64,000 nucleotides of DNA from Agelas oroides (lineage: Eukaryota > Porifera > Demospongiae > Agelasida > Agelasidae): assembly GCA_949130485.1 (NCBI GenBank), contig OX422191.1:4961754-5025753 (forward strand), written 5' to 3'. How positions within the stretch are numbered: position 1 is the first letter of the stretch; each line of letters begins with the position of its first letter. Positions 1-64,000 of this stretch are shown here, in pieces. A model generated the notes under the pieces. It worked only from the letters and a program-made list of their open reading frames with translations. It made no database searches and was not told the DNA's origin. The position numbers were made by a program, and so were the translations under genes.

Positions 1-453
1 AACACTGACTTCCTGTCTATATTCTTCTCGGAGCATTTCATTCCGTTGAAGTGCAACTGTCTTTAGCTTCTTGCGTGTAAATCCATTGTGATTTATGCCT
101 CGCCAAATAGTAGAAATATCTACATCAGTTCCATTTAAAGCTTGCAACTTCCTTTGAATTTCATGCAGGTAAGTTTCTGGTCTTTCAAGAACTAACCCTA
201 GGATAAGTACCTTATCATTTTCAGTTAACTTGTGGGTGCCATGACCATCCGGGTACTTTCTTTTACCAACACTGCCAGTTTCATCAAAAAGGGTCTCAAT
301 CCTGTGTACAGTTGCAACTCCAACACCCAAATTCTCTGCTACATGTTGCAAACTGCAGCTCAATGCCTTCCTCTGGTAAATTATTCTCCAACGTAGGTCT
401 TCGCTGTAAGCGTTTGTGCGAGTTCGTATGAAGTGGCAATAGCCATTGAAGCA
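1..453 (-). CDS. Tc1/mariner-like (IS630 superfamily) transposase, N-terminal HTH part, cut by window edge
   Basis: Reading the minus strand from 453 to 1 gives 151 uninterrupted codons that run off the left edge. The start matches the first helix-turn-helix of IS630/Tc1-type transposases (S-E-D-L-R-W-R-I-I-Y-Q-R), followed by A-E-N-L-G-V-G-V-A-T-V-H-R-I. A second HTH/linker contains K-L-T-E-N-D-K-V-L-I-L-G-L-V-L-E-R-P-E-T-Y-L-H-E-I. The end, T-R-K-K-L-K-T-V-A-L-Q-R-N, is the segment that normally precedes the DDE catalytic core, which would lie outside the window. A stop followed by a possible AG acceptor (tgtag) lies just upstream at 454-456, so the start may be an exon boundary; no ATG was chosen. 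Family identity is from recalled conserved patterns. Whether the complete copy is functional cannot be judged here. Confidence 0.75.
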
Positions 454-988
454 CTACATGTATACTCAGAAATTCAAAACTACCCACCCTCTGTGTACAT
501 TGCATTGAACTTTCGTGTACTTTGCAAATTATTGTTGGACCTGTGACCTCTCATATTAAAAGTTTAGGAGTTTAGTCTTGTGTACAGCTTAGATGTGAAC
601 TGTATTGAAAAAACATTTGTAAAGCTAAAGGCAATAAAGTGGATGTATACTAAGTCGGCTATAGAAGTGCAGACTGCTACCTGAAATCTAAGTTCTGTAT
701 GGTGTAGCCCCAAACTCAGGCTTACTGTTCTGGATTTTGTGTTGCAGCTTTGGAGAAAAGTCAGAACAGAAAGCCTGGGTTCAAGGGTAGGTGTGGGGAT
801 GAAAAACTATTTGAGAATCAACTAGTATAGTACCTAGCCTTGTTCCCAGGCTATGTATGTGAACTCGTACAACATGATCTGGGAACGAGGCTAGTATAAT
901 GCCTTTGTCAAACTTATGAATGAAAAGAGCAATACCAAAATGCAGGAAATGCACAGACTAAATAAGACACCAGCATAATAAACCAGTC
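454..988. other. non-coding interval
   Basis: No convincing gene. It is AT-rich spacer between the transposase fragment and the next minus-strand ORF. The only recognisable item is the 59-bp hairpin element at 835-893. Confidence 0.6.
835..893. mobile_element. small TAGCC...GGCTA hairpin element
   Basis: 59-bp element with ends TAGCCTTGTTCCCAGG and CTGGGAACGAGGCTA. The flanks gtatagtacc and gtataatgcc are similar (8 of 10), consistent with a decayed 9-10 bp target duplication. Same family as the elements at 3749, 6144, 7122 and 62934. Confidence 0.7.
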
Positions 989-1444
989 TTAGTGCATTGA
1001 TCTGAGGGTACAAAGGACATGTTCCTCCTCTTCTGCAAACTCTTCACCAGTTAATGTTCCTTCATCACACAACTTCTGCAATTCACGTAGTTGTTGCAGG
1101 TACTGTGAACGGATCTGAACCTTCTTAGCGGGTGAGATGCCAGTCGTATCCCCTGACTTTGTAGACGCTGGATGATGTGTATTCCCTTCTTGGGAGCTGG
1201 ATTGTTTGAAATAGTCGAGCACTTGAATTGCAGCACCAGCAAGGACTTCTACAGTATTTTCATCTTCCTTTTTTACAGGTTTACTTTTTTCACAACCAAA
1301 GAGTGGAATATTTGGAGGACTATCCTTATTGGTCCACTGTCCATTGATGACCATTAGCGCCCACGGTTTATATTGAGGTTCACTAAACTTGTTTGCATGC
1401 TTTTCTACCAGTTCCTTTTTTACCTCATCAATAGCAACGCCCAA
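989..1444 (-). CDS. hypothetical protein exon with SHOCT-like C-terminus, probably 3' exon of the RING gene
   Basis: Open for 151 codons from a TTG directly after an in-frame stop, so the true start is probably a splice junction and not a methionine codon. The first half is polar, with K-P-W-A-L-M-V-I-N-G-Q-W. The last 40 residues read as an amphipathic helix-turn pattern, L-R-E-L-Q-K-L-C-D-E-G-T-L-T-G-E-E-F, which resembles SHOCT domains (short C-terminal helical domain with G-x-L-T-x-E-E-F). Its upstream side (higher coordinates) is the left arm of the 309-bp palindrome, which carries the 3' end of a RING-finger coding sequence in the same orientation. My inference is that this is a downstream exon of that RING gene. 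No function can be assigned. Confidence 0.5.
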   Translation of the reverse strand: MGVAIDEVKKELVEKHANKFSEPQYKPWALMVINGQWTNKDSPPNIPLFGCEKSKPVKKEDENTVEVLAGAAIQVLDYFKQSSSQEGNTHHPASTKSGDTTGISPAKKVQIRSQYLQQLRELQKLCDEGTLTGEEFAEEEEHVLCTLRSMH

Positions 1445-1747
1445 TTATTGCACACCAAATGACAAAATATCCAATTAAACAAAAAGAAAAGTTTACTCGT
1501 GGTGTATATACTAGTAGCAGTAGCAGTGATTGAAAAACTAGTAAGAGATCTAAGCGATCAACATGCCATAATTGGATAGCTAACTAAGTAGATTAGGTAG
1601 AATAATATGAACTCGAAGTTTCCAATACATTTTCAGCAACTGCTCAATCGCTTGCAGTTTCAGTTGGTTCTTCGGCTAAGAGAGGCTGAATGGATCTAAG
1701 GAAATCATCTAAACCGGCACATTGGACAACTACGACTGATGCCATCC
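1439..1747. repeat. left arm of 309-bp palindrome
   Basis: Reverse complement matches 1953-2299 over the whole arm with one substitution noticed (near 1624/2112) and one 38-bp segment missing here. The missing segment is bounded by ggttt, which suggests a microhomology deletion. The spacer between the arms is 205 bp. Confidence 0.93.
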
Positions 1748-2094
1748 ATGAGGAAAGACATCCAATGTCTCTTCCAGATAACCAACAAGATGAAAATCTC
1801 CCCTGGTCTCTACAGGCAACTCAAGGAGACATCCCAGTGCCACATTTGTCGTTGTACTCCTATAGTACCACCAGTTATATTCACTAGATGCTGTCATCGC
1901 ATCCTTGGGTGCCAGACATGTGTGGAATCATGGATGCTTGGTATGGTGGAGAGGATGGCATCAGTCGTAGTTGTCCAATGTGCCGGTTTGAGAGGGCTTA
2001 CTCTGAAAGCACCACCCTGCGTGGTTTAGATGATTTCCTTAGATCCATTCAGCCTCTCTTAGCCGAAGAACCAACTGAAACTGCAAGCGATTGA
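1739..2094 (+). pseudogene. RING-type zinc finger fragment, frameshifted
   Basis: Frame one (from the ATG at 1739) gives C-H-I-C-R-C, then C-C-H-R-I-L-G-C-Q-T-C-V-E-S-W. Another frame, open from 1888, gives W-Y-G-G-E-D-G-I-S-R-S-C-P-M-C-R-F-E-R-A, then L-R-G-L-D-D-F-L and a stop at 2092-2094. Together these are the cysteine/histidine ligands of one RING finger (C-x2-C, C-x-H-type middle, C-P-x-C), interrupted by a single-base frame change near 1930. RING domains bind two zinc ions and usually act in ubiquitin transfer. The coding strand is opposite to the ORF at 989-1444. The right arm of the palindrome carries this copy, while the left arm carries a shortened minus-strand copy of its 3' end. 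A splice or assembly explanation for the frame change cannot be excluded. Confidence 0.6.
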
Positions 2095-2299
2095 GCAGTT
2101 GCTGAAAATGTACTGGAAACTTCGAGTTCATATTATTCTACCTAATCTACTTAGTTAGCTATCCAATTATGGCATGTTGATCGCTTAGATCTCTTACTAG
2201 TTTTTCAATCACTGCTACTGCTACTAGTATATACACCACGAGTAAACTTTTCTTTTTGTTTAATTGGATATTTTGTCATTTGGTGTGCAATAATTGGGC
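1953..2299. repeat. right arm of the palindrome
   Basis: 347 bp pairing with 1439-1747 except for the extra 38 bp at about 1990-2027. It ends exactly where homology stops at gggc (2296-2299). Confidence 0.93.
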
Positions 2300-3250
2300 A
2301 CTAATTAATTGTGTGGGTGGAGATCCACTCATGACATGATTAAGCAATGAGCAGTCGGCAGGTATGCACGTCGAGATTAGCAATTGATGTGGACTTACTA
2401 TGAACAAGATTAAAATTGAAATTTCAATCTGCTAACGGCAAATCAATTAAAAGGAAAATTAGAAAATAGAATTACTGAAAGCAGACTTGTTCCATTAAAA
2501 CTGAGAGTTGTAGCTGGTGATGAGGGCAAATCAATTTTTTGATGAAAAGAAAAGATGAAAATTGAGTCTGCCGACAAGTCAGGATAATTCTTTAGAAAAA
2601 TGAAAGATGAAAATTGAATCTGCTTGGCAATCGTTTAGAGAAAATGAAAGATAACAATTGGATCTGCTGACAAGGCTAAGCACTTTTTGGGTAAAAATGA
2701 ATGAAAATCTAATGTGCTGACAAGCAACTTCATGTTTTCAAACTGAACTTAACACTGAAAAATGCTGACTGTGCTTTTTCAAATTTCTATATTTGCTCAC
2801 AATGGTAAGACTTGCCTTGATAGCACAGTTTGGTATAGTTAATAAAATGGAATTTTAATTGGCCACAATGTTGACTATGTAGGCAGGAAAGCGCGGGAAA
2901 GCCTACCGCAAATTAACCACTTCCGCCAAAGTTTGTGATTTCAATTTTTCAAGGACTATGCAAACCTGTGTATACCTTTCAAGACCACCAACAGTAGTAC
3001 TAGTGAAAGTTTGATGCCATGCAGTGATAGAGTACTTGTACCCCTCCTACAGTGCTTTGAGTACAGCAACACTGCAGAATTTAGCTACCAGCATAATTAT
3101 TATGAGAATTTGCAACTTACACTTACAGTAGCGGTGCGTGCACTTTTCGTCCAACTAAAAAATCAATTTTCTAGAAAAAGAATTTCAGCTGATTTCATCA
3201 TACTTTGACCTACCAGGAAATGAAAAATCAAACCCGCGTGGCATATTTCC
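2300..3250. other. AT-rich interval with degenerate A-rich repeats
   Basis: No gene seen. Between about 2440 and 2720 the motif gaaagatgaaaattg..tctgc recurs four times at uneven 50-70 bp spacing, looking like an old tandem array. The rest has no recognisable structure. Confidence 0.5.
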
Positions 3251-3262
3251 TTTTTCCTTTCT

Positions 3263-3722
3263 GTGGCAAAAAGAATTCAGAAATGCGCGTTTCTTTTTCA
3301 TTTATCTGAAGAAAGCACAAAAAGAATTCAGAATGATTGGTTCTTTTTTCTTTTTCTGAAGGAAACAAAAAAGGAATTCAAAATCATGCATTCCTTTTTT
3401 CTTTTTCTGAAGGAAACGAAAAAGGAATTCAAAATCATGCATTCCTTTTTTCTTTTTCTGAAGGAAACGAAAAAGGAATTCAAAATCATGCATTCCTTTT
3501 TTCTTTTTCTGAAGGAAAACGAAAAAGGAATTCAAAATCATGCATTCCTTTTTCATTTATCTGAAGAAAGCATGAAAGGAATTCAGAATGATTGGTTCCT
3601 TTTTCCTTTTTCTGAAGGAAACAAAAAAGGAATTCTAAATCATGCATTCCTTTTTCATTTACCTGAAGAAAGCATAAAAGGAATTCAGAATGATGAATCC
3701 TTTTTCCTTTTTTCTGACAGGA
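3263..3722 (+). repeat. 51-bp minisatellite, open in one frame on each strand
   Basis: Eight to nine copies of a 51-bp unit. The central copies (3361, 3412, 3463) are nearly identical, and outer ones diverge with attca-gaatgattgg variants. Each unit contains ggaattc and gcattcc half-sites that can pair with each other. Because 51 is a multiple of three, the array reads open as a 17-residue peptide repeat on both strands. I read this as a by-product of the period and do not call a gene. Confidence 0.9.
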
Positions 3723-3748
3723 AATTGGATTTGCCTGCACCCTCCAGG

Positions 3749-3803
3749 TAGCCCTGTTCCCAGGCTCTCCCCCGCACACAAATGGGGATTGGGAACGAGG
3801 CTA
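3749..3803. mobile_element. 55-bp TAGCC...GGCTA element with exact 9-bp target duplication
   Basis: Ends TAGCCCTGTTCCCAGG and GGGAACGAGGCTA. CCCTCCAGG occurs immediately on both sides (3740-3748 and 3804-3812). One of the clearest examples of the 9-bp duplication made by this family. Confidence 0.88.
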
Positions 3804-3812
3804 CCCTCCAGG

Positions 3813-6134
3813 AGTATCTTCATTAGTGATCTTTGACCTCAAGATCTTCCCATATATGCATTAGTGATTACCTAGCCTCATGGTGGGGGAGAATGGGGAT
3901 CTGGGAGATATCGTCACATGCAGTGCACAATGTCACATCACATGGACTGAAGGTAGACTGATCAATGCAAAGTTTTGGTCATTTTTACCGTAGTACAAGC
4001 ACCCAACCTTGTGAGACAAATGCTAATGGTTAGCTGGGCACCTTGGCAAGTTCGTTGAGGTCAAAATGCACTGCAGCACCCAGTATGAAAAACACTGGGT
4101 TCTAGCCACCAACTGTGCTGATGAAAACACTCAGCCACTGCCTGGAAATGACTTACTGTCCTGACTGATGAATGTACGTTCTAAACAAACTACACTGTCA
4201 AAGTGTACATGATGATACACCGAAGGGTTGGAACACTTGTACTGTGGTAAATGTCTCCCCATCCAGCCTGGATAGTTACTTGTATGCATAGAAAATGTAC
4301 CAATACAGGGCCACTAGAAGAAAGTTGAGGAGTATGAGGCTGTTGGGTAAAATGCGTTTGGAAACTGATTTTTAGACCTACAGTCAGGAAATGCTCTTGT
4401 TGAACTTAAAACAGGTAGCTACACTGCAAGATAGGTACTTCAAACCTGAAGGTTCCCATGTATTGTTTTACATGATCACAACTATACAGCTAATCTACCC
4501 GACTTTAGTCCGGGAATAAGAACACGCATAAGATGAGCATAAATCGCACCAAGTTGGACAAGTCGGCTGGAAAAAAAAATCTGGCCATGGTCTGATCAGC
4601 CATACCAGTTCCAGTGCCTACATATAACTTTAAGTCAGCTAGCCTTGTTCTCAGGCCACCCTCAGATTTACAGATGCACTCTCGCTACTCATGGCCATTA
4701 TTAATAGCATTTCCAGGGAAGTTGGATCAAAAGTTCCATTCAGAAACCTGTACTATACCATTGAGTAAATCATTTTTATGCAGAAATGGTATTTCCATGT
4801 GAAATTTTTCCATCATAAATAGGATTACTTAGTACTTCCAACTTGTCAGAAAAACATGCATGTATTCCTGATCAAGACAGCAGCAAATAGTCTTATGTCA
4901 AGCCATCCAGGCCTCCCAGTGAAAATTTCTGGTGGATTGATTCAAATTCCTATAGTCAAGAAGGCATGTCCAGCAAAACAGGAATGGAGCACTGATGCAT
5001 ACAGTTCCCTATTTGTCATTATTCATTATACACTCTTTGATTTTGTTGGTCATCTGATATTCCAGTTGGAAAGCATCCTAATGACAGTAGCATTGAATCA
5101 AACCACTAGAGGTCAGACATTGTGGAGAAGCGTACATCTGGAGACTGACATCACTACTTGTAGTCACAATGCTGAAATTGACAATTCTGCTTTCAGTGAT
5201 GCGTCTATTAAAATCATACCCATTTCTCTGCAATATGGTTAAGATGCAAACATTGCATGGCCATAGCAAGCACTCAGGCAGGTCAGGTTTTGCTTTTCTG
5301 CAGACCAAACATGCACATAAGCAATTTGAATTATAATACATGTAGAGTTGTAGATATAAAAACTAGTAAGCCGGGCCATCACCAAGAAGGTAGCCATCAC
5401 TGGACAGACATCATTCCTATACTGACAAAAGTCAACGTTTTTATCAGGATTTCACTATTTACTGCCATTTCAGTTCACTCCATAGGCATAATTCCTTCAC
5501 TGTGATAACTTGAGACAAAGATCCAACATGTGCCGATATTAAACGCTGGCCAACACATTTTCATCTGTCAATGTCACCAACCAAACCGTTCACAATGAAA
5601 CACAGGCCTGTCGCCCCAGGATGGAGAGTCTAAAGAACTTCAGTAGCTATGTGTACATGTACCAGAGTAGGCTATAATTTATGCAACCTACATGGACTAC
5701 TGCTGAGTTTTACATCAACTTTTGAGTTCTGATGCATTGGCACACTTGTAACTTGATCTCTACTGAATACCTTGCTTAGGAAGAGCTGTAAAACAGTTGG
5801 CTGGGTGCCTTGCCAAGCAAGCAAAAGGCAGCAGTCGAGGTCAAAGTACAACAGCCATGCAAATGCCAGCCGCGCCGCGAAGTTGTCTTATGAATATTTA
5901 ATGAGATGATGCCCATGCGGGTATATGACCGTTCCAAGGTCACGCCCATAACTCCACCCACCGGATGCGGCATTCGGCCTGTACCTAACAGGAACCATTC
6001 GAAAGTCGCTCACAGACTACTTTCCCGCTCGGCGAAAAGTTGTCTGGGCACGAGACTAGCCAGAGCTCTCCCCTCCTCCAGTTTTTGATCACTTGCATCG
6101 CTAGCCTACAAGGCCGGCGGAAGCAGTCTGGCTG
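3813..6134. other. 2.3-kb interval without recognisable genes
   Basis: Several chance open frames occur (the longest is 128 codons at 4856-5242), but they show no domain, no biased composition and no similarity to anything I recognise. A decayed TAGCCTTGTTCTCAGGCCA end lies at about 4640. Nothing else seen. Confidence 0.5.
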
Positions 6135-6143
6135 GTCCGGTTT

Positions 6144-6776
6144 TAGCCTCGTACCCAGGCCGTTAATTAGGAAAAACGGCCTGGCAACTTACCCGGGTTC
6201 AAACTGTATACGGATGTGACGTGAAAAGATTACAGCTGCACCCATACAAGCCATGAATATTGGATAATGCATGTGATATTTAATCGTAGCCACGTGACTG
6301 TTCGTAATTGTGCAAGCGCGTTGTTGTTGCCAGTAGACTCGTTACAGGCTTATATTGGATGGTTACTGTCTTACTTGTCATCTGTAGACGAACTGCTTGC
6401 AGTAGACTCGCTCTCGCTCACCGATGTCGATGTGTCCGACTGACAGTAAGTACTAAACTAGTACCTGACACTGCTACTCTCGAACTGGTCCTTTTTTATA
6501 AAGAATCCGTTTTGTCCGCAGGCACTGTAGTTGTTGCACACAAGTCAACGGAAGGAGTTCGAACAAAAGCGTCATTCCAAGCGCTAGCGGTACCACGGGA
6601 CGGGTATATTAATACTGTGATGCATTTATGACGCAATTAAAATTCTGTACAACTGTCACGTGAAGCGTTCTGAAATCTGATTGGTACTGACAATCCAGTG
6701 CAGCGGAAGTCAACAGTTTGAACTCGGAGAAGTTGCCAGGCCGTTTTTCCTAATTAACGGCCTGGGTACGAGGCTA
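6144..6776. mobile_element. 633-bp non-autonomous element, 60-bp terminal inverted repeats, 9-bp target duplication
   Basis: Left end TAGCCTCGTACCCAGGCCG and its inverse at the right end; the inverted repeats extend about 60 bp (6144-6205 and 6715-6776). GTCCGGTTT flanks both sides exactly (6135-6143, 6777-6785). No transposase-like frame inside. This is the largest member in the window of the TAGCC family. The 9-bp duplication fits Mutator-like (MULE) transposases, but no enzyme gene is present to prove it. Confidence 0.9.
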
Positions 6777-7121
6777 GTCCGGTTTTGGCCGGACCACTTC
6801 GATCAGTGCTTTACAGCATGGCAGAGAAAGTCATCGAAGTACAGTAATAACGCGGCGACTCGCTACAGCGCGCTAGCGACAACAGATCGTCCGTGGTATC
6901 GTCCACAGGCTTGGAGTCCTGCACTGCGGTGCAGGTATGAGATCGAGACTAGGGCGTGGTTCTGCGCGCTCGCACAACACGTGTAGCGTAACGACTTGCA
7001 GCTGCAAATTTCAAGGCCATACCAAATTGATCTTATGTTTCACGGATCCGGCCGGGTCTTTTTTTTGAAAATTGAAGAAAAAAAAATGTAAAAATGCATG
7101 CACACGTAATCCAGTACTCTC

Positions 7122-7215
7122 TAGCCTCGTTCCCAGGCATTCGCGCATTCGTCGATAGCACTACAAATTATCGTGCAGCAAGCGACGAACGTGCGAAGGC
7201 CTGGCAACAAGGCTA
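7122..7215. mobile_element. 94-bp hairpin member of the TAGCC family
   Basis: TAGCCTCGTTCCCAGGC at the left, GCCTGGCAACAAGGCTA at the right. Flanks agtactctc / agtactcac agree in 8 of 9 positions (9-bp duplication). Interior is imperfectly self-complementary. Confidence 0.85.
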
Positions 7216-7224
7216 AGTACTCAC

Positions 7225-8320
7225 CACGTGGCAAGAATGGAGGATGGCGAGCAGTTTTGTAAGATACGCTATAGTCAATTTATAACATGTACCTTGCCAT
7301 GATCGACAAGTGTCCCAAAATGCACCAGAATCGATCTCAGAACGTCTAAAATTCCAAAAATTTCCTGGGGCGGCATGCCCCCAGACCCCCCCAAGCAGAT
7401 GTGCGCATTGTACACACACTCTGGCCGGACCACTTAAATTTAGCTTGCCTGGCCTACCCTCGTTCCCAGTAGGAACACTGGCCTTGTTCCAAAGACCAAG
7501 TGAAAGTACTCTGATAGTCAGATGGCAACTATATAGTCTTAACTTGTGCCCAGACTCTCTCACTTGCATGTGAACCAGACGGAGCCAGACACACCCTGTG
7601 CCACCTTGACCCTCTCACCCTCACTGAAATAGCGATGCTGACTGCCACTAGATTGCAACAACGCTTGCCACAAGAGTGATAGTCAATCACACTGAATTAG
7701 TACTCACAAAGCACAATACAATAGTAAAGGCAAAGCTCATGACTCAAAGCCAGTCATTGTAGCCATTGCTAAGTAGAATACAAGAGTAATGACAAAGCAT
7801 ACTACTCATGAGTCCATGAAGAAACACCAGTGATTGGTGTTTTTTTTCTTTTTCCAATTTCCATTTCCAGTTTCCATTTCATTTCCATGCATTTCCTGCT
7901 TTTCCATACCCCCTTGCTAATAAACTGCTTTTAAGTCTTTAACTCTTTTGAGCTACAAAAAGATGGCCCCCGTATGGTACAGCCTACTTGCTGGATTGTT
8001 GGGTCATTTCTGGAGAAATGAGTCTCACATTTTGGATCCATTAGAGTAGATTTGCTGGACAGAAGCATCCTCTGCAGTCTTTCCTGGAGTCGTGAAGCCA
8101 ACCATAGTGATTCAAACTTTCAGAACTGGTGTATATACCTGGATTGGAGTATATACAGTCTCCTACTGTTGCTGGATGGAGGAGAGTTTATAAACTTCTG
8201 AGGTAGAACTGGGGTGGCTTTCAAGAAGAGAATGCGCATGATACACAAGTATCTGAAGCCTTATCCAGCACTACACAACATGCTCAAAATGTCAAAATTT
8301 GAAGTTACTGTTTGAGACAC
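7225..8320. other. non-coding interval with pyrimidine-rich tract
   Basis: No gene. Between about 7837 and 7907 the sequence is a low-complexity tttccattt-rich stretch. Confidence 0.5.
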
Positions 8321-8324
8321 TTAA

Positions 8325-8937
8325 CCCTTTACACCCGATGCGCATGCGCACAAAAAACACGTGATTACGAGAGAAACAAGATAAAAATGGCGATTTTGTT
8401 CTATGTTGATTCATTGCGTTATATCTTGTGAACTAGCAGAGTTCAACAATCGGTAGTTAGGCTTAGTTTGGTTGAAAACAAACCTGCTTTACTCAGGAAG
8501 TAGTCATACGAGTTGGCAGTGAAGTCCGAATAAGATACAGCGGTGGAAGCGCTGGTATTCGCTACGTATTGGAAAATGACTGGAAATCCGTGGCAAAACT
8601 TCCAGCGAAGGTACGTTTTCACTGTTGTTTAGATGATTAGCGAGAACAAATTCGGTAGGACCAGTAGCGCGTGGGAAACCAGCTGTTCTGTGGCAGTACT
8701 AAGTACAACACGATCGAGCGGTAAACTTCGAACGCGATTTCCGGGGAAAGTCCCTATAGGACAGCCCGGCTAATTATGCTTTATTCGACTTCCTGCGGCA
8801 CATACTAACTATATACTACGTAGCCGCGGGGTATAGAGCGCTAACTGCTCGATAGTGGCCATGACGACTATAGTCGTCATTCGGAATTAACGTACCTATA
8901 TTCATGACGACTATAGTCGTCATTCGGGTATAAAGGG
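8325..8937. mobile_element. piggyBac-like non-autonomous element (613 bp, TTAA target)
   Basis: TTAA at 8321-8324 and 8938-8941 flanks inverted ends CCCTTTACACCCGATG and CATTCGGGTATAAAGGG. A TTAA duplication with CCC-starting termini is the hallmark of piggyBac. No transposase frame. Near the right end a perfect 20-bp palindrome (atgacgactatagtcgtcat) occurs twice, at 8861-8880 and 8904-8923, each followed by tcgg. These may be subterminal binding sites. Confidence 0.83.
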
Positions 8938-8941
8938 TTAA

Positions 8942-10800
8942 AAACAAAAACTGCTGTTGTGAGGCAGGAAAAAACGCAAGCAAGAGAAGTCGAAGACAGA
9001 CTTGGTTTAGTGTGTATATTGGCTTTTGTTTATCAGGAGTATGCTGTGTGCAAGTGACCATAATTTGTACCAGTTGAATAAAATCTTGTCCCCTGTCACT
9101 TTTGTGTGGTATTGTCATCTCAAACCAAATGAAACATGCCGGGAAAAAGATCTGCATGTATGTTCTGCCACAAACATGTGAAGTGTGGATTGGCTTGTGT
9201 GTTTATCAGCTGTGGTTCGCAGATAGTCTAGATTTCCTAACCCCCACCTGTGTGTGCCTGCTACTGTTTAGGACTTGAGACTACCAGTTTTGTCCCCAGT
9301 GCTGTATTATAGCAGATGGCTAAGAGTCTTGTTCCCAAACCTTTTCATCCCACATCATGTCCGTCCCAGACCCTTTCATCACAAGTCGAATTAGTCTCAT
9401 TCTCCGACCTGGAAAAGTGGTCTGGGAATGAGTTTCTGTATATCCTGGCATTACCGGTTTGGATGTGCATGGGACTGTACTATATATGTATGTAGCCTAA
9501 TCATTCTTGGAGGAAGCCAGATCAGTGGGCAGCTAGTGGGGTCGCAGTGCAATATCTAGTCATGTACAGTACCTAGTTCTTCATGCCATTATCTCTCATG
9601 TAGCAGAGGCAGTATTTTTGACAGCCTGGTCATCTTTGTTGGAAAGGTTAATGTTAGTTTTTGACAGTCTCAGCTGCCAATCTTCCACAACCTGGCCTCT
9701 CCTCTGACATAATAATTGTAACCATGTCATGTTAGCTGATTTTACTTCAGGCTTGATCCTCCCCGTCTTTTCAGTTGTGTTATGTATGTGACCGAAAAGC
9801 TGGGGAGGAGCCTGGGAGCGAGGCTACACTGACTGGGTTTATTGATCGTTAATTATAGTAACAAAGTGAATGAATATTCAACAAGCTAGTGATCAAGCAA
9901 CAACTTCAACATGCAGTCTTGCTTTTGTGATAGCAGTGGGTTATCAAATTATAATGATACTCAACTATACAAAGAATGAGTGTCAAGTTGACTGGTTCTT
10001 GCCAGTCCTTGGTGAAGGATGTCTGATCTGACCCTCCAGCCTGGTCACATGTACACACTTGTGTCAGGTCAAAGTGACTGAAAATCCAACCTGCGGGAAT
10101 TAAATGGTACATCAGCAACCCCATTGCATGTTGGTATGAGCTGGCTCTGACATGTATGATACAAGTTACTGTTACAGTGCCCTATTTGAAACTCATACTC
10201 TACTCATAGTTTTCCCTGTAAATGCCCCTCCAAGATCAAGGATTAAAATCACAAATAGTTCCAAATGATATGCAGGAACAACAGGGCTATTTAACACAAA
10301 ACAGCAACCATCTGGGGTCACTTCTAGCTAGTTTGAAGATGGTCCCAAAGAGCAGCAGTCATCTTAACAATGACTGGCTGATACAGCAGTTATCCTAGAC
10401 TGATCACTAGACTGGCTGGTACAGTACCTTGCTACCCGACACTTGGGGATAGATTGTGAGTACCAAAGACATGGTTCTGTTTGCTTTGTGCGACATGCTT
10501 GGCCTTGCTCATGTGAACCCCCTTGTCTTACCTGTCTCTATTAAGTACATATCCCACCTAGTATAGCTTTGCCTATACAACAGGTGGGTTTAACTGAGAT
10601 AATTCCCTTCCCTGAGGGCTACAAGGGAAATTATGGCTCATATAATTCCCTCTCAATGTATTTTTAGTTCACTACATTGCTATACTATAGAACAGATTTT
10701 ATACACAGTTGTGTGTAAATAATATTGAAGTTACTGTAAATACTTGCACATGTACAGATGTGTTTACAGTAATCACAACAAAGGACCAATCAAGTGGGAT
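8942..10800. other. 1.9-kb interval without recognisable genes
   Basis: Only chance frames. A right end of the TAGCC family (gggaggagcctgggagcgaggcta) lies at about 9803-9826 without a clear left partner. Confidence 0.5.
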
Positions 10801-10805
10801 ATATA

Positions 10806-10926
10806 ATAGTTACAGCACAGGTGGCCAGAGATTTATGGCTGCAGTAAACAAACCTTGTCCTCGGGCTATGCCTTTGGACTCGGTCTGTTTACTGCCATAA
10901 ATCCCTGGCACTGTGCTATAACTATA
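10806..10926. repeat. hairpin repeat with 35-nt loop
   Basis: Left arm tagttacagcacaggtggcc and onward pairs with the right arm ending ctggcactgtgctataacta; arms are about 45 bp with a few mismatches. The loop begins aaccttgtcc. Small palindromic mobile element or its relic; no target duplication seen. Confidence 0.7.
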
Positions 10927-11781
10927 ACTAAATCGTGGTACAAACAGGTAATTGTGGAAGCTGCAAATGTGAAAGTAGGGGGAGGGATTGTGTGTCGAGT
11001 GGGAGAGCACCAACACCGCTGGAACATCGATGTTCATTGTGTGAAAATTTCCACACATACATAAAGTGTGAAGTTAAAACATAATGGGATATGGGGATGG
11101 GGCATTTATGGCTTAAATGGATGGGACATTTATGGCTTAAGCGGGTGGGGCATTTATGGCTCAAATGGGTGGGGCAGTTATGGCAAAGTGAGTTATTGTT
11201 TTTTGGGAGATATGCTAAAAAAACACTGGTCTTCAGGGGAGTACCCTTTCCGGTCATCACATGACCACGGGTTTCGGTCCCTTTGAACTTCCGACCCGTG
11301 GCCTACTACAGAAAGGGTGGGACCACTCCCCGCCTAAGGCTTGCTTTGAGGAGCCCAGCTTTTGGTTGGCACATAGTACTATGGGCATTCACAGTGCTAT
11401 GAATATTCAAATTACTAAACAAATTGGGGGTGGGGCTCAATGGGTGGAGTTATCATAATATTAACTAGGGGGATGGGCGAACGTTAACATACGGGATTTC
11501 GGCTCGCTATCGTGTTGTGTTGGTGGACCGTCTGGGAGGCTTGTTCTTTGATGGTAAGCGTTCCTGTACCGAAGATTCTTTTGCTTGTCATTCGGGTCTG
11601 TACTGCGGCGACTTCCTCATGGTGAGTATACTTGTTTGTGCGTGAGACTCGGTCGACGGGCTTTAAATGGGAGCGTGCTTCTCTTAGTAACGGCATTTTT
11701 ATGCTAGTTATAGCATGTGCTTTGCTATAGTAACGTTATGCCTAGGGGTATAGTCGGTTCTGTAAGGTTGAGCTAGGGCTA

Positions 11782-12143
11782 GGCCTTGGTAGATTATGCT
11801 CCAACTTCTACCCATTATTCTATTCTTTTATTCCCATAATTTTTACCTATTATTCTTTTCAATGCACCCATTATTCTCAATTATGCTAACTGAATTTCAC
11901 ACGTTCGTATGTATATACAAAATGACGATCCAAAATTGGTTACAGTTAGGCCTTTCTCGGTGATTGTATTCTAGCATTACTGAAAGTTGTACGTAGTCCT
12001 CCCAAAGAAAATTCTTGCTGTGAATAAAAGTAACTTCTTAATGGGATCTGATCAGGAAAATTGACCTATTATGCCAGCATAATTCTTGATGCTCAGAAGC
12101 ACCTATTATTCCCAAAATTATGCTAGCATAATCTACCAAAGCC
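11782..12143. mobile_element. TA-flanked AT-rich inverted-repeat element inside copy 1
   Basis: Ends GGCCTTGGTAGATTATGCT and AGCATAATCTACCAAAGCC, flanked by TA. Removing it restores the gctagggctaggg tract seen uninterrupted in copy 2, so insertion came after copy 1 was in place. Tc1/mariner-type target preference. Confidence 0.8.
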
Positions 12144-12183
12144 TAGCTAGGGCTAGGGCTGGGCTGGGGCTGCTCTGTGTTAC

Positions 12184-12473
12184 CTGTGACGCTCACTCAC
12201 AATTACACTACAGAGTGTGAGGCTCACACTTGCGTTACTACTGTAAGGCTCACTCACAGTTACGCTACGGGTGTGAACCTCATTCACATTTACATTACAA
12301 GTGTGAGGCTCACTCACAGTTACGCTACGGGTGTGAAGCTCATTCACATGTAAGTTACGAGTGTGAGGCTCACTCACACTTGAGTTGCTACTGTGAGGCT
12401 CACTCATAGTTATGCTATGGGTGTGAAGCTTATTCACATGTAAATTACTCTCGTGAGGCTCACTCACACTCTT
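12184..12473. repeat. 30-bp tandem array (gtgaggctcactcac units)
   Basis: About ten units; the core gtgaggctcactcac is itself palindromic. A shorter version with about four units ends copy 2 (14176-14302). The open minus-strand frame across it is a product of the 30-bp period. Confidence 0.88.
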
Positions 12474-12535
12474 AACCAAGGGGCTATCCTATGGTTAACT
12501 ATGGAAAATGGGAATGGGGTTGAGACAAGGAATTG
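12472..12535. repeat. 64-bp direct repeat, copy 1 (partner 13063-13128)
   Basis: ttaaccaaggggctatcctat and the following 40 bp are repeated almost exactly at 13063-13128. The two copies lie between the two satellite-rich elements, suggesting that the neighbourhood was duplicated together with them. Confidence 0.85.
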
Positions 12536-12743
12536 TAGCTACGTGGCACTAAAAAACTGATGGTTCAGGATTAGGGTTCAGGTTTTAGGATTAGTGTTGG
12601 GGCTGGAGATAGGGCAATGGGTTGTAAAGATGGTTTGACTAAGCTGTGGAAGGCTCACTTGTTACCAAGTTACAACAGTAAGCTCAGATACTAAAACTTC
12701 TCTATGTGCATGTTGTAGGTTCCTCTACGGGCTGGGTCAGGGG

Positions 12744-12829
12744 TAGTCTATCAAGCTAGACCATCTCTCACCCTCCAGAAAAGTGAGAGACCAGCTAGAA
12801 AGGTAGAGTGTCTAGCTTGATAGACTATA
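12744..12829. mobile_element. 86-bp hairpin element
   Basis: tagtctatcaagctagac is inverted at gtctagcttgatagacta. The flanks ggtcagggg (12735-12743) and ggtcagggg (12830-12838) are an exact 9-bp duplication if the right end includes the extra TA. Confidence 0.75.
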
Positions 12830-13316
12830 GGTCAGGGGCTGTGTTAGGATAAGGGCTTTAGACATGTGTATATATGTGGAGATGGATAAAGACAAGGTCT
12901 TTTGACTACAGTTGTCCTTCCTCTCACAGTTAGATACACTGTGGTAGCTAAGTGGAGATCCCCTGCGGACGGGGTTGTGGGCCTGGGTGGGTTGACTGTA
13001 CAATCACATTGCCTGAGCGGATACTTTCACTATCCACCACCTCAGACTCAGGCTCAATTATCTCTTAACCAAGGGGCTATCCTATGGTTAACTATGGAAA
13101 ATGGGAATGGGGTTGAGACAAGGAATTGAGATATTACTACATGCACAGTGGGAAGTCTAGCTTGGCAGTTATTGTTATGCTGTTTAGGTCTAGGGCATGC
13201 CTAAGGTGTTATGGTTGTTAGAACACATGCGTCTTCGGGTGGATCCATTGAAGGATGCTGCGGGTTCCCCATTTGGCAAGGCCGACTGACTTTATCTGTA
13301 CCTGCATGTTCAGAAG

Positions 13317-14302
13317 TTGTGTGTCGAGTGGGAGAGCACCAACACCGCTGGAACATCAATGTTCATTATGTTCATTATGTGAAAATTTCCACACATATAC
13401 AGTGTGATGTTAAACATAATGGGGGATTTATGGCTTAAATGGATGGGGTTTTTATGGCTTAAGCGGGTGGGGTATTTATGACTTAAATGGGTGCGGCATT
13501 TATGGCTCAAATGGGTGGGGCAGTTATGGCAAAGTGAGTTATTTTTTGGGAGATATGCTCAAAAAAAAAAACACTGGTCTTCAGGGGAGTACCCTTTCCG
13601 GTCATCGCATGACCACGGATTTTGGTCCCTTTGAACTCCTGACCCATGGCCTACTACAGAAAGGGCGGGACCACTCCCCGCCTAAGGCTTGTTTTGAGGA
13701 GCCCAGCTTTTGGTTGGCACATAGTACTATGGGCATTCACAGTGCTATGAATATTCAAATCACTAAACAAATTGGGGGTGGGGATCAATGGGTGGAGTTA
13801 TCACAATATTAACTAGGGGGGTGGGTGAACGATTAACATACGGGATTTCGGCTCGCTATTGTGTCGTGTTGGTGGAGTGTCTGGGAGGCTTGTTCTTCGA
13901 TGGTAGGCGTTCCTGTACCGAAGATTCTTTCGCTGGTCATTCGGGTCTGTACTGCGGCGACTTCCTCATGGTGAGTATACTTGCTTGTGTGTGAGACTTG
14001 GTCGATGGGCTTTAAATGGGAGCATGCTTCTCTTAGTAACAGCGTACTTATCCTAGTAACAGCATTTTTATGCTAGTTATGGCATGTGCTTTGCTATAGT
14101 AATGGTACACCTAGGGGTATAGTCGGTTCCGTAAGGCTGAGCTAGGGCTAGGGCTGGGCTGGGGCTGTTCTGTGTTACCTGTGAGGCTCACTCACAATTA
14201 CGCTACAGGGTGTGAGGCTCACTCACAGTTACGCTACGGGTGTGAAGCTCATTCACATTTAAATTACGAGTGTGAGGCTCACTCACACTTGAGTTGCTAC
14301 TG
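13317..14302 (+). mobile_element. satellite-rich dispersed element, copy 2
   Basis: Same order of parts as copy 1: ttgtgtgtcgag start, 24-bp array (about 13421-13535), GC-rich hairpin block, GGGCTAGGGCTGGGCT tract and a short gtgaggctcactcac array. It lacks the 362-bp insertion of copy 1. Confidence 0.8.
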
Positions 14303-16590
14303 GAAAAGTACCAAAGTAGTAATATAATTATGACCATCTCTTTTCAAGGTCTATATGCATCCATTTCTTGTGGCCTCAGCCCCATTCAAGCAACCTATAC
14401 ACTTCACATAGTCCTTCCTTCACTTCACAACTCACACAAAAAATGTACAACAGGGAGGGGTGTTTATTCACACACGTGTTCACCTCCACGTGCATGTACA
14501 ACATGCATGTAATGACATAAAATTACATAACACAATTAATGATGACTACACCACAATAATATGGTCCCCTCCCCTTCCCACCCTCTCCTCCTCCCACCCC
14601 CCTCCCCATTAACATTCCCTGGTAGCTGTTAATCAGTCTAATAGCATACTACTATTCTATAGTGGTCACATAGACAGCTACCTGTATCGAGACAGCATTT
14701 GCAATAGCTGCAAATTGAAGCTGCAGCAAATTATCTGATTATCTGAATTTAACTTTGGGATGATTTTTTTAGCCTATAGATGCCTTTAACATGCCATGGT
14801 TTTGCATTCTGTCGGAGGTTTGACTTCAAAACTTGACCCAAGACCATTTGCAGCTATCCTGTGCTGGTTAGTGACTACTACACCCACTCAACCTTGCAAT
14901 AGTCAGAATTCTAAGCCACTGCAAATACCCCTTCACCCTTTCCACTAATGACAAGTGTACTCACCATCTGATTTTGGCCAGCTGTTATCAGTTATTATTT
15001 TGAAGAGAGGTTCTGTGCTAGCAGAAATTGTGAGATAGGTGGAGATAGGTGGGTTTAGGCATGGGGTGGCATACACATGGCAGCTGTCTTGGCTGGCCGT
15101 AGAAAGACCTTGGTCGGCACAGAGTAGGCCATTTCTCTCCATTTGTTTTGCACAAACAGGTGTAGAAAATGTACCTCTTGCCTTGTAGGGGTTCCATTTA
15201 TGTTGTGGGTACTAGTGCGTAGTGATCACATGACTGGAGTGTACCACAACTTATTATGGCACTGTAGGCAGTTTTCAGTCATACAGGATGAGCATTCGGT
15301 GGTTGGAGAGCCTTGACTATTGAAAGCTTGCTAATGAGTGGGTGTGGTCAGGGTTATGAACCTGCAGAGAATGGCTAAAGGGCCTTGGACTCCAATTTCC
15401 AGTGCAGAAGTTGAAATACAGACAAAAGAAGGTATCCACAGTGCAAGAAAGATTGCTAGAGAATGCAATTCAGCACTGGTGATTTTAAGGGGGGGCTGCA
15501 TTATATTCACAGGAAATAGCACTGTTTGATTGGCTTGTCAAAATCGATGCTGCTGACTTCCCAACCAAGAAGCGCTCAATAATCACCACACCCTTCTACT
15601 TGGAGGACAGAGTCTGGACATGAGACTATGCGGTCCCCCTGTGTAGTGTGATAATTCACATTATTTTATAATCAGCTATAAATAACATTATAATTTCTCT
15701 GGTTCATGTGTTTTAATATAGATGTTTTGATTCATAAATTATGTAAATACAATTGTAACTGCATTGCTTTCGTTTGCACACATTAAAACACTTAAGCCCA
15801 GTTAAGTGTGACTAAGCTTACCCTACTATCTTGAGATTCTTTCTCTTGAGTTGAGTTTCCTTGAGGGCAGAGCATCCTTGGGAGGAGATACAATTGTCCC
15901 CAACACTGGAGGAGCAATGAGAGAAACAATGGAGATTCAGGCACAACTACTACACTGTACCATTCAATTTGTATTTTCTTGATCAGATGCCGCCCTCTAA
16001 TAGTAACTGCAACATCTGATCAAGGAAATATGGTAATGTAATAACATGTGGTGCACTATTAGCATAAGTAATGTGGCAGATAACTAACCAACAAGACTAG
16101 CAGATAACTGCAGCGAAGTACAAATTAAATAACAGCATTGCAAGATTGTAGCCTTAGACGAAAACAATCCCCTCCCCCCAGTGCTGAAAAATTGTTTTCA
16201 GGAAGCACTGTCCTGGCATCTCTGTGTATTTTAGCGCTCCTTAGCTAAGACCAGAAATATGAAAGTGAAGAACACAGCTAAACCTCAACTAAATGTGGCC
16301 TAATACATTTTAGTATTCAAATTTTAACCAGCCATGCAAAATGTGCTCTGGCCAGAATGGTGTTGGTGTCCCTACATGTGTAATTTGATTTGCACTCGTC
16401 GTATGGCCAGACGTTTACAACAGAAATTTAAATAGCTAAACAACAAACGACAAAAACACATCAGAAATGATAATGTAATAGTTGTTAGAAAAATCTGAAC
16501 ACTTTGGCAAGTGTCACCACCTCCCTCTCCTTAACAAGGCTACAGTCACAGCATGCCACCTAAGAAGTCGGACAGAATGGTTGGACTCAC
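14303..16590. other. interval left of the LRR gene
   Basis: No gene recognised. It contains a strongly pyrimidine-biased tract (14563-14610) and a dispersed repeat (14760-15200). The 3' end of the LRR gene should fall in or near here, but I could not identify a terminal exon, stop or poly(A) signal with confidence. Confidence 0.5.
14760..15200 (-). repeat. dispersed repeat, minus-strand copy
   Basis: The reverse complement of 14990-15195 resembles 27425-27615 and 48115-48345 (shared ctacaaggtga, gcgttttcta-type, tttctgct-gc-cagaacc and tggccaaaatcaga blocks). The 14760-14935 part also resembles 27229-27390 in plus orientation, so the copy is rearranged. Confidence 0.6.
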
Positions 16591-16674
16591 TCTAGCTCCT
16601 GAAGGCTCTGGTTAACTTGTAAAGCCTCACTAAGTGCACGGGCTCCTTCTTCTTTGATCTTGTTGTCCCAGAGA
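16591..16674 (-). CDS. LRR exon 19 (most 3' one found)
   Basis: 84 nt; acceptor ctacag, donor gtgagt. Reads L-W-D-N-K-I-K-E-E-G-A-R-A-L-S-E-A-L and Q-V-N-Q-S-L-Q-E-L. All LRR consensus positions are kept. Exons are numbered 5' to 3' along the minus strand. Confidence 0.85.
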
Positions 16675-19600
16675 CTGTAGAATGTCAGAGAACAAGAGAT
16701 GAGAGGTGGTTCAACTTCTTCACTTTGTGTATATATTTAGTCTTGGTATCTCACTATTGAGACACAATAACAGACACTATGTGTCAGTTTGTCAGCTGGT
16801 GAAGTAGAGGACTATTCCCTGTGTGATTACTGTCATGGTGATTTCGCCATGAAGTAATATGAGCAGAGGGGTGGGTCCAGTCAACTTGGGAGTTCAGGCA
16901 GGTACTCTACTGGACACTGTAGACAATGATAGAGTCACCTGACGTGCTCCACTAGTAGCCGTATGGTGGTATATATGACGTCACATAGAGGATGCAACAA
17001 TTAGAACTAGAACATTGTGGGGGAGAGCCTGAGCAAGCTGATACAGGGATATTATGGGTAGTATAACACATCAAGTCAATCATCTCCTACATGCACATTC
17101 ATTTACCATTCGCAGGGGGTTTTAAAAATTTTTTTGCTTTAAATGTCAAATGTGTGCAAATGAAAAGATGTCCTATGATTAGTATAATTAACAGCATGGT
17201 TTTGAGTGCAATTTGGGATTAATAGCACGAGTGAATGGCTATTAATTGCACGAGGCGAAGTCGAGTGCAATTATGCCATTCATGAGTGCTATTAATCCCA
17301 AATTACACGAGAAAACATGCTGTTACTTGTTAATCATATACTCTGCCTAGTTTACAGTATGCTATAATAAGTATGAGTATGTATGTGATGTGGTGGTTTA
17401 TAGTATACAAGTTTACAGTAAACTGTATAGTTTACACCAAATTGTTGTCACTTACAAGTTACAAGTTTACATTATGTTAATATAGTTTACAGCAAATTGT
17501 TGTCGCTTACAAGTTACAAGTTTGTATTATGTTAATATAGTTTACAGCAAATTGCTACTGACCAATCAGTGAGCGATTACACCTTGCACGGTTTTGTAGT
17601 TTTTGTATTTTTTGTCCAATCAGAATCTTTCCTACCTGTGCAATTACAAAAATAATTGCACACCTTTCTATGGGAGTAAATGTATTGACACTAAATAAGT
17701 ATATGATTATACACATAATCATAATGCATAACAGTGCCAGGAGACAAGATAAAGGTTTGATTTAGGTTCATGCCGGCTGTACATGGATTAAGGGAAAAAA
17801 ACCCAGACGAAAAACCCTTTTGGTAGGAAAAAAGCTCATGCAGAAAAAACCTAAATTAAAACTGGCACATTTCTACTAAAGAGAGTCCTTTCTGTTCATC
17901 AGCACTACTCCAGGTCTTTTAAATGCTTATTTGTTCTTTGGTAAGGAACAATACGGTTTGTAGGACAGTAGTTCAAGTAGACTTATACATGTACCTCCCA
18001 ACTGGTGGTGACAGCTTAGTGACTATTGAGCTTTCATTATCTGCTTAACACAACCAGGAAATAGCTACAGCAATGGAATGGCAATGGTAAGAAACTGGTG
18101 GAGGTGACAGTTTAGTGACTATTGAGCTTTCATTATCTGCTTAACACAACCAGGAAATAGCTACAGCATGGAATGGCAATGGTAAGAAACTGGTGGAGGT
18201 GACAGTTTAGTGACTATTGAGCTTTCATTATCTGCTTAACACAACCAGGAAATAGCTACAGCATGGAATGGCAATGGTAAGTACACACTTGTTGCTGACT
18301 CAGTCCAACCAAGAAGCCACTCAATAGTCACACCTTTTCATTGTATGAGAGGGTGGGACAAGCCATGGCTATGGAAGTAAAGACAACAGCTGTACAAACT
18401 GGTGCTAAGTGAAACACTAAATAATATTGAGGATATGTATATAGTAGTTGCAATACCCAGACGGGACAGCATGAGCCCCGCAGGGGCGAATGCTGTCCCG
18501 TCTGGGTATTGCAACTAATTTGTTAGATGTTAACCACAAGTTTGTATAGTGACCAAAACATCATACCATCATGGAAAGTAGCAAGAATGTGATCTGAAAA
18601 CAGGAATCAGTATAGTTAGATGTCCATACTGTGATCAAAAGAGAAGCACAGTCCCACAGGGTGCTAAATAACTCGGTTTGTATAGTGACCAAAGTATCAT
18701 ACCATCATCAAAGTTGCAAGAATGTGATCAAAAACATTGAAAACAGGAATCATAGATAACATTGAAAACAGGAATCAGTCTAGTTAGATGACCATACTGT
18801 GATCAAAAGAGAAGCACAATCCCGCAGGGTGCAGTTTAGAAAGGGTAGGCATCTGCCGGAAGGTTGTCTAGAAACTCACGATCTGCAGATGAAATAGGAA
18901 AGTTAGGCTGCACAAGTAAGACATCAGCCTTGCCTTTAGCAATATTGTATGGGAGGGTGGTTGAACTTGACAATATCTGAGCAACTGCATGGTCCTGGGA
19001 GGGGGTCACCCGTTCGTAGGTACGTAAAGCATCCAGTGACTTGTGGCCTGTCCTCTTTTGGATGAGGTTCTCTGGAACACCTGCGTTGAAAAGAACTGTG
19101 GCCCCTGTTGCTCTGAGGCTGTGGTTGGTAAAATTTCCCTCAATTTTAGCTTCCTGACACATTTTCTTCAGAAGACCTTGGATTTTCTTCTGAGGATATG
19201 GGTCAGTGAAAAACCATGGCCTCATACCAGTTGGTGTAAATGGTAGTGGGCTGAGGTAAAATTTCCCTCCCTCTTTCACCACATTTTGGGGGACCTTGCT
19301 CAGGTAAAAATCAAGGATTCCTACATGACAGTTTGGTGTTCCTGTTGCAATGATTGAGACTATTTTACCCTCGCTATGATCAGCGATCCCCCCAGGGTGG
19401 TTTTTAGATCCGAACTCAGTGTAGGTGTATTCATCAGGGTTGGTAGTACGATGGATCTGGCTGAATCGCAAGTTGAAATGCTCGTGCACACCTCTCAGGC
19501 AGAAGTTTTTGCCGTTGTAGAAGAAGATGGTGCACAGAAGAGCCTGAGGCGAATGGAAGCCTAACACTCCTTCTGCCCACATCTGTGCTTCTATGTCTGC

Positions 19601-22600
19601 AGTGATGACTTCCGCTCTCTTGCGTTCAGTACCAATGCCACTGTTACGAAGCATGCGAAGTTGCCGGTCAAGGGAAGCATTAAGTTGGGGGTAGTACTTC
19701 TCCCTCGAGGTTTTTTCAACAAAGCTCGTAACATTTGCTGCCCCCTGGTTTTCTTTCATTACTCGAAACAGGGCAGCCATGATGTTTTTTAGAGTGGTAC
19801 CTGGGTAGTGATTGCCATTAACTCTTCTTGCTTCAATAACAAAAGCAGCCAATGTTCTTTCAATGACGTGAAATGGGTGCCGTACCTCCAGAAGGTCGGC
19901 TGGGTACTTCTCTTCTGTAGAGGCATTTCTGGATGTTATCCAGCTCTTAAAAACACCTTTTGCCCAGTTGTTGTTGTTTTTTTGTCTGAACTGGAACGAA
20001 AGGTTTGCACAGTTGATCCAATGCAGCAGAAGGTACAGGGTTGGCAAACCTCGCATTTGGTGGTGGAACGAAAGGCTTACATTGGTACTGATCACTCACG
20101 GGTACAGGGGAAGCAAATCTTGGCGGGAAGTGCTGACCAGGATGAACAGGCGTGAACGGAAGGTGGTTCTGTGTCGAAATCGTAGCCGAGTTTGCTGAGC
20201 TATCGATGTTTGCCAGCGGTAGAAATCGTGATGGGTGTGGAAGAGGGTTTATGATAGCTTTGCGGTATGGGTGTAGGCGGTTTGGAGTGCTGCCAGGGAG
20301 GGCTCTGTATGCGTACGGAGCAGGCGGCGCTCTTGGAGAAGGTGGAGGAGTAGAAATGTTGGTTGAAGGGCTCTGTATTTGTTTTAGAGTGTCGCCGGGT
20401 GCTCTGGGTAGGGTATGGTACACAACTGTAGCAGGCGGTACACTCGGAGAAGGTGGAGGAGTTGGAAGGAAGTTCGGCGCTCGGGTCTGAGGTGGCTTCA
20501 AAATGTCGTCTATTGACCACATAGTGCTAGTGATGTGCACAGGGAACTCACTCACAGCTAGACAAGCACAAACGAACTGTAGAACGGCACAAAAACTGCC
20601 CGCTCGCGCCATTGAAAAAGCGCGCAGTCGCCAAAAGCTAGCTAGTTGGTTAGTGAGCACGTGAGGTCCTGTTATAGAATACGTAGGTGTATGATTTGAA
20701 ATACGGTTTTAGGCGCGCTCTTGCAGTATACAAAGTGCACGTACGGAGATAATGTTATTCATATCCATACATAGCAGTTATTCAATTAGATGCCTTGGAA
20801 GACGCCTCCTGTATGCTTTCTTGTACCAATAATACAAACTACTTTATTGGTACTTGATATAATGCTGTTTCTTAGTAACATCTAACAAATAGATGTAGTC
20901 AACCAGTAGTATAACCAGGAAGGGGTGCAGCAGAATGATAGGGAAGTGTAGACCCAGCAGAGATGTCATCCAGTTTGGTAGCCAGCAGTTATCTGGTAGT
21001 GGAAGTGTGGAGAGAGGGAAGGGCTACGAACAGGCTGCAGCATTGACATTGTGGCAGGGTTATGCATGACATGCTGATGAAGCTTAAGAAGGGAAGCTGG
21101 TGCGAGTATGCCCCACCTGGCATACCTGGGACAGATGTTGGAGAAAGGAGGGGGATTTGCCATCGGAATCTTCCCCAAGGGGTTGGTACTTGGTCAGGAT
21201 TGTCCCAATCCACTCAAACTGCCTGTACGTTCTCTTTTGTTGTATTGGAAAATTCTTTGTGGATTCCACAGATACCCATATCTCCCTATCATACACTGTA
21301 CACAACAGGGAGATATGGGGTATTTGTAAAGGATCTGCAGGGTGATGGTATGGAGGTTTGTGCCCCAGGTATGGGGGCTTGTTCCATTTGGATATGTCAA
21401 TTCCCCTCCTAATCCCCATCAAGCCCCAGGTATTGCAGATAGGGCATACCACTGATAGGTGCATATACATTCTGTTAGCTGCATGCTCTTAGCGTGGAGC
21501 TTCAAATTGCCAGGAATGATCCACTGATCAACAGCTTCAACCGCATTCAGCTCTCAGGTCTTTCTAGCCTTATTTGCCTAGCCTCAGGCCGTTCCGCTGC
21601 TCTGCGTTCTTGTGATCCCGCACACACTGTCTATATCTAGCCTGGCCCGCCTGGCCTCAGGATGCTCCACTGCTCTGCTCTTGTGGATGCTCTCGCGTTC
21701 CCTATCTAGCCTGCCCTGCCTAGCCTCAGGCTGCTCTGCTGTTCTGCTCTCGTGGTCGCGTACGCATTGTCTATCTAGCCTGGCATGTTTTACCTCAGCA
21801 TGCTCGGCCTGCTCTGATCGTCTTCACTCCCGATCTCTTTGGCGCCAACGCTGCAGTTTGGCAGTAGCCCTTTCCTTTCGCTTCAGGCACAATCTCTCTC
21901 TCGCACTCAGTAGATCCATTGGCATTGAGTTAGGTAGTGAGGAGTCCATAATTTGTGTGAACTTGCATTCAGATATGAATTGTGACCCGCTGAGCAAAAA
22001 CCCAGCACATTGCGCATTTTATGAAAATCGAGATAAGACCGGAAATCGGTATACCAATGTGTAATTGTACGGCAGGAAAAAAATGGAAGCAATTGGTTGC
22101 TTGGTTCCCAAGCTACAGAGCGAAATGCGTAGCGGATGCGGAACGCAACTTTTCGAGAAAACGCAATGTTTTTACGTTGCTATATATCTCCGTATACTAT
22201 CGTGTTACGTAAATTTACACGTGTTCTTGTAAAAAAGCAGCTTGGAAGTCGGCAAAGACAGTTGGGAAAGACAGCGGTTGTGAACGCGGGGGCTTACATT
22301 GTGTCTATGGACAGAAAGACAACCGTATACGGACTGGAAGCTAGTAAAATCGCGTTTTTTGATAAACGCGCACAAGCTGTCCATAGCAACGCGTTCCCGT
22401 ATTTTACTGGCCTGCCTGTGAGTTCGAGCTTATATCGTCGTTATAGTGGCAGAGCCGGGCTTCATAATTCAGAATGATACAGTGCAAGCCCCCTGTGATA
22501 CGTTGGTGCAATAATCTGAGTTTAGCTGGGAAACGACCTGTACGGATAAAATTGCCTCTAACTCAAATTCAATATTTGCGCGAAGTGCCGGGTTTTCGCT

Positions 22601-25600
22601 CAGCGGGTCACAATTTAAAATGCACATGTACAAATTTGAAATGCATGTGTAACCATCCTATCCGTTCAATTCAAATTTCCGGTAAGTGGCTGCAAGCAAA
22701 CAAGCACGTACATTACAAACACACTTCCACAATGCACTCCCGCAATGCACTCCCGCTAGTGTGGGGCTCGCTCAGGCTCTCCCCAATAATGCAGGACCTA
22801 GCTATGTGTACATGTGCACACATGTAATCACAATGGTAACAGGGGAACTTGTACACCCCCAGCCCCACCTTTAAAATTACCAGTGATCAGTCTCAAGAAA
22901 AAGGCATGGGCATACCAAGTGGTCAGGCAGGTGAGGTTTTGGCCCAACCACTTTTTTGTGGACGTAACTTGCACATGCACACTTTGGATTATGTAGAGTT
23001 GAACATAGTAGCTACAAGCTGTATCAACCCTGAAAAGCTATCCAAAGCAATGCTGCATCATGATTTTGCGATATTTACAGTGAATTTGGTTCACTCTGTG
23101 GCAGTTTCTTTGCTAGCTGCCACAAAGCCAAAGATGCGACATGTTACCTACTACTGGCCAACACTAGCCTCATTCCCAGGCCACTCCCAAATTTTATCTC
23201 GCAGCTGTGGAGATAAATTGGGAGAAGGCCTGGTACCATTACTATGTCACGGACTGGAAATGGTGGACTTGGTTAGTATGTAATGTGTACTTGGTTTCAT
23301 AATGATGGCAATGTGACCACACAACATGCAGCCAGTACAGCAAGCAGTCAACAGTAAAGTTTGCCTAGACGTTTTGTCAACAGTTATGGACTTCTGGATG
23401 GTAAAACTTGGGGTGTGTGTTCAGTGCAGTCCTGTGCAAAATATATGCAAGAAAGCGCTACATCGAGTCCAGGGTACTACATAGCTAGAAATCTACTTCC
23501 AAATGGTGCATAGTATATACAATAGGCAGGTATGAAACAGCTAGCCTCTTTCCCAGGCCACTCCCAGATTTTATCTCCCAGCCGTGGAGAAAAATCGGGA
23601 GAAGGCCTGGTACCATTACTACGTAATGACGATAACGTGACAGTAAAGTTTGTCTAGACGTTTTGCCAACAGCTATGGACTTCGAAAGTACCAAGTCATC
23701 AACGAATGATGTGTAGACGTAAGTGGAAGGCATTATGCGTGCACGTTGACCGCAAGGAATCGGGAAAGCATGTGGCTGAGGGCAAGCGTGTCGCTCCGTG
23801 TCACAAGTATCTGCACTCAAGCCACTACCATCAAATAGGCTCAGAGCCTGGGCTAGAACGGCTTAGATAACTTGTACATACCTACAAGTAGCCTTGCCAT
23901 CTGTTTCTTTGTCCTTGATGATAGTGGCCCGAGTACAGACACTTGTTTTAAGCACGGAGAGATGCGCTTGCCCTCAGCCTGCTGCTTTTCTCAGATAATA
24001 GAAGTAAATGCCGATTTGAGGCATTGCATCAGGATTGAAGGGCGTTTGACGTTTCGCATAAACCAAAAAAATTAAACTTCAACCTCCACTGATTTTGTGG
24101 TTGTTAGCATGTTGATATAGTAAGACTTGTTTATGGTAAACTACAATGAATTTGCGACTTGGTTAATCAATGATTGCTCAGTTAAAATATGTACTTTGTC
24201 TTCAGTGCTTGCTCGAAGTGTGAAGGGTAAAGCAAAAACTGAGCTAAAATCAATTATGCCTTTACCACTCTGAGAATGGCTGTACTCACGTTAGCTTCTG
24301 AAGGCTGTGGTTCACTTGTAAAGCCTCACTAAGTGCACGGGCTCCTTTATCTTTGATCTGGTTCACATTGAGGCTGCAGAGTGTCAAAGAATGAGATGAG
24401 AGATGATTCATTAAACCTCTTCACTTTGTGTAAGGTATACCTGGTCTTGGTACATCACTGATGAGACACAGTATGAGACACTGTGTGTCAGTTTGTCAGT
24501 TAGTAAAGTAGTGTACCACTCCCAGTATGCTTGTTGTCACAGTCACTGGTGATTTATGGTGAATTAATATGAGCAGAGGGGGTATAACTAGTCTTGTGCC
24601 CCGCCCACGCACCTCCTGGCGAGAAACGGTCTGGTTGACGAAGTCGAATTTCTTGGGCTTATTACCCAAAACAGGTAATGACCAATGAGATTGCGAGATC
24701 GGTAATTATTACATAACACTTTCCTCACAACGGTAAAATTTCTTCATCTGCATTCGAGTATCCGTACCTTTTTTGAGCGGGTTGGCCGCAAAATATTTTG
24801 ATCGTTGCTAGGTTACGTTGTCACAAAAGCGTGCGCTAGCCCAAGAAATTCGACTTGGTTCACCAGACCGTTTCTCCTCGTGAGAGGGTGGGGTCTGGGG
24901 ACGAGACTAGGGTATAACGTGCATGGGGGTTCAGTCAGGCACTCTACTTGACACCACTACGTACATAACTGGTAAGTTGCCTGGGATGCTCCACTAGTAG
25001 GCGTATCATGGTATACCTACCCTAAAAATTACCAGTGCTCACAGTCTCAAGAGGAATGGGGGAAGGACAAGTATATTGTCCAGAGGAAGCAACTCAGACA
25101 ATCCTGCACCCTACAATGGCTCTCTCCCTCAATCACTTGATTTTAATGTCATCCAAACAATGAATTTGCTTACTAACAACTGTACACATCAGGGGTGGTA
25201 GAGGTAATTGGAAAGTGGTCAGCCTAGAGGCTGTTATGGGTGACTCAACACTTTGGGAAACACTGCATGTGCCATCAACTCCTCTCCCAAATTAGGACCT
25301 GAACAAGGCTACAGTCACAGTACACCACCTAAGAAGTTACACAGAATGGCTGGACTCACTTTAGCTTCTGAAGGCTCTGGCTCACTCGTAAAGCCTCACT
25401 AAGTGCACAGGCTCCTCCATCTGAGATGTGGTTGTACCTGAGGCTGCAGAATGTCCGAATACAAGAGATGAGGGGTGGTTGAACAAACCTCTTAAGGTAT
25501 ATTTGGTCTTGGTGCCTCACTACTGAGACAGTGTATCAGACACTGTGTGTCAGTTTGTCATTTAGTGAAGTGGAGAACTACTCCCTGTATGGTTACTGTC

Positions 25601-28600
25601 ACAGTCACTGATGATTTTAGTGTGAATGAATATGAGCAGTGGGCTGGAGTCCAACCAACCTGGGACTCTACCAGACACTATGAACACAATGATAAGTCAC
25701 CTGGGATGCTCCACTAGTATCATGGTATATATAATGTCACATAGAGCTAATTAGAACAATGCAGGACCTAGCTATGTGTATGTGTGTGCACATATAATCA
25801 CAATGGTAACAGGGGAACTAGCGCACCCCCAGCCGCACCCTAAAATTACCAATCCTCACAGTCTTGGGGGGAAGCACAAGAATATTGTCCAGAAGAAGTA
25901 ACTTAGACAGTGCTGCATCCCTAAGGTGGCCGTGTCTGCCTCAATCACAGGGGCAGTGGCGGCAATTGAAAATTGGTCAGGCTAGAGGCTGCAACAAAGC
26001 ATTTTTACCATTGTTTTCAGGAAGCCCTAGTTCTTGTGGCATCTCTGTGTGTTTATGGTCCTCTTTAGCTAAGACCAGAATTATGAAAGTGAAGGACACA
26101 GCTAAACCTCAACCAAATGTGGACTAATACAATTAGTACATTCAAATTTAACATTCATAACCAGTCATGTAAAATGGGTTCTGGCCGGAATTGTGATGGT
26201 GCCCCTACATGTGTAATCTTATTTGAACTCTTTGTATGGCCAGATCTTTATGACAGAATATCAAGTGGCTAAACAACAAAACAGCTATCACCAAGACTCC
26301 TTTAGAAATGATCATGTAATGGGTGTTAGTGTTGACTCAACACTTTGGGAAACATTGCAAGTGCCACCAACCCCCTTTCCCTAAGCATGGTACTGTAAAC
26401 TCGGCAGCATAAGTACCAGTACTTCTATTCCAAAGTTGCGCATTTTTTCGGTACTGATCACATAGGGTGCTTATAACCATGGGATATCATACCACGAGAC
26501 TAAATATACATGTAGCCTGAAGTAGTATCTCACCATTGATGCCCGGGCTCCAGTATTGCTGCTGCTACCCCTGGGACAGCTATCTACGTTTAGTCCTCGA
26601 TGAAACTCCGCCCACAGACCGATCAGGCTGATGGCACTAATATTCATAGGGTACTTCTATTCATGTGGGTACTTCTATTCAGGAAATTGATAGCAAAGGA
26701 TTTAATGGGTACTTATATTCATAGGATATTTGTATATTGATGGGAACTTGTGCTCCCGAGTTTATGGTATGGACCTGAAACAAGGCTACAGTCACAACAC
26801 ACCCGATGGAATGTCAGCGTACATCATGTACACCACATGCATACTGTCCAGGTTAAGACCATCGCCTAAGACCTCAACCATGAACTACCGAGGGTGCTCA
26901 GAAAAACATGCCCCCTCCTACACAGTAGCAGGGGGTGTGCTCTTGGGTATGGTCAAGGAACAAGTTAACAGGTGGACCTGACATTTAAAGTAAAGTCTCT
27001 GTGGTTTTACTTACATGTTCATGCCCAACAACAGCCATCAATCAGGTCATTAAACACTCCTTGAGCAGTAAAACGAAATCTACCAGTATACTTGCAAACT
27101 ACCACTAGGAAAATACCAATAATCAATGGACAGTTTTGAGATGAAAAATGACTTCTCGGGCATGGCAGATTATCAACTTAATTATGATAAATCCCTTTAA
27201 ACCCTGAATTATTTTCACTTGAGACTAGTTTTAGCCTATACATGCCTTTAACCGTATCTCCATTTCTGTCCAAGCTCTGACTCCAAACTGAACCTAAGTC
27301 CACTTCCAGCCTTAGCAAGCAGACTCGTGACCTTGACCACACCCCCTCATTAATGAGCATGCAATAGTCAACACTCTCGGTTGTCACACACCCGCTCAGA
27401 GCCCAGGCAGCCTTCCCTGCCAGAAATAAACCCCCTACAAGGTGAGAGTAGCGTTTTCTAAGCCTGTCCACGCAGCCAGGGCAAGAATTGGCCCACCAGG
27501 TCCCAACCATGGCGCTTTGACAGCCAAGCCTAGTAGCCACCATGTGCATGTCACCCTGCGGGTGACCCCACCCACCTCCCCCTGTCCCACCCTTTCTGCT
27601 GATGCAGAACCGCGCGCATAGCAGTGTGCAGTATAGTGCACTACAGGATTTAAAGGGTTAACTTAATTAACATGTATTGCAATGCATACAGTTGTATACC
27701 ATGATAGTCATGTCAAAGCATAGTTTGTGTGTATCTGTAAAGCACACTTTAACACATTAGATCATCTCAAACTTGTATAACTGCATTTTTTAACTGACAT
27801 TTTTAACTGTTGCATCATGATCACAAACATTGTTGCTGTGCGTACACCAGGAACCACAGCACTATTACTGACCAACAGAAATGGCTACACTCACTTTAGC
27901 TCCTGCAGGCTCTTATTCACTTGTAAAGCCTCGCTAAGTGCATGGGCTCCTTTTTCTTTGATCTGGTTCCCACTGAGGCTGCAGAATGTCAGAGAATGTC
28001 AGAGAATAAAAGATGAGAGGTGGTTCAATGAACCTCTTCACTTTCTGTAAGGTATATTTTGTCTCAGTATCTCACTACTGACACGCAGTATCAGATACTG
28101 ATACTGTGTGTCAGTTAGTGAAGTAGAGGACTACTCCCTGTCTGGATACTGTCACAGGCACAGGTAATTTTAGGATAAATTAATGAGCAGAGGGCTGGGG
28201 TCCAACCAACCTGGGACTTGAGTCAGGCACTCTACTGGACACTGTAGACACCGATAGCCGTATGGTGGTAAATATGATGTCACATAGAGAATGCAACAAT
28301 TAGAATACTGCAGAACCTAGCTATGTATGGGGCGTCGTCTGTAACTTAAATTGTGTTTTCAAGGCTATTTTATAAACTATGATGTTACTTTATAAACTAC
28401 GATGCCACTTTATAAAGTATGGTGCTACTTTATAAACTAAGATGCTACTTTATAATGTATGATGCTACTTCATATAGTATGGTGCTACTTTATAAACTAA
28501 GATGCTACTTTATAATGTATGATGCTACTTCATATAGTATGGTGCTACTTTATAATGTATGATGCTACTTTATATAAAGTATGCTTTATAAAGTAGCATC

Positions 28601-31600
28601 GTAGTTGATAAAGTAGCCTTGAAAACACAATTTAGTTACAGACGGTGCCCCATAGCTATGTGTATGTAGCACACATGTAACCACAATGGTAACAGCAGAA
28701 CTTGTGTGGTTACTGTCACAGTCACTAGTGATATTTAGGGTGAATTAATATGAGCAGAGGGGGTCTATCTAGCATCATTCCCAGACCTGAAGAGGAGGAG
28801 GAGAAAGGGCCTGGTTTCAGCCATTCGGGCATGCGCTTAATTATCTCCAATTTAGCATGTGTTGATCAGTGGGAGGGTGCTCATGATGCCTTCAAAGTTG
28901 CATGGTTGATTGCATGACGTCAGTATTCACAGTATCAAACCAGCCTAGCTAGCTAGTCTGGGTAGCTTTCATCTCAGCACTTTGGTCAACAACCTTGTGC
29001 TGTTTATCAGTGAAGAACTCTAGCAAAAAGGGCAGACAGAAATGCAGTGGAAGCCCAAGTTACCCCTTGTGAGCCTGGGAACGAGGCTATTGCTATGTGC
29101 TTATAATTGCATTTCTTTGTTTGTGCATGTGTGTGTGTGTGCACATAACACTCTATGTGGCTTCATGCACAAAACAGTTCTAGTTGCTACACCTCGGGGT
29201 TAGGGAACTTTACATGCCTGTGATCAACGCCTCAGAAACATCACACAAGATATTCAATGTACAGCTGCATATTTGGTAACTCGGCCAGGTGATCCATCAC
29301 TCCAGCTTTTGCTCATCCCCATACATACCGTAATTATTCAAATACTACCTGTGATCCAATTTAACGTACAAAATTCAATTTCAGGAATTTATCATGAATC
29401 TAATGCTACGTAAGCCGGAGTCTTAATTTATTTACGCTAATCCAATTTAGCGCAAGATAATTACTGAAGCCGACCTCCAATTTTTGTGGCCTTCCTACCG
29501 GTCTCACAAACAGTTGTACTGTCTTCATAGTTCGGCGAAGTCTGTGCACAATTCCAGGAAAAACAGCTATACACTTATCTAGCTACGCTTGGTGCAACCT
29601 TCATTGGTCACAGAGTTCGGCAAGGTATGCACAATTCGAGGAAAAGCCACTGTACACTTTCCTAGGTAGCGCAGGACACTTGGTACTGCCTTCATCAGTT
29701 ACAGAGTTCATCGAGGTCTGTACACAATTATAGGAAAAAAAACAGCTAAACCCTTATAAGGCTTGCGAAAGCACTTCCACCTATAATTTGTGATTCTGTA
29801 CACAATTCTAGGAAAAACCAGCTATACACTTACTTTGCTTACGAAAAGCAGGTGCCTTCAGTTTTCATGTATTGTGATTCTGCACACAATTCTAGAAAAA
29901 ACACAGCTATACACTTACCTAGCTTACAAAAGCAGGCCTTCGGGCGTTTTCACGTATTGTGATTGTTATGCAACGTAAGATCTAATTTTATGTAAGAAAT
30001 TCTATTTCAGGAATTTATGATGAATCCAATCTAACGTAAGGTCACAACCTAATTATTTATTAAGCATACATGGCAGTCCCGAATAGAAATCGAATATTAT
30101 TCCGTCGCGTATTTCAAGCGCATCACTGTAGCACTAAGCTTCAGCTAGGGGCGGAGCTCATACACGCTTCGTAGACGTATCAGATATTCATGCATTTACA
30201 TAGCGCGTATGAGCCCCGCCCTTAGCGGAAGCTCAGCACTATAGCACGTCAAACTTAGTGATGTGCTTGAAATACGCAACGGAATAATATTCGATTTCTA
30301 TCCGGGACTGCCACATATGTAGTATTCCAATAATTACAGTAGCTGTCATGAAAACATGATTATCACCAATTACTGTTGCAGACTGGGAATGAAGAAGACT
30401 CAATCTTGAACTGATATACTTGCAAACTACCACTAGGCAATTTCCCTTAAAGTACCAACACTGAAATGATGGACAATGACTTCTTCACGGCAGATAGTGG
30501 CTCCAACTTTACTGGTCCAGTACCAACTGCCCACGGGTTCTAAAGTACATGATTAACCCACTTCTCAATAAATTAGAAATTTTGCTCCATGGCAATGTAG
30601 CTCCAATCAGCAACAATTTGTGGCAGTCCCAGGTAGAAATCGAACATTATTCCTTTGGGTATTTCGATCGCGTTACTGCGTTTGAAGCGCTGTAGCACAG
30701 AACTTTCAATGTACTGTAGCAAAGTTAGTGTTATGTTGAACTATAGCCGAATGCCCTCTGTAGCAACTGGTTGTTATAAAAATCCGGTAGCTTGGTAGGA
30801 AATGTTATACAGGCAAGTTTGTGACATACTAATTTCATTTATGAGCATGTACCTGTAATCTTAAGGAACTGCCCATTGTCAACTTCATTGTAGCATTTGG
30901 AGACCCTCACTCAAAACCAAATAATTATCACCATACTGCACTTGCAGTAATTTGACTCTTGTTAAGCTACACTAGTTGAGATATAGTGTAGCTTTATCAC
31001 TGCCAGAAATGCAACGACACGGACTTCGCACTCCTTGGAAACGTCCGTTACATTTCCGTTACACGTACTTCATGTTTTACTACGGCAGCCCATGATGGCA
31101 GCTCAAACTCTGACTTAAGTAACAAGCTTACCTTGTACGTAAATGTGTTGTTAACAATATATTCACCTTCTGCTTTCTCTCTACTAGCCACAGATATCTA
31201 CAGTGCTGGCTCTTAAAGGTCACAGAATTTGCCTTTCATGATTGTATTTCTACCGTATTTTCACACATTGAAGTGTGAAAAAATTGGCATTTCAAATTTC
31301 TGAAATAGCACTTTTGCAGTTCATTTTAGATTAGTTAATGATATAATTCACTTATTTATGATGTCCTCTGCCCGACTGGCCGTAAAGTTTTTGCAGATTT
31401 TGTTCACAGAATTAGCCAAATCTGTACAAAAATGTACGCTAGCATATACAATTACGGATAATTGCAAAATACGGTACAACGTAAACTTCCGCATTTTATT
31501 TATGACTCCGTACACTATGGAAATAACGTCGTGACTGCCGCACTATTCAAATTTCTGGCAATGTATCATTACTGTAGTACCAGTGTACACCTCTTAACAA

Positions 31601-34600
31601 GTAGAACATGAACGGCTAGACTCACTTTAGCTTCTGAAGGCTCTGGTTCACTTGTAAAGCTGTGGCAAGTGCACAAGCTCCTTTGTCTGTAATCTTGTTC
31701 CTACTGAGGCTGCAAGAGGTCAGGTAACAAAAAAGGGAAGTGCTTCAAAATGTTGTTGTGGACATAATTATACCTAGACAATAATATACAAGATTCAAAA
31801 ACCAAAAAACATGATTCCTTGTAGTCAAACACAATATAAATCAATATGCACACTTATTTGTCGGCCACAAATGGTGAGCTCTTGTGTGATCATGAGTCAG
31901 GGATGCACACAACCATCCATGCTAGTATATAGTATACAATGCCAAATGTATATAGGACAAATGTATGGAAGTGTCCCCAGCCCTCCCTAAATTGCATCAG
32001 AGGCTTGGAATTAACCTTAGGCCTACAGGCTCAGTGTATAGCTACCTCTTTAAAAGTATAGGACATGAATGGTTCAACTTACTTTAGCCTAAGCTTCTGG
32101 TGGCTCTGGTTCACTTGTAAAGCTTCAACCAGTACACACACACATCCATCTAAAATCCCGTTCTCACTGAGACTGCAGAATGTTAGAGCCAGGCACATAG
32201 TTCAACAATCCCAATGAATGTTCATTCAATCAAAAACCCGAAATTTTGACTAGGTACGTATATGTATGTGCAGATGAAGTTTCATACTATTTATGTTGAG
32301 TGTGTGCACGCAGAGGTACAGGGAACCACCAAGGTGAAGAAGGGCTTGAAGGATGCACATAGGGACAGATAGGAGGAGGAGTATACAGTATCATTTTACA
32401 TATGCATTTAATGAGGTTTAAGTCTTAGTTAAGCTAGGAGGAACCATGGTGCTATTTTGAGGGTACAGGGCTGTGGATGCGTGGTCATGCACTCATACCA
32501 CATGGGCACACTGTGACTATTTTTCCTGCTGCTGAAGCTACACGACTTGACTCTGTTGAGCGACAATGACGGATACAGAAGGGGCAGCCACAGAATCCCA
32601 GCCAAAGCAAGCGCTCACCCGAGCAGACATTCCAGGGATAGAGTTAGTCTGCCTCCTGGTCGATGAAGTTTCCAAATGGATCCCACCAACATACTGGAGC
32701 CAGAATGAGCCTCAAGAAGTCTAATCCATGAGATTGGAGGACAGTGAGTTAACACTTAACATCACTGGGTGCTGCTGTTTCTTAGTTTCACTAGAAATCT
32801 CAGACCACCACATACTGTTAAGTTCATCAAGTAAAGTGCATGCTGCCTTCCTGGGCAGAGTGGTAGCCTGGCTGTTGCAAGATAAGCAGCTGGTCCACCT
32901 TAGAAAAATCTGGGTCAGTGAAGGTCCAAGAGACATGAGAGCAATCCAAGGTAGAAGGTCCCCTAGCCATAGGAGCAGGACTACCTCCAGTGCTACTGAA
33001 GTTGGTTGCCTGTATCCAAGCCAGAGAGTTTATAGAAATGTCAAAGTTCATACCTGACCAATTGGGCATGAATGCTGGCACACCTCAGCAGGGAGACAAG
33101 GACGAGAAGCAAGGGCAAAAGCCCAAACGTTGTCAAGTCACTAACATTTTGGGATGGGTCTAGTGGTATAGTGTATATATGGTCTTGCTTCAGAGTGCAT
33201 TCAAGATTTGCTGGGGTACAAAGCTCTAATACTCAAACCTAGAATGGCATACCCAGGAGATGAGCGGTTAGGTTATGACTGTAAGTTCCACCAATGAGCT
33301 GCAGTTAATCCTGGTACAGTCTGGGACTGAATCCACCCATCCCTCTGGAACAATGCTTTGCAGGATAAGGCAGAGCCAGATTCTGCTTCAGCCTGTCTCA
33401 CCACTCTGATGACTGGGACTGGGCTCCACCAACGCCCAAGAATCCTCCGCGAGAAACTCTGAGTGAAAAAACATTTCTTGTGCCTTCCTGCCCTCATGGA
33501 GTAAGCGGCACAGGGAGTCCTGTCTACTATTAATGGAACTTCAATCCTGAGCCGATGTACCCCCATGCAGGATGCAAATACCAGCACATATGCATCTTCT
33601 GTAGCAATGATGCAAGGGTGGTTGATAAGGAGCACAAAGCGCTGCACTGCTCCTGACGCCGTCGCCTGCAGCCCTGGCAGATGAATACTGGACCAATATG
33701 ACCAACCAACTATGGGAACCGCTACCAACCATACTAGTAGCAAGTATGGTAAACCTGGTATTACTCCGTTTTATGGACCCACCACCTAACTGTATGGACT
33801 GCTAGCACTGTAACTTTGTTGTTGTTGTTCTTGCCGCTGTTGTGTTTGCTGCACTATGTGTAGAAGTGTTGATGAGTGTAGTACAATGTATTCAGGGCAT
33901 AGCCTACAGAGCACTTAGATGAGGTAACCCCTAATTGGTAGGGTACAGTAAAGAAATGTCAAAAACTTAACACAAATCCCTTGCAACACCCAGATGTTGC
34001 AAGGGATTACCTTGAAAATTAAATACGGGAGAAAAGGATGATAGTACCATTCACAAAAGTTGCAGTCCCAAAGGCACATATCAACCATTTTGGGGTGATT
34101 CCAAAATCTCACCAGCCAAATAAGTGGCAACTAATAGTTGACTTGGCATATCCAAAAGGAAACAGCATGAATGATGGGCACCAAAGGATCTATGCTCAAT
34201 GATTTTCACGACTACTGATGACGCCATCAATAAGACCTAAGGAGTAGGCCCAAGAGCTCTTTTAGCAAAGATTGATATAAAAGTGCTTTCAGACTAATTC
34301 CAGTGCATCCAGCAGACCGCCACTTACCTCATTCACTACTTAGATGATTTCCTCACCATAGGAGCCCCAGGCTCATCCGAATGTCAACGTAACCTTGAAA
34401 CTTTCATCCAAATCTTGCCAAGTACTAGTTGTTCCGCTGACTACCAGAGAATGTTGCAGGTCCAGCAGTGGCAATGGAATTCCTGGGCATCCTACTGGAT
34501 TCAGTCAGGATGGAAGCACATCTCCCAGACAACAAGCTCTCTAGAGTGCGGCAGACTATCACAGCTTGGCTGGGCAGCAAGAGTGCAACAAAACAGGAAA

Positions 34601-37600
34601 TTTTGTCATTGGTTGGGCTGATAAAACATGCAGCCGAAGTGGTTTGTCCTGGACGGACATTTGTGAGATGGATGTACAGTGTAGCACTCAAGTATGAGAG
34701 CTAGATTACTTTACCAGGCTCAATCAGGGGTTCCAGTCAGACTTAAACTGGTGACAGATCTTCCTGCAAGACTGGAACGGTGTCAGCCTCCTTCAACAAG
34801 CTTTTCAACTTCACATGATTCTGCAGACAGATGTGTCGGGGGCTTGGGGGTGTGGGGCTTTCCTCTACCCTCAGTGCTTTCAGTGGTAATAGCGAGGGCA
34901 TGGTCATCAGTAGCACTTACGGTCAAGGAACAGGCAGCAAACACCAGGCCCTCATGTTCGACTTCCAGTCACCATCGAGGTAACAGCATAAATCAAGGTC
35001 TTACAAAAAAAAATCCCACAAACGAGGTCAAGGTATTTTATTGGGCTGCATGTGCCCTTGCCTTATTTGGCTTCCCAAGGTGTGGCAAATTTGCATTACC
35101 ATCCCAGTCAGAATTTGACCCAAGCACTCACCTGTCACTGAATGATATAGCTATTGACTCTGCAGACTCGCCATCTTTGATTCAATTGTCAATCAAACAG
35201 TCCAAGACAGACCCTTTCCGTAAAGGTGTTCTGCTGTTCTGGCCTAGACAGGCAAGGACATTTGCCCTATTACAGTCATAATGCCCTAGCATTGTGAGAC
35301 CCCAACCAAAGCTCACTATCCCTCTACCAGGGAGGAAGCTATCGCACATGACAAGATTTTACCACCCTTCTATGCACAACTTTTCGGCAAGCGGGCTTAG
35401 ATGACAGCCAATACACAGCCCACAGCTTTAGGATTGGGGTAGCCACTACAGCAAAAAAGGTGGGCATTTCTGATGTACACATCAAAAGGCTGGGTTGGTG
35501 GAAAAGTAATGCCTAGCGACTGTATGTGCATACCACCCTCAAGCAAAACTGGTTCTCTATCCAAGCAACTAGTTTCTAACCCCTAAGTTGTATAGGGTAG
35601 TTTGCTACAGCTGTAACTTCTCAATTGCACTGCTTTCATATATGTATACGTTATATATGAACCATATGGTATTAGGAGGTGTATATGGTATTAGGAGGTG
35701 TATATGGTGAATATACTACCCGAGACCAAGGTCAGAGGAAGTTTGCAGTAGATATACCCCGAGCCGAATGCAACCTTACTATGGTTCATATAATATATAC
35801 TATGGGGTGCACTAAGTTCACAACATCTGGTGCCCATGACGTAATAGCCAACTTGCAAGATTACGTCACGTTCGTTTGGACACGCCCACTTATGGTATCA
35901 CGTACCGTACTGCTCCATTGAAATGTATGGCAAACAGCTACCAAGGTGAGTATTTATAAGCACGGCGCGCGCGCGCTACCGTATATCCACTCAAAATTCT
36001 AGATATAGGATGTCCAGAAAATTTGCTACAAAGTGATACCATTCACGTGTGAATTGGAGAAGCAGCTGTTGAGCAATGGCGTCTAAAGCGAGTGACAACA
36101 CGGAACCCGAACGTACCCGTGGGCTTATAAACAGTTCTTTCAGAACTCACAACAGGGCAGCGGCGAGACTGAGCCAAAGAAGAAGTCGGTGAGAGGAGGC
36201 TATACTTGTTGTGTACCTGGCTGCTACTCTAACAAAGCGAGACCAGGAGCTTTCCTTCCACAAGTTTCCTTCAGCCAATGCTTAAGTTCCACAACGTGGA
36301 GCTCACTGGGGTCACGGCCACATAGCGACGCTCCAGGAATGTCTTTCTCACTGAGTTGAACAGAGGATCGTTCAGTATAATACACGAAAGCGGAAGAGCA
36401 CTCCTCCGCTTCTGTGTATTATACTGCACGAACAAAAACGGGGGAGGCCTGGGGAACGAGGCTAAGGCCCAGGGAGAATTGGCCCTTCCATTGCAAAACA
36501 AAACTTTTGATTTCTGTGCTGCAGTTGTGATATGTACCTTAATGTTACTTTTAATTGCGCATACTTAATTTAGCGATTTTGAATACACCTCATTTAGCGT
36601 GTATTAATTTTAGCGTTTTTTTAACAGAAACCAAAATTATTAATTAGTATTATTTTTGAGTACTTATTTTAGCAATGATGACTCTGATCGCTAAAATCGC
36701 TAAATTTAGTATGTGCAATTAAAGTGTATTTGCCAATTTCAAGCAAATTAACTGTGTGACATTGTATTCTTTGTGCATCTAGGCTGAGAGGGGTCGTCTC
36801 TAATTGCTGGACTGGACTGCTGGACTGGATTACTGGACTGACCTTTAAACTAAAATTGTGTGTATCACATGAATTGGGTCACATGTTCGATGCTTAGATT
36901 GCCGAGAAACAAAGGACGCGGCATGCAGCAACTGTGGGAGTTTTGTGCCTAAGAGACCTTGAAAACTATGCGTATACTACAGCAGATGGAGCAGCTTGGT
37001 AGGCCAATTGGCACTATAATCTATTCCAAGGCCTCTCGCAGACCAAGCATAGTTTTTACATGGCTACATTCAACAAGACTATGGGTATAACATAGCCTGG
37101 TAGCCACTAACCAGTATAGCATTTGACAGCAGCGTTCTCCATGACACTCCGGCAGTACATTGTTTTTAGTAAAGAGGCCTTTGTCAATACTTTTGATGCT
37201 CTTTTGCACGCTTGCTATAGTCAGAGTGCTTTGAGCTCACTGCGTGTACACCATGAATTCATGATGCACATCCATCCATGTAGCTTGTACATTGTGCACT
37301 CATGTACATTCTCTAACATGCAGTAGAAAGATGAAGTGCAGCTTATAGTAAGGCAGTTATTGTAACCAAATTTACGACATTTGATTGAATGGAAGTCATG
37401 TGACATGAACAAATTTAAGTCCAGTAATCCAGTCCATCAGTCCAGTCCAGCAATCCAGTCCAGTGATTAGATACGACCGCTGAGAGGATGTGGTTCATTA
37501 ATTCATAAGTATATTTTTGTATCTTCAGAATAACAAATAATAGAACATTCAAATGAAATCCACAAATCCATATTGAAATCTAGAATCCAATCTCAAATCC

Positions 37601-40600
37601 GAAATCCAGTGGATTTCAAAATCTCGTATGCCAAGACCCGCTGTGGCGGACCCCTCGGAGCACATGCCACGGTTGCTACGCAGCATATGCACTGCGGGCT
37701 ATGAAATACAATGGGTGCTTACACTAAGTATATACATATTTGGTACATTCAATATGAACTTGCTCCTCAATTTGTATATTTCAATGTAGGGAAGGTGTCA
37801 TATAATTCCACCTTCCTTTGGCCAGTCATTCGTTAGGCCCCACAGGTAGGGGGGTCCTGGAATTCAACTTCTCCAAGCTAGGATGAGCAGTTACAATTAG
37901 GGTGAGCAGTTACAATTAGGCTGAGGGTTGGCCCAAAAAAAAAAAAGCTAAGTTAACAAGATGGGCCCACCACCACTTTCTATGAGTCAGTGGTGCTAAC
38001 AATGGTTACGCTTGGTGAATGTTCTGAACCACATTAAATGAGGTTTAAGTCTTAGTTAAACCAAGTTAAAGTGGGAGGAACCATATGTGCTATTTGGAGG
38101 GAACAGGGCTGTACATGCGTGGTCATACACTCATGCCACATGGATGCTTTGTGACTATTTTTCCTTACACCTCACCCACTTTCCCTCCCTTTTTTGCCTC
38201 TTCCTGTAGGATCACTCTGTCATTATTATAGTACCAGGCCCATAAGAAATAAAGAACTTGTGGTGGCCAGTCATTTGTCAGGTGGGGGGGGGGGGGGGGG
38301 GGGAGGGGGGGGGCACGAATCAACCTCTCCAAGCTAGGATGAAAATCTACAATTAGGCTGAGGGCTAATTAGCAAGAAAATGCTAAGTTAACAAGACGGA
38401 CCCACAAAAACAAAAAACCACTTCTATGAGTCAGTGGTTCTAAGAATGGTTAGGTGAATGTTCTGAACCATGTTAATTATGTACTATGTACGTATGTACC
38501 TATGTCAAAGAGACTCCTGTGCATCCTCTTCCTCTTTTATCATGGCGTATGGTACGCCATATGTAGGGATGACCCCGAAAAACCCATTAGTAGTCCACAT
38601 GAAGTGAGCGCAAGATTTATTAGCTTGTGTGCAAAGCCTCACTAAACTCATGTGCTTTGCACTTGGGTATTATGAGGCTTTGCTTGGGCTTCTAAACCCC
38701 ACAGATAAAAGAGGTTTGATGTTTGGATTTACAATTTCACTTGGAAGTGTTTGAATTTATGACGATTCTTAGTTCTTTATGAACAAAAAAGTTCTATACC
38801 GTAGTTTGGGAAAATTTCGCGTATAATAATTTTCACGTTTTAATATTTCGCGTTAAATAATTTTCGGACATCGCCTATTCGTCCGAAAAATTTTTAACAC
38901 GAAATTTTAAAAGGTGCATGTGCGTGCTAGACTGTATACAGTACAAGTACTAGCTAGGTGAAGGCCCACAGTGAACGTGAAGCACATTTATCAGGAAGTA
39001 TGGACGGCAGCAGTTGGCGAAGAGCTAGTTTGTGAGAGGGAGCCCCACAATTCTCGCGATCGTTATGCTGTTTCTTGCTCTTGTCTCTGGTAGCCTTCGC
39101 GACCTCAATATTGGCTAGAGCAATCGCTTGCGATGGAATCGACTGCGACAAGGGTCCTTTGGGATTAGGCAGGCCATCCTTTGGCTTCAAGTAAGTCCGG
39201 ATCGACATGATGGCTAACTCGAACTGTAGTACATGTGGTGACACTTTCTGGGATCTTCAATTTTATTCAGACCGTAAATATTTTGTCGCTTTAATTATTC
39301 GTTGTAAAAAATATTTCGAGTGTTTAATTTTCGGACACCACTGCGCGTCCAAAATTTTTTTAACGCCGAAATTTTCCCAAACTACGGTACTATCATACTG
39401 TGCACAGCATTCATCTTCCCCTCAGCCTACCCTCCCACGTCTCTTCTCTCTTACCATTCCTAAAAAAACAATACAAAAAAAACCCAGCAGCAACAAGTCA
39501 CAAAGTTTTCTGAATGAAAACAAGTGCATGTAGGGATGGAACCCTCAAAAACCTACCAAACTAGATGGGAATGACACCACAACAATTTCACACCATCCCT
39601 ACATTTTGTGCAATTTTGCCAACTATGCACACCACAAAACTCTCTACATGCACTTAGCCTATTCACACCCACTAAATGAACGCTGTACTCAGCACTGCTC
39701 TCTCCACAGCCTTCATAACGTACTCTGACATACCATACAGACCCAACTCATACATTCCACAGTTTCTGCATTCATATCTGCCATGCTCAGTATAGCAACT
39801 ACATTGCAGCTACCCACAATTAACATAACTCACTCCCCATGCACATCAACATGCACTCCACACCCAGCAGTACCCACCCCACTGCCTTCCACAACCCTCC
39901 TATGCACACAACTAACAAACACAAAGCATAGTTGGCAAAATGGTACAAGATGTAGGGATGGTGTGAAGTTGTTGTGGTGTCATTCCCATCTAGTTTGGTT
40001 GGTTTTTGAGGGTTCCATCCCTACATGCGCTTGTTTTCATTCAGAAAACTTTTTTGTGACTTAGCTAAAAGAAACTGAGATCACCATATGCTAGTCTCTT
40101 GGTGACACACTCCTCCTCTTCTCCGTCTCTACATGTCTCTTTCGAGTTCTATCTTCTTCACGTTCTGTACCTCTGTGCGTATGTCTACTGAGTTACCTCC
40201 TACAGTATGACTCTGATTCAGATGTCATTTTGCTTTCACTTATCTCAGTGCATGTGGGTGTGCACAGTCTACATACACATGGCATATACCGTAGTGTCCC
40301 GCTAATACGCCCCCTTCGAAAATACGCCGCCCCCCCCTCTTTTCCGCCAAAGTTCCTGCACAGGGTAGTTTGACTCGTTATAACGCCCCCCGGTGAGCGT
40401 CTTCTGGAACATCAAAACTACACATGCTTACTATACGTTGCAAGTGCGTTCAGTAAGACTATAGTAGTCGGTGAATCTTTTGTAAGTTTTGTGGCTTTTA
40501 GAAAAGCCGGTTAGATGTTCCAAGTTTTAAGCTGCTAGTTTAGCAAACAGGTTTATCAGTCTGTCAAGGTGTTTTTGTTTCCCTCTGAAGATGTACACGC

Positions 40601-43600
40601 ACGGAACCACGAGTCCTTTCCCATCAACTTCAGAACGTCTTCTGTCACCATTGACGATGCAAGTCATCTCGCTGCCACTCTTGTGCAAGAAATACCAGCA
40701 GACTCTGGAAATTTCCCGTGGTACATGACCGACAGTGTTGCCGTTCTTGAGGACAGCTACAGTGAAGTCGTCGTGAATGTTATTGACCTCGCGTTGAACT
40801 GGCAGCTCTTCTCCGATGTAGGGAGACCACGCAGCTTTGTAAACGTGATGTCCGCGAACAGTACTCTCGATCCTGAAAGTCGTCGCCATAGTTAGTTGGA
40901 AGTGTCCTAATTGCGTACATAGCACTTGCGTAAAATCTTTTGGGGGGGGGCTTATAGTCGAGACTAATTGCATCCTCGAATATAAGCCCCCCCCCCCCAC
41001 TTTAGGCGGGATGTAGTGTACAAAATGGGGGGGCCTATTAACGGGACACTACGGTACTGATGAAACTTAAATTCATAAAGAAATACAGACACATATATCA
41101 TATGTATGCATGTGATTTCACCACTGCATGATTATTTGCCTCGTATTAACTGATTATACGCTAAGTTCATTGGAATGTAATTAACCTCCAATGCGGGGAA
41201 ATTTTGGTGTCACGTGAGGTCAACATTATAAAAAACTTCTATCTGAAATTTTAAGCATCTGAGATGGAAAACAAAACTCTACAGACAGAGGAAAAACGAT
41301 GGAGAAAGGTTCTACATGGTTAATTTTCACATAGGTAAGTTGTTACGAAGCATACAGTATCGCTTTGCGGGGTACGCTTACTTGTCGATAGTTGTGTGTA
41401 GTGTCTTTGGCTTTTCTCATTGACAGCGAGTCGCAATCCCAGAGCTGCTTTGATATGTATGAAGCCTAAGGTCTGCTGCACCTTCCTAGGTAGCGTTGTG
41501 TCTCTGCTTACAGGCGTTGAGGATATAACGTGGCTAATAAGTGACTTTTGCGATTGAGCCGATCGACAACCATCATGGCTTCTGGCATTCACTACGCTCC
41601 GCCCCTTGAGGGCTTCTAGACCAAACCCCACATATTACTAGGGGAGGCCCCAACCTAACTACAGACCGGATATCAAAGCTATTGCTATAGCCTACAGCTG
41701 TGATAACGCTCAACTGCAGCTGACGCGTATACGCGTCTACCGCGTGTAATGCATTGTTCCTTGGTGACGCGTATATGCATCTATCGCATATAATCGGTTT
41801 TAAGGGGCTCAGCAAAAAATAATTCCTTGTGGTCAAACACGTATACTTTGACATACACATTCAGTTGTTGGACAAATGGGAGCTCCTATTAGAGTCATGA
41901 TCATGAGTCAGGGTGCATGCAACCGTTCATGCAAATACACAGTGTATAGCAAGCCCTCCCTAATATTTCAGTGTACAGGCTTGAGAACAACATTAAAATG
42001 TCAGTGTATGCCTGTAGTACATAAGCAGCCAGACTCACTCAAGCTTAAGGTTCTGGTTCACTACCAAAGCTCCAGCCAGTACTAACACACCATCTGCTGA
42101 GATCTCATTGCTTCTGAGGCTGCAGAATGTCAGAAAACAAAAAGGAGAGGTATGTGGTTCCACAACTGTATATATACATAAACTGTGAGGAACAATCAAA
42201 AACCAAGATGAAAACCAAGATCACTTGTGATCAAACACAACATACTTTGATATGCACATTCAGATTTTTGCCACAAATGAGAAGCTCTTAATTATTAGAG
42301 TCATGATTATCATGGGGCAGATCTGGATGTATACAACCATCCATGCAAGTATATAGCTAGTAGCAAATGTATAGGACAATGTTTGCAAATCCCACATGAA
42401 CACATTAATATGTTCTCTCGCTATGTTAGAGTCTAAATGGGAGGGGAGTTTTACTCAAGCATTAAATCAGTCTCAAGTATCCATTCTCTAGTTCAATGTG
42501 GAGTTAACTTGTTATCTGAAAGAGCAGCAACATTGTCTGTCATGTACCACAGGAAATGTCAGTGTCTGGTGGTACTTTCTACAGTACTGAAACTTTGCAT
42601 CTTCAGTGGTGATGTAAGACAACCCAAACTTTCATAGTATGAGCAACAAATATCTGGGTGGTGGTCTGTGAATGAGGCTTGTATTTCCATGTGAGTGCAT
42701 GTTCAGAAGAAAACAACAACTTTGCTAGCTTCACACAAGCCGTCCTAAATTAAAGCCACATCATACCACCCAAGATAATCTAGAAGATGCTCACCATGGG
42801 AGTGAAAATTGGGGTAAATAAGTTGGAAGGGTGTTTACTGAAAGTGGGGGGCGTATTAGCGAGTATCTGTTTAGTAACCATAGTAATCTACACAAAATTT
42901 TTTTGACCACTGCTTTCAGGAAGCACTCTACTGTATTTTAGTGGCCTTTATAGCTAAGACTGGAATTATGAAAGTGAACAACACAGTTAAACCTCAACCA
43001 AATGTGGACTAATACAATTAGCATTCACATTCCAAACCTGCATGCAAAATGTGCTCTGACCAACAGGAATGGTGATAATGCCCCTGCATGTGTAATTTGT
43101 TTTGCACACTTTGTATGCTCAGCCATCCCAGCCCTAGCCCTAGCTCAGCCTTACGGAACTGACTACACCCCTAGGCGTACCGTTACTATAGCAAAGCACA
43201 TACCATAACTAGCGTAACAATGCCATTACTAGGATAGGTACGCCGTTACTAAGAGAAGCATGCTTCCATTTAAAGCCCATCGACCGAGTATCACACACAA
43301 GCAAGTATACTCACCATGAGGAAGTCGCCGCAGTACAGACCCGAATGACCAGCGAAAGAATCTTCGGTACAGGAGTGCCTACCATCGAAGAAAAAGCCTC
43401 CCAGACGGTCCACCAACACGACATGATAGCGAGCCGGAATCACGTATGTTAACCGTTTGCCCACCCCCCTATTTAATATTATGGTAGCTCCACCCATTGA
43501 GCCCCACCCCCAGTTTGTTTAGTAATTTGAATATTCATAGCATTGTGAATGCCCATAGCACTATGTGCCAACCAAAAGCTGGGCTCCTCAAAGCAAACCT

Positions 43601-46600
43601 TACGTGGGGAGTGGTGCCGCCCTTTCTGTAGTAGGCCACGGGTCTGGAGTTCAAAGGGACCGAAACCCGTGGTCATGCGAGGACCGGAAAGGGTACTCCC
43701 TGAAGACCAGTGTTTTTTGAGCATATCTCCCAAAAACAGTAACTGCTCCATCCATTTGAGCCATAAATGCCCCACCCATTTAAGTCATAAATGCCCCACC
43801 CATTTAAGCCATAATTGCCCCACCCATTTAAGCCATAAAATGCCCCATCCCCATCTCCCTTTATGTTTTAACTTCACACTTTATGTATGTATGAAATTTC
43901 GAACATCGATGTGCCAGCGGTGTTGGTGCTCCCCACTCGACACACAACTACAACAAAAAGTTATGTAGTTAAACAACAAACAACAAAACACATCACCCTC
44001 ATTACGGGTGTTAGTAAATCAGGAAACAAAACGAAATGGCGAAACGAAACAAAACAGTAGCCGCACCCATAATAGTTGCAAATTTGCACATCTCAGCGCA
44101 CGTCTGACTGCTGTAGTAGCTATATAAGCTACCTCAGGCTCATTTATATCTTCCAGGATTCTTAGTAAGGTAAGGCTATACATTGCTGATTATGTGCTTT
44201 TATTGTTGTGATACTTGGAGAGGTTGAGAGCTGGCTGGGTTTGTTAGCCCCGCACCCGATGCAGTTTGTTTTGCAGGCAAAGTTCAGCCTATGGTTTATG
44301 CTCCTTCTCATACACAAAGTGGCTACATATAATAACCGAAGAGTTAGTTTAGCTAGCAGATGACCCCTGGCATTGTTAGCTACTAGTGTCAGACAGTTCC
44401 TGTACCTAGCATTCTAATTAAAGTGCCATTAAAAAATACAGTGCTTAGGACGCGATCATCACAACCAGGTTGCAAGTACATACAATGTATTTATCAAGGT
44501 ATTCTACTCATAGGTACGTAGCTGGCTAAACGTTCAGTGTATAAAAAGGGAGACGAGAGCCTAATACGGAAAACTAGCTACTGAAGATGTCAACTGTCAG
44601 CATACAGCTAAATGACAAGAACTACATAAGGTAGGGGAGGGTAATTTGGAAAGTGGGGTAATTCGGAACAATTTTTTCTGGTTGCTCTTTGGTTCAGCAA
44701 AAAACCTGCTTTCACACTTTAAGAGCTGTGAGGTTCAAGCTTTATCCATGCCCAACAAACGTGGCAAGTTATAGGTTTTTACCTTGTTTCTTGGCTGAAC
44801 CGTCCCTACGACTACACAATCAACCGTCGCCAACCAACTACTTCATACGTAGGTCAGCAAACTTTCAAATATCTAGCAGCACAGGTAAAGGGAAGGAATT
44901 ACACAACAATTGATAGAATTCACCAACATCCTAGGCTATTTTCCTATGCATTAAAGTAGCATCCTTCCCTTTCGTCAACTTTATTACGAACCTACAGTAT
45001 GATTATACACTGTGGTCTAAGTTTAAATTATCCCTATGCACAAGCACATAATGCTGTTTGAAATTCACAGCGGGAAAGTATGCCTCGACAGAACATTAGA
45101 AAGCGGCAACGTCTGAAATGGAATGCAGAGGATCTCAAAGCTGCTTTGGAGTAAATTAAGTCCAATGGGACAACACAACAACATTCAGTTTTGTACTTAC
45201 TTTTTCGACTAAAGCGTGATGTGAGACGCACATCTGTAACACTAGAGGTCAATCGTTCTGCCAAGCGCTTTCAGCAACTTTGAAAGACACATAGTGGAGT
45301 CACATGCACCATGTAGTGTAGCATATGTGCCAGCTACCTCTGAATAAGCTGCATAATGGCCACTTAGCAGCTCTTTTTCTGGAAGTATCTCATGAGGAGT
45401 TTTTGCGAAGAGAACTGGAGTATACTGTTGGGTTCCATCGAGAAGAAATCCAATTGTCTTTGATTTCACCACGGGAAAAGTTCGTAAGTAAAGGTGCAAA
45501 GTGGAAGTTTAAATGCCTGGTGGGTGTGGCATATTTGCCAGTTCCAAGTAGCTGCCACAGCAAGGAATACACAGAGAACATTAGCCTTACCTCACTAACA
45601 CAGCCAAAGCTTGGAGAGCAAGCCATGTCAAAGGAGAAAATACGCAGTGATGCGCTTGCATGGAACTTGTAATTTTGTGGGTGTGGCTTCCATTTTGTTT
45701 CGTTTCACTTCTTGATTTACTAGCACCCAACACTTTAGGAAACATCTCAGCCGCATTAAGGACTGGGTTGAGCTGTTTTGTCTGCGCTGCCTAAATTACC
45801 CCTGGGGTGGGCGTTATTGCAACATCAACAGGAAGCCGTTTGTATCTATGTAAACAAAGCGGGACCTTGGAATGCAATTATGCACCTTGGCTATCACGGT
45901 ATCGAGGGACCGGCTTAGGCTTGTACTGGTCCTTAATTTCTGCAACAGCTTGATTCACATCTCTGTGACCCACTCTACAGTCTATGCATCATTTGAGATT
46001 CCTTCTGTTAACTGTGAAAGGATCAAAGTATTAGGTACTAACCTTTAGTCAATAGCAGAACTTCATAGAGTTCGTGAAACAGCGCTAGTTGGCATCGTTC
46101 CGAATTACCTCACATGGTCAGAAAATTGGTGGTTCGACACAGACTGGAATTCATGCCTTGTTTCCAAAATGTTTTAGACCATTCCTAGCCATGTTTGGTA
46201 CACAGAGTTGCAAGTCCCGAAGCACTTGCCACTGTAGTTTTACACCTGCATGGCTTGTAGTGTTTGAGATAGAGCTCCGTGAACTTAGATGAATGGAAGT
46301 GCGTTCTGAATTACCCCACCCTACCTTAATAAGCGCGTTGGAAAGAGATATCCACTATTCCCACGGATAAAAAGTTGAGCAAAATGAAATAGAACGTAAT
46401 GGTGTAGAAACAATCGTGAAACTTTGCTCGCAAAAATTCCAGTTTATTGTACTGATATTCCTCGAGGGGGGGACTTGGTACAGCTGGTAAGCTGTTTATG
46501 GGCGTGGCTTGAAATGACATCACAGTAAACATTAAGGGTGGGGCTACACGTAACAACAGTAAACAATTACGCCACAATGTAGCCTCAAAAACCACAGACC

Positions 46601-49600
46601 CAGTCCTTCATGCCCCTGAGATATTGCAAGTGTCATCAACCCCACTCCCTAATTATTGCCTGAAACAAGACTACACTCATAGCACACTGCCCAGGAAGTC
46701 AGACATGAATAGCTGGACTCACTCTAGTTCCTGAAGGCTCTGGTTCACTCGTAAGGCCTCACTAAGTGTATGGGCTCCTTCATCTTTGATCTGGTTCCCA
46801 TTGAGGCTGCAGAATGTCAGAGAAAGAGATGAGAGGTGGTTCAACAAACCTCTTTACTTTGTCTAAGGTATATTTGGTCTCATACCTCACTACTGAGACA
46901 CAGTATCAGACACTGTGTGTCAGTTTTTCAGATGGTTAGAGAACTACTCCCTGCATGGTTACTGTCACAGTCACTGGTGATTTTAGTGTGAATTATATAG
47001 TATGAGCAGAAAGCTTGGGTCCAACCAACCTGGGACTTCAGTCAGGCACTCTACTGGACACTATGTACACACTGATAAGTCACCTGGGATGCTGCACTAG
47101 TAGTCATATCATGGTATATATGATGTCACATAGAGGATGCAACAATTAGAACAAGGCAGGATTTAGCTAGGTTTTCACAATTTTTAATTTCATGACAGGG
47201 TCGCAACTATGACCACACCTCCAACAGTTTTGTTTATTACTCAAAGTGGAGTGAAGTGATGGTAGCACAAATAAAACGGTGGGCCCCGTTTGTTGGGGAA
47301 GAACTGCCATGCCAAAGAGTGTATACCCTTTCCGAGGATCTGTTTGTAGTGGTGGTGATACTAAGTTGATTGTAGCTCATTTTATAAGTTTGTGCAGTCT
47401 GCTCGATGTTTCTACGATGAAGCAAGCCGATTCTGTGTTGAGTTGTTAGATACAGGAGCTATTTGTAAATAAAAACATTTCCTAGATGAAAGTTTTGTGA
47501 CTCGGGATTTAATGGCAAAAATCGCAAAAAAATATCAATGAGGCTAGTGTTTCCACGTGAGTACATGTTCAGAAGAAAACAATAACTGTGTTTCCTAAAC
47601 TACATTGGCTAGCAGCTAGCTATGGATCAACAGCAACTTTTGTCCACCTCAGTTGAAGAGAAGAAATATTTTCAAACTGGAACATAAGTTTAGTAACCTT
47701 GCTATTGCCATAGTCGATCTCGCAGCTCATACACAAGCCTGAGTATAATGTTACATTGCTGTTCATAGTTCAAGCATCATGGCTACAGATGCACGTGTTC
47801 TTGGTGTTGAAGTCTGCTATTGTCTAGCTGAAAGTGCCAGTGCTACCACATTACCCTTAATGTCATCATGGCAGCAGTTTAGTGAAGTTTTAGCTACTTT
47901 GTAATTACATTCGTGATCAATTTTTCATTGCATAACTTGGTTTTTCCAATTCTACATAGGTGTGCTCAGTATGGAATTGATAGTACAGAAAACTTTGATC
48001 TTGTATGGCTTCACACAATAATAAAATGTCAAACATATTAGCATGACTACAGGGCCCTCCGACCAGAGAACGCTCCTCCGGACTAAAAGCTGCCTAAGAT
48101 GCCAGAAATGGAGTCCCTACAAGGTGAAAGGTGCGTTTTCTACACCCGTTTGTGCAAGAAGGCAGACAAATGGCCCACCCGGCACTGACCAGGGCTTTTC
48201 TACAGCCAGCTACAACCACTGCCATGCACTGTCATCCAGAGTGGTGCACCCTCCCACCTCCCCCTGTCCCACCCTTTCTGCTAGCGCAGAACCGATCCTC
48301 AAAACGGATTGCGCCAACTGATAACATGTGGCCAAAATCAGACGATGCCAAAAAGCATCATCGGTGGTTAACTCTTTGCACGCAAAGTGCAGATTTATAT
48401 GCATACGTGATTAATTTAGCCTACGCGAAGTGCACATAAATCTGCACGGGATCTTGGGAAAAGCAGAACCGCGCAATAGTAAAGCCAAACAAGAAGTTAG
48501 GGTAAATCCCTGTCTATTGAGTAGTAATAAGTCTAGGCCACACCTTTCCACTTACGTTGATCTCATAAAAGGCAGAAAGGGGCAGTGCTAGTTCGCGAGT
48601 AATTGCGAATTTGACAAAGGGCTGCTAAACGCTAAGCTTTCTCTTCAACACAGGGAGCAAACGGCCTCCAGTTTTCACTCAAGGTTGGACTATTACCTTT
48701 AGATAACTTGGAAATCGGCTGAATCTGTCAAGGGTGTAGGTAACAAGTGAGAAAATCGGCGCCGTTTCGAATCGCTGGTAAGCTATGATGTAAAGCCGCA
48801 GATAATGGCTTCAAACGACTACAAATTGCTTACCTAGCAGTGATAGTCCAGCCTAGTCACACGCTGTCTATACAAATCAGCCCACTGGCACTGCCCAGGG
48901 CTTGCTAGGCAACGCTTGTCACTTTGACCTCAGACTGATAACATTAATTTCCGCATTAACAAACGGTAATGTACAAACCATTTCCGCGTGCAAAGAGTTA
49001 AAGGGTTTCAAAGCACCAACAGTGAAATGACAGACAATGACTTCTCAGTCACGGCAGATAGTGGCTCCAACTTTATTGGTCCAGTACCAACTGCCCACGG
49101 GTACTGAAGTACATGATTAACCCACTTCTCAATAAATTTTAAAGTTTGCTTCATGGCAATGTAGCTCCAACCAGCAGCAATTTGTGGCAGTCCCAGGTAG
49201 AAATCGAACATTATTCCTTTGCATATTTCGATCGTGTTACTGCGTTTGAAGCGCTATAGCGCTGAATTTCCAATATACTGTAGCAAAGTTAGTGTTATGT
49301 TGAACTATAGCCGAATCCCCTCTGTAGCGACTGGTTGTTGTAAAAATCCGGTAGCATTTTGGTATACAGGCAAGTTTGTGACATACTAATTTTATTTATG
49401 AACATGTACCCGTAATCTTAAGGAACTGCCCATTGGCAACTTCATTGTAGCATTTGGAGATCCTCACTCAAAACCAAATAATTATCACCATACTGCACTT
49501 GCAGTAATTTGACTCTTGTAAAGCTACACTAGTTGAGATATAGTGTACCCTTTATATCATTACTGTAGTACCAGTGTACACCTCTTAAGAGGTAGAACAT

Positions 49601-52600
49601 AAATGGCTAGACTCACTTTAGCTTCTGAAGGCTGTGGTTTACTTGTAAAGCTGTGCCAAGTGCACAAGCTCCTTTGTCTGTAATCTCGTTCCTACTGAGG
49701 CTGCAGAAGGCCAGACAACAAAAAAGAGAGCTGGTTCAAAAACGTCCATGAACTTACTTGTATATTCCACTAACCCTTGTACCCTAGGTACCAGCCCTGA
49801 GTATTTATATAACAGCCAGCTTTGATAATCACCTGTGAATAGCACTGATATTTCCCAGTACGTGTACTTCTTGTGGGACATATAACACTTATAGCATGCT
49901 AGCTATGGTTTTCAATATAACCAACCCTCATCCTCATGCTATCAGGTTGTTAGTGACCATACATCCCAGGCTATAATGCTATGACTGTGACAACAGTACA
50001 CCGAAAAACCAAGGAACATAGTTGATTCCTTGCGTCCAGACACAATATCATGGCGTACGGTAGTACGCCATATGTAGGGATGACCCCGAAAAAAAATGGC
50101 CGCCACATTAAAAGTGCACAAATAACACGCTCGAAATGTCTTCGTTAGATTAGTCAAAGGCCTGTATGAGCCATATCAGGCATTATCGAGTGTTTTCATG
50201 AGCAAAAAGACTGTTAAGTTTGCTGGAAAGTATCGCTAAGCACCAGACCGGCAAGTCGCCAAAACGGACAAATCGTCTATCTTCTGACTTCTTCCTCTCA
50301 CCGCGATAGCACGATAACGGCTGGAGCTTTTACAACGATTCAAACGCAAAACAACAGGATAAATCACTAGGTATTGCACCTGCCACTTATCGGTCTAAAA
50401 TAAAGAACTCAAACTTGTCGGCGATTCTCAGGTAATCACACACTTACGCTAGCTGCTACACGCCATTTTGCTCGAATTAAATATGACTCATAATTACGTC
50501 ACCAGGGTTCAACTGAGCACGTGGTTCAGTACTTCGTAGATCGAGAAGGTGAGAATTGTGATTGAGCGTTGCAGTTTGCAAATCTGATTTCGTGGATCAG
50601 TTGACGTGGTTGTGCTGCACTTTACATCGAACGCAATATGCGTAATGTCCGAAAGAAACGAGCGCAGGACAAGCAGAACTACCTGCGAAACTAAGGGGAA
50701 AAAAAGGCAAGCGTCCCGTAATAATTACTGGAAGGACCCGGAGAAACATAGGGCATCTTCCCGGGCGTCCTCCCATGCCTGTTATTGGAAGGACCCTGAG
50801 ACGAAAAGGGCGTCCTCCCATGCCTGTTATTGGAAGGACCCTGAGACGAAAAGGGCGTCCTCCCATACCCGTTATTGGGAGGACCCTGAGACCAAAAGGG
50901 CATCTTCCAGGGCATCCTCCCATACCCGTTATTGGGAGGACCCTGAGAAAGGAAGGGCAGCTTCCCGCGTATCCTCCCATACCCGCTATTGGGAGGACCC
51001 TGAGAAAGGAAGGGCAGCTTCCTGCGTATCCTCCCATAGTAGTTATTGGAGGAACCCTGACAAAAAAAGGGCAGCAGCTCGTATGACTAATTTGAAGGCT
51101 GCAAAAGCCAAGCTCAAGTGGTATAGACGGTACTATGCCAGCTAGTGTTTTAACCATCAAGTACTTCATATGACTTAGAACACTAGCCACTGATATTCAA
51201 TTTCAAGTTTTATTGTCAACTTTCACATTTCAAATTTGCTTGTTATAGTCATTTACATGCATATAGTACACATACAATGTTTACTGCGAGTTGATGGTAG
51301 CACTTTGGCTGGTGTCTTCTTAACATCCTCCTTTTGTGTTGTGCCTGAGTCTTCATATTCCTCCAACGAAGCAAGTGGCAGCCTATTGGTAGCTTGGTAT
51401 ACTCAAACTCTAGTAGCACCGAGTCAACAGTGCATGGCTTCATTCCAAACTTCTGCACTATAGAGGTGGCCACAGAACTGGCGCTTGTTCAGCTCCACAG
51501 ACCCCTATGCGTTCGTTTCAAACCGATTTAGACTATAGCTACTCACCATCAAACAGTTCTGTAATGGGGTCTTACGACTCAATACTCTGGTGACAGTCTA
51601 TGGAGAGTTTTTCGGTGAACCCATTAGTAGTCCACGTGAAATGAGCACAGGATTTATAAGCTTGCATGCAAAGCCTTATTAAACTCATCTGGTTTTCACT
51701 TGGTTTGTATGAGGCTTTGCTTGGACTGTACTTCTAAACCCCCCGAAGTTTGATGTTTGGATTGACGATTTCACTTCAAATCGTTTGAATTTAAGACAAT
51801 TCTTAGCTCTTTCTACTATCATACTGTACACACCATGCATCTTCCCCTCGGCCTACCCTCCCATGTCACTTCTCTCTTACCATTCCTAAAAAGCAATACA
51901 AAAAAAAAAAGAGCAGGAACAAGTCACAAAAAAGTTTTCTGAATGAAAACAAGTGCATGTAGGGATGGAACCCTCAAAAACCAACCAAACTAGATGGGAA
52001 TGACACCACAACAATTTCACACCATCCCTACATCTTGTGCCATTTTGCCAACTATGCACACCAGTAAACTCTCTAGTCTATTCACACCCACTAAATGAAT
52101 ACTAGCTGTAGTTAGCGCTGCTCACTCCACAGCCTTTTACATAAAGACAATCCATATCTGCCATGTTCAGCAGCAATAAAATTTCACAACATCACTTACT
52201 CCAACAGACCCAGCTCATGCACTTGACAGTTTCTGCATTCAAGACTAGTCTCACAAGCCAGACCCTTTCCGTTCCACAGTGCAGATCGCTTTCAGTATTG
52301 GCACGCAGAGGAAGGCACTAAGAATCGTCATAAATGCTTTGAAGTGAAATTGTAAATCCAAACATCAAACTTCTTCCCTCTGTGTGCCGCATACTGAACG
52401 CGATTGGTGCTGCGCAGAAAGGGTCTGGCTTGCAAGACTAATTCAAGACAGACCATACCTGCCATCCTCAGCATAGCAACTACATCACAGCCACCCACAA
52501 CATAACTCACCCCCCATGCACATCAACATGCACTCCACACCCAGCACTACCCATCCCACTGCCTTCAACAACCCTCCTATGAACACAACTAACAAACACA

Positions 52601-55600
52601 AAGTATAGTTGGCAAAATGGCACAAGATGTAGGGATGGTGTGAAATTGTTGTGGTGTCATTCCCATCTAGTTTGGTTGGTTTTTGAGGGTTCCATCCCTA
52701 CATGCACTTGTTTTCATTCAGAAAACTTTTTTGTGACTTTTATTCATATAATCACCGCACCCCCCTGTGGTGACATTCTTAGAACAAGAGATGACAGGTG
52801 GCTCAACAAACCTTCTCACTTTGTGTAAGGTATATTTGGTCTCGATACCTCACTACTGAGACACAGTATCAGACACTAGCTGTGTGTCAGTTTCTCAGTT
52901 ACTGAAGTAGAGGAGTAGCTACTCCCTGTGTGGTTACTGTCACAGTCACTGGTTGCATCATGATTACAAACACTGTTGCTACATGTGTACACCACGAACC
53001 AAAGCATCATTACAGACCAACAAAATTAGGACATGAAAGGTTAAACTCACTCTAGCTCCCGAAGGTTCTGGTTCACTTGCAAAGCTCCAGCCAATTCACA
53101 AGCTCCTTCAGCGGTGATCCGGTTACCACTGAGGCTGCAGAACAAGAGATAAGAGGTTGTTCAACAAACCTCTTCACTTGTCTCGGTACCTCACTACTGA
53201 GACACAGATCAGACACTGGGTGTCAGTTTGTCAACTAGTGAAGTAGAGGAGTACTCCCTGTGTGGTGAAGACAGAGGGGTCCTGTGCGCTCCCACACTCC
53301 TACAGACCTCACCCCTTAAAATTGCCAGTGAACAGGGAGGAATCAATGGGGGCGGACAAAAATATTGTGGAGAGGAAGCAACTAAGATAATGTTACATTC
53401 ATAAAATGGCCGTCTCTCCTCAAATCACCTTATTTTAACCGACTTATGTAAAATTGAATACCCAACAGCAGCTACTAAGTTCAACATCCAATAGGGTTAA
53501 CAGTAGATGCATAACTAACTTTAGCAGCCACTGATCCACAGACCCTACCTCTGAACGAGTTCTCTCCAAAGGCCTTGGGTTCATACATACCCCTAGAATA
53601 CCAAGCATAGAAAGCCTATTGTCTGATTTTGAGGGATTCTCCAGGTCCTTTAGAATCAAACATTTTTTTCATAAATAAGCCACTCCCACCCAAACACCTG
53701 TTCAAAGGTAAATTGGATTGGATCCCACCCTTATCTTCCAATCCTAGACTAGAGTCATACATCACATTCACTAAAACTCTCGTTGGAAGACAGGGATCTT
53801 CTCCCATTGCCCCGAGATATCATGTAAACATACTTTGACATAGTTTTCAAGTGCAATGTTTTCTCCTTCCACACACATGGGGAGGAGCCTGGGTACGAGG
53901 CTATATATACCAACAAATACAGGGAATGGCAATGCACACCAAGATGGCCCCCTCCTATGCCAACATCTTCATAGACACCTCAAGAGACGATTCCTTGAGA
54001 GTTAGCCCCTTCAACCAGCCCTCTGGAAGTGCTATATTCACGACATCCTCTGTGTATGGTCAGGTCCGAGGGAGTCACTAGAGGATTTCCTCCACAGACT
54101 CAATTCCTACTACCCAACCATACTCTTCACATGGACTATCTCCACAGACAGTATTGAGTTCCTGAACATAATTATATGTGTAATTAAGGATCTATAGGAT
54201 AAAAATCTCACACAACTCTTCTCTACTCTACAGCTCTGTTTTAGATGAGAAAAGGCACTCTCCTACCACATACTTTCTGCTAGGACACTTGGAAGACCAC
54301 CCCCCTACAACTGACGTTCCTCTGCTGATAGGTCCTAAAATCCTTTCATACAACGTCATCCATTCTAGCATTACACATCTACCCTTCTACCTCAATGATA
54401 CCTCCACCTGTAAAAGTACCAGCCTTATCTACTGCATCATCTGTTCTAAATGTTCCAAAATGTATGTGTACGACAAAATTCTAAATCTCTACTAAATCGC
54501 TTTGGCCACCATACATCTGCAGCAAAGGAGAAGAAGAAGAGCATCTGCTCCATCTACCACCATTTCAGCTCCGGAAGACTCAGCTTTGAGACGCACGCGA
54601 CAATCCTGCCTCTTGAACTTTGCCCCCCAAATCAGCTCCTGTCTCGTGAGATACACTGGATTAGGGCACTTAACACAGTCCTTCCCTTTGGTCTTAATTC
54701 CAAGTACTCTATAACATAGGGCTCCCTGAGTAACATGAGCATCTAGGCTACGATACACACGCCAGCTATTTCGCATAAGCGTGCTGCTTCCTTGCCTCTC
54801 ACCACTGAATCTCGCCAGCTTACCACTAGAGTTGAGAGCATCTGTCCACCTCGTGTTCTACGTTTGGCCGCCACCCGCCCATGGGCTACACCCTTGCATG
54901 ATCATGACACAGGGATGCAGGTAACCATGCAAGTGTATAGCAACAAATGTGTATAAGACAATGTTTGCAACTGTCACCAGCCCTCCCTACTATTTCAGCA
55001 CAGGCCTGGGAACAACACTACCATCTCAGTGTACACCTCTTAAGAAGTACAATATGAATGACTGGACTCACTTTAGCTTCTGAAGCGTCTGGTTCACTTG
55101 CAAAGCTCCAGCCATCACACAAGCTCCTTTGTCTGAGATTTTGTTGCCAGTGAGGCTGCAGAATGGCAGAGAACAAGAGATGACAGGTGGCTCAACAAAC
55201 CTTCTCACTTTGTGTAAGGTATATTTGGTCTCGATACCTCACTACTGAGACACAGTATCAGACACTAGCTGTGTGTCAGTTTCTCAGTTACTGAAGTAGA
55301 GGAGTAGCTACTCCCTGTGTGGTTACTGTCACAGTCACTGGTTGCATCATGATTACAAACACTGTTGCTACATGTGTACACCACGAACCAAAGCATCATT
55401 ACAGACCAACAAAATTAGGACATGAAAGGTTAAACTCACTCTAGGTCCCGAAGGTTCTGGTTCACTTGCAAAGCTCCAGCCAATTCACAAGCTCCTTCAG
55501 CGGTGATCCGGTTACCACTGAGGCTGCAGAACAAGAGATAAGAGGTTGTTCAACAAACCTCTTCACTTGTCTCGGTACCTCACTACTGAGACACAGATCA

Positions 55601-58600
55601 GACACTGGGTGTCAGTTTGTCAACTAGTGAAGTAGAGGAGTACTCCCTGTGTGGTGAAGACAGAGGGGTCCTGTGCGCTCCCACACTCCTACAGACCTCA
55701 CCCCTTAAAATTGCCAGTGAACAGGGAGGAATCAATGGGGGCGGACAAAAATATTGTGGAGAGGAAGCAACTAAGATAATGTTACATTCATAAAATGGCC
55801 GTCTCTCCTCAAATCACCTTATTTTAACCGACTTATGTAAAATTGAATACCCAACAGCAGCTACTAAGTTCAACATCCAATAGGGTTAACAGTAGATGCA
55901 TAACTAACTTTAGCAGCCACTGATCCACAGACCCTACCTCTGAACGAGTTCTCTCCAAAGGCCTTGGGTTCATACATACCCCTAGAATACCAAGCATAGA
56001 AAGCCTATTGTCTGATTTTGAGGGATTCTCCAGGTCCTTTAGAATCAAACATTTTTTTCATAAATAAGCCACTCCCACCCAAACACCTGTTCAAAGGTAA
56101 ATTGGATTGGATCCCACCCTTATCTTCCAATCCTAGACTAGAGTCATACATCACATTCACTAAAACTCTCGTTGGAAGACAGGGATCTTCTCCCATTGCC
56201 CCGAGATATCATGTAAACATACTTTGACATAGTTTTCAAGTGCAATGTTTTCTCCTTCCACACACATGGGGAGGAGCCTGGGTACGAGGCTATATATACC
56301 AACAAATACAGGGAATGGCAATGCACACCAAGATGGCCCCCTCCTATGCCAACATCTTCATAGACACCTCAAGAGACGATTCCTTGAGAGTTAGCCCCTT
56401 CAACCAGCCCTCTGGAAGTGCTATATTCACGACATCCTCTGTGTATGGTCAGGTCCGAGGGAGTCACTAGAGGATTTCCTCCACAGACTCAATTCCTACT
56501 ACCCAACCATACTCTTCACATGGACTATCTCCACAGACAGTATTGAGTTCCTGAACATAATTATATGTGTAATTAAGGATCTATAGGATAAAAATCTCAC
56601 ACAACTCTTCTCTACTCTACAGCTCTGTTTTAGATGAGAAAAGGCACTCTCCTACCACATACTTTCTGCTAGGACACTTGGAAGACCACCCCCCTACAAC
56701 TGACGTTCCTCTGCTGATAGGTCCTAAAATCCTTTCATACAACGTCATCCATTCTAGCATTACACATCTACCCTTCTACCTCAATGATACCTCCACCTGT
56801 AAAAGTACCAGCCTTATCTACTGCATCATCTGTTCTAAATGTTCCAAAATGTATGTGTACGACAAAATTCTAAATCTCTACTAAATCGCTTTGGCCACCA
56901 TACATCTGCAGCAAAGGAGAAGAAGAAGAGCATCTGCTCCATCTACCACCATTTCAGCTCCGGAAGACTCAGCTTTGAGACGCACGCGACAATCCTGCCT
57001 CTTGAACTTTGCCCCCCAAATCAGCTCCTGTCTCGTGAGATACACTGGATTAGGGCACTTAACACAGTCCTTCCCTTTGGTCTTAATTCCAAGTACTCTA
57101 TAACATAGGGCTCCCTGAGTAACATGAGCATCTAGGCTACGATACACACGCCAGCTATTTCGCATAAGCGTGCTGCTTCCTTGCCTCTCACCACTGAATC
57201 TCGCCAGCTTACCACTAGAGTTGAGAGCATCTGTCCACCTCGTGTTCTACGTTTGGCCGCCACCCGCCCATGGGCTACACCCTTGCATGATCATGACACA
57301 GGGATGCAGGTAACCATGCAAGTGTATAGCAACAAATGTGTATAAGACAATGTTTGCAACTGTCACCAGCCCTCCCTACTATTTCAGCACAGGCCTGGGA
57401 ACAACACTACCATCTCAGTGTACACCTCTTAAGAAGTACAATATGAATGACTGGACTCACTTTAGCTTCTGAAGCGTCTGGTTCACTTGCAAAGCTCCAG
57501 CCATCACACAAGCTCCTTTGTCTGAGATTTTGTTGCCAGTGAGGCTGCAGAATGGCAGAGAACAAGAGATGACAGGTGGCTCAACAAACCTTCTCACTTT
57601 GTGTAAGGTATATTTGGTCTCGATACCTCACTACTGAGACACAGTATCAGACACTAGCTGTGTGTCAGTTTCTCAGTTACTGAAGTAGAGGAGTAGCTAC
57701 TCCCTGTGTGGTTACTGTCACAGTCACTGGTTGCATCATGATTACAAACACTGTTGCTACATGTGTACACCACGAACCAAAGCATCATTACAGACCAACA
57801 AAATTAGGACATGAAAGGTTAAACTCACTCTAGCTCCCGAAGGTTCTGGTTCACTTGCAAAGCTCCAGCCAATTCACAAGCTCCTTCAGCGGTGATCCGG
57901 TTACCACTGAGGCTGCAGAACAAGAGATAAGAGGTTGTTCAACAAACCTCTTCACTTGTCTCGGTACCTCACTACTGAGACACAGATCAGACACTGGGTG
58001 TCAGTTTGTCAACTAGTGAAGTAGAGGAGTACTCCCTGTGTGGTGAAGACAGAGGGGTCCTGTGCGCTCCCACACTCCTACAGACCTCACCCCTTAAAAT
58101 TGCCAGTGAACAGGGAGGAATCAATGGGGGCGGACAAAAATATTGTGGAGAGGAAGCAACTAAGATAATGTTACATTCATAAAATGGCCGTCTCTCCTCA
58201 AATCACCTTATTTTAACCGACTTATGTAAAATTGAATACCCAACAGCAGCTACTAAGTTCAACATCCAATAGGGTTAACAGTAGATGCATAACTAACTTT
58301 AGCAGCCACTGATCCACAGACCCTACCTCTGAACGAGTTCTCTCCAAAGGCCTTGGGTTCATACATACCCCTAGAATACCAAGCATAGAAAGCCTATTGT
58401 CTGATTTTGAGGGATTCTCCAGGTCCTTTAGAATCAAACATTTTTTTCATAAATAAGCCACTCCCACCCAAACACCTGTTCAAAGGTAAATTGGATTGGA
58501 TCCCACCCTTATCTTCCAATCCTAGACTAGAGTCATACATCACATTCACTAAAACTCTCGTTGGAAGACAGGGATCTTCTCCCATTGCCCCGAGATATCA

Positions 58601-61600
58601 TGTAAACATACTTTGACATAGTTTTCAAGTGCAATGTTTTCTCCTTCCACACACATGGGGAGGAGCCTGGGTACGAGGCTATATATACCAACAAATACAG
58701 GGAATGGCAATGCACACCAAGATGGCCCCCTCCTATGCCAACATCTTCATAGACACCTCAAGAGACGATTCCTTGAGAGTTAGCCCCTTCAACCAGCCCT
58801 CTGGAAGTGCTATATTCACGACATCCTCTGTGTATGGTCAGGTCCGAGGGAGTCACTAGAGGCTTTCCTCCACAGACTCAATTCCTACTACCCAACCATA
58901 CTCTTCACATGGACTATCTCCACAGACAGTATTGAGTTACTGAACATAATTATATGTGTAATTAAGGATCTATAGGATAAAAAATCTCACACAACTCTTC
59001 TCTACTCCACAGCTCTGTTTTAGATGAGAAAAGGCACTCTCCTACCACATACTTTCTGCTAGGACACTTGGAAGACCAACCCCCTACAACTGACGTTCCT
59101 CTGCTGATAGGTCCTAAAATCCTTTCATAGAACGTCATCCATTCTAGCATTACACATCTACCCTTCTACCTCAATGATACCTCCACCTGTAAAAGTACCA
59201 GCCTCATCTACTGCATCATCTGTTCTAAATGTTCCAAAGTGTATGTGTACAACAAACTTCTAAATCTCTACTAAATCACTTTGGCCACCATATGTACATC
59301 AGCAGCAAAGGAGAAGAGGAAGAGCATCTGGTCCATCTACCGCCATTTCAGCTCTGGAGGACTCAGCTTTGAGAAGCACGCGACAATCCTGCCTCTTGAA
59401 CTTTGCCCCCAAAATCAGTTCCTGTCTCACGAGATACACTGGATTAGGGCACTTAACACAGTCCTTCCCTTTGGTCTTAATTCCAAGTACTCTATAACAT
59501 AGGGCTCCCTGAGTAACATGAGCATCTAGGCTATGATACACATGCCAGCTACTTCGCGTAAGCGCACTGCTTCCTCGCCTCTCACCACTGAATCTCGCCA
59601 GCCTACCACTAGCGTTGAGAGCATCTGTCCACCTCGTGTTCTACGTTTGGCCCCCACCCGCCCATGGCCTACACCCTTGCATGATCATGACTCAGGGTTG
59701 CAGGTAACCATGCAAGTCTATAGTGACAAATGTGTAAGACAATGTTTGCAACTGTCACCAGCCCTCCCTACTATTTCAGCACAGGCCTGGGAACAACACT
59801 ACCATCTCAGTGTACACCTCTTAAGAAGTACAATATGAATGACTGGACTCACTTTTGCTTCTGAAGCGTCTGGTTCACTTGCAAAGCTCCAGCCATCACA
59901 CAAGCTCCTTTGTCTGAGATTTTGTTGCCAGTGAGGCTGCAGAATGTCAGAGAACAAGAGATGACAGGTGGCTCAACAAACCTTCTCACTTTGTGTAAGG
60001 TATATTTAGTCTCGATACCTCACTACTGAGACACAGTATCAGACACTAGCTGTGTGTCAGTTTCTCAGTTACTGAAGTAGAGGAGTAGCTACTCCCTGTG
60101 TGGTTACTGTCACAGTCACTGGTTGCATCATGATTACAAACACTGTTGCTACATGTGTACACCACGAACCAAAGCATCATTACAGACCAACAAAATTAGG
60201 ACACGAAAGGTTAAACTCACTCTAGCTCCCGAAGGTTCTGGTTCACTTGCAAAGCTCCAGCCATCACACAAGCTCCTTCATCTGAGATCTGGTTCCAACT
60301 GAGACTGCAGAATGTCAGAGAACAAGAGATGACAGGTGGCTCAACAAACCTTCTCACTTTGTGTAAGGTATATTTGGTCTCTATACCTCACTACTGAGAC
60401 ACAGTATCAGACACTAGCTGTGTGTCAGTTTCTCAGTTACTGAAGTAGAGGAGTAGCTACTCCCTGTGTGGTTACTGTCACAGTCACTGGTTGCATCATG
60501 ATTACAAACACTGTTGCTACATGTGTACACCACGAACCAAAGCATCATTACAGACCAACAAAATTAGGACATGAAAGGTTAAACTCACTCTAGCTCCCGA
60601 AGGTTCTGGTTCACTTGCAAAGCTCCAGCCAATTCACAAGCTCCTTCAGCGGTGATCTGGTTACCACGGAGGCTGCAGAACAAGAGATAAGAGGTTGTTC
60701 AACGAACCTCTTCACTTGTCTCGGTACCTCACTACTGAGACATGTACAGATCAGACACTGGGTGTCAGTTTGTCAACTAGTGAAGTAGAGGAGTACTCCC
60801 TGTGTGGTGAAGACAGAGGGGTCCTGTGCACTTCCACACTCACACAGACCTCACCCCTTAAAATTGCCAGTGAACAGGGAGGAATCAATGGGGGCGGACA
60901 AAAATATTGTGGAGAGGAAGCAACTAAGATAATGTTACATTCATAAAATGGCCGTCTCTCCCCAAATCACCTTATTTTAACCGACTTATACAAAATTGAA
61001 TACCCAACAGCAGCTACTAAGTTCAATATCCAATAGGGTTAACAGTAGATGCATAACTAACTTTAGCAGCCACTGATCCACAGACCCTACCTCTGAACGA
61101 GTTCTCTCCAAAGGCCTTGGGTTCATACATACCCCTAGAATACCAAGCATAAAAAGCCTATTGTCTGATTTTTAGGGATTCTCCAGGTCCTTCAGAATCA
61201 AACATTTTTCTCATAACTAAGCCACTCCTACCCAAACACCTGTTCAAAGGTAAATTGGATTGGATCCCACCCTTATCTTCCAATCCTAGACTAGAGTCAT
61301 ACATCACATTCACTAAAACTCTCTTTGGAAGACAGGGATCTTCTCCCATTGCCCCGAGATATCATGTAAACATACTTTGACATAGTTTTCAAGTGCAATG
61401 TTTTCTCCTTCCACACACATATCTACCAACAAATATAGGGAATGGCACCAAGATGGCCCCCTCCTATGCCAACATCTTCATAGACACCTCAAGAGACGAT
61501 TCCTTGAGAGTTAGCCCCTTCAACCAGCCCTCTGGAAGTGCTATATTCACGACATCCTCTGTGTATGGTCAGGTCCGAGGGAGTCACTAGAGGCTTTCCT

Positions 61601-63408
61601 CCACAGACTCAATTCCTACTACCCAACCATACTCTTCAAATGGACTATCTCCACAGACAGTATTGAGTTCCTGAACATAATTATATGTGTAATTAAGGAT
61701 CTATAGGATAAAAAATCTCACACAACTCTTCTCTACTCTACAGCTCTGTTTTAGATGAGAAAAGGCACTCTCCTACCACATACTTTCTGCTAGGACACTT
61801 GGAAGACCACCCCCCTACAACTGACGTTCCTCTGCTGATAGGTCCTAAAATCCTTTCATACAACGTCATCCATTCTAGCATTACACATCTACCCTTCTAC
61901 CTCAATGATACCTCCACCTGTAAAAGTACCAGCCTTATCTACTGCATCATCTGTTCTAAATGTTCCAAAATGTATGTGTACGACAAAATTCTAAATCTCT
62001 ACTAAATCGCTTTGGCCACCATACATCTGCAGCAAAGGAGAAGAGGAAGACCATCTGGTCCATCTACCGCCATTTTAGCTCTGGAAGACACAGCTTTGAG
62101 ACGCACGTGACAATCCTGCCTCTTGAACTTTGCCCCCCAAATCAGCTCCTGTCTCGTGAGAAAAACTAGATTAGGGCACTTAACACAGTCCTTCCCTTTG
62201 GTCTTAATTCCAAGTACTCTATAACATAAGGCTTCCTGAGTAACATGAGCATCTAGGCTACGATACACACGCCAGCTACTTCGCGTAAGCGCGCTGCTTC
62301 CTCGCCTCTCACCACTGAATCTCGCCAGCCTACCACTAGCGTTGAGAGCATCTGTCCACCTCGTGTTCTACGTTCGGCCCCCACCCGCCCATGGCCTACA
62401 CCCTTGCATGATCATGACACAGGGATGCAGGTAACCATGCAAGAATATAGTGACAAATGTGTATAAGACAATGTTTGCAACTGTCACCAGCCCTCCCTAC
62501 TATTTCAGCACAGGCCTGGGAACAACACTACCATCTCAGTGTACACCTCTTAAGAAGTACAACATGAATGACTTGACTTACTTTAGCTTCTGAAGTGTCT
62601 GGTTCACTTGCAAAGCTCCAGTTACTGCACAAGCTCCTTTGTGTGAGATCTTGTTGTGACTGAGGCTACAGAACATCAGAGAACAAGAGATGACAGGTGG
62701 CTGACTTTGTGTAAGGTATATTTGGTTTCTATACCTCACTACTGAGACACAGTATCAGACACTAGCTGTGTGTCAGTTTCTCAGTTACTGAAGTAGAGGA
62801 GTAGCTACTCCCTGTGTGGTTACTGTCACAGTCACTGGTTGCATCATGATTACAAACACTATTGCTACATGTGTACACCAGGAACCAAAGCATCATTACA
62901 GACCTACAAAATTAGGACATGAAAGGTTAAACTTAGCCTTGTTCCCAGGCCTTTCCCTTTTTTTTTTTGTTCTTCGGTTTGCGTTCAGTATAATGTAAAA
63001 GGCAAACCGAAGAACAAATGTGGCAGTCCCATGTAGAAATCGAAGGTTATTCCGTCACGTATTTCGACTGCATCACTGCTTTCGAAGCACCGTATCGCTG
63101 AACTTCCGTTAAGGGCGGGGCTCATACGTGCTTCGTAGATGCATGAATATGTAATCAATCTATGAAGCGTATATGAGCCCTGCCCTTAACGGAAGTTCAG
63201 TGATACAGCGCTTCGAAAGCAGCGATGCAGTCGAAATACGCAACGGAATAACCTTCGATTACTACACGGGACTGCCACAAATAAAAACGGAGGAGGCCTG
63301 GGAACGAGGCTAGGTTAAACTCACTCTAGCTCCTGAAGGCTCTGGTTCACTTGCAAAGCTTCAGCCAATTCACGAGCTCCTTCAGCGGTGATCTGGTTAC
63401 CACGGAGG
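16591..63408 (-). CDS. NLR/ribonuclease-inhibitor-type LRR gene, 3' portion: 19 single-repeat exons
   Basis: Nineteen exons on the minus strand each encode one LRR of the pattern L-x-x-N-x-I-x-x-x-G-A-x-x-L-x-x-A-L-x-V-N-x-x-L-x-x-L. Every exon is preceded by an AG acceptor (usually ttctgcag) and followed by gtgag or gtaag. Each starts with one base that completes a codon and ends with two, so all introns have the same phase and exons can be skipped or duplicated in frame. The 28-residue RI-like repeat is the kind found in NLR-type innate immune receptors (NLRC3-like), where it forms a ligand- or partner-binding solenoid. No NACHT, CARD or DEATH region is in the window; the 5' exons would lie beyond the right edge. 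Introns are 0.3 to 10 kb and full of mobile elements, so this could be one gene or more than one similar gene in series. Confidence 0.8.
17174..17339. repeat. long hairpin repeat
   Basis: tatgattagtataattaacag at the left pairs with ctgttacttgttaatcata at the right. Arms of about 75 bp meet at gcacgaggcgaagtcgag. Palindromic element in the LRR intron; no clear target duplication. Confidence 0.8.
17400..17560. repeat. 62-bp tandem repeat
   Basis: tatagtttaca-c/g-aaattgttgtc-cttacaagttac units recur two to three times between about 17424 and 17560, the last one diverging after aaattgct. Confidence 0.75.
18001..18290. repeat. 94-bp tandem repeat, three copies
   Basis: Units starting actggtgg at 18001, 18094 and 18189, each with gacagtttagtgactattga-type sequence and gaatggcaatggtaag at the end. 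Copies 2 and 3 are nearly identical. Confidence 0.9.
18445..18517. repeat. perfect 27-bp inverted repeat (hairpin)
   Basis: tagttgcaatacccagacgg and the next 7 bases pair exactly with 18491-18517; the 19-nt loop includes gccccgcaggggc, itself palindromic. It directly abuts the putative left end of the Crypton-like element at 18518. Confidence 0.9.
18541..18833. repeat. direct duplication downstream of the recombinase gene
   Basis: tttgtatagtgaccaaa through gagaagcaca-tccc-cagggtgc is present twice (18541-18660, 18677-18833). The second copy is longer because an internal segment with gaaaacaggaatca is repeated. Confidence 0.85.
18836..20095 (-). CDS. Crypton-type tyrosine recombinase (DUF3504-like), catalytic part
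   Basis: 419 open codons; the conserved part begins around residue 40 with W-A-K-G-V-F-K-S-W, the N-terminal SAM-like/core-binding segment shared by Cryptons and the DUF3504 domains of ZMYM2, KCTD1 and QRICH1. The catalytic domain shows F-C-L-R-G-V-H-E-H (first arginine), N-H-S-L-R-A-T-G-A-T (H-x-x-R), G-H-K-S-L-D-A-L-R-T-Y (histidine and tyrosine nucleophile), so the R...HxxR...H...Y set looks complete. Such enzymes cut and rejoin DNA through a covalent tyrosine link. It overlaps the end of the upstream proline-rich frame (19947-20660) in another frame, near an A-rich tract (about 19975-19985), so the two are probably one protein separated by a one-base shift, sequencing error or frameshift. 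It could be a transposon gene or a host-domesticated relative. Confidence 0.85.
   Translation of the reverse strand: MISTNVSLSFHHQMRGLPTLYLLLHWINCANLSFQFRQKNNNNWAKGVFKSWITSRNASTEEKYPADLLEVRHPFHVIERTLAAFVIEARRVNGNHYPGTTLKNIMAALFRVMKENQGAANVTSFVEKTSREKYYPQLNASLDRQLRMLRNSGIGTERKRAEVITADIEAQMWAEGVLGFHSPQALLCTIFFYNGKNFCLRGVHEHFNLRFSQIHRTTNPDEYTYTEFGSKNHPGGIADHSEGKIVSIIATGTPNCHVGILDFYLSKVPQNVVKEGGKFYLSPLPFTPTGMRPWFFTDPYPQKKIQGLLKKMCQEAKIEGNFTNHSLRATGATVLFNAGVPENLIQKRTGHKSLDALRTYERVTPSQDHAVAQILSSSTTLPYNIAKGKADVLLVQPNFPISSADREFLDNLPADAYPF
19947..20522 (-). CDS. proline-rich N-terminal region of the Crypton-like protein
   Basis: Open from an ATG at 20660, but M-W-S-I-D-D-I-L-K-P-P at 20522 is an alternative start without the hydrophobic leader-like stretch. 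About 190 residues, rich in P, S and T, with repeated T-P-P-P-S-P-S/R-x-P-P and K-P-F-V-P-P/V motifs, so probably disordered. The last residues (Q-T-K-K-Q-Q-Q-L-G-K-R-C-F) are the other-frame reading of the DNA that encodes N-N-N-N-W-A-K-G-V-F in the recombinase. I infer a single original protein of roughly 600 residues. Confidence 0.6.
   Translation of the reverse strand: MWSIDDILKPPQTRAPNFLPTPPPSPSVPPATVVYHTLPRAPGDTLKQIQSPSTNISTPPPSPRAPPAPYAYRALPGSTPNRLHPYRKAIINPLPHPSRFLPLANIDSSANSATISTQNHLPFTPVHPGQHFPPRFASPVPVSDQYQCKPFVPPPNARFANPVPSAALDQLCKPFVPVQTKKQQQLGKRCF
20891..21977. other. interval without recognised gene; short tandem repeats
   Basis: Overlapping open frames on both strands between 20966 and 21470 show no family features. 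From about 21565 to 21800 a degenerate 65-70 bp unit (tctagcctggc-gcctggcctcagg-tgctc-gctgttctgctctcgtgg) repeats three to four times. Confidence 0.55.
21978..22615. mobile_element. inverted-repeat element, about 640 bp
   Basis: aattgtgacccgctgagc at the left pairs with gctcagcgggtcacaatt at the right, with further matching to about 40 bp. No coding capacity recognised and no convincing target duplication, so the class is unknown. Confidence 0.7.
22616..24289. other. LRR intron region with duplicated segments
   Basis: 22790-22910 matches the intron block right of exon 17 (25760-25870), so it is an LRR-block remnant without an exon. A hairpin with tagcctc-ttcccaggccact is present at 23166 and again at 23543, and acagtaaagttt-tctagacgttttg at about 23353 and 23640, indicating a local duplication of about 300-400 bp. 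Confidence 0.6.
24290..24373 (-). CDS. LRR exon 18
   Basis: 84 nt; acceptor ctgcag, donor gtgagt. L-N-V-N-Q-I-K-D-K-G-A-R-A-L-S-E-A-L then Q-V-N-H-S-L-Q-K-L. Ends in AC where most exons end in AA or GA, so the first residue of the next repeat would change from N/D to T. Confidence 0.85.
24589..24909. mobile_element. 321-bp inverted-repeat element with exact 9-bp target duplication
   Basis: TAGTCTTGTGCCCCGCCCAC at the left and its imperfect inverse ending GGGGACGAGACTA at the right; inverted repeats of about 70 bp including aagtcgaatttcttgggct. GGGTATAAC flanks both sides (24580-24588, 24910-24918). Inserted in the conserved intron block of LRR exon 18. Same terminal style as the TAGCC family. 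Confidence 0.9.
25360..25443 (-). CDS. LRR exon 17
   Basis: 84 nt; ctgcag acceptor, gtgagt donor. L-R-Y-N-H-I-S-D-G-G-A-C-A-L-S-E-A-L, then R-V-S-Q-S-L-Q-K-L (serine in place of the usual asparagine). Confidence 0.85.
26396..26764. mobile_element. 369-bp inverted-repeat element
   Basis: taaactcggcagcataagt pairs with acttgtgctcccgagttta. Flanks tggtactg / tggtatgg could be a decayed 8-bp duplication. Interior has several gggtacttatattc-like repeats. It separates sequence that is contiguous in other LRR blocks. Confidence 0.65.
27229..27615 (+). repeat. dispersed repeat, plus-strand copy
   Basis: Resembles 14760-15200 and 48115-48345. Contains ccctacaaggtgaga followed by ccacccacctccccctgtcc and tttctgctgatgcagaacc. 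No protein recognised. Confidence 0.6.
27895..27978 (-). CDS. LRR exon 16
   Basis: 84 nt; ctgcag acceptor, gtgagt donor. L-S-G-N-Q-I-K-E-K-G-A-H-A-L-S-E-A-L, then Q-V-N-K-S-L-Q-E-L. Complete consensus. Confidence 0.85.
28327..28653. mobile_element. hAT-like non-autonomous element with internal tandem repeats
   Basis: Ends ATGGGGCGTCGTCTGTAAC and GTTACAGACGGTGCCCCAT; AGCTATGT flanks both sides (28319-28326, 28654-28661), an 8-bp duplication typical of hAT. The middle (about 28354-28575) is an array of gatgctactttataa-type units of about 20 bp. No transposase. Confidence 0.8.
28770..29089. mobile_element. TAGC...GGCTA family member, about 320 bp
   Basis: TAGCATCATTCCCAGACC at the left and GAGCCTGGGAACGAGGCTA at the right. 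The flanks do not match, so the element is old or rearranged. It lies after the same gagcagaggggg intron motif that hosts the 24589 insertion. Confidence 0.55.
29515..29945. repeat. degenerate tandem repeat, five units of about 75-98 bp
   Basis: Each unit has the order tctgt-cacaatt-tagga-aaaacagctatacactta followed by ct-gcttacgaaagca. Flanked on both sides by related segments with tttcaggaatttat (29381 and 30007), so the whole may be one element. Confidence 0.75.
30071..30313. mobile_element. TGGCAGTCCC hairpin element, copy 1
   Basis: tggcagtcccgaatagaaat at the left is inverted at the right; nearly the whole 243 bp folds into one hairpin, with ggggcggagctcatac and gtatgagccccgccc pairing near the centre. 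The same family is at 63020-63278 (full) and as half copies near 30619 and 49184. Confidence 0.88.
30455..31000. repeat. LRR block duplicate, copy 1 (partner 49010-49545)
   Basis: About 540 bp left of LRR exon 15, closely similar to the sequence left of exon 11, including a truncated TGGCAGTCCC hairpin element at 30619-30720. The block was duplicated with its exon. Confidence 0.85.
31004..31553. mobile_element. insertion of about 550 bp absent from the partner block
   Basis: Present between gtgtagctttatcact and gcaatgtatcattactgtag here but missing at 49540-49560. It begins near tgccagaaat and ends near atttctggca, which are inverted. So this is an insertion after block duplication, or a deletion from the other copy. 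Confidence 0.6.
31626..31709 (-). CDS. LRR exon 15
   Basis: 84 nt; acceptor cttgcag, donor gtgagt. L-S-R-N-K-I-T-D-K-G-A-C-A-L-A-T-A-L, then Q-V-N-Q-S-L-Q-K-L. Sister of exon 11 (49617) with only a few differences. Confidence 0.85.
32083..32172 (-). CDS. LRR exon 14, 90-nt variant
   Basis: Two codons longer than the others near its 3' end (K-L-R-L in place of K-L), still in frame; acceptor ctgcag, donor gtaagt. L-S-E-N-G-I-L-D-G-C-V-C-V-L-V-E-A-L, so the usual G-A-x-A-L is replaced by G-C-V-C-V-L. Looks like a drifting repeat or one under relaxed constraint. Confidence 0.75.
32406..32521. repeat. direct repeat near the DIRS-like fossil (partner 38037-38163)
   Basis: aatgaggtttaagtcttagtt through tgtgactatttttcct recurs at 38037-38163 with substitutions and a short length difference. 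Whether it belongs to the fossil element or is independent is not known. Confidence 0.75.
32560..35580 (+). mobile_element. DIRS-like tyrosine-recombinase retrotransposon, broken fossil
   Basis: Parts in order on the plus strand: a gag-like leader region (about 32.56-33.75 kb), a reverse transcriptase/RNase H region (about 33.95-34.7 kb) recognisable by its Y-L-D-D palm motif and the F-L-G-I-L-L-D...L-P-D-N-K-L block, and a tyrosine recombinase region (about 34.95-35.57 kb) with the F-G-F-P-R-C-G-K-F and K-Q-S-K-T-D-P-F-R-K-G motifs of DIRS elements. Clearly broken, with roughly ten or more interruptions, and no terminal repeats identified, so it is an old, inactive copy. It sits in an intron of the LRR gene in the opposite orientation. 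Confidence 0.75.
35590..36075. other. spacer between DIRS fossil and THAP relic
   Basis: No gene. A short duplication (tatggtattaggaggtgtata at about 35667 and 35688) and a gcgcgcgcgcgc run at about 35966-35977. Confidence 0.5.
36100..36290 (+). pseudogene. THAP-type zinc finger relic
   Basis: One frame reads G-G-Y-T-C-C-V-P-G-C-Y-S-N-K-A-R, the start of a THAP domain (C-x2-4-C). A neighbouring frame continues with D-Q-E-L-S-F-H-K-F-P-S-A-N-A and then a stop, which is the following THAP segment (F-H-x-F-P). One frame change near 36241 separates them, and the histidine end of the domain is missing. THAP fingers bind DNA and occur at the start of P-element transposases as well as in host regulators. 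A partial TAGCC-family end (gggaacgaggcta at about 36452) lies downstream. Confidence 0.6.
36792..37478. mobile_element. 687-bp element with ctggactg-rich inverted ends, exact 9-bp target duplication
   Basis: GGTCGTCTCTAATTGCTGGA at the left; the right end is its imperfect inverse ending gattagatacgacc. Both ends are built from repeated ctggactg/cagtccag units. GCTGAGAGG flanks both sides (36783-36791, 37479-37487). No transposase recognised. Confidence 0.88.
37826..38475. repeat. tandem duplication of about 445 bp with poly-G run
   Basis: tggccagtcatt-gt-aggc through gagtcagtggt-ctaa-aatggtta is present at 37830-38020 and again at 38275-38450. In the second copy a gtagggggg stretch has become a G tract of 20 + 9 bases (38284-38313), which may be unstable or a sequencing artefact. 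Confidence 0.8.
38799..39387 (-). mobile_element. TA-flanked Tigger-like non-autonomous element
   Basis: CCGTAGTTTGGGAAAATTTCG at the left and its inverse at the right, flanked by TA on both sides. Subterminal segments (tttcgcgt, gtccgaaaaattttt) are also inverted. Inserted in composite A, since composite B is contiguous here (gttctttctactatc). Carries the small ORF at 38954-39208. Confidence 0.82.
38954..39208 (-). CDS. small ORF resembling the N-terminus of Tigger-type element proteins
   Basis: 84 codons from M-S-I-R-T-Y-L-K-P-K, then D-G-L-P-N-P-K-G-P-L-S and I-P-S-Q-A-I-A-L-A-N, a pattern I associate with short leaders of Tc1/pogo-type transposon proteins in basal animals. Nothing of the HTH or DDE core follows; the rest (L-A-L-R-Q-L-L-P-S-I-L) does not match. 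Probably a 5' remnant kept in a deletion derivative. Start chosen at the second ATG because the family pattern begins there. Confidence 0.5.
   Translation of the reverse strand: MSIRTYLKPKDGLPNPKGPLSQSIPSQAIALANIEVAKATRDKSKKQHNDRENCGAPSHKLALRQLLPSILPDKCASRSLWAFT
39495..40062. mobile_element. foldback part of composite A
   Basis: Inverted arms 39495-39625 and 39929-40062 (aagtcacaaagttttctgaa at the left, its inverse at the right; both contain catgtagggatgg). The loop holds C-rich, CA-rich sequence without a gene. Confidence 0.85.
40289..41054 (-). mobile_element. TA-flanked inverted-repeat element carrying a HIRAN gene
   Basis: Ends CCGTAGTGTCCCGCTAATAC and the inverse TATTAACGGGACACTACGG, with TA on both sides. 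The ends are followed by G/C homopolymer-rich stretches (ccgccccccccc, gggggggcc). 766 bp in all, with no transposase but one intact small gene on the minus strand. Confidence 0.85.
40527..40889 (-). CDS. HIRAN-domain small protein, 120 aa
   Basis: Start chosen at M-A-T-T-F-R-I-E-S (40889), since the family pattern begins there; the frame is open further upstream. Almost the whole protein is one HIRAN-like domain: R-G-H-H-V-Y-K-A-A-W-S-P, then I-G-E-E-L-P-V-Q-R-E, N-N-I-H-D-D-F-T-V-A-V, N-G-N-T-V-G-H-V-P-R-E-I-S, and G-D-R-R-R-S near the end. HIRAN domains in HLTF/Rad5 proteins bind DNA ends or stalled forks. Stand-alone versions are known in invertebrate mobile elements, where the role is unclear. 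It is uninterrupted inside a transposon that otherwise has no enzyme, which suggests useful cargo or a recent deletion derivative. Confidence 0.8.
   Translation of the reverse strand: MATTFRIESTVRGHHVYKAAWSPYIGEELPVQREVNNIHDDFTVAVLKNGNTVGHVPREISRVCWYFLHKSGSEMTCIVNGDRRRSEVDGKGLVVPCVYIFRGKQKHLDRLINLFAKLAA
41382..41640 (-). other. possible exon segment with donor site, related to 63770-63960
   Basis: On the minus strand an open stretch with A-V-N-E-K-S-Q-R-H-Y-T-Q ends at a gtaagc donor (41376-41381). A diverged relative lies at the right edge of the window, also ending in gtaagc. Conservation of the splice site in both suggests a duplicated exon or promoter-proximal block, but no protein family is recognised. 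Confidence 0.35.
42039..42119 (-). CDS. LRR exon 13, 81-nt variant
   Basis: One codon shorter near the 3' end (N-L-K-L in place of S-L-Q-K-L), still in frame; ctgcag acceptor, gtgagt donor. L-R-S-N-E-I-S-A-D-G-V-L-V-L-A-G-A-L. The canonical G-A is G-V here. Confidence 0.78.
42750..43115. other. LRR block remnant without exon
   Basis: The part with agctaagactggaattatgaaagtgaa and catgcaaaatgtgctctg matches segments left of exons 19 and 16 (16245-16420, 26060-26240), but the satellite-rich copy 3 starts where the exon-proximal sequence would follow. Confidence 0.55.
43128..43947 (-). mobile_element. satellite-rich dispersed element, copy 3 (inverted)
   Basis: Reverse complement starts at ttgtgtgtcgagtgggg and runs through the 24-bp array (43748-43850), the GC-rich hairpin block, and the TTCCGTAAGGCTGAGCTAGGG end, where it stops without the 30-bp array seen in copies 1 and 2. 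Confidence 0.82.
44629..46326 (+). mobile_element. pogo/Tigger-like relic, 1.7 kb, TA-flanked
   Basis: AGGTAGGGGAGGGTAATT at the left and AATTACCCCACCCTACCT at the right, flanked by TA. A short frame from the ATG at 45080 reads M-P-R-Q-N-I-R-K-R-Q-R-L-K-W-N-A-E-D-L-K, like the first helix of pogo/psq-type HTH domains (R-K-R-x-x-W-x-x-E-D-L-x-x-A), then reaches a stop after 24 codons. Further open pieces (45325-45672) are not assignable. Decayed DNA transposon. Confidence 0.65.
46723..46806 (-). CDS. LRR exon 12
   Basis: 84 nt; ctgcag acceptor, gtgagt donor. L-N-G-N-Q-I-K-D-E-G-A-H-T-L-S-E-A-L, then R-V-N-Q-S-L-Q-E-L. Followed to the right by the conserved intron block also seen at exons 16-19. 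Confidence 0.85.
47170..48110. other. intron interval without recognised features
   Basis: Unique-looking AT-rich intron sequence. A short frame at 47237-47425 has no family features. Confidence 0.5.
48115..48345 (+). repeat. dispersed repeat, second plus-strand copy
   Basis: Shares ccctacaaggtga, tggcccaccc, cccacctccccctgtcccac and tggccaaaatcaga with the copies at 27.4 and 15.0 kb. Its right end is cut by the piggyBac-like insertion at 48372. Confidence 0.6.
48372..48997. mobile_element. piggyBac-like non-autonomous element, second family (626 bp)
   Basis: TTAA at 48368-48371 and 48998-49001 flanks CTCTTTGCACGC and GCGTGCAAAGAG. Subterminal repeats of gcagatttatatgcatacg-type (about 48388 and 48429) are present. 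No transposase. Its ends differ from the 8325 element, so it depends on a different enzyme or variant. Confidence 0.82.
49010..49545. repeat. LRR block duplicate, copy 2 (partner 30455-31000)
   Basis: Near-identical to the block next to exon 15, including the truncated TGGCAGTCCC hairpin element at 49184-49270. So that element inserted before the block was duplicated. Confidence 0.85.
49617..49700 (-). CDS. LRR exon 11
   Basis: 84 nt; ctgcag acceptor, gtgagt donor. L-S-R-N-E-I-T-D-K-G-A-C-A-L-G-T-A-L, then Q-V-N-H-S-L-Q-K-L. Sister of exon 15. Confidence 0.85.
50645..51145 (+). CDS. YW(K/E)DPE tandem-repeat protein, about 166 aa
   Basis: Start chosen at M-S-E-R-N-E-R-R-T-S (50645); an upstream in-frame ATG at 50606 is also possible. 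Seven repeats of Y-W-K/E-D-P-E-x-K/G-R-A, spaced 15 or 19 residues (45 or 57 nt), the longer spacing adding R-A-S-S or R-V-S-S. It ends with a basic segment, K-A-A-K-A-K-L-K-W-Y-R-R. Repeats of the Y-x-x-D-P-E-K-x-R-A type are familiar from poorly characterised proteins of sponges and cnidarians, often beside mobile-element genes; no function is established. The antisense strand is also open for 197 codons, a result of the repeat period; the sense strand has the family pattern and is preferred. It belongs to composite element B. Confidence 0.6.
   Translation: MSERNERRTSRTTCETKGKKRQASRNNYWKDPEKHRASSRASSHACYWKDPETKRASSHACYWKDPETKRASSHTRYWEDPETKRASSRASSHTRYWEDPEKGRAASRVSSHTRYWEDPEKGRAASCVSSHSSYWRNPDKKRAAARMTNLKAAKAKLKWYRRYYAS
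51921..52739. mobile_element. foldback part of composite B
   Basis: Inverted arms 51921-52055 and 52605-52739, nearly perfect over 135 bp (aagtcacaaaaaagttttct at the left). The loop contains the 195-bp element at 52246. Homologous to 39495-40062, the right boundary being exact: A and B diverge directly after gtgactt. Confidence 0.88.
52246..52440. mobile_element. 195-bp element with 9-bp target duplication and captured core
   Basis: TAGTCTCACAAGCCAGACCC and its inverse at the right; the inverted repeats extend about 68 bp. ATTCAAGAC flanks both sides (52237-52245, 52441-52449). The central 58 bp (taagaatcgtcataaatgct and onward) is the inverse of sequence in composite elements A (38715-38775) and B (51736-51810), so a host-element fragment lies inside the hairpin. 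Confidence 0.88.
53051..53134 (-). CDS. LRR exon 10 (type B)
   Basis: 84 nt; ctgcag acceptor, gtgagt donor. L-S-G-N-R-I-T-A-E-G-A-C-E-L-A-G-A-L, then Q-V-N-Q-N-L-R-E-L. Type B of the tandem array. Confidence 0.85.
53629..54718 (+). mobile_element. Penelope-like retroelement fragment, block 1
   Basis: Pieces in order: an N-terminal segment with W-I-P-P-L-S-S-N-P-R-L-E-S-Y-I, a reverse transcriptase segment with K-M-A-P-S-Y-A-N-I-F and E-D-F-L-H-R-L-N-S-Y, and a C-terminal segment with Y-C-I-I-C-S-K-C and I-R-A-L-N-T-V-L-P-F-G-L-N, typical of the GIY-YIG endonuclease part of Penelope elements. Much of the polymerase is missing, so it is a truncated, inactive copy. Opposite in orientation to the LRR exons. 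It was amplified as a passenger of the tandem block. Confidence 0.75.
55072..55155 (-). CDS. LRR exon 9 (type A)
   Basis: 84 nt; acceptor ctgcag, donor gtgagt. L-T-G-N-K-I-S-D-K-G-A-C-V-M-A-G-A-L, then Q-V-N-Q-T-L-Q-K-L. Type A of the array. Confidence 0.85.
55440..55523 (-). CDS. LRR exon 8 (type B)
   Basis: Same as exon 10 except the final E-L is D-L (one substitution at 55446). Confidence 0.85.
56018..57107 (+). mobile_element. Penelope-like fragment, block 2
   Basis: Virtually identical to the block 1 copy at an offset of 2389 bp; same truncated segments. Confidence 0.75.
57461..57544 (-). CDS. LRR exon 7 (type A)
   Basis: Identical in reading to exon 9. Confidence 0.85.
57829..57912 (-). 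CDS. LRR exon 6 (type B)
   Basis: Identical in reading to exon 10. Confidence 0.85.
58407..59501 (+). mobile_element. Penelope-like fragment, block 3
   Basis: Same layout; the right half (after about 58860) carries scattered differences from blocks 1 and 2, while the left half is nearly identical to them, hinting at gene conversion or a recent crossover within the array. Confidence 0.75.
59853..59936 (-). CDS. LRR exon 5 (type A)
   Basis: As exon 9, but the last leucine of L-Q-K-L is glutamine (cttttgc on the plus strand in place of ctttagc), which would disturb one hydrophobic core position. Splice sites intact. Confidence 0.83.
60221..60304 (-). CDS. LRR exon 4 (A/B hybrid)
   Basis: L-S-W-N-Q-I-S-D-E-G-A-C-V-M-A-G-A-L as in type A, then Q-V-N-Q-N-L-R-E-L as in type B. 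A hybrid created in the 368-bp sub-duplication; acceptor ctgcag, donor gtgagt. Confidence 0.85.
60589..60672 (-). CDS. LRR exon 3 (type B)
   Basis: L-R-G-N-Q-I-T-A-E-G-A-C-E-L-A-G-A-L, then Q-V-N-Q-N-L-R-E-L; splice sites intact. Confidence 0.85.
61171..62222 (+). mobile_element. Penelope-like fragment, block 4
   Basis: The most diverged of the four copies. It lacks the gggaggagcctgggtacgaggct stretch that blocks 1-3 carry at about 53879, 56268 and 58657, a TAGCC-family end. Confidence 0.75.
62582..62665 (-). CDS. LRR exon 2 (type A, diverged)
   Basis: 84 nt; acceptor ctgtag, donor gtaagt. L-S-H-N-K-I-S-H-K-G-A-C-A-V-T-G-A-L, then Q-V-N-Q-T-L-Q-K-L. Confidence 0.83.
62934..63312. mobile_element. 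TAGCC-family element with 9-bp target duplication, itself holding another element
   Basis: TAGCCTTGTTCCCAGGCC at the left, GGCCTGGGAACGAGGCTA at the right. GGTTAAACT flanks both sides exactly (62925-62933, 63313-63321). The outer element contains a hairpin (ttgttcttcggtttgc and inverse, 62970-63016) and the 259-bp element at 63020. It ends 12 bp from LRR exon 1. Confidence 0.9.
63020..63278. mobile_element. TGGCAGTCCC hairpin element, copy 2
   Basis: gtggcagtcccatgtagaaa at the left pairs along the whole length with the right half; aaat on both sides may be the target duplication. Same family as 30071-30313. Inserted into the TAGCC element, so it is the younger of the two. Confidence 0.88.
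63325..63408 (-). CDS. LRR exon 1 (most 5' one found)
   Basis: 84 nt; acceptor ctacag, donor gtgagt. L-R-G-N-Q-I-T-A-E-G-A-R-E-L-A-E-A-L, then Q-V-N-Q-S-L-Q-E-L. The donor survives although a 379-bp element inserted 12 bp downstream in the transcript direction. Confidence 0.85.
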
Positions 63409-63769
63409 CTGTAGAACAAGAGATAAGAGGTAGTTCAACAAACTTGTCTCGGTACCTCACTACTGAGACACAGTATCAGACAGTGGGTGTCAGTGTGTCA
63501 GTTAGTGAAGTAGAGGAGCACTCCCTGTGTAGCATAGTTTTGGTGAAGACAGAGGGGTCCTGTGCACTCCCACACTCCCACAGACCTCACACCTTAAAAT
63601 TTGCAGTGAACAGGGACACTTTTACAAGCCTTTTTTCAAACCATCAGGGAAGTCAAGCAAAACAGTGTGAAACAAGAAATAGACAAAGGCTCCACGAGGT
63701 TATTTAAACCTAGGTGGGTTTCCTGAAGTATTATGTAACATGATTTACACATGTACAGAGGACGCTTAC

Positions 63770-63960
63770 CTGTCGCATGTTATGTGTACCATCTTTGGTT
63801 TTGCTCATTGATAACAAGATGCAGCTCAAGATTTGTCTTGAAATACATCGTTTTCATGGTCGACAATATTGCTAACCATCCAGGCTTCTATTACTCACTA
63901 TGCTCTGCCCCTGGAGAGTTTCTGGACTTACCTAATTACTTAGCACGGGAGCTGCAACCT
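63770..63960 (-). other. possible exon segment with donor site, related to 41382-41640
   Basis: Diverged relative of the 41.4-kb segment, sharing tgtcg-atg-t-tgtgta, tttggtttt-ctcattgat and ctatgctctgcccct blocks in order and ending at a gtaagc donor (63764-63769). No protein family recognised. Confidence 0.35.
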
Positions 63961-64000
63961 AACCGCAGACCCTATTTGCCTTGGGCTCTGATCCTGGGCT

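Follow-up and report, generated by a model that had tools for sequence, protein, structure and literature searches.

What kind of gene, if any, is encoded by a long series of short, near-uniform LRR exons in the sponge Agelas oroides, and how did so many copies of one module come to lie side by side? The window, the whole 64,000-nt stretch of A. oroides DNA that was analysed, carries 19 single-LRR exons, all on the minus strand and together spanning positions 16591-63408 (Table 1). With a probability of roughly 0.7, these exons are the LRR-coding part of one receptor-like gene that has been growing by unequal exchange and has been diversified by selection. Such a gene would be read leftward, with its 5' end beyond the right window edge, and each exon would contribute a single RI-type repeat (about 28 residues), equivalent to one turn of the solenoid. 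The exons would presumably be expressed as a single gene, whose product may bind ligands.

Table 1. Positions of the LRR exons, of the duplicated units that contain them and of an element between them, numbered along the window
Feature	Position	Strand	Description
E01	63325..63408	-	A type, 84 nt
E02	62582..62665	-	B type, 84 nt
E03	60589..60672	-	A type, 84 nt
E04	60221..60304	-	84 nt; apparent crossover product
E05	59853..59936	-	B type; differs from E07 and E09 by one nonsynonymous change (L/Q)
E06	57829..57912	-	A type, 84 nt
E07	57461..57544	-	B type, 84 nt
E08	55440..55523	-	A type; D/E difference from E10
E09	55072..55155	-	B type, 84 nt
E10	53051..53134	-	A type, 84 nt
E11	49617..49700	-	K type, nearest E15
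E12	46723..46806	-	L type, 84 nt
E13	42039..42119	-	81 nt, 3 nt shorter, in frame
E14	32083..32172	-	90 nt, 6 nt longer, in frame
E15	31626..31709	-	K type, 84 nt
E16	27895..27978	-	L type, 84 nt
E17	25360..25443	-	L type, 84 nt
E18	24290..24373	-	L type, 84 nt
E19	16591..16674	-	L type; last exon found within window
u1	52781..55169	-	E10, E09, 1.9-kb retroelement-like intron
u2	55170..57558	-	E08, E07
u3	57559..59950	-	E06, E05
u4	60319..62666	-	E03, E02; most divergent of the four units
One-exon tandem repeat, 368 bp	59847..60680	-	E03-E05; 2.3 copies
Retroelement-like remnant, possibly Penelope-like	53611..54716	+	long intron of u1, antisense to exons

The exons were delimited by profile searches, which were used in place of regular-expression scans for the LRR motif that had proved too noisy. 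A nucleotide profile was seeded with seven exons, which had been located through four typed exon starts; it was then iterated over the window with nhmmer. This gave 25 matches at E values up to 10, of which 19 were strong (E 2.6e-25 to 3.6e-17) and all of those on the minus strand, the next candidate standing at E 0.14. When a protein profile was run against the six-frame stretches of at least 15 aa, its top 19 matches were the same 19 exons, the 19th at E 6.4e-08 and the 20th at E 0.31; this profile had been built from 17 exons, and the two of odd length (E13 and E14) were recovered even though they had been omitted from it. Seventeen exons measure 84 nt, one 81 nt and one 90 nt. An AG acceptor precedes each of the 19, and the donor is GTGAGT in 17 cases and GTAAGT in 2. 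An exact consensus of the acceptor plus the exon start fits 8 of the 19 exons, matches no other site in the window and none in 100 shuffles, and had no match in the viral or genome contig collections that were scanned. An Rfam scan of the window at gathering thresholds also returned no match. The initial annotation of this DNA had described a 19-exon array with these three lengths and a common intron phase, and the searches confirm it, with an extent and coordinates that agree.

The reading frame is open in every exon when the first base is taken to complete a codon begun in the preceding exon; provided that the exons are joined, all 18 introns are then phase 2. The codons formed at the 361 ordered exon-exon junctions are D in 171 cases, N in 171 and T in 19, with no stops, and the initial annotation was therefore correct in stating that any exon could be skipped or duplicated without cost to the frame. 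Within the strand segment, conserved leucines lie on either side of the phase-2 boundary, a placement that would turn the exons into interchangeable modules. It had also been suggested that the locus might use this freedom in splicing, and regulated exon skipping would indeed yield receptors with differing LRR numbers from an array whose 361 junctions all keep the frame and form a sense codon; by analogy, published precedents are the skipping of NLRP3 exon 5 (PMC6642158) and the multiple splice variants of LRR exons in brown algal ROCO genes (PMC11378527). We nevertheless consider such a generator of splice diversity rather unlikely: frame neutrality follows already from the duplication of phase-2 exons, and all 19 donors, being GTGAGT or GTAAGT, are near the consensus, as would suit constitutive splicing.

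Joined in order, the exons encode 532 aa of the form LxxNxIxxxGAxxLxxAL-VNxxLxxL. The initial annotation had proposed a comparison with LRR_6 or RI-type profiles, and the joined 532 aa match Pfam LRR_6 at E 1e-105. Among the best 60 of 94 PDB matches are ribonuclease inhibitor, RI-like, LRRC34-like and NLRP7/NLRP structures, together with 5irl/5irm, whose chains are labelled uncharacterized in the PDB match table and which we take to be NOD2. As judged from the predicted protein, the repeats are of the RI class of LRR, a class common to NLRs and other RI-type proteins. The array thus has the RI-type LRRs of NLRs, a feature that is not NLR-specific, and it has the NOD/NLRC arrangement of one 28-aa LRR per frame-preserving exon (exactly 84 nt in 17/19); the gene may belong to the NLRs. 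Some unrelated Pfam models, YycC and DUF2100 among them, also exceed their cutoffs when the repeats are summed, while no single stretch passes, and these matches are taken as repeat noise. Of the 287 stop-to-stop ORFs with at least 60 aa, 18 were scanned with Pfam; they gave no match to NACHT, the start of the gene lying outside the window, and no match to ROC or COR, most of the gene possibly lying beyond it. Between E01 and the window edge, a distance of 592 nt, there is no minus-strand open stretch of more than 47 aa, and no start, stop or further domain of the array gene was found within the window.

The stretches between the exons contain ORFs for a recombinase and for a HIRAN protein as well as retroelement-like sequence, which counts against the favoured reading. 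The array might instead comprise two or more adjacent LRR genes, or the ends of such genes. A split could fall, for example, between E13 and E14, where the gap is the largest in the array (9866 nt), is bordered by the two exons of odd length, and contains on the same strand as the exons a 173-aa ORF that matches HIRAN (40530-41048, minus strand; E 2.1e-06). This arrangement is doubtful, however, in that phase and frame remain matched across the gap; moreover, its two longest minus-strand open stretches are the 173-aa HIRAN ORF and one of 165 aa with no Pfam match, and between them they provide no large exon able to begin a second NLR-type gene.

The growth of the single-gene array that we favour can be followed most clearly between positions 52781 and 62666, where four 2.4-kb units each pair an A with a B exon and include a long intron (about 1.9 kb). 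On sequence comparison, these four units are products of tandem duplication, and together with the 368-bp one-exon repeat, which separates u4 from u3, they make visible the germline duplication that the initial annotation had supposed. The units u1 and u2 show 1 difference in 2389 positions, an exonic one that gives the D/E difference between E08 and E10. Between u1 and u3 there are 38 differences outside the exons and 1 within them, between u1 and u4 50 outside and 13 within; in all, the comparisons with u3 and u4 show 38 to 56 differences outside exons, together with 3 to 6 indels. Eleven of the 13 exon differences between u1 and u4 are in one 84-nt B exon, as against a maximum of 8 in 2008 non-exon windows, while the remaining exon windows are ordinary (0, 1, 2 and 2 differences, numbers that 45 to 100% of the non-exon windows reach). 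The excess in this B exon could reflect either selection or a short conversion tract. In the 368-bp copies around E04 and E05, the differences (17/368) consist of 14/84 in the exon and 3/284 elsewhere. It is improbable that the near-identical 2.4-kb units are in part an artefact of assembly, as the single difference between u1 and u2 might suggest, given that the differences in the u3 and u4 comparisons and between the 368-bp copies argue that several copies are real.

The exon E04 has a composite structure. Its middle (nt 35-69) is B-like and departs from E05 at a single position; the last segment and the downstream intron are A-like, and the first 34 nt are nearest to E12 (6 differences) and not close to either A or B exons. 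The join between middle and end is apparently explained by unequal crossing over inside the exon core, probably a single intra-exon crossover. Growth in the germline would have proceeded by unequal exchange of both the 2.4-kb two-exon units and the 368-bp one-exon units. In a tree without support values, the older exons comprise a K pair (E11 and E15) and an L group (E12 and E16-E19). The order K-L appears twice, as E11-E12 and as E15-E16, a recurrence that points to an earlier duplication of a block of two exons.

Substitutions among the exons were counted on a minimum spanning tree of all 19, using the first 23 codons (139 substitutions), and the neutral expectation for nonsense and splice changes took the observed transition bias into account. 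On this spanning tree 6.15 nonsense changes were expected and none was observed (P 0.0018), and at the four splice dinucleotide bases 8.06 changes were expected and again none was observed (P 0.0003). Nine exon pairs contain no indels in 756 exon bases, as against 14.2 expected, and their flanks hold 24 in 1274 aligned bases; these pairs were chosen for alignable upstream flanks, share members and lack E13 and E14, so that the figures are indicative. The exons of the nine pairs are of equal length and were compared ungapped, and the gapped alignments of eight of the nine are also gap-free in the exon. The two exon length changes that do occur, in E13 and E14, are both found close to the end of the exon and involve a multiple of three nucleotides. 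The 19 exons look like selected coding sequence, in which purifying selection would preserve the frame, the core residues and the splice sites.

When the repeat is taken as a whole, the ratio of nonsynonymous to synonymous change over all 23 codons is 0.81, indistinguishable from 1 (p 0.28), and pairwise ratios lie between 0.56 (all 19 exons) and 1.11 (L group). Fixing omega at 1 in an IQ-TREE codon model worsens the log-likelihood by 0.2 units (MG) or by 0.9 units (GY, with kappa also fixed). With a whole-repeat ratio near 1 and a negligible cost for omega at 1, no selection is visible unless positions are split. The concave strand positions of LRRs usually contact ligands. Once positions were split, in 20 comparisons (5 classes x 4 subsets) that followed 3 earlier ones, on a tree that ignores recombination and with classes that follow the canonical LRR motif but were defined after position variability had been seen, the canonical motif positions stood at 0.20 of the pooled synonymous rate (8.5/318.5 nonsynonymous, p 9e-7), six strand/loop positions at 1.71 of the synonymous rate (p 0.006), concave positions 2, 3, 5 and 7 at 2.02 (45/169.7 nonsynonymous, p 6e-4), and the helix positions at 0.71 (p 0.13). 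The directions for the motif and the concave positions repeat in three subsets, namely without E13 and E14, in the K and L exons, and in the A and B exons. The older K and L exons alone have 0 of 104 nonsynonymous at motif positions, and the young A and B exons alone show the concave excess at p 0.054. The pattern is consistent with selection that would favour change at the concave positions, where the ligand contacts of the product may lie.

The proposition that the exons as a whole outpace the introns was tried and dropped. Divergence is higher in the exon than in the flank in 7/9 of the chosen pairs (115/756 vs 117/1274, p 5e-5), but this result is carried by E05, the three E05 pairs giving 55/252 in the exon vs 29/430 in the flank and the other six pairs 60/504 vs 88/844, and among L-type exons the exon is less conserved than the flank in just 4/10 pairs. 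In E11/E15 and in 5 pairs with E13 or E14 the exon is the better conserved part, and the flanks are barely alignable.

A decaying, unexpressed graveyard of exons that are open by chance, or the several truncated, unexpressed copies that the initial annotation had named as its counter-case, is a poor candidate, because the whole-repeat ratio that is not clearly below 1 and the many repeats in the introns, which would fit it, are set against 19 exons without a stop, frameshift or splice-site loss, against zero stops, splice losses and (in the nine pairs) indels where about 6, 8 and 14 were expected, and against canonical positions that are strongly conserved, above all in the older K and L exons.

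The principle of the array is that of NOD/NLRC, Tetrahymena and brown algal genes, and in repeat length per exon it fits NOD/NLRC. According to a paper on human NLRs (PMC6642158), LRR exons there are frame-preserving, with their boundary at a fixed point of the beta-strand, and in most NOD and NLRC genes each such exon encodes a single LRR of 28 aa. The array and the NOD/NLRC genes have in common one 28-aa RI-type LRR per exon, preservation of the frame and the fixed strand boundary; the NOD/NLRC exons sit in NACHT-domain genes, whereas the start of the array gene lies outside the window, and the array is distinguished by introns of 284 to 9866 nt and by visible recent duplications of two exons. 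Since the layout is usual for NOD and NLRC genes (PMC6642158), the array is less surprising than the initial annotation implied, although what it said of frame neutrality and germline duplication stands.

A study of Tetrahymena LRR genes (PMC6564038) describes tandem 90-bp exons with phase-2 introns, whose growth by unequal crossing over was proposed, and retrotransposon copies that adjoin the repeat units. The array resembles these genes in its tandem single-repeat LRR exons with phase-2 introns (18/18 between array exons), in the growth by unequal crossover proposed for it and in its adjoining retroelement-type sequence. It differs in having 84-nt exons in place of exons of exactly 90 bp (1/19 is 90 nt), in being a single locus and in a remnant that is retroelement-like and not established as a LINE. 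Brown algal LRR-ROCO genes (PMC11378527) likewise carry one LRR per phase-2 exon, of 72 bp, and show exon shuffling, multiple splice variants and positively selected positions. The single LRR per phase-2 exon is common to these genes and the array, but 0/19 array exons are 72 nt, the algal LRRs have 23 aa and another consensus, and the algal genes carry ROC-COR, for which the 18 scanned ORFs of the window gave no match. The difference in exon length is the reason for not classing the array as of the Tetrahymena or the brown algal type. Among the literature titles and abstract openings listed, none was found to describe the present locus or an exon array of NLRs in a sponge, and others may exist; the main text of a paper on Dysidea avara NLRs (PMC12909245) is without the strings "exon", "intron" and "splic".

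While its layout is already known in kind, the array holds an unusually legible record of recent growth. It would represent a modular receptor domain caught while growing, with copies of clearly different age adjoining one another. Within one species, such a series could be used to measure how fast single LRRs are added, by what mechanism and with what selective value. The array also gives a further example of a gene layout resembling the phase-2 LRR exons of Tetrahymena and brown algae and the exons with one LRR each in NLRs. A more speculative extension, to which we give little weight, is that an early-branching animal keeps here a germline bank of LRR modules, from which exchange, selection on the concave face and exon skipping would together produce a partly VLR-like repertoire without somatic recombination. 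If this were true, exchange in the retroelement-bearing introns and in the exon cores would alter repeat number and make chimeric repeats on the time scale of populations.

The antisense retroelement-like sequence in the introns of the 2.4-kb units recurs with the units themselves, KMAPSYAN-type and CSKC motifs being present once per unit in all four long introns. We assume that these motifs are those of Penelope-like elements; the sole Pfam support for the remnant is GIY-YIG at E 0.11, below the cutoff. A further ORF, of 419 aa (18839-20095, minus strand), lies on the same strand as the exons in the E18-E19 intron and matches DUF3504 (E 6.2e-30) and Phage_integrase (E 7.4e-11). By these matches it is a tyrosine recombinase, probably encoded by a transposon, and a role as a rearrangement enzyme was set aside, a transposon gene being the simpler explanation. 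On the plus strand, 34298-35278 is a broken reverse-transcriptase-like stretch with a YLDD motif, presumably the reverse-transcriptase motif, and three of its ORFs have no reverse-transcriptase match in Pfam. At the left end of the window, an ORF that leaves the window (1-453, minus strand) has weak, below-cutoff matches to transposase-type helix-turn-helix domains.

Several other repeats are present. A dispersed 0.8-kb family, with internal 24-bp tandem repeats and about 87-88% identity, has copies at 10988-11789, 13315-14162 and 43123-43949, one of them inverted. A 51-bp tandem repeat occupies 3293-3724 in 8.3 copies, with several frames open, and 45/57-bp tandem repeats at 50725-51075 lie inside an open plus-strand frame of 185 aa with YWKDPE-type repeats. 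Finally, the E01-E02 intron contains a palindromic sequence (63019-63279) that is 87% self-complementary and is related to sequence near 30.1-30.3 kb.
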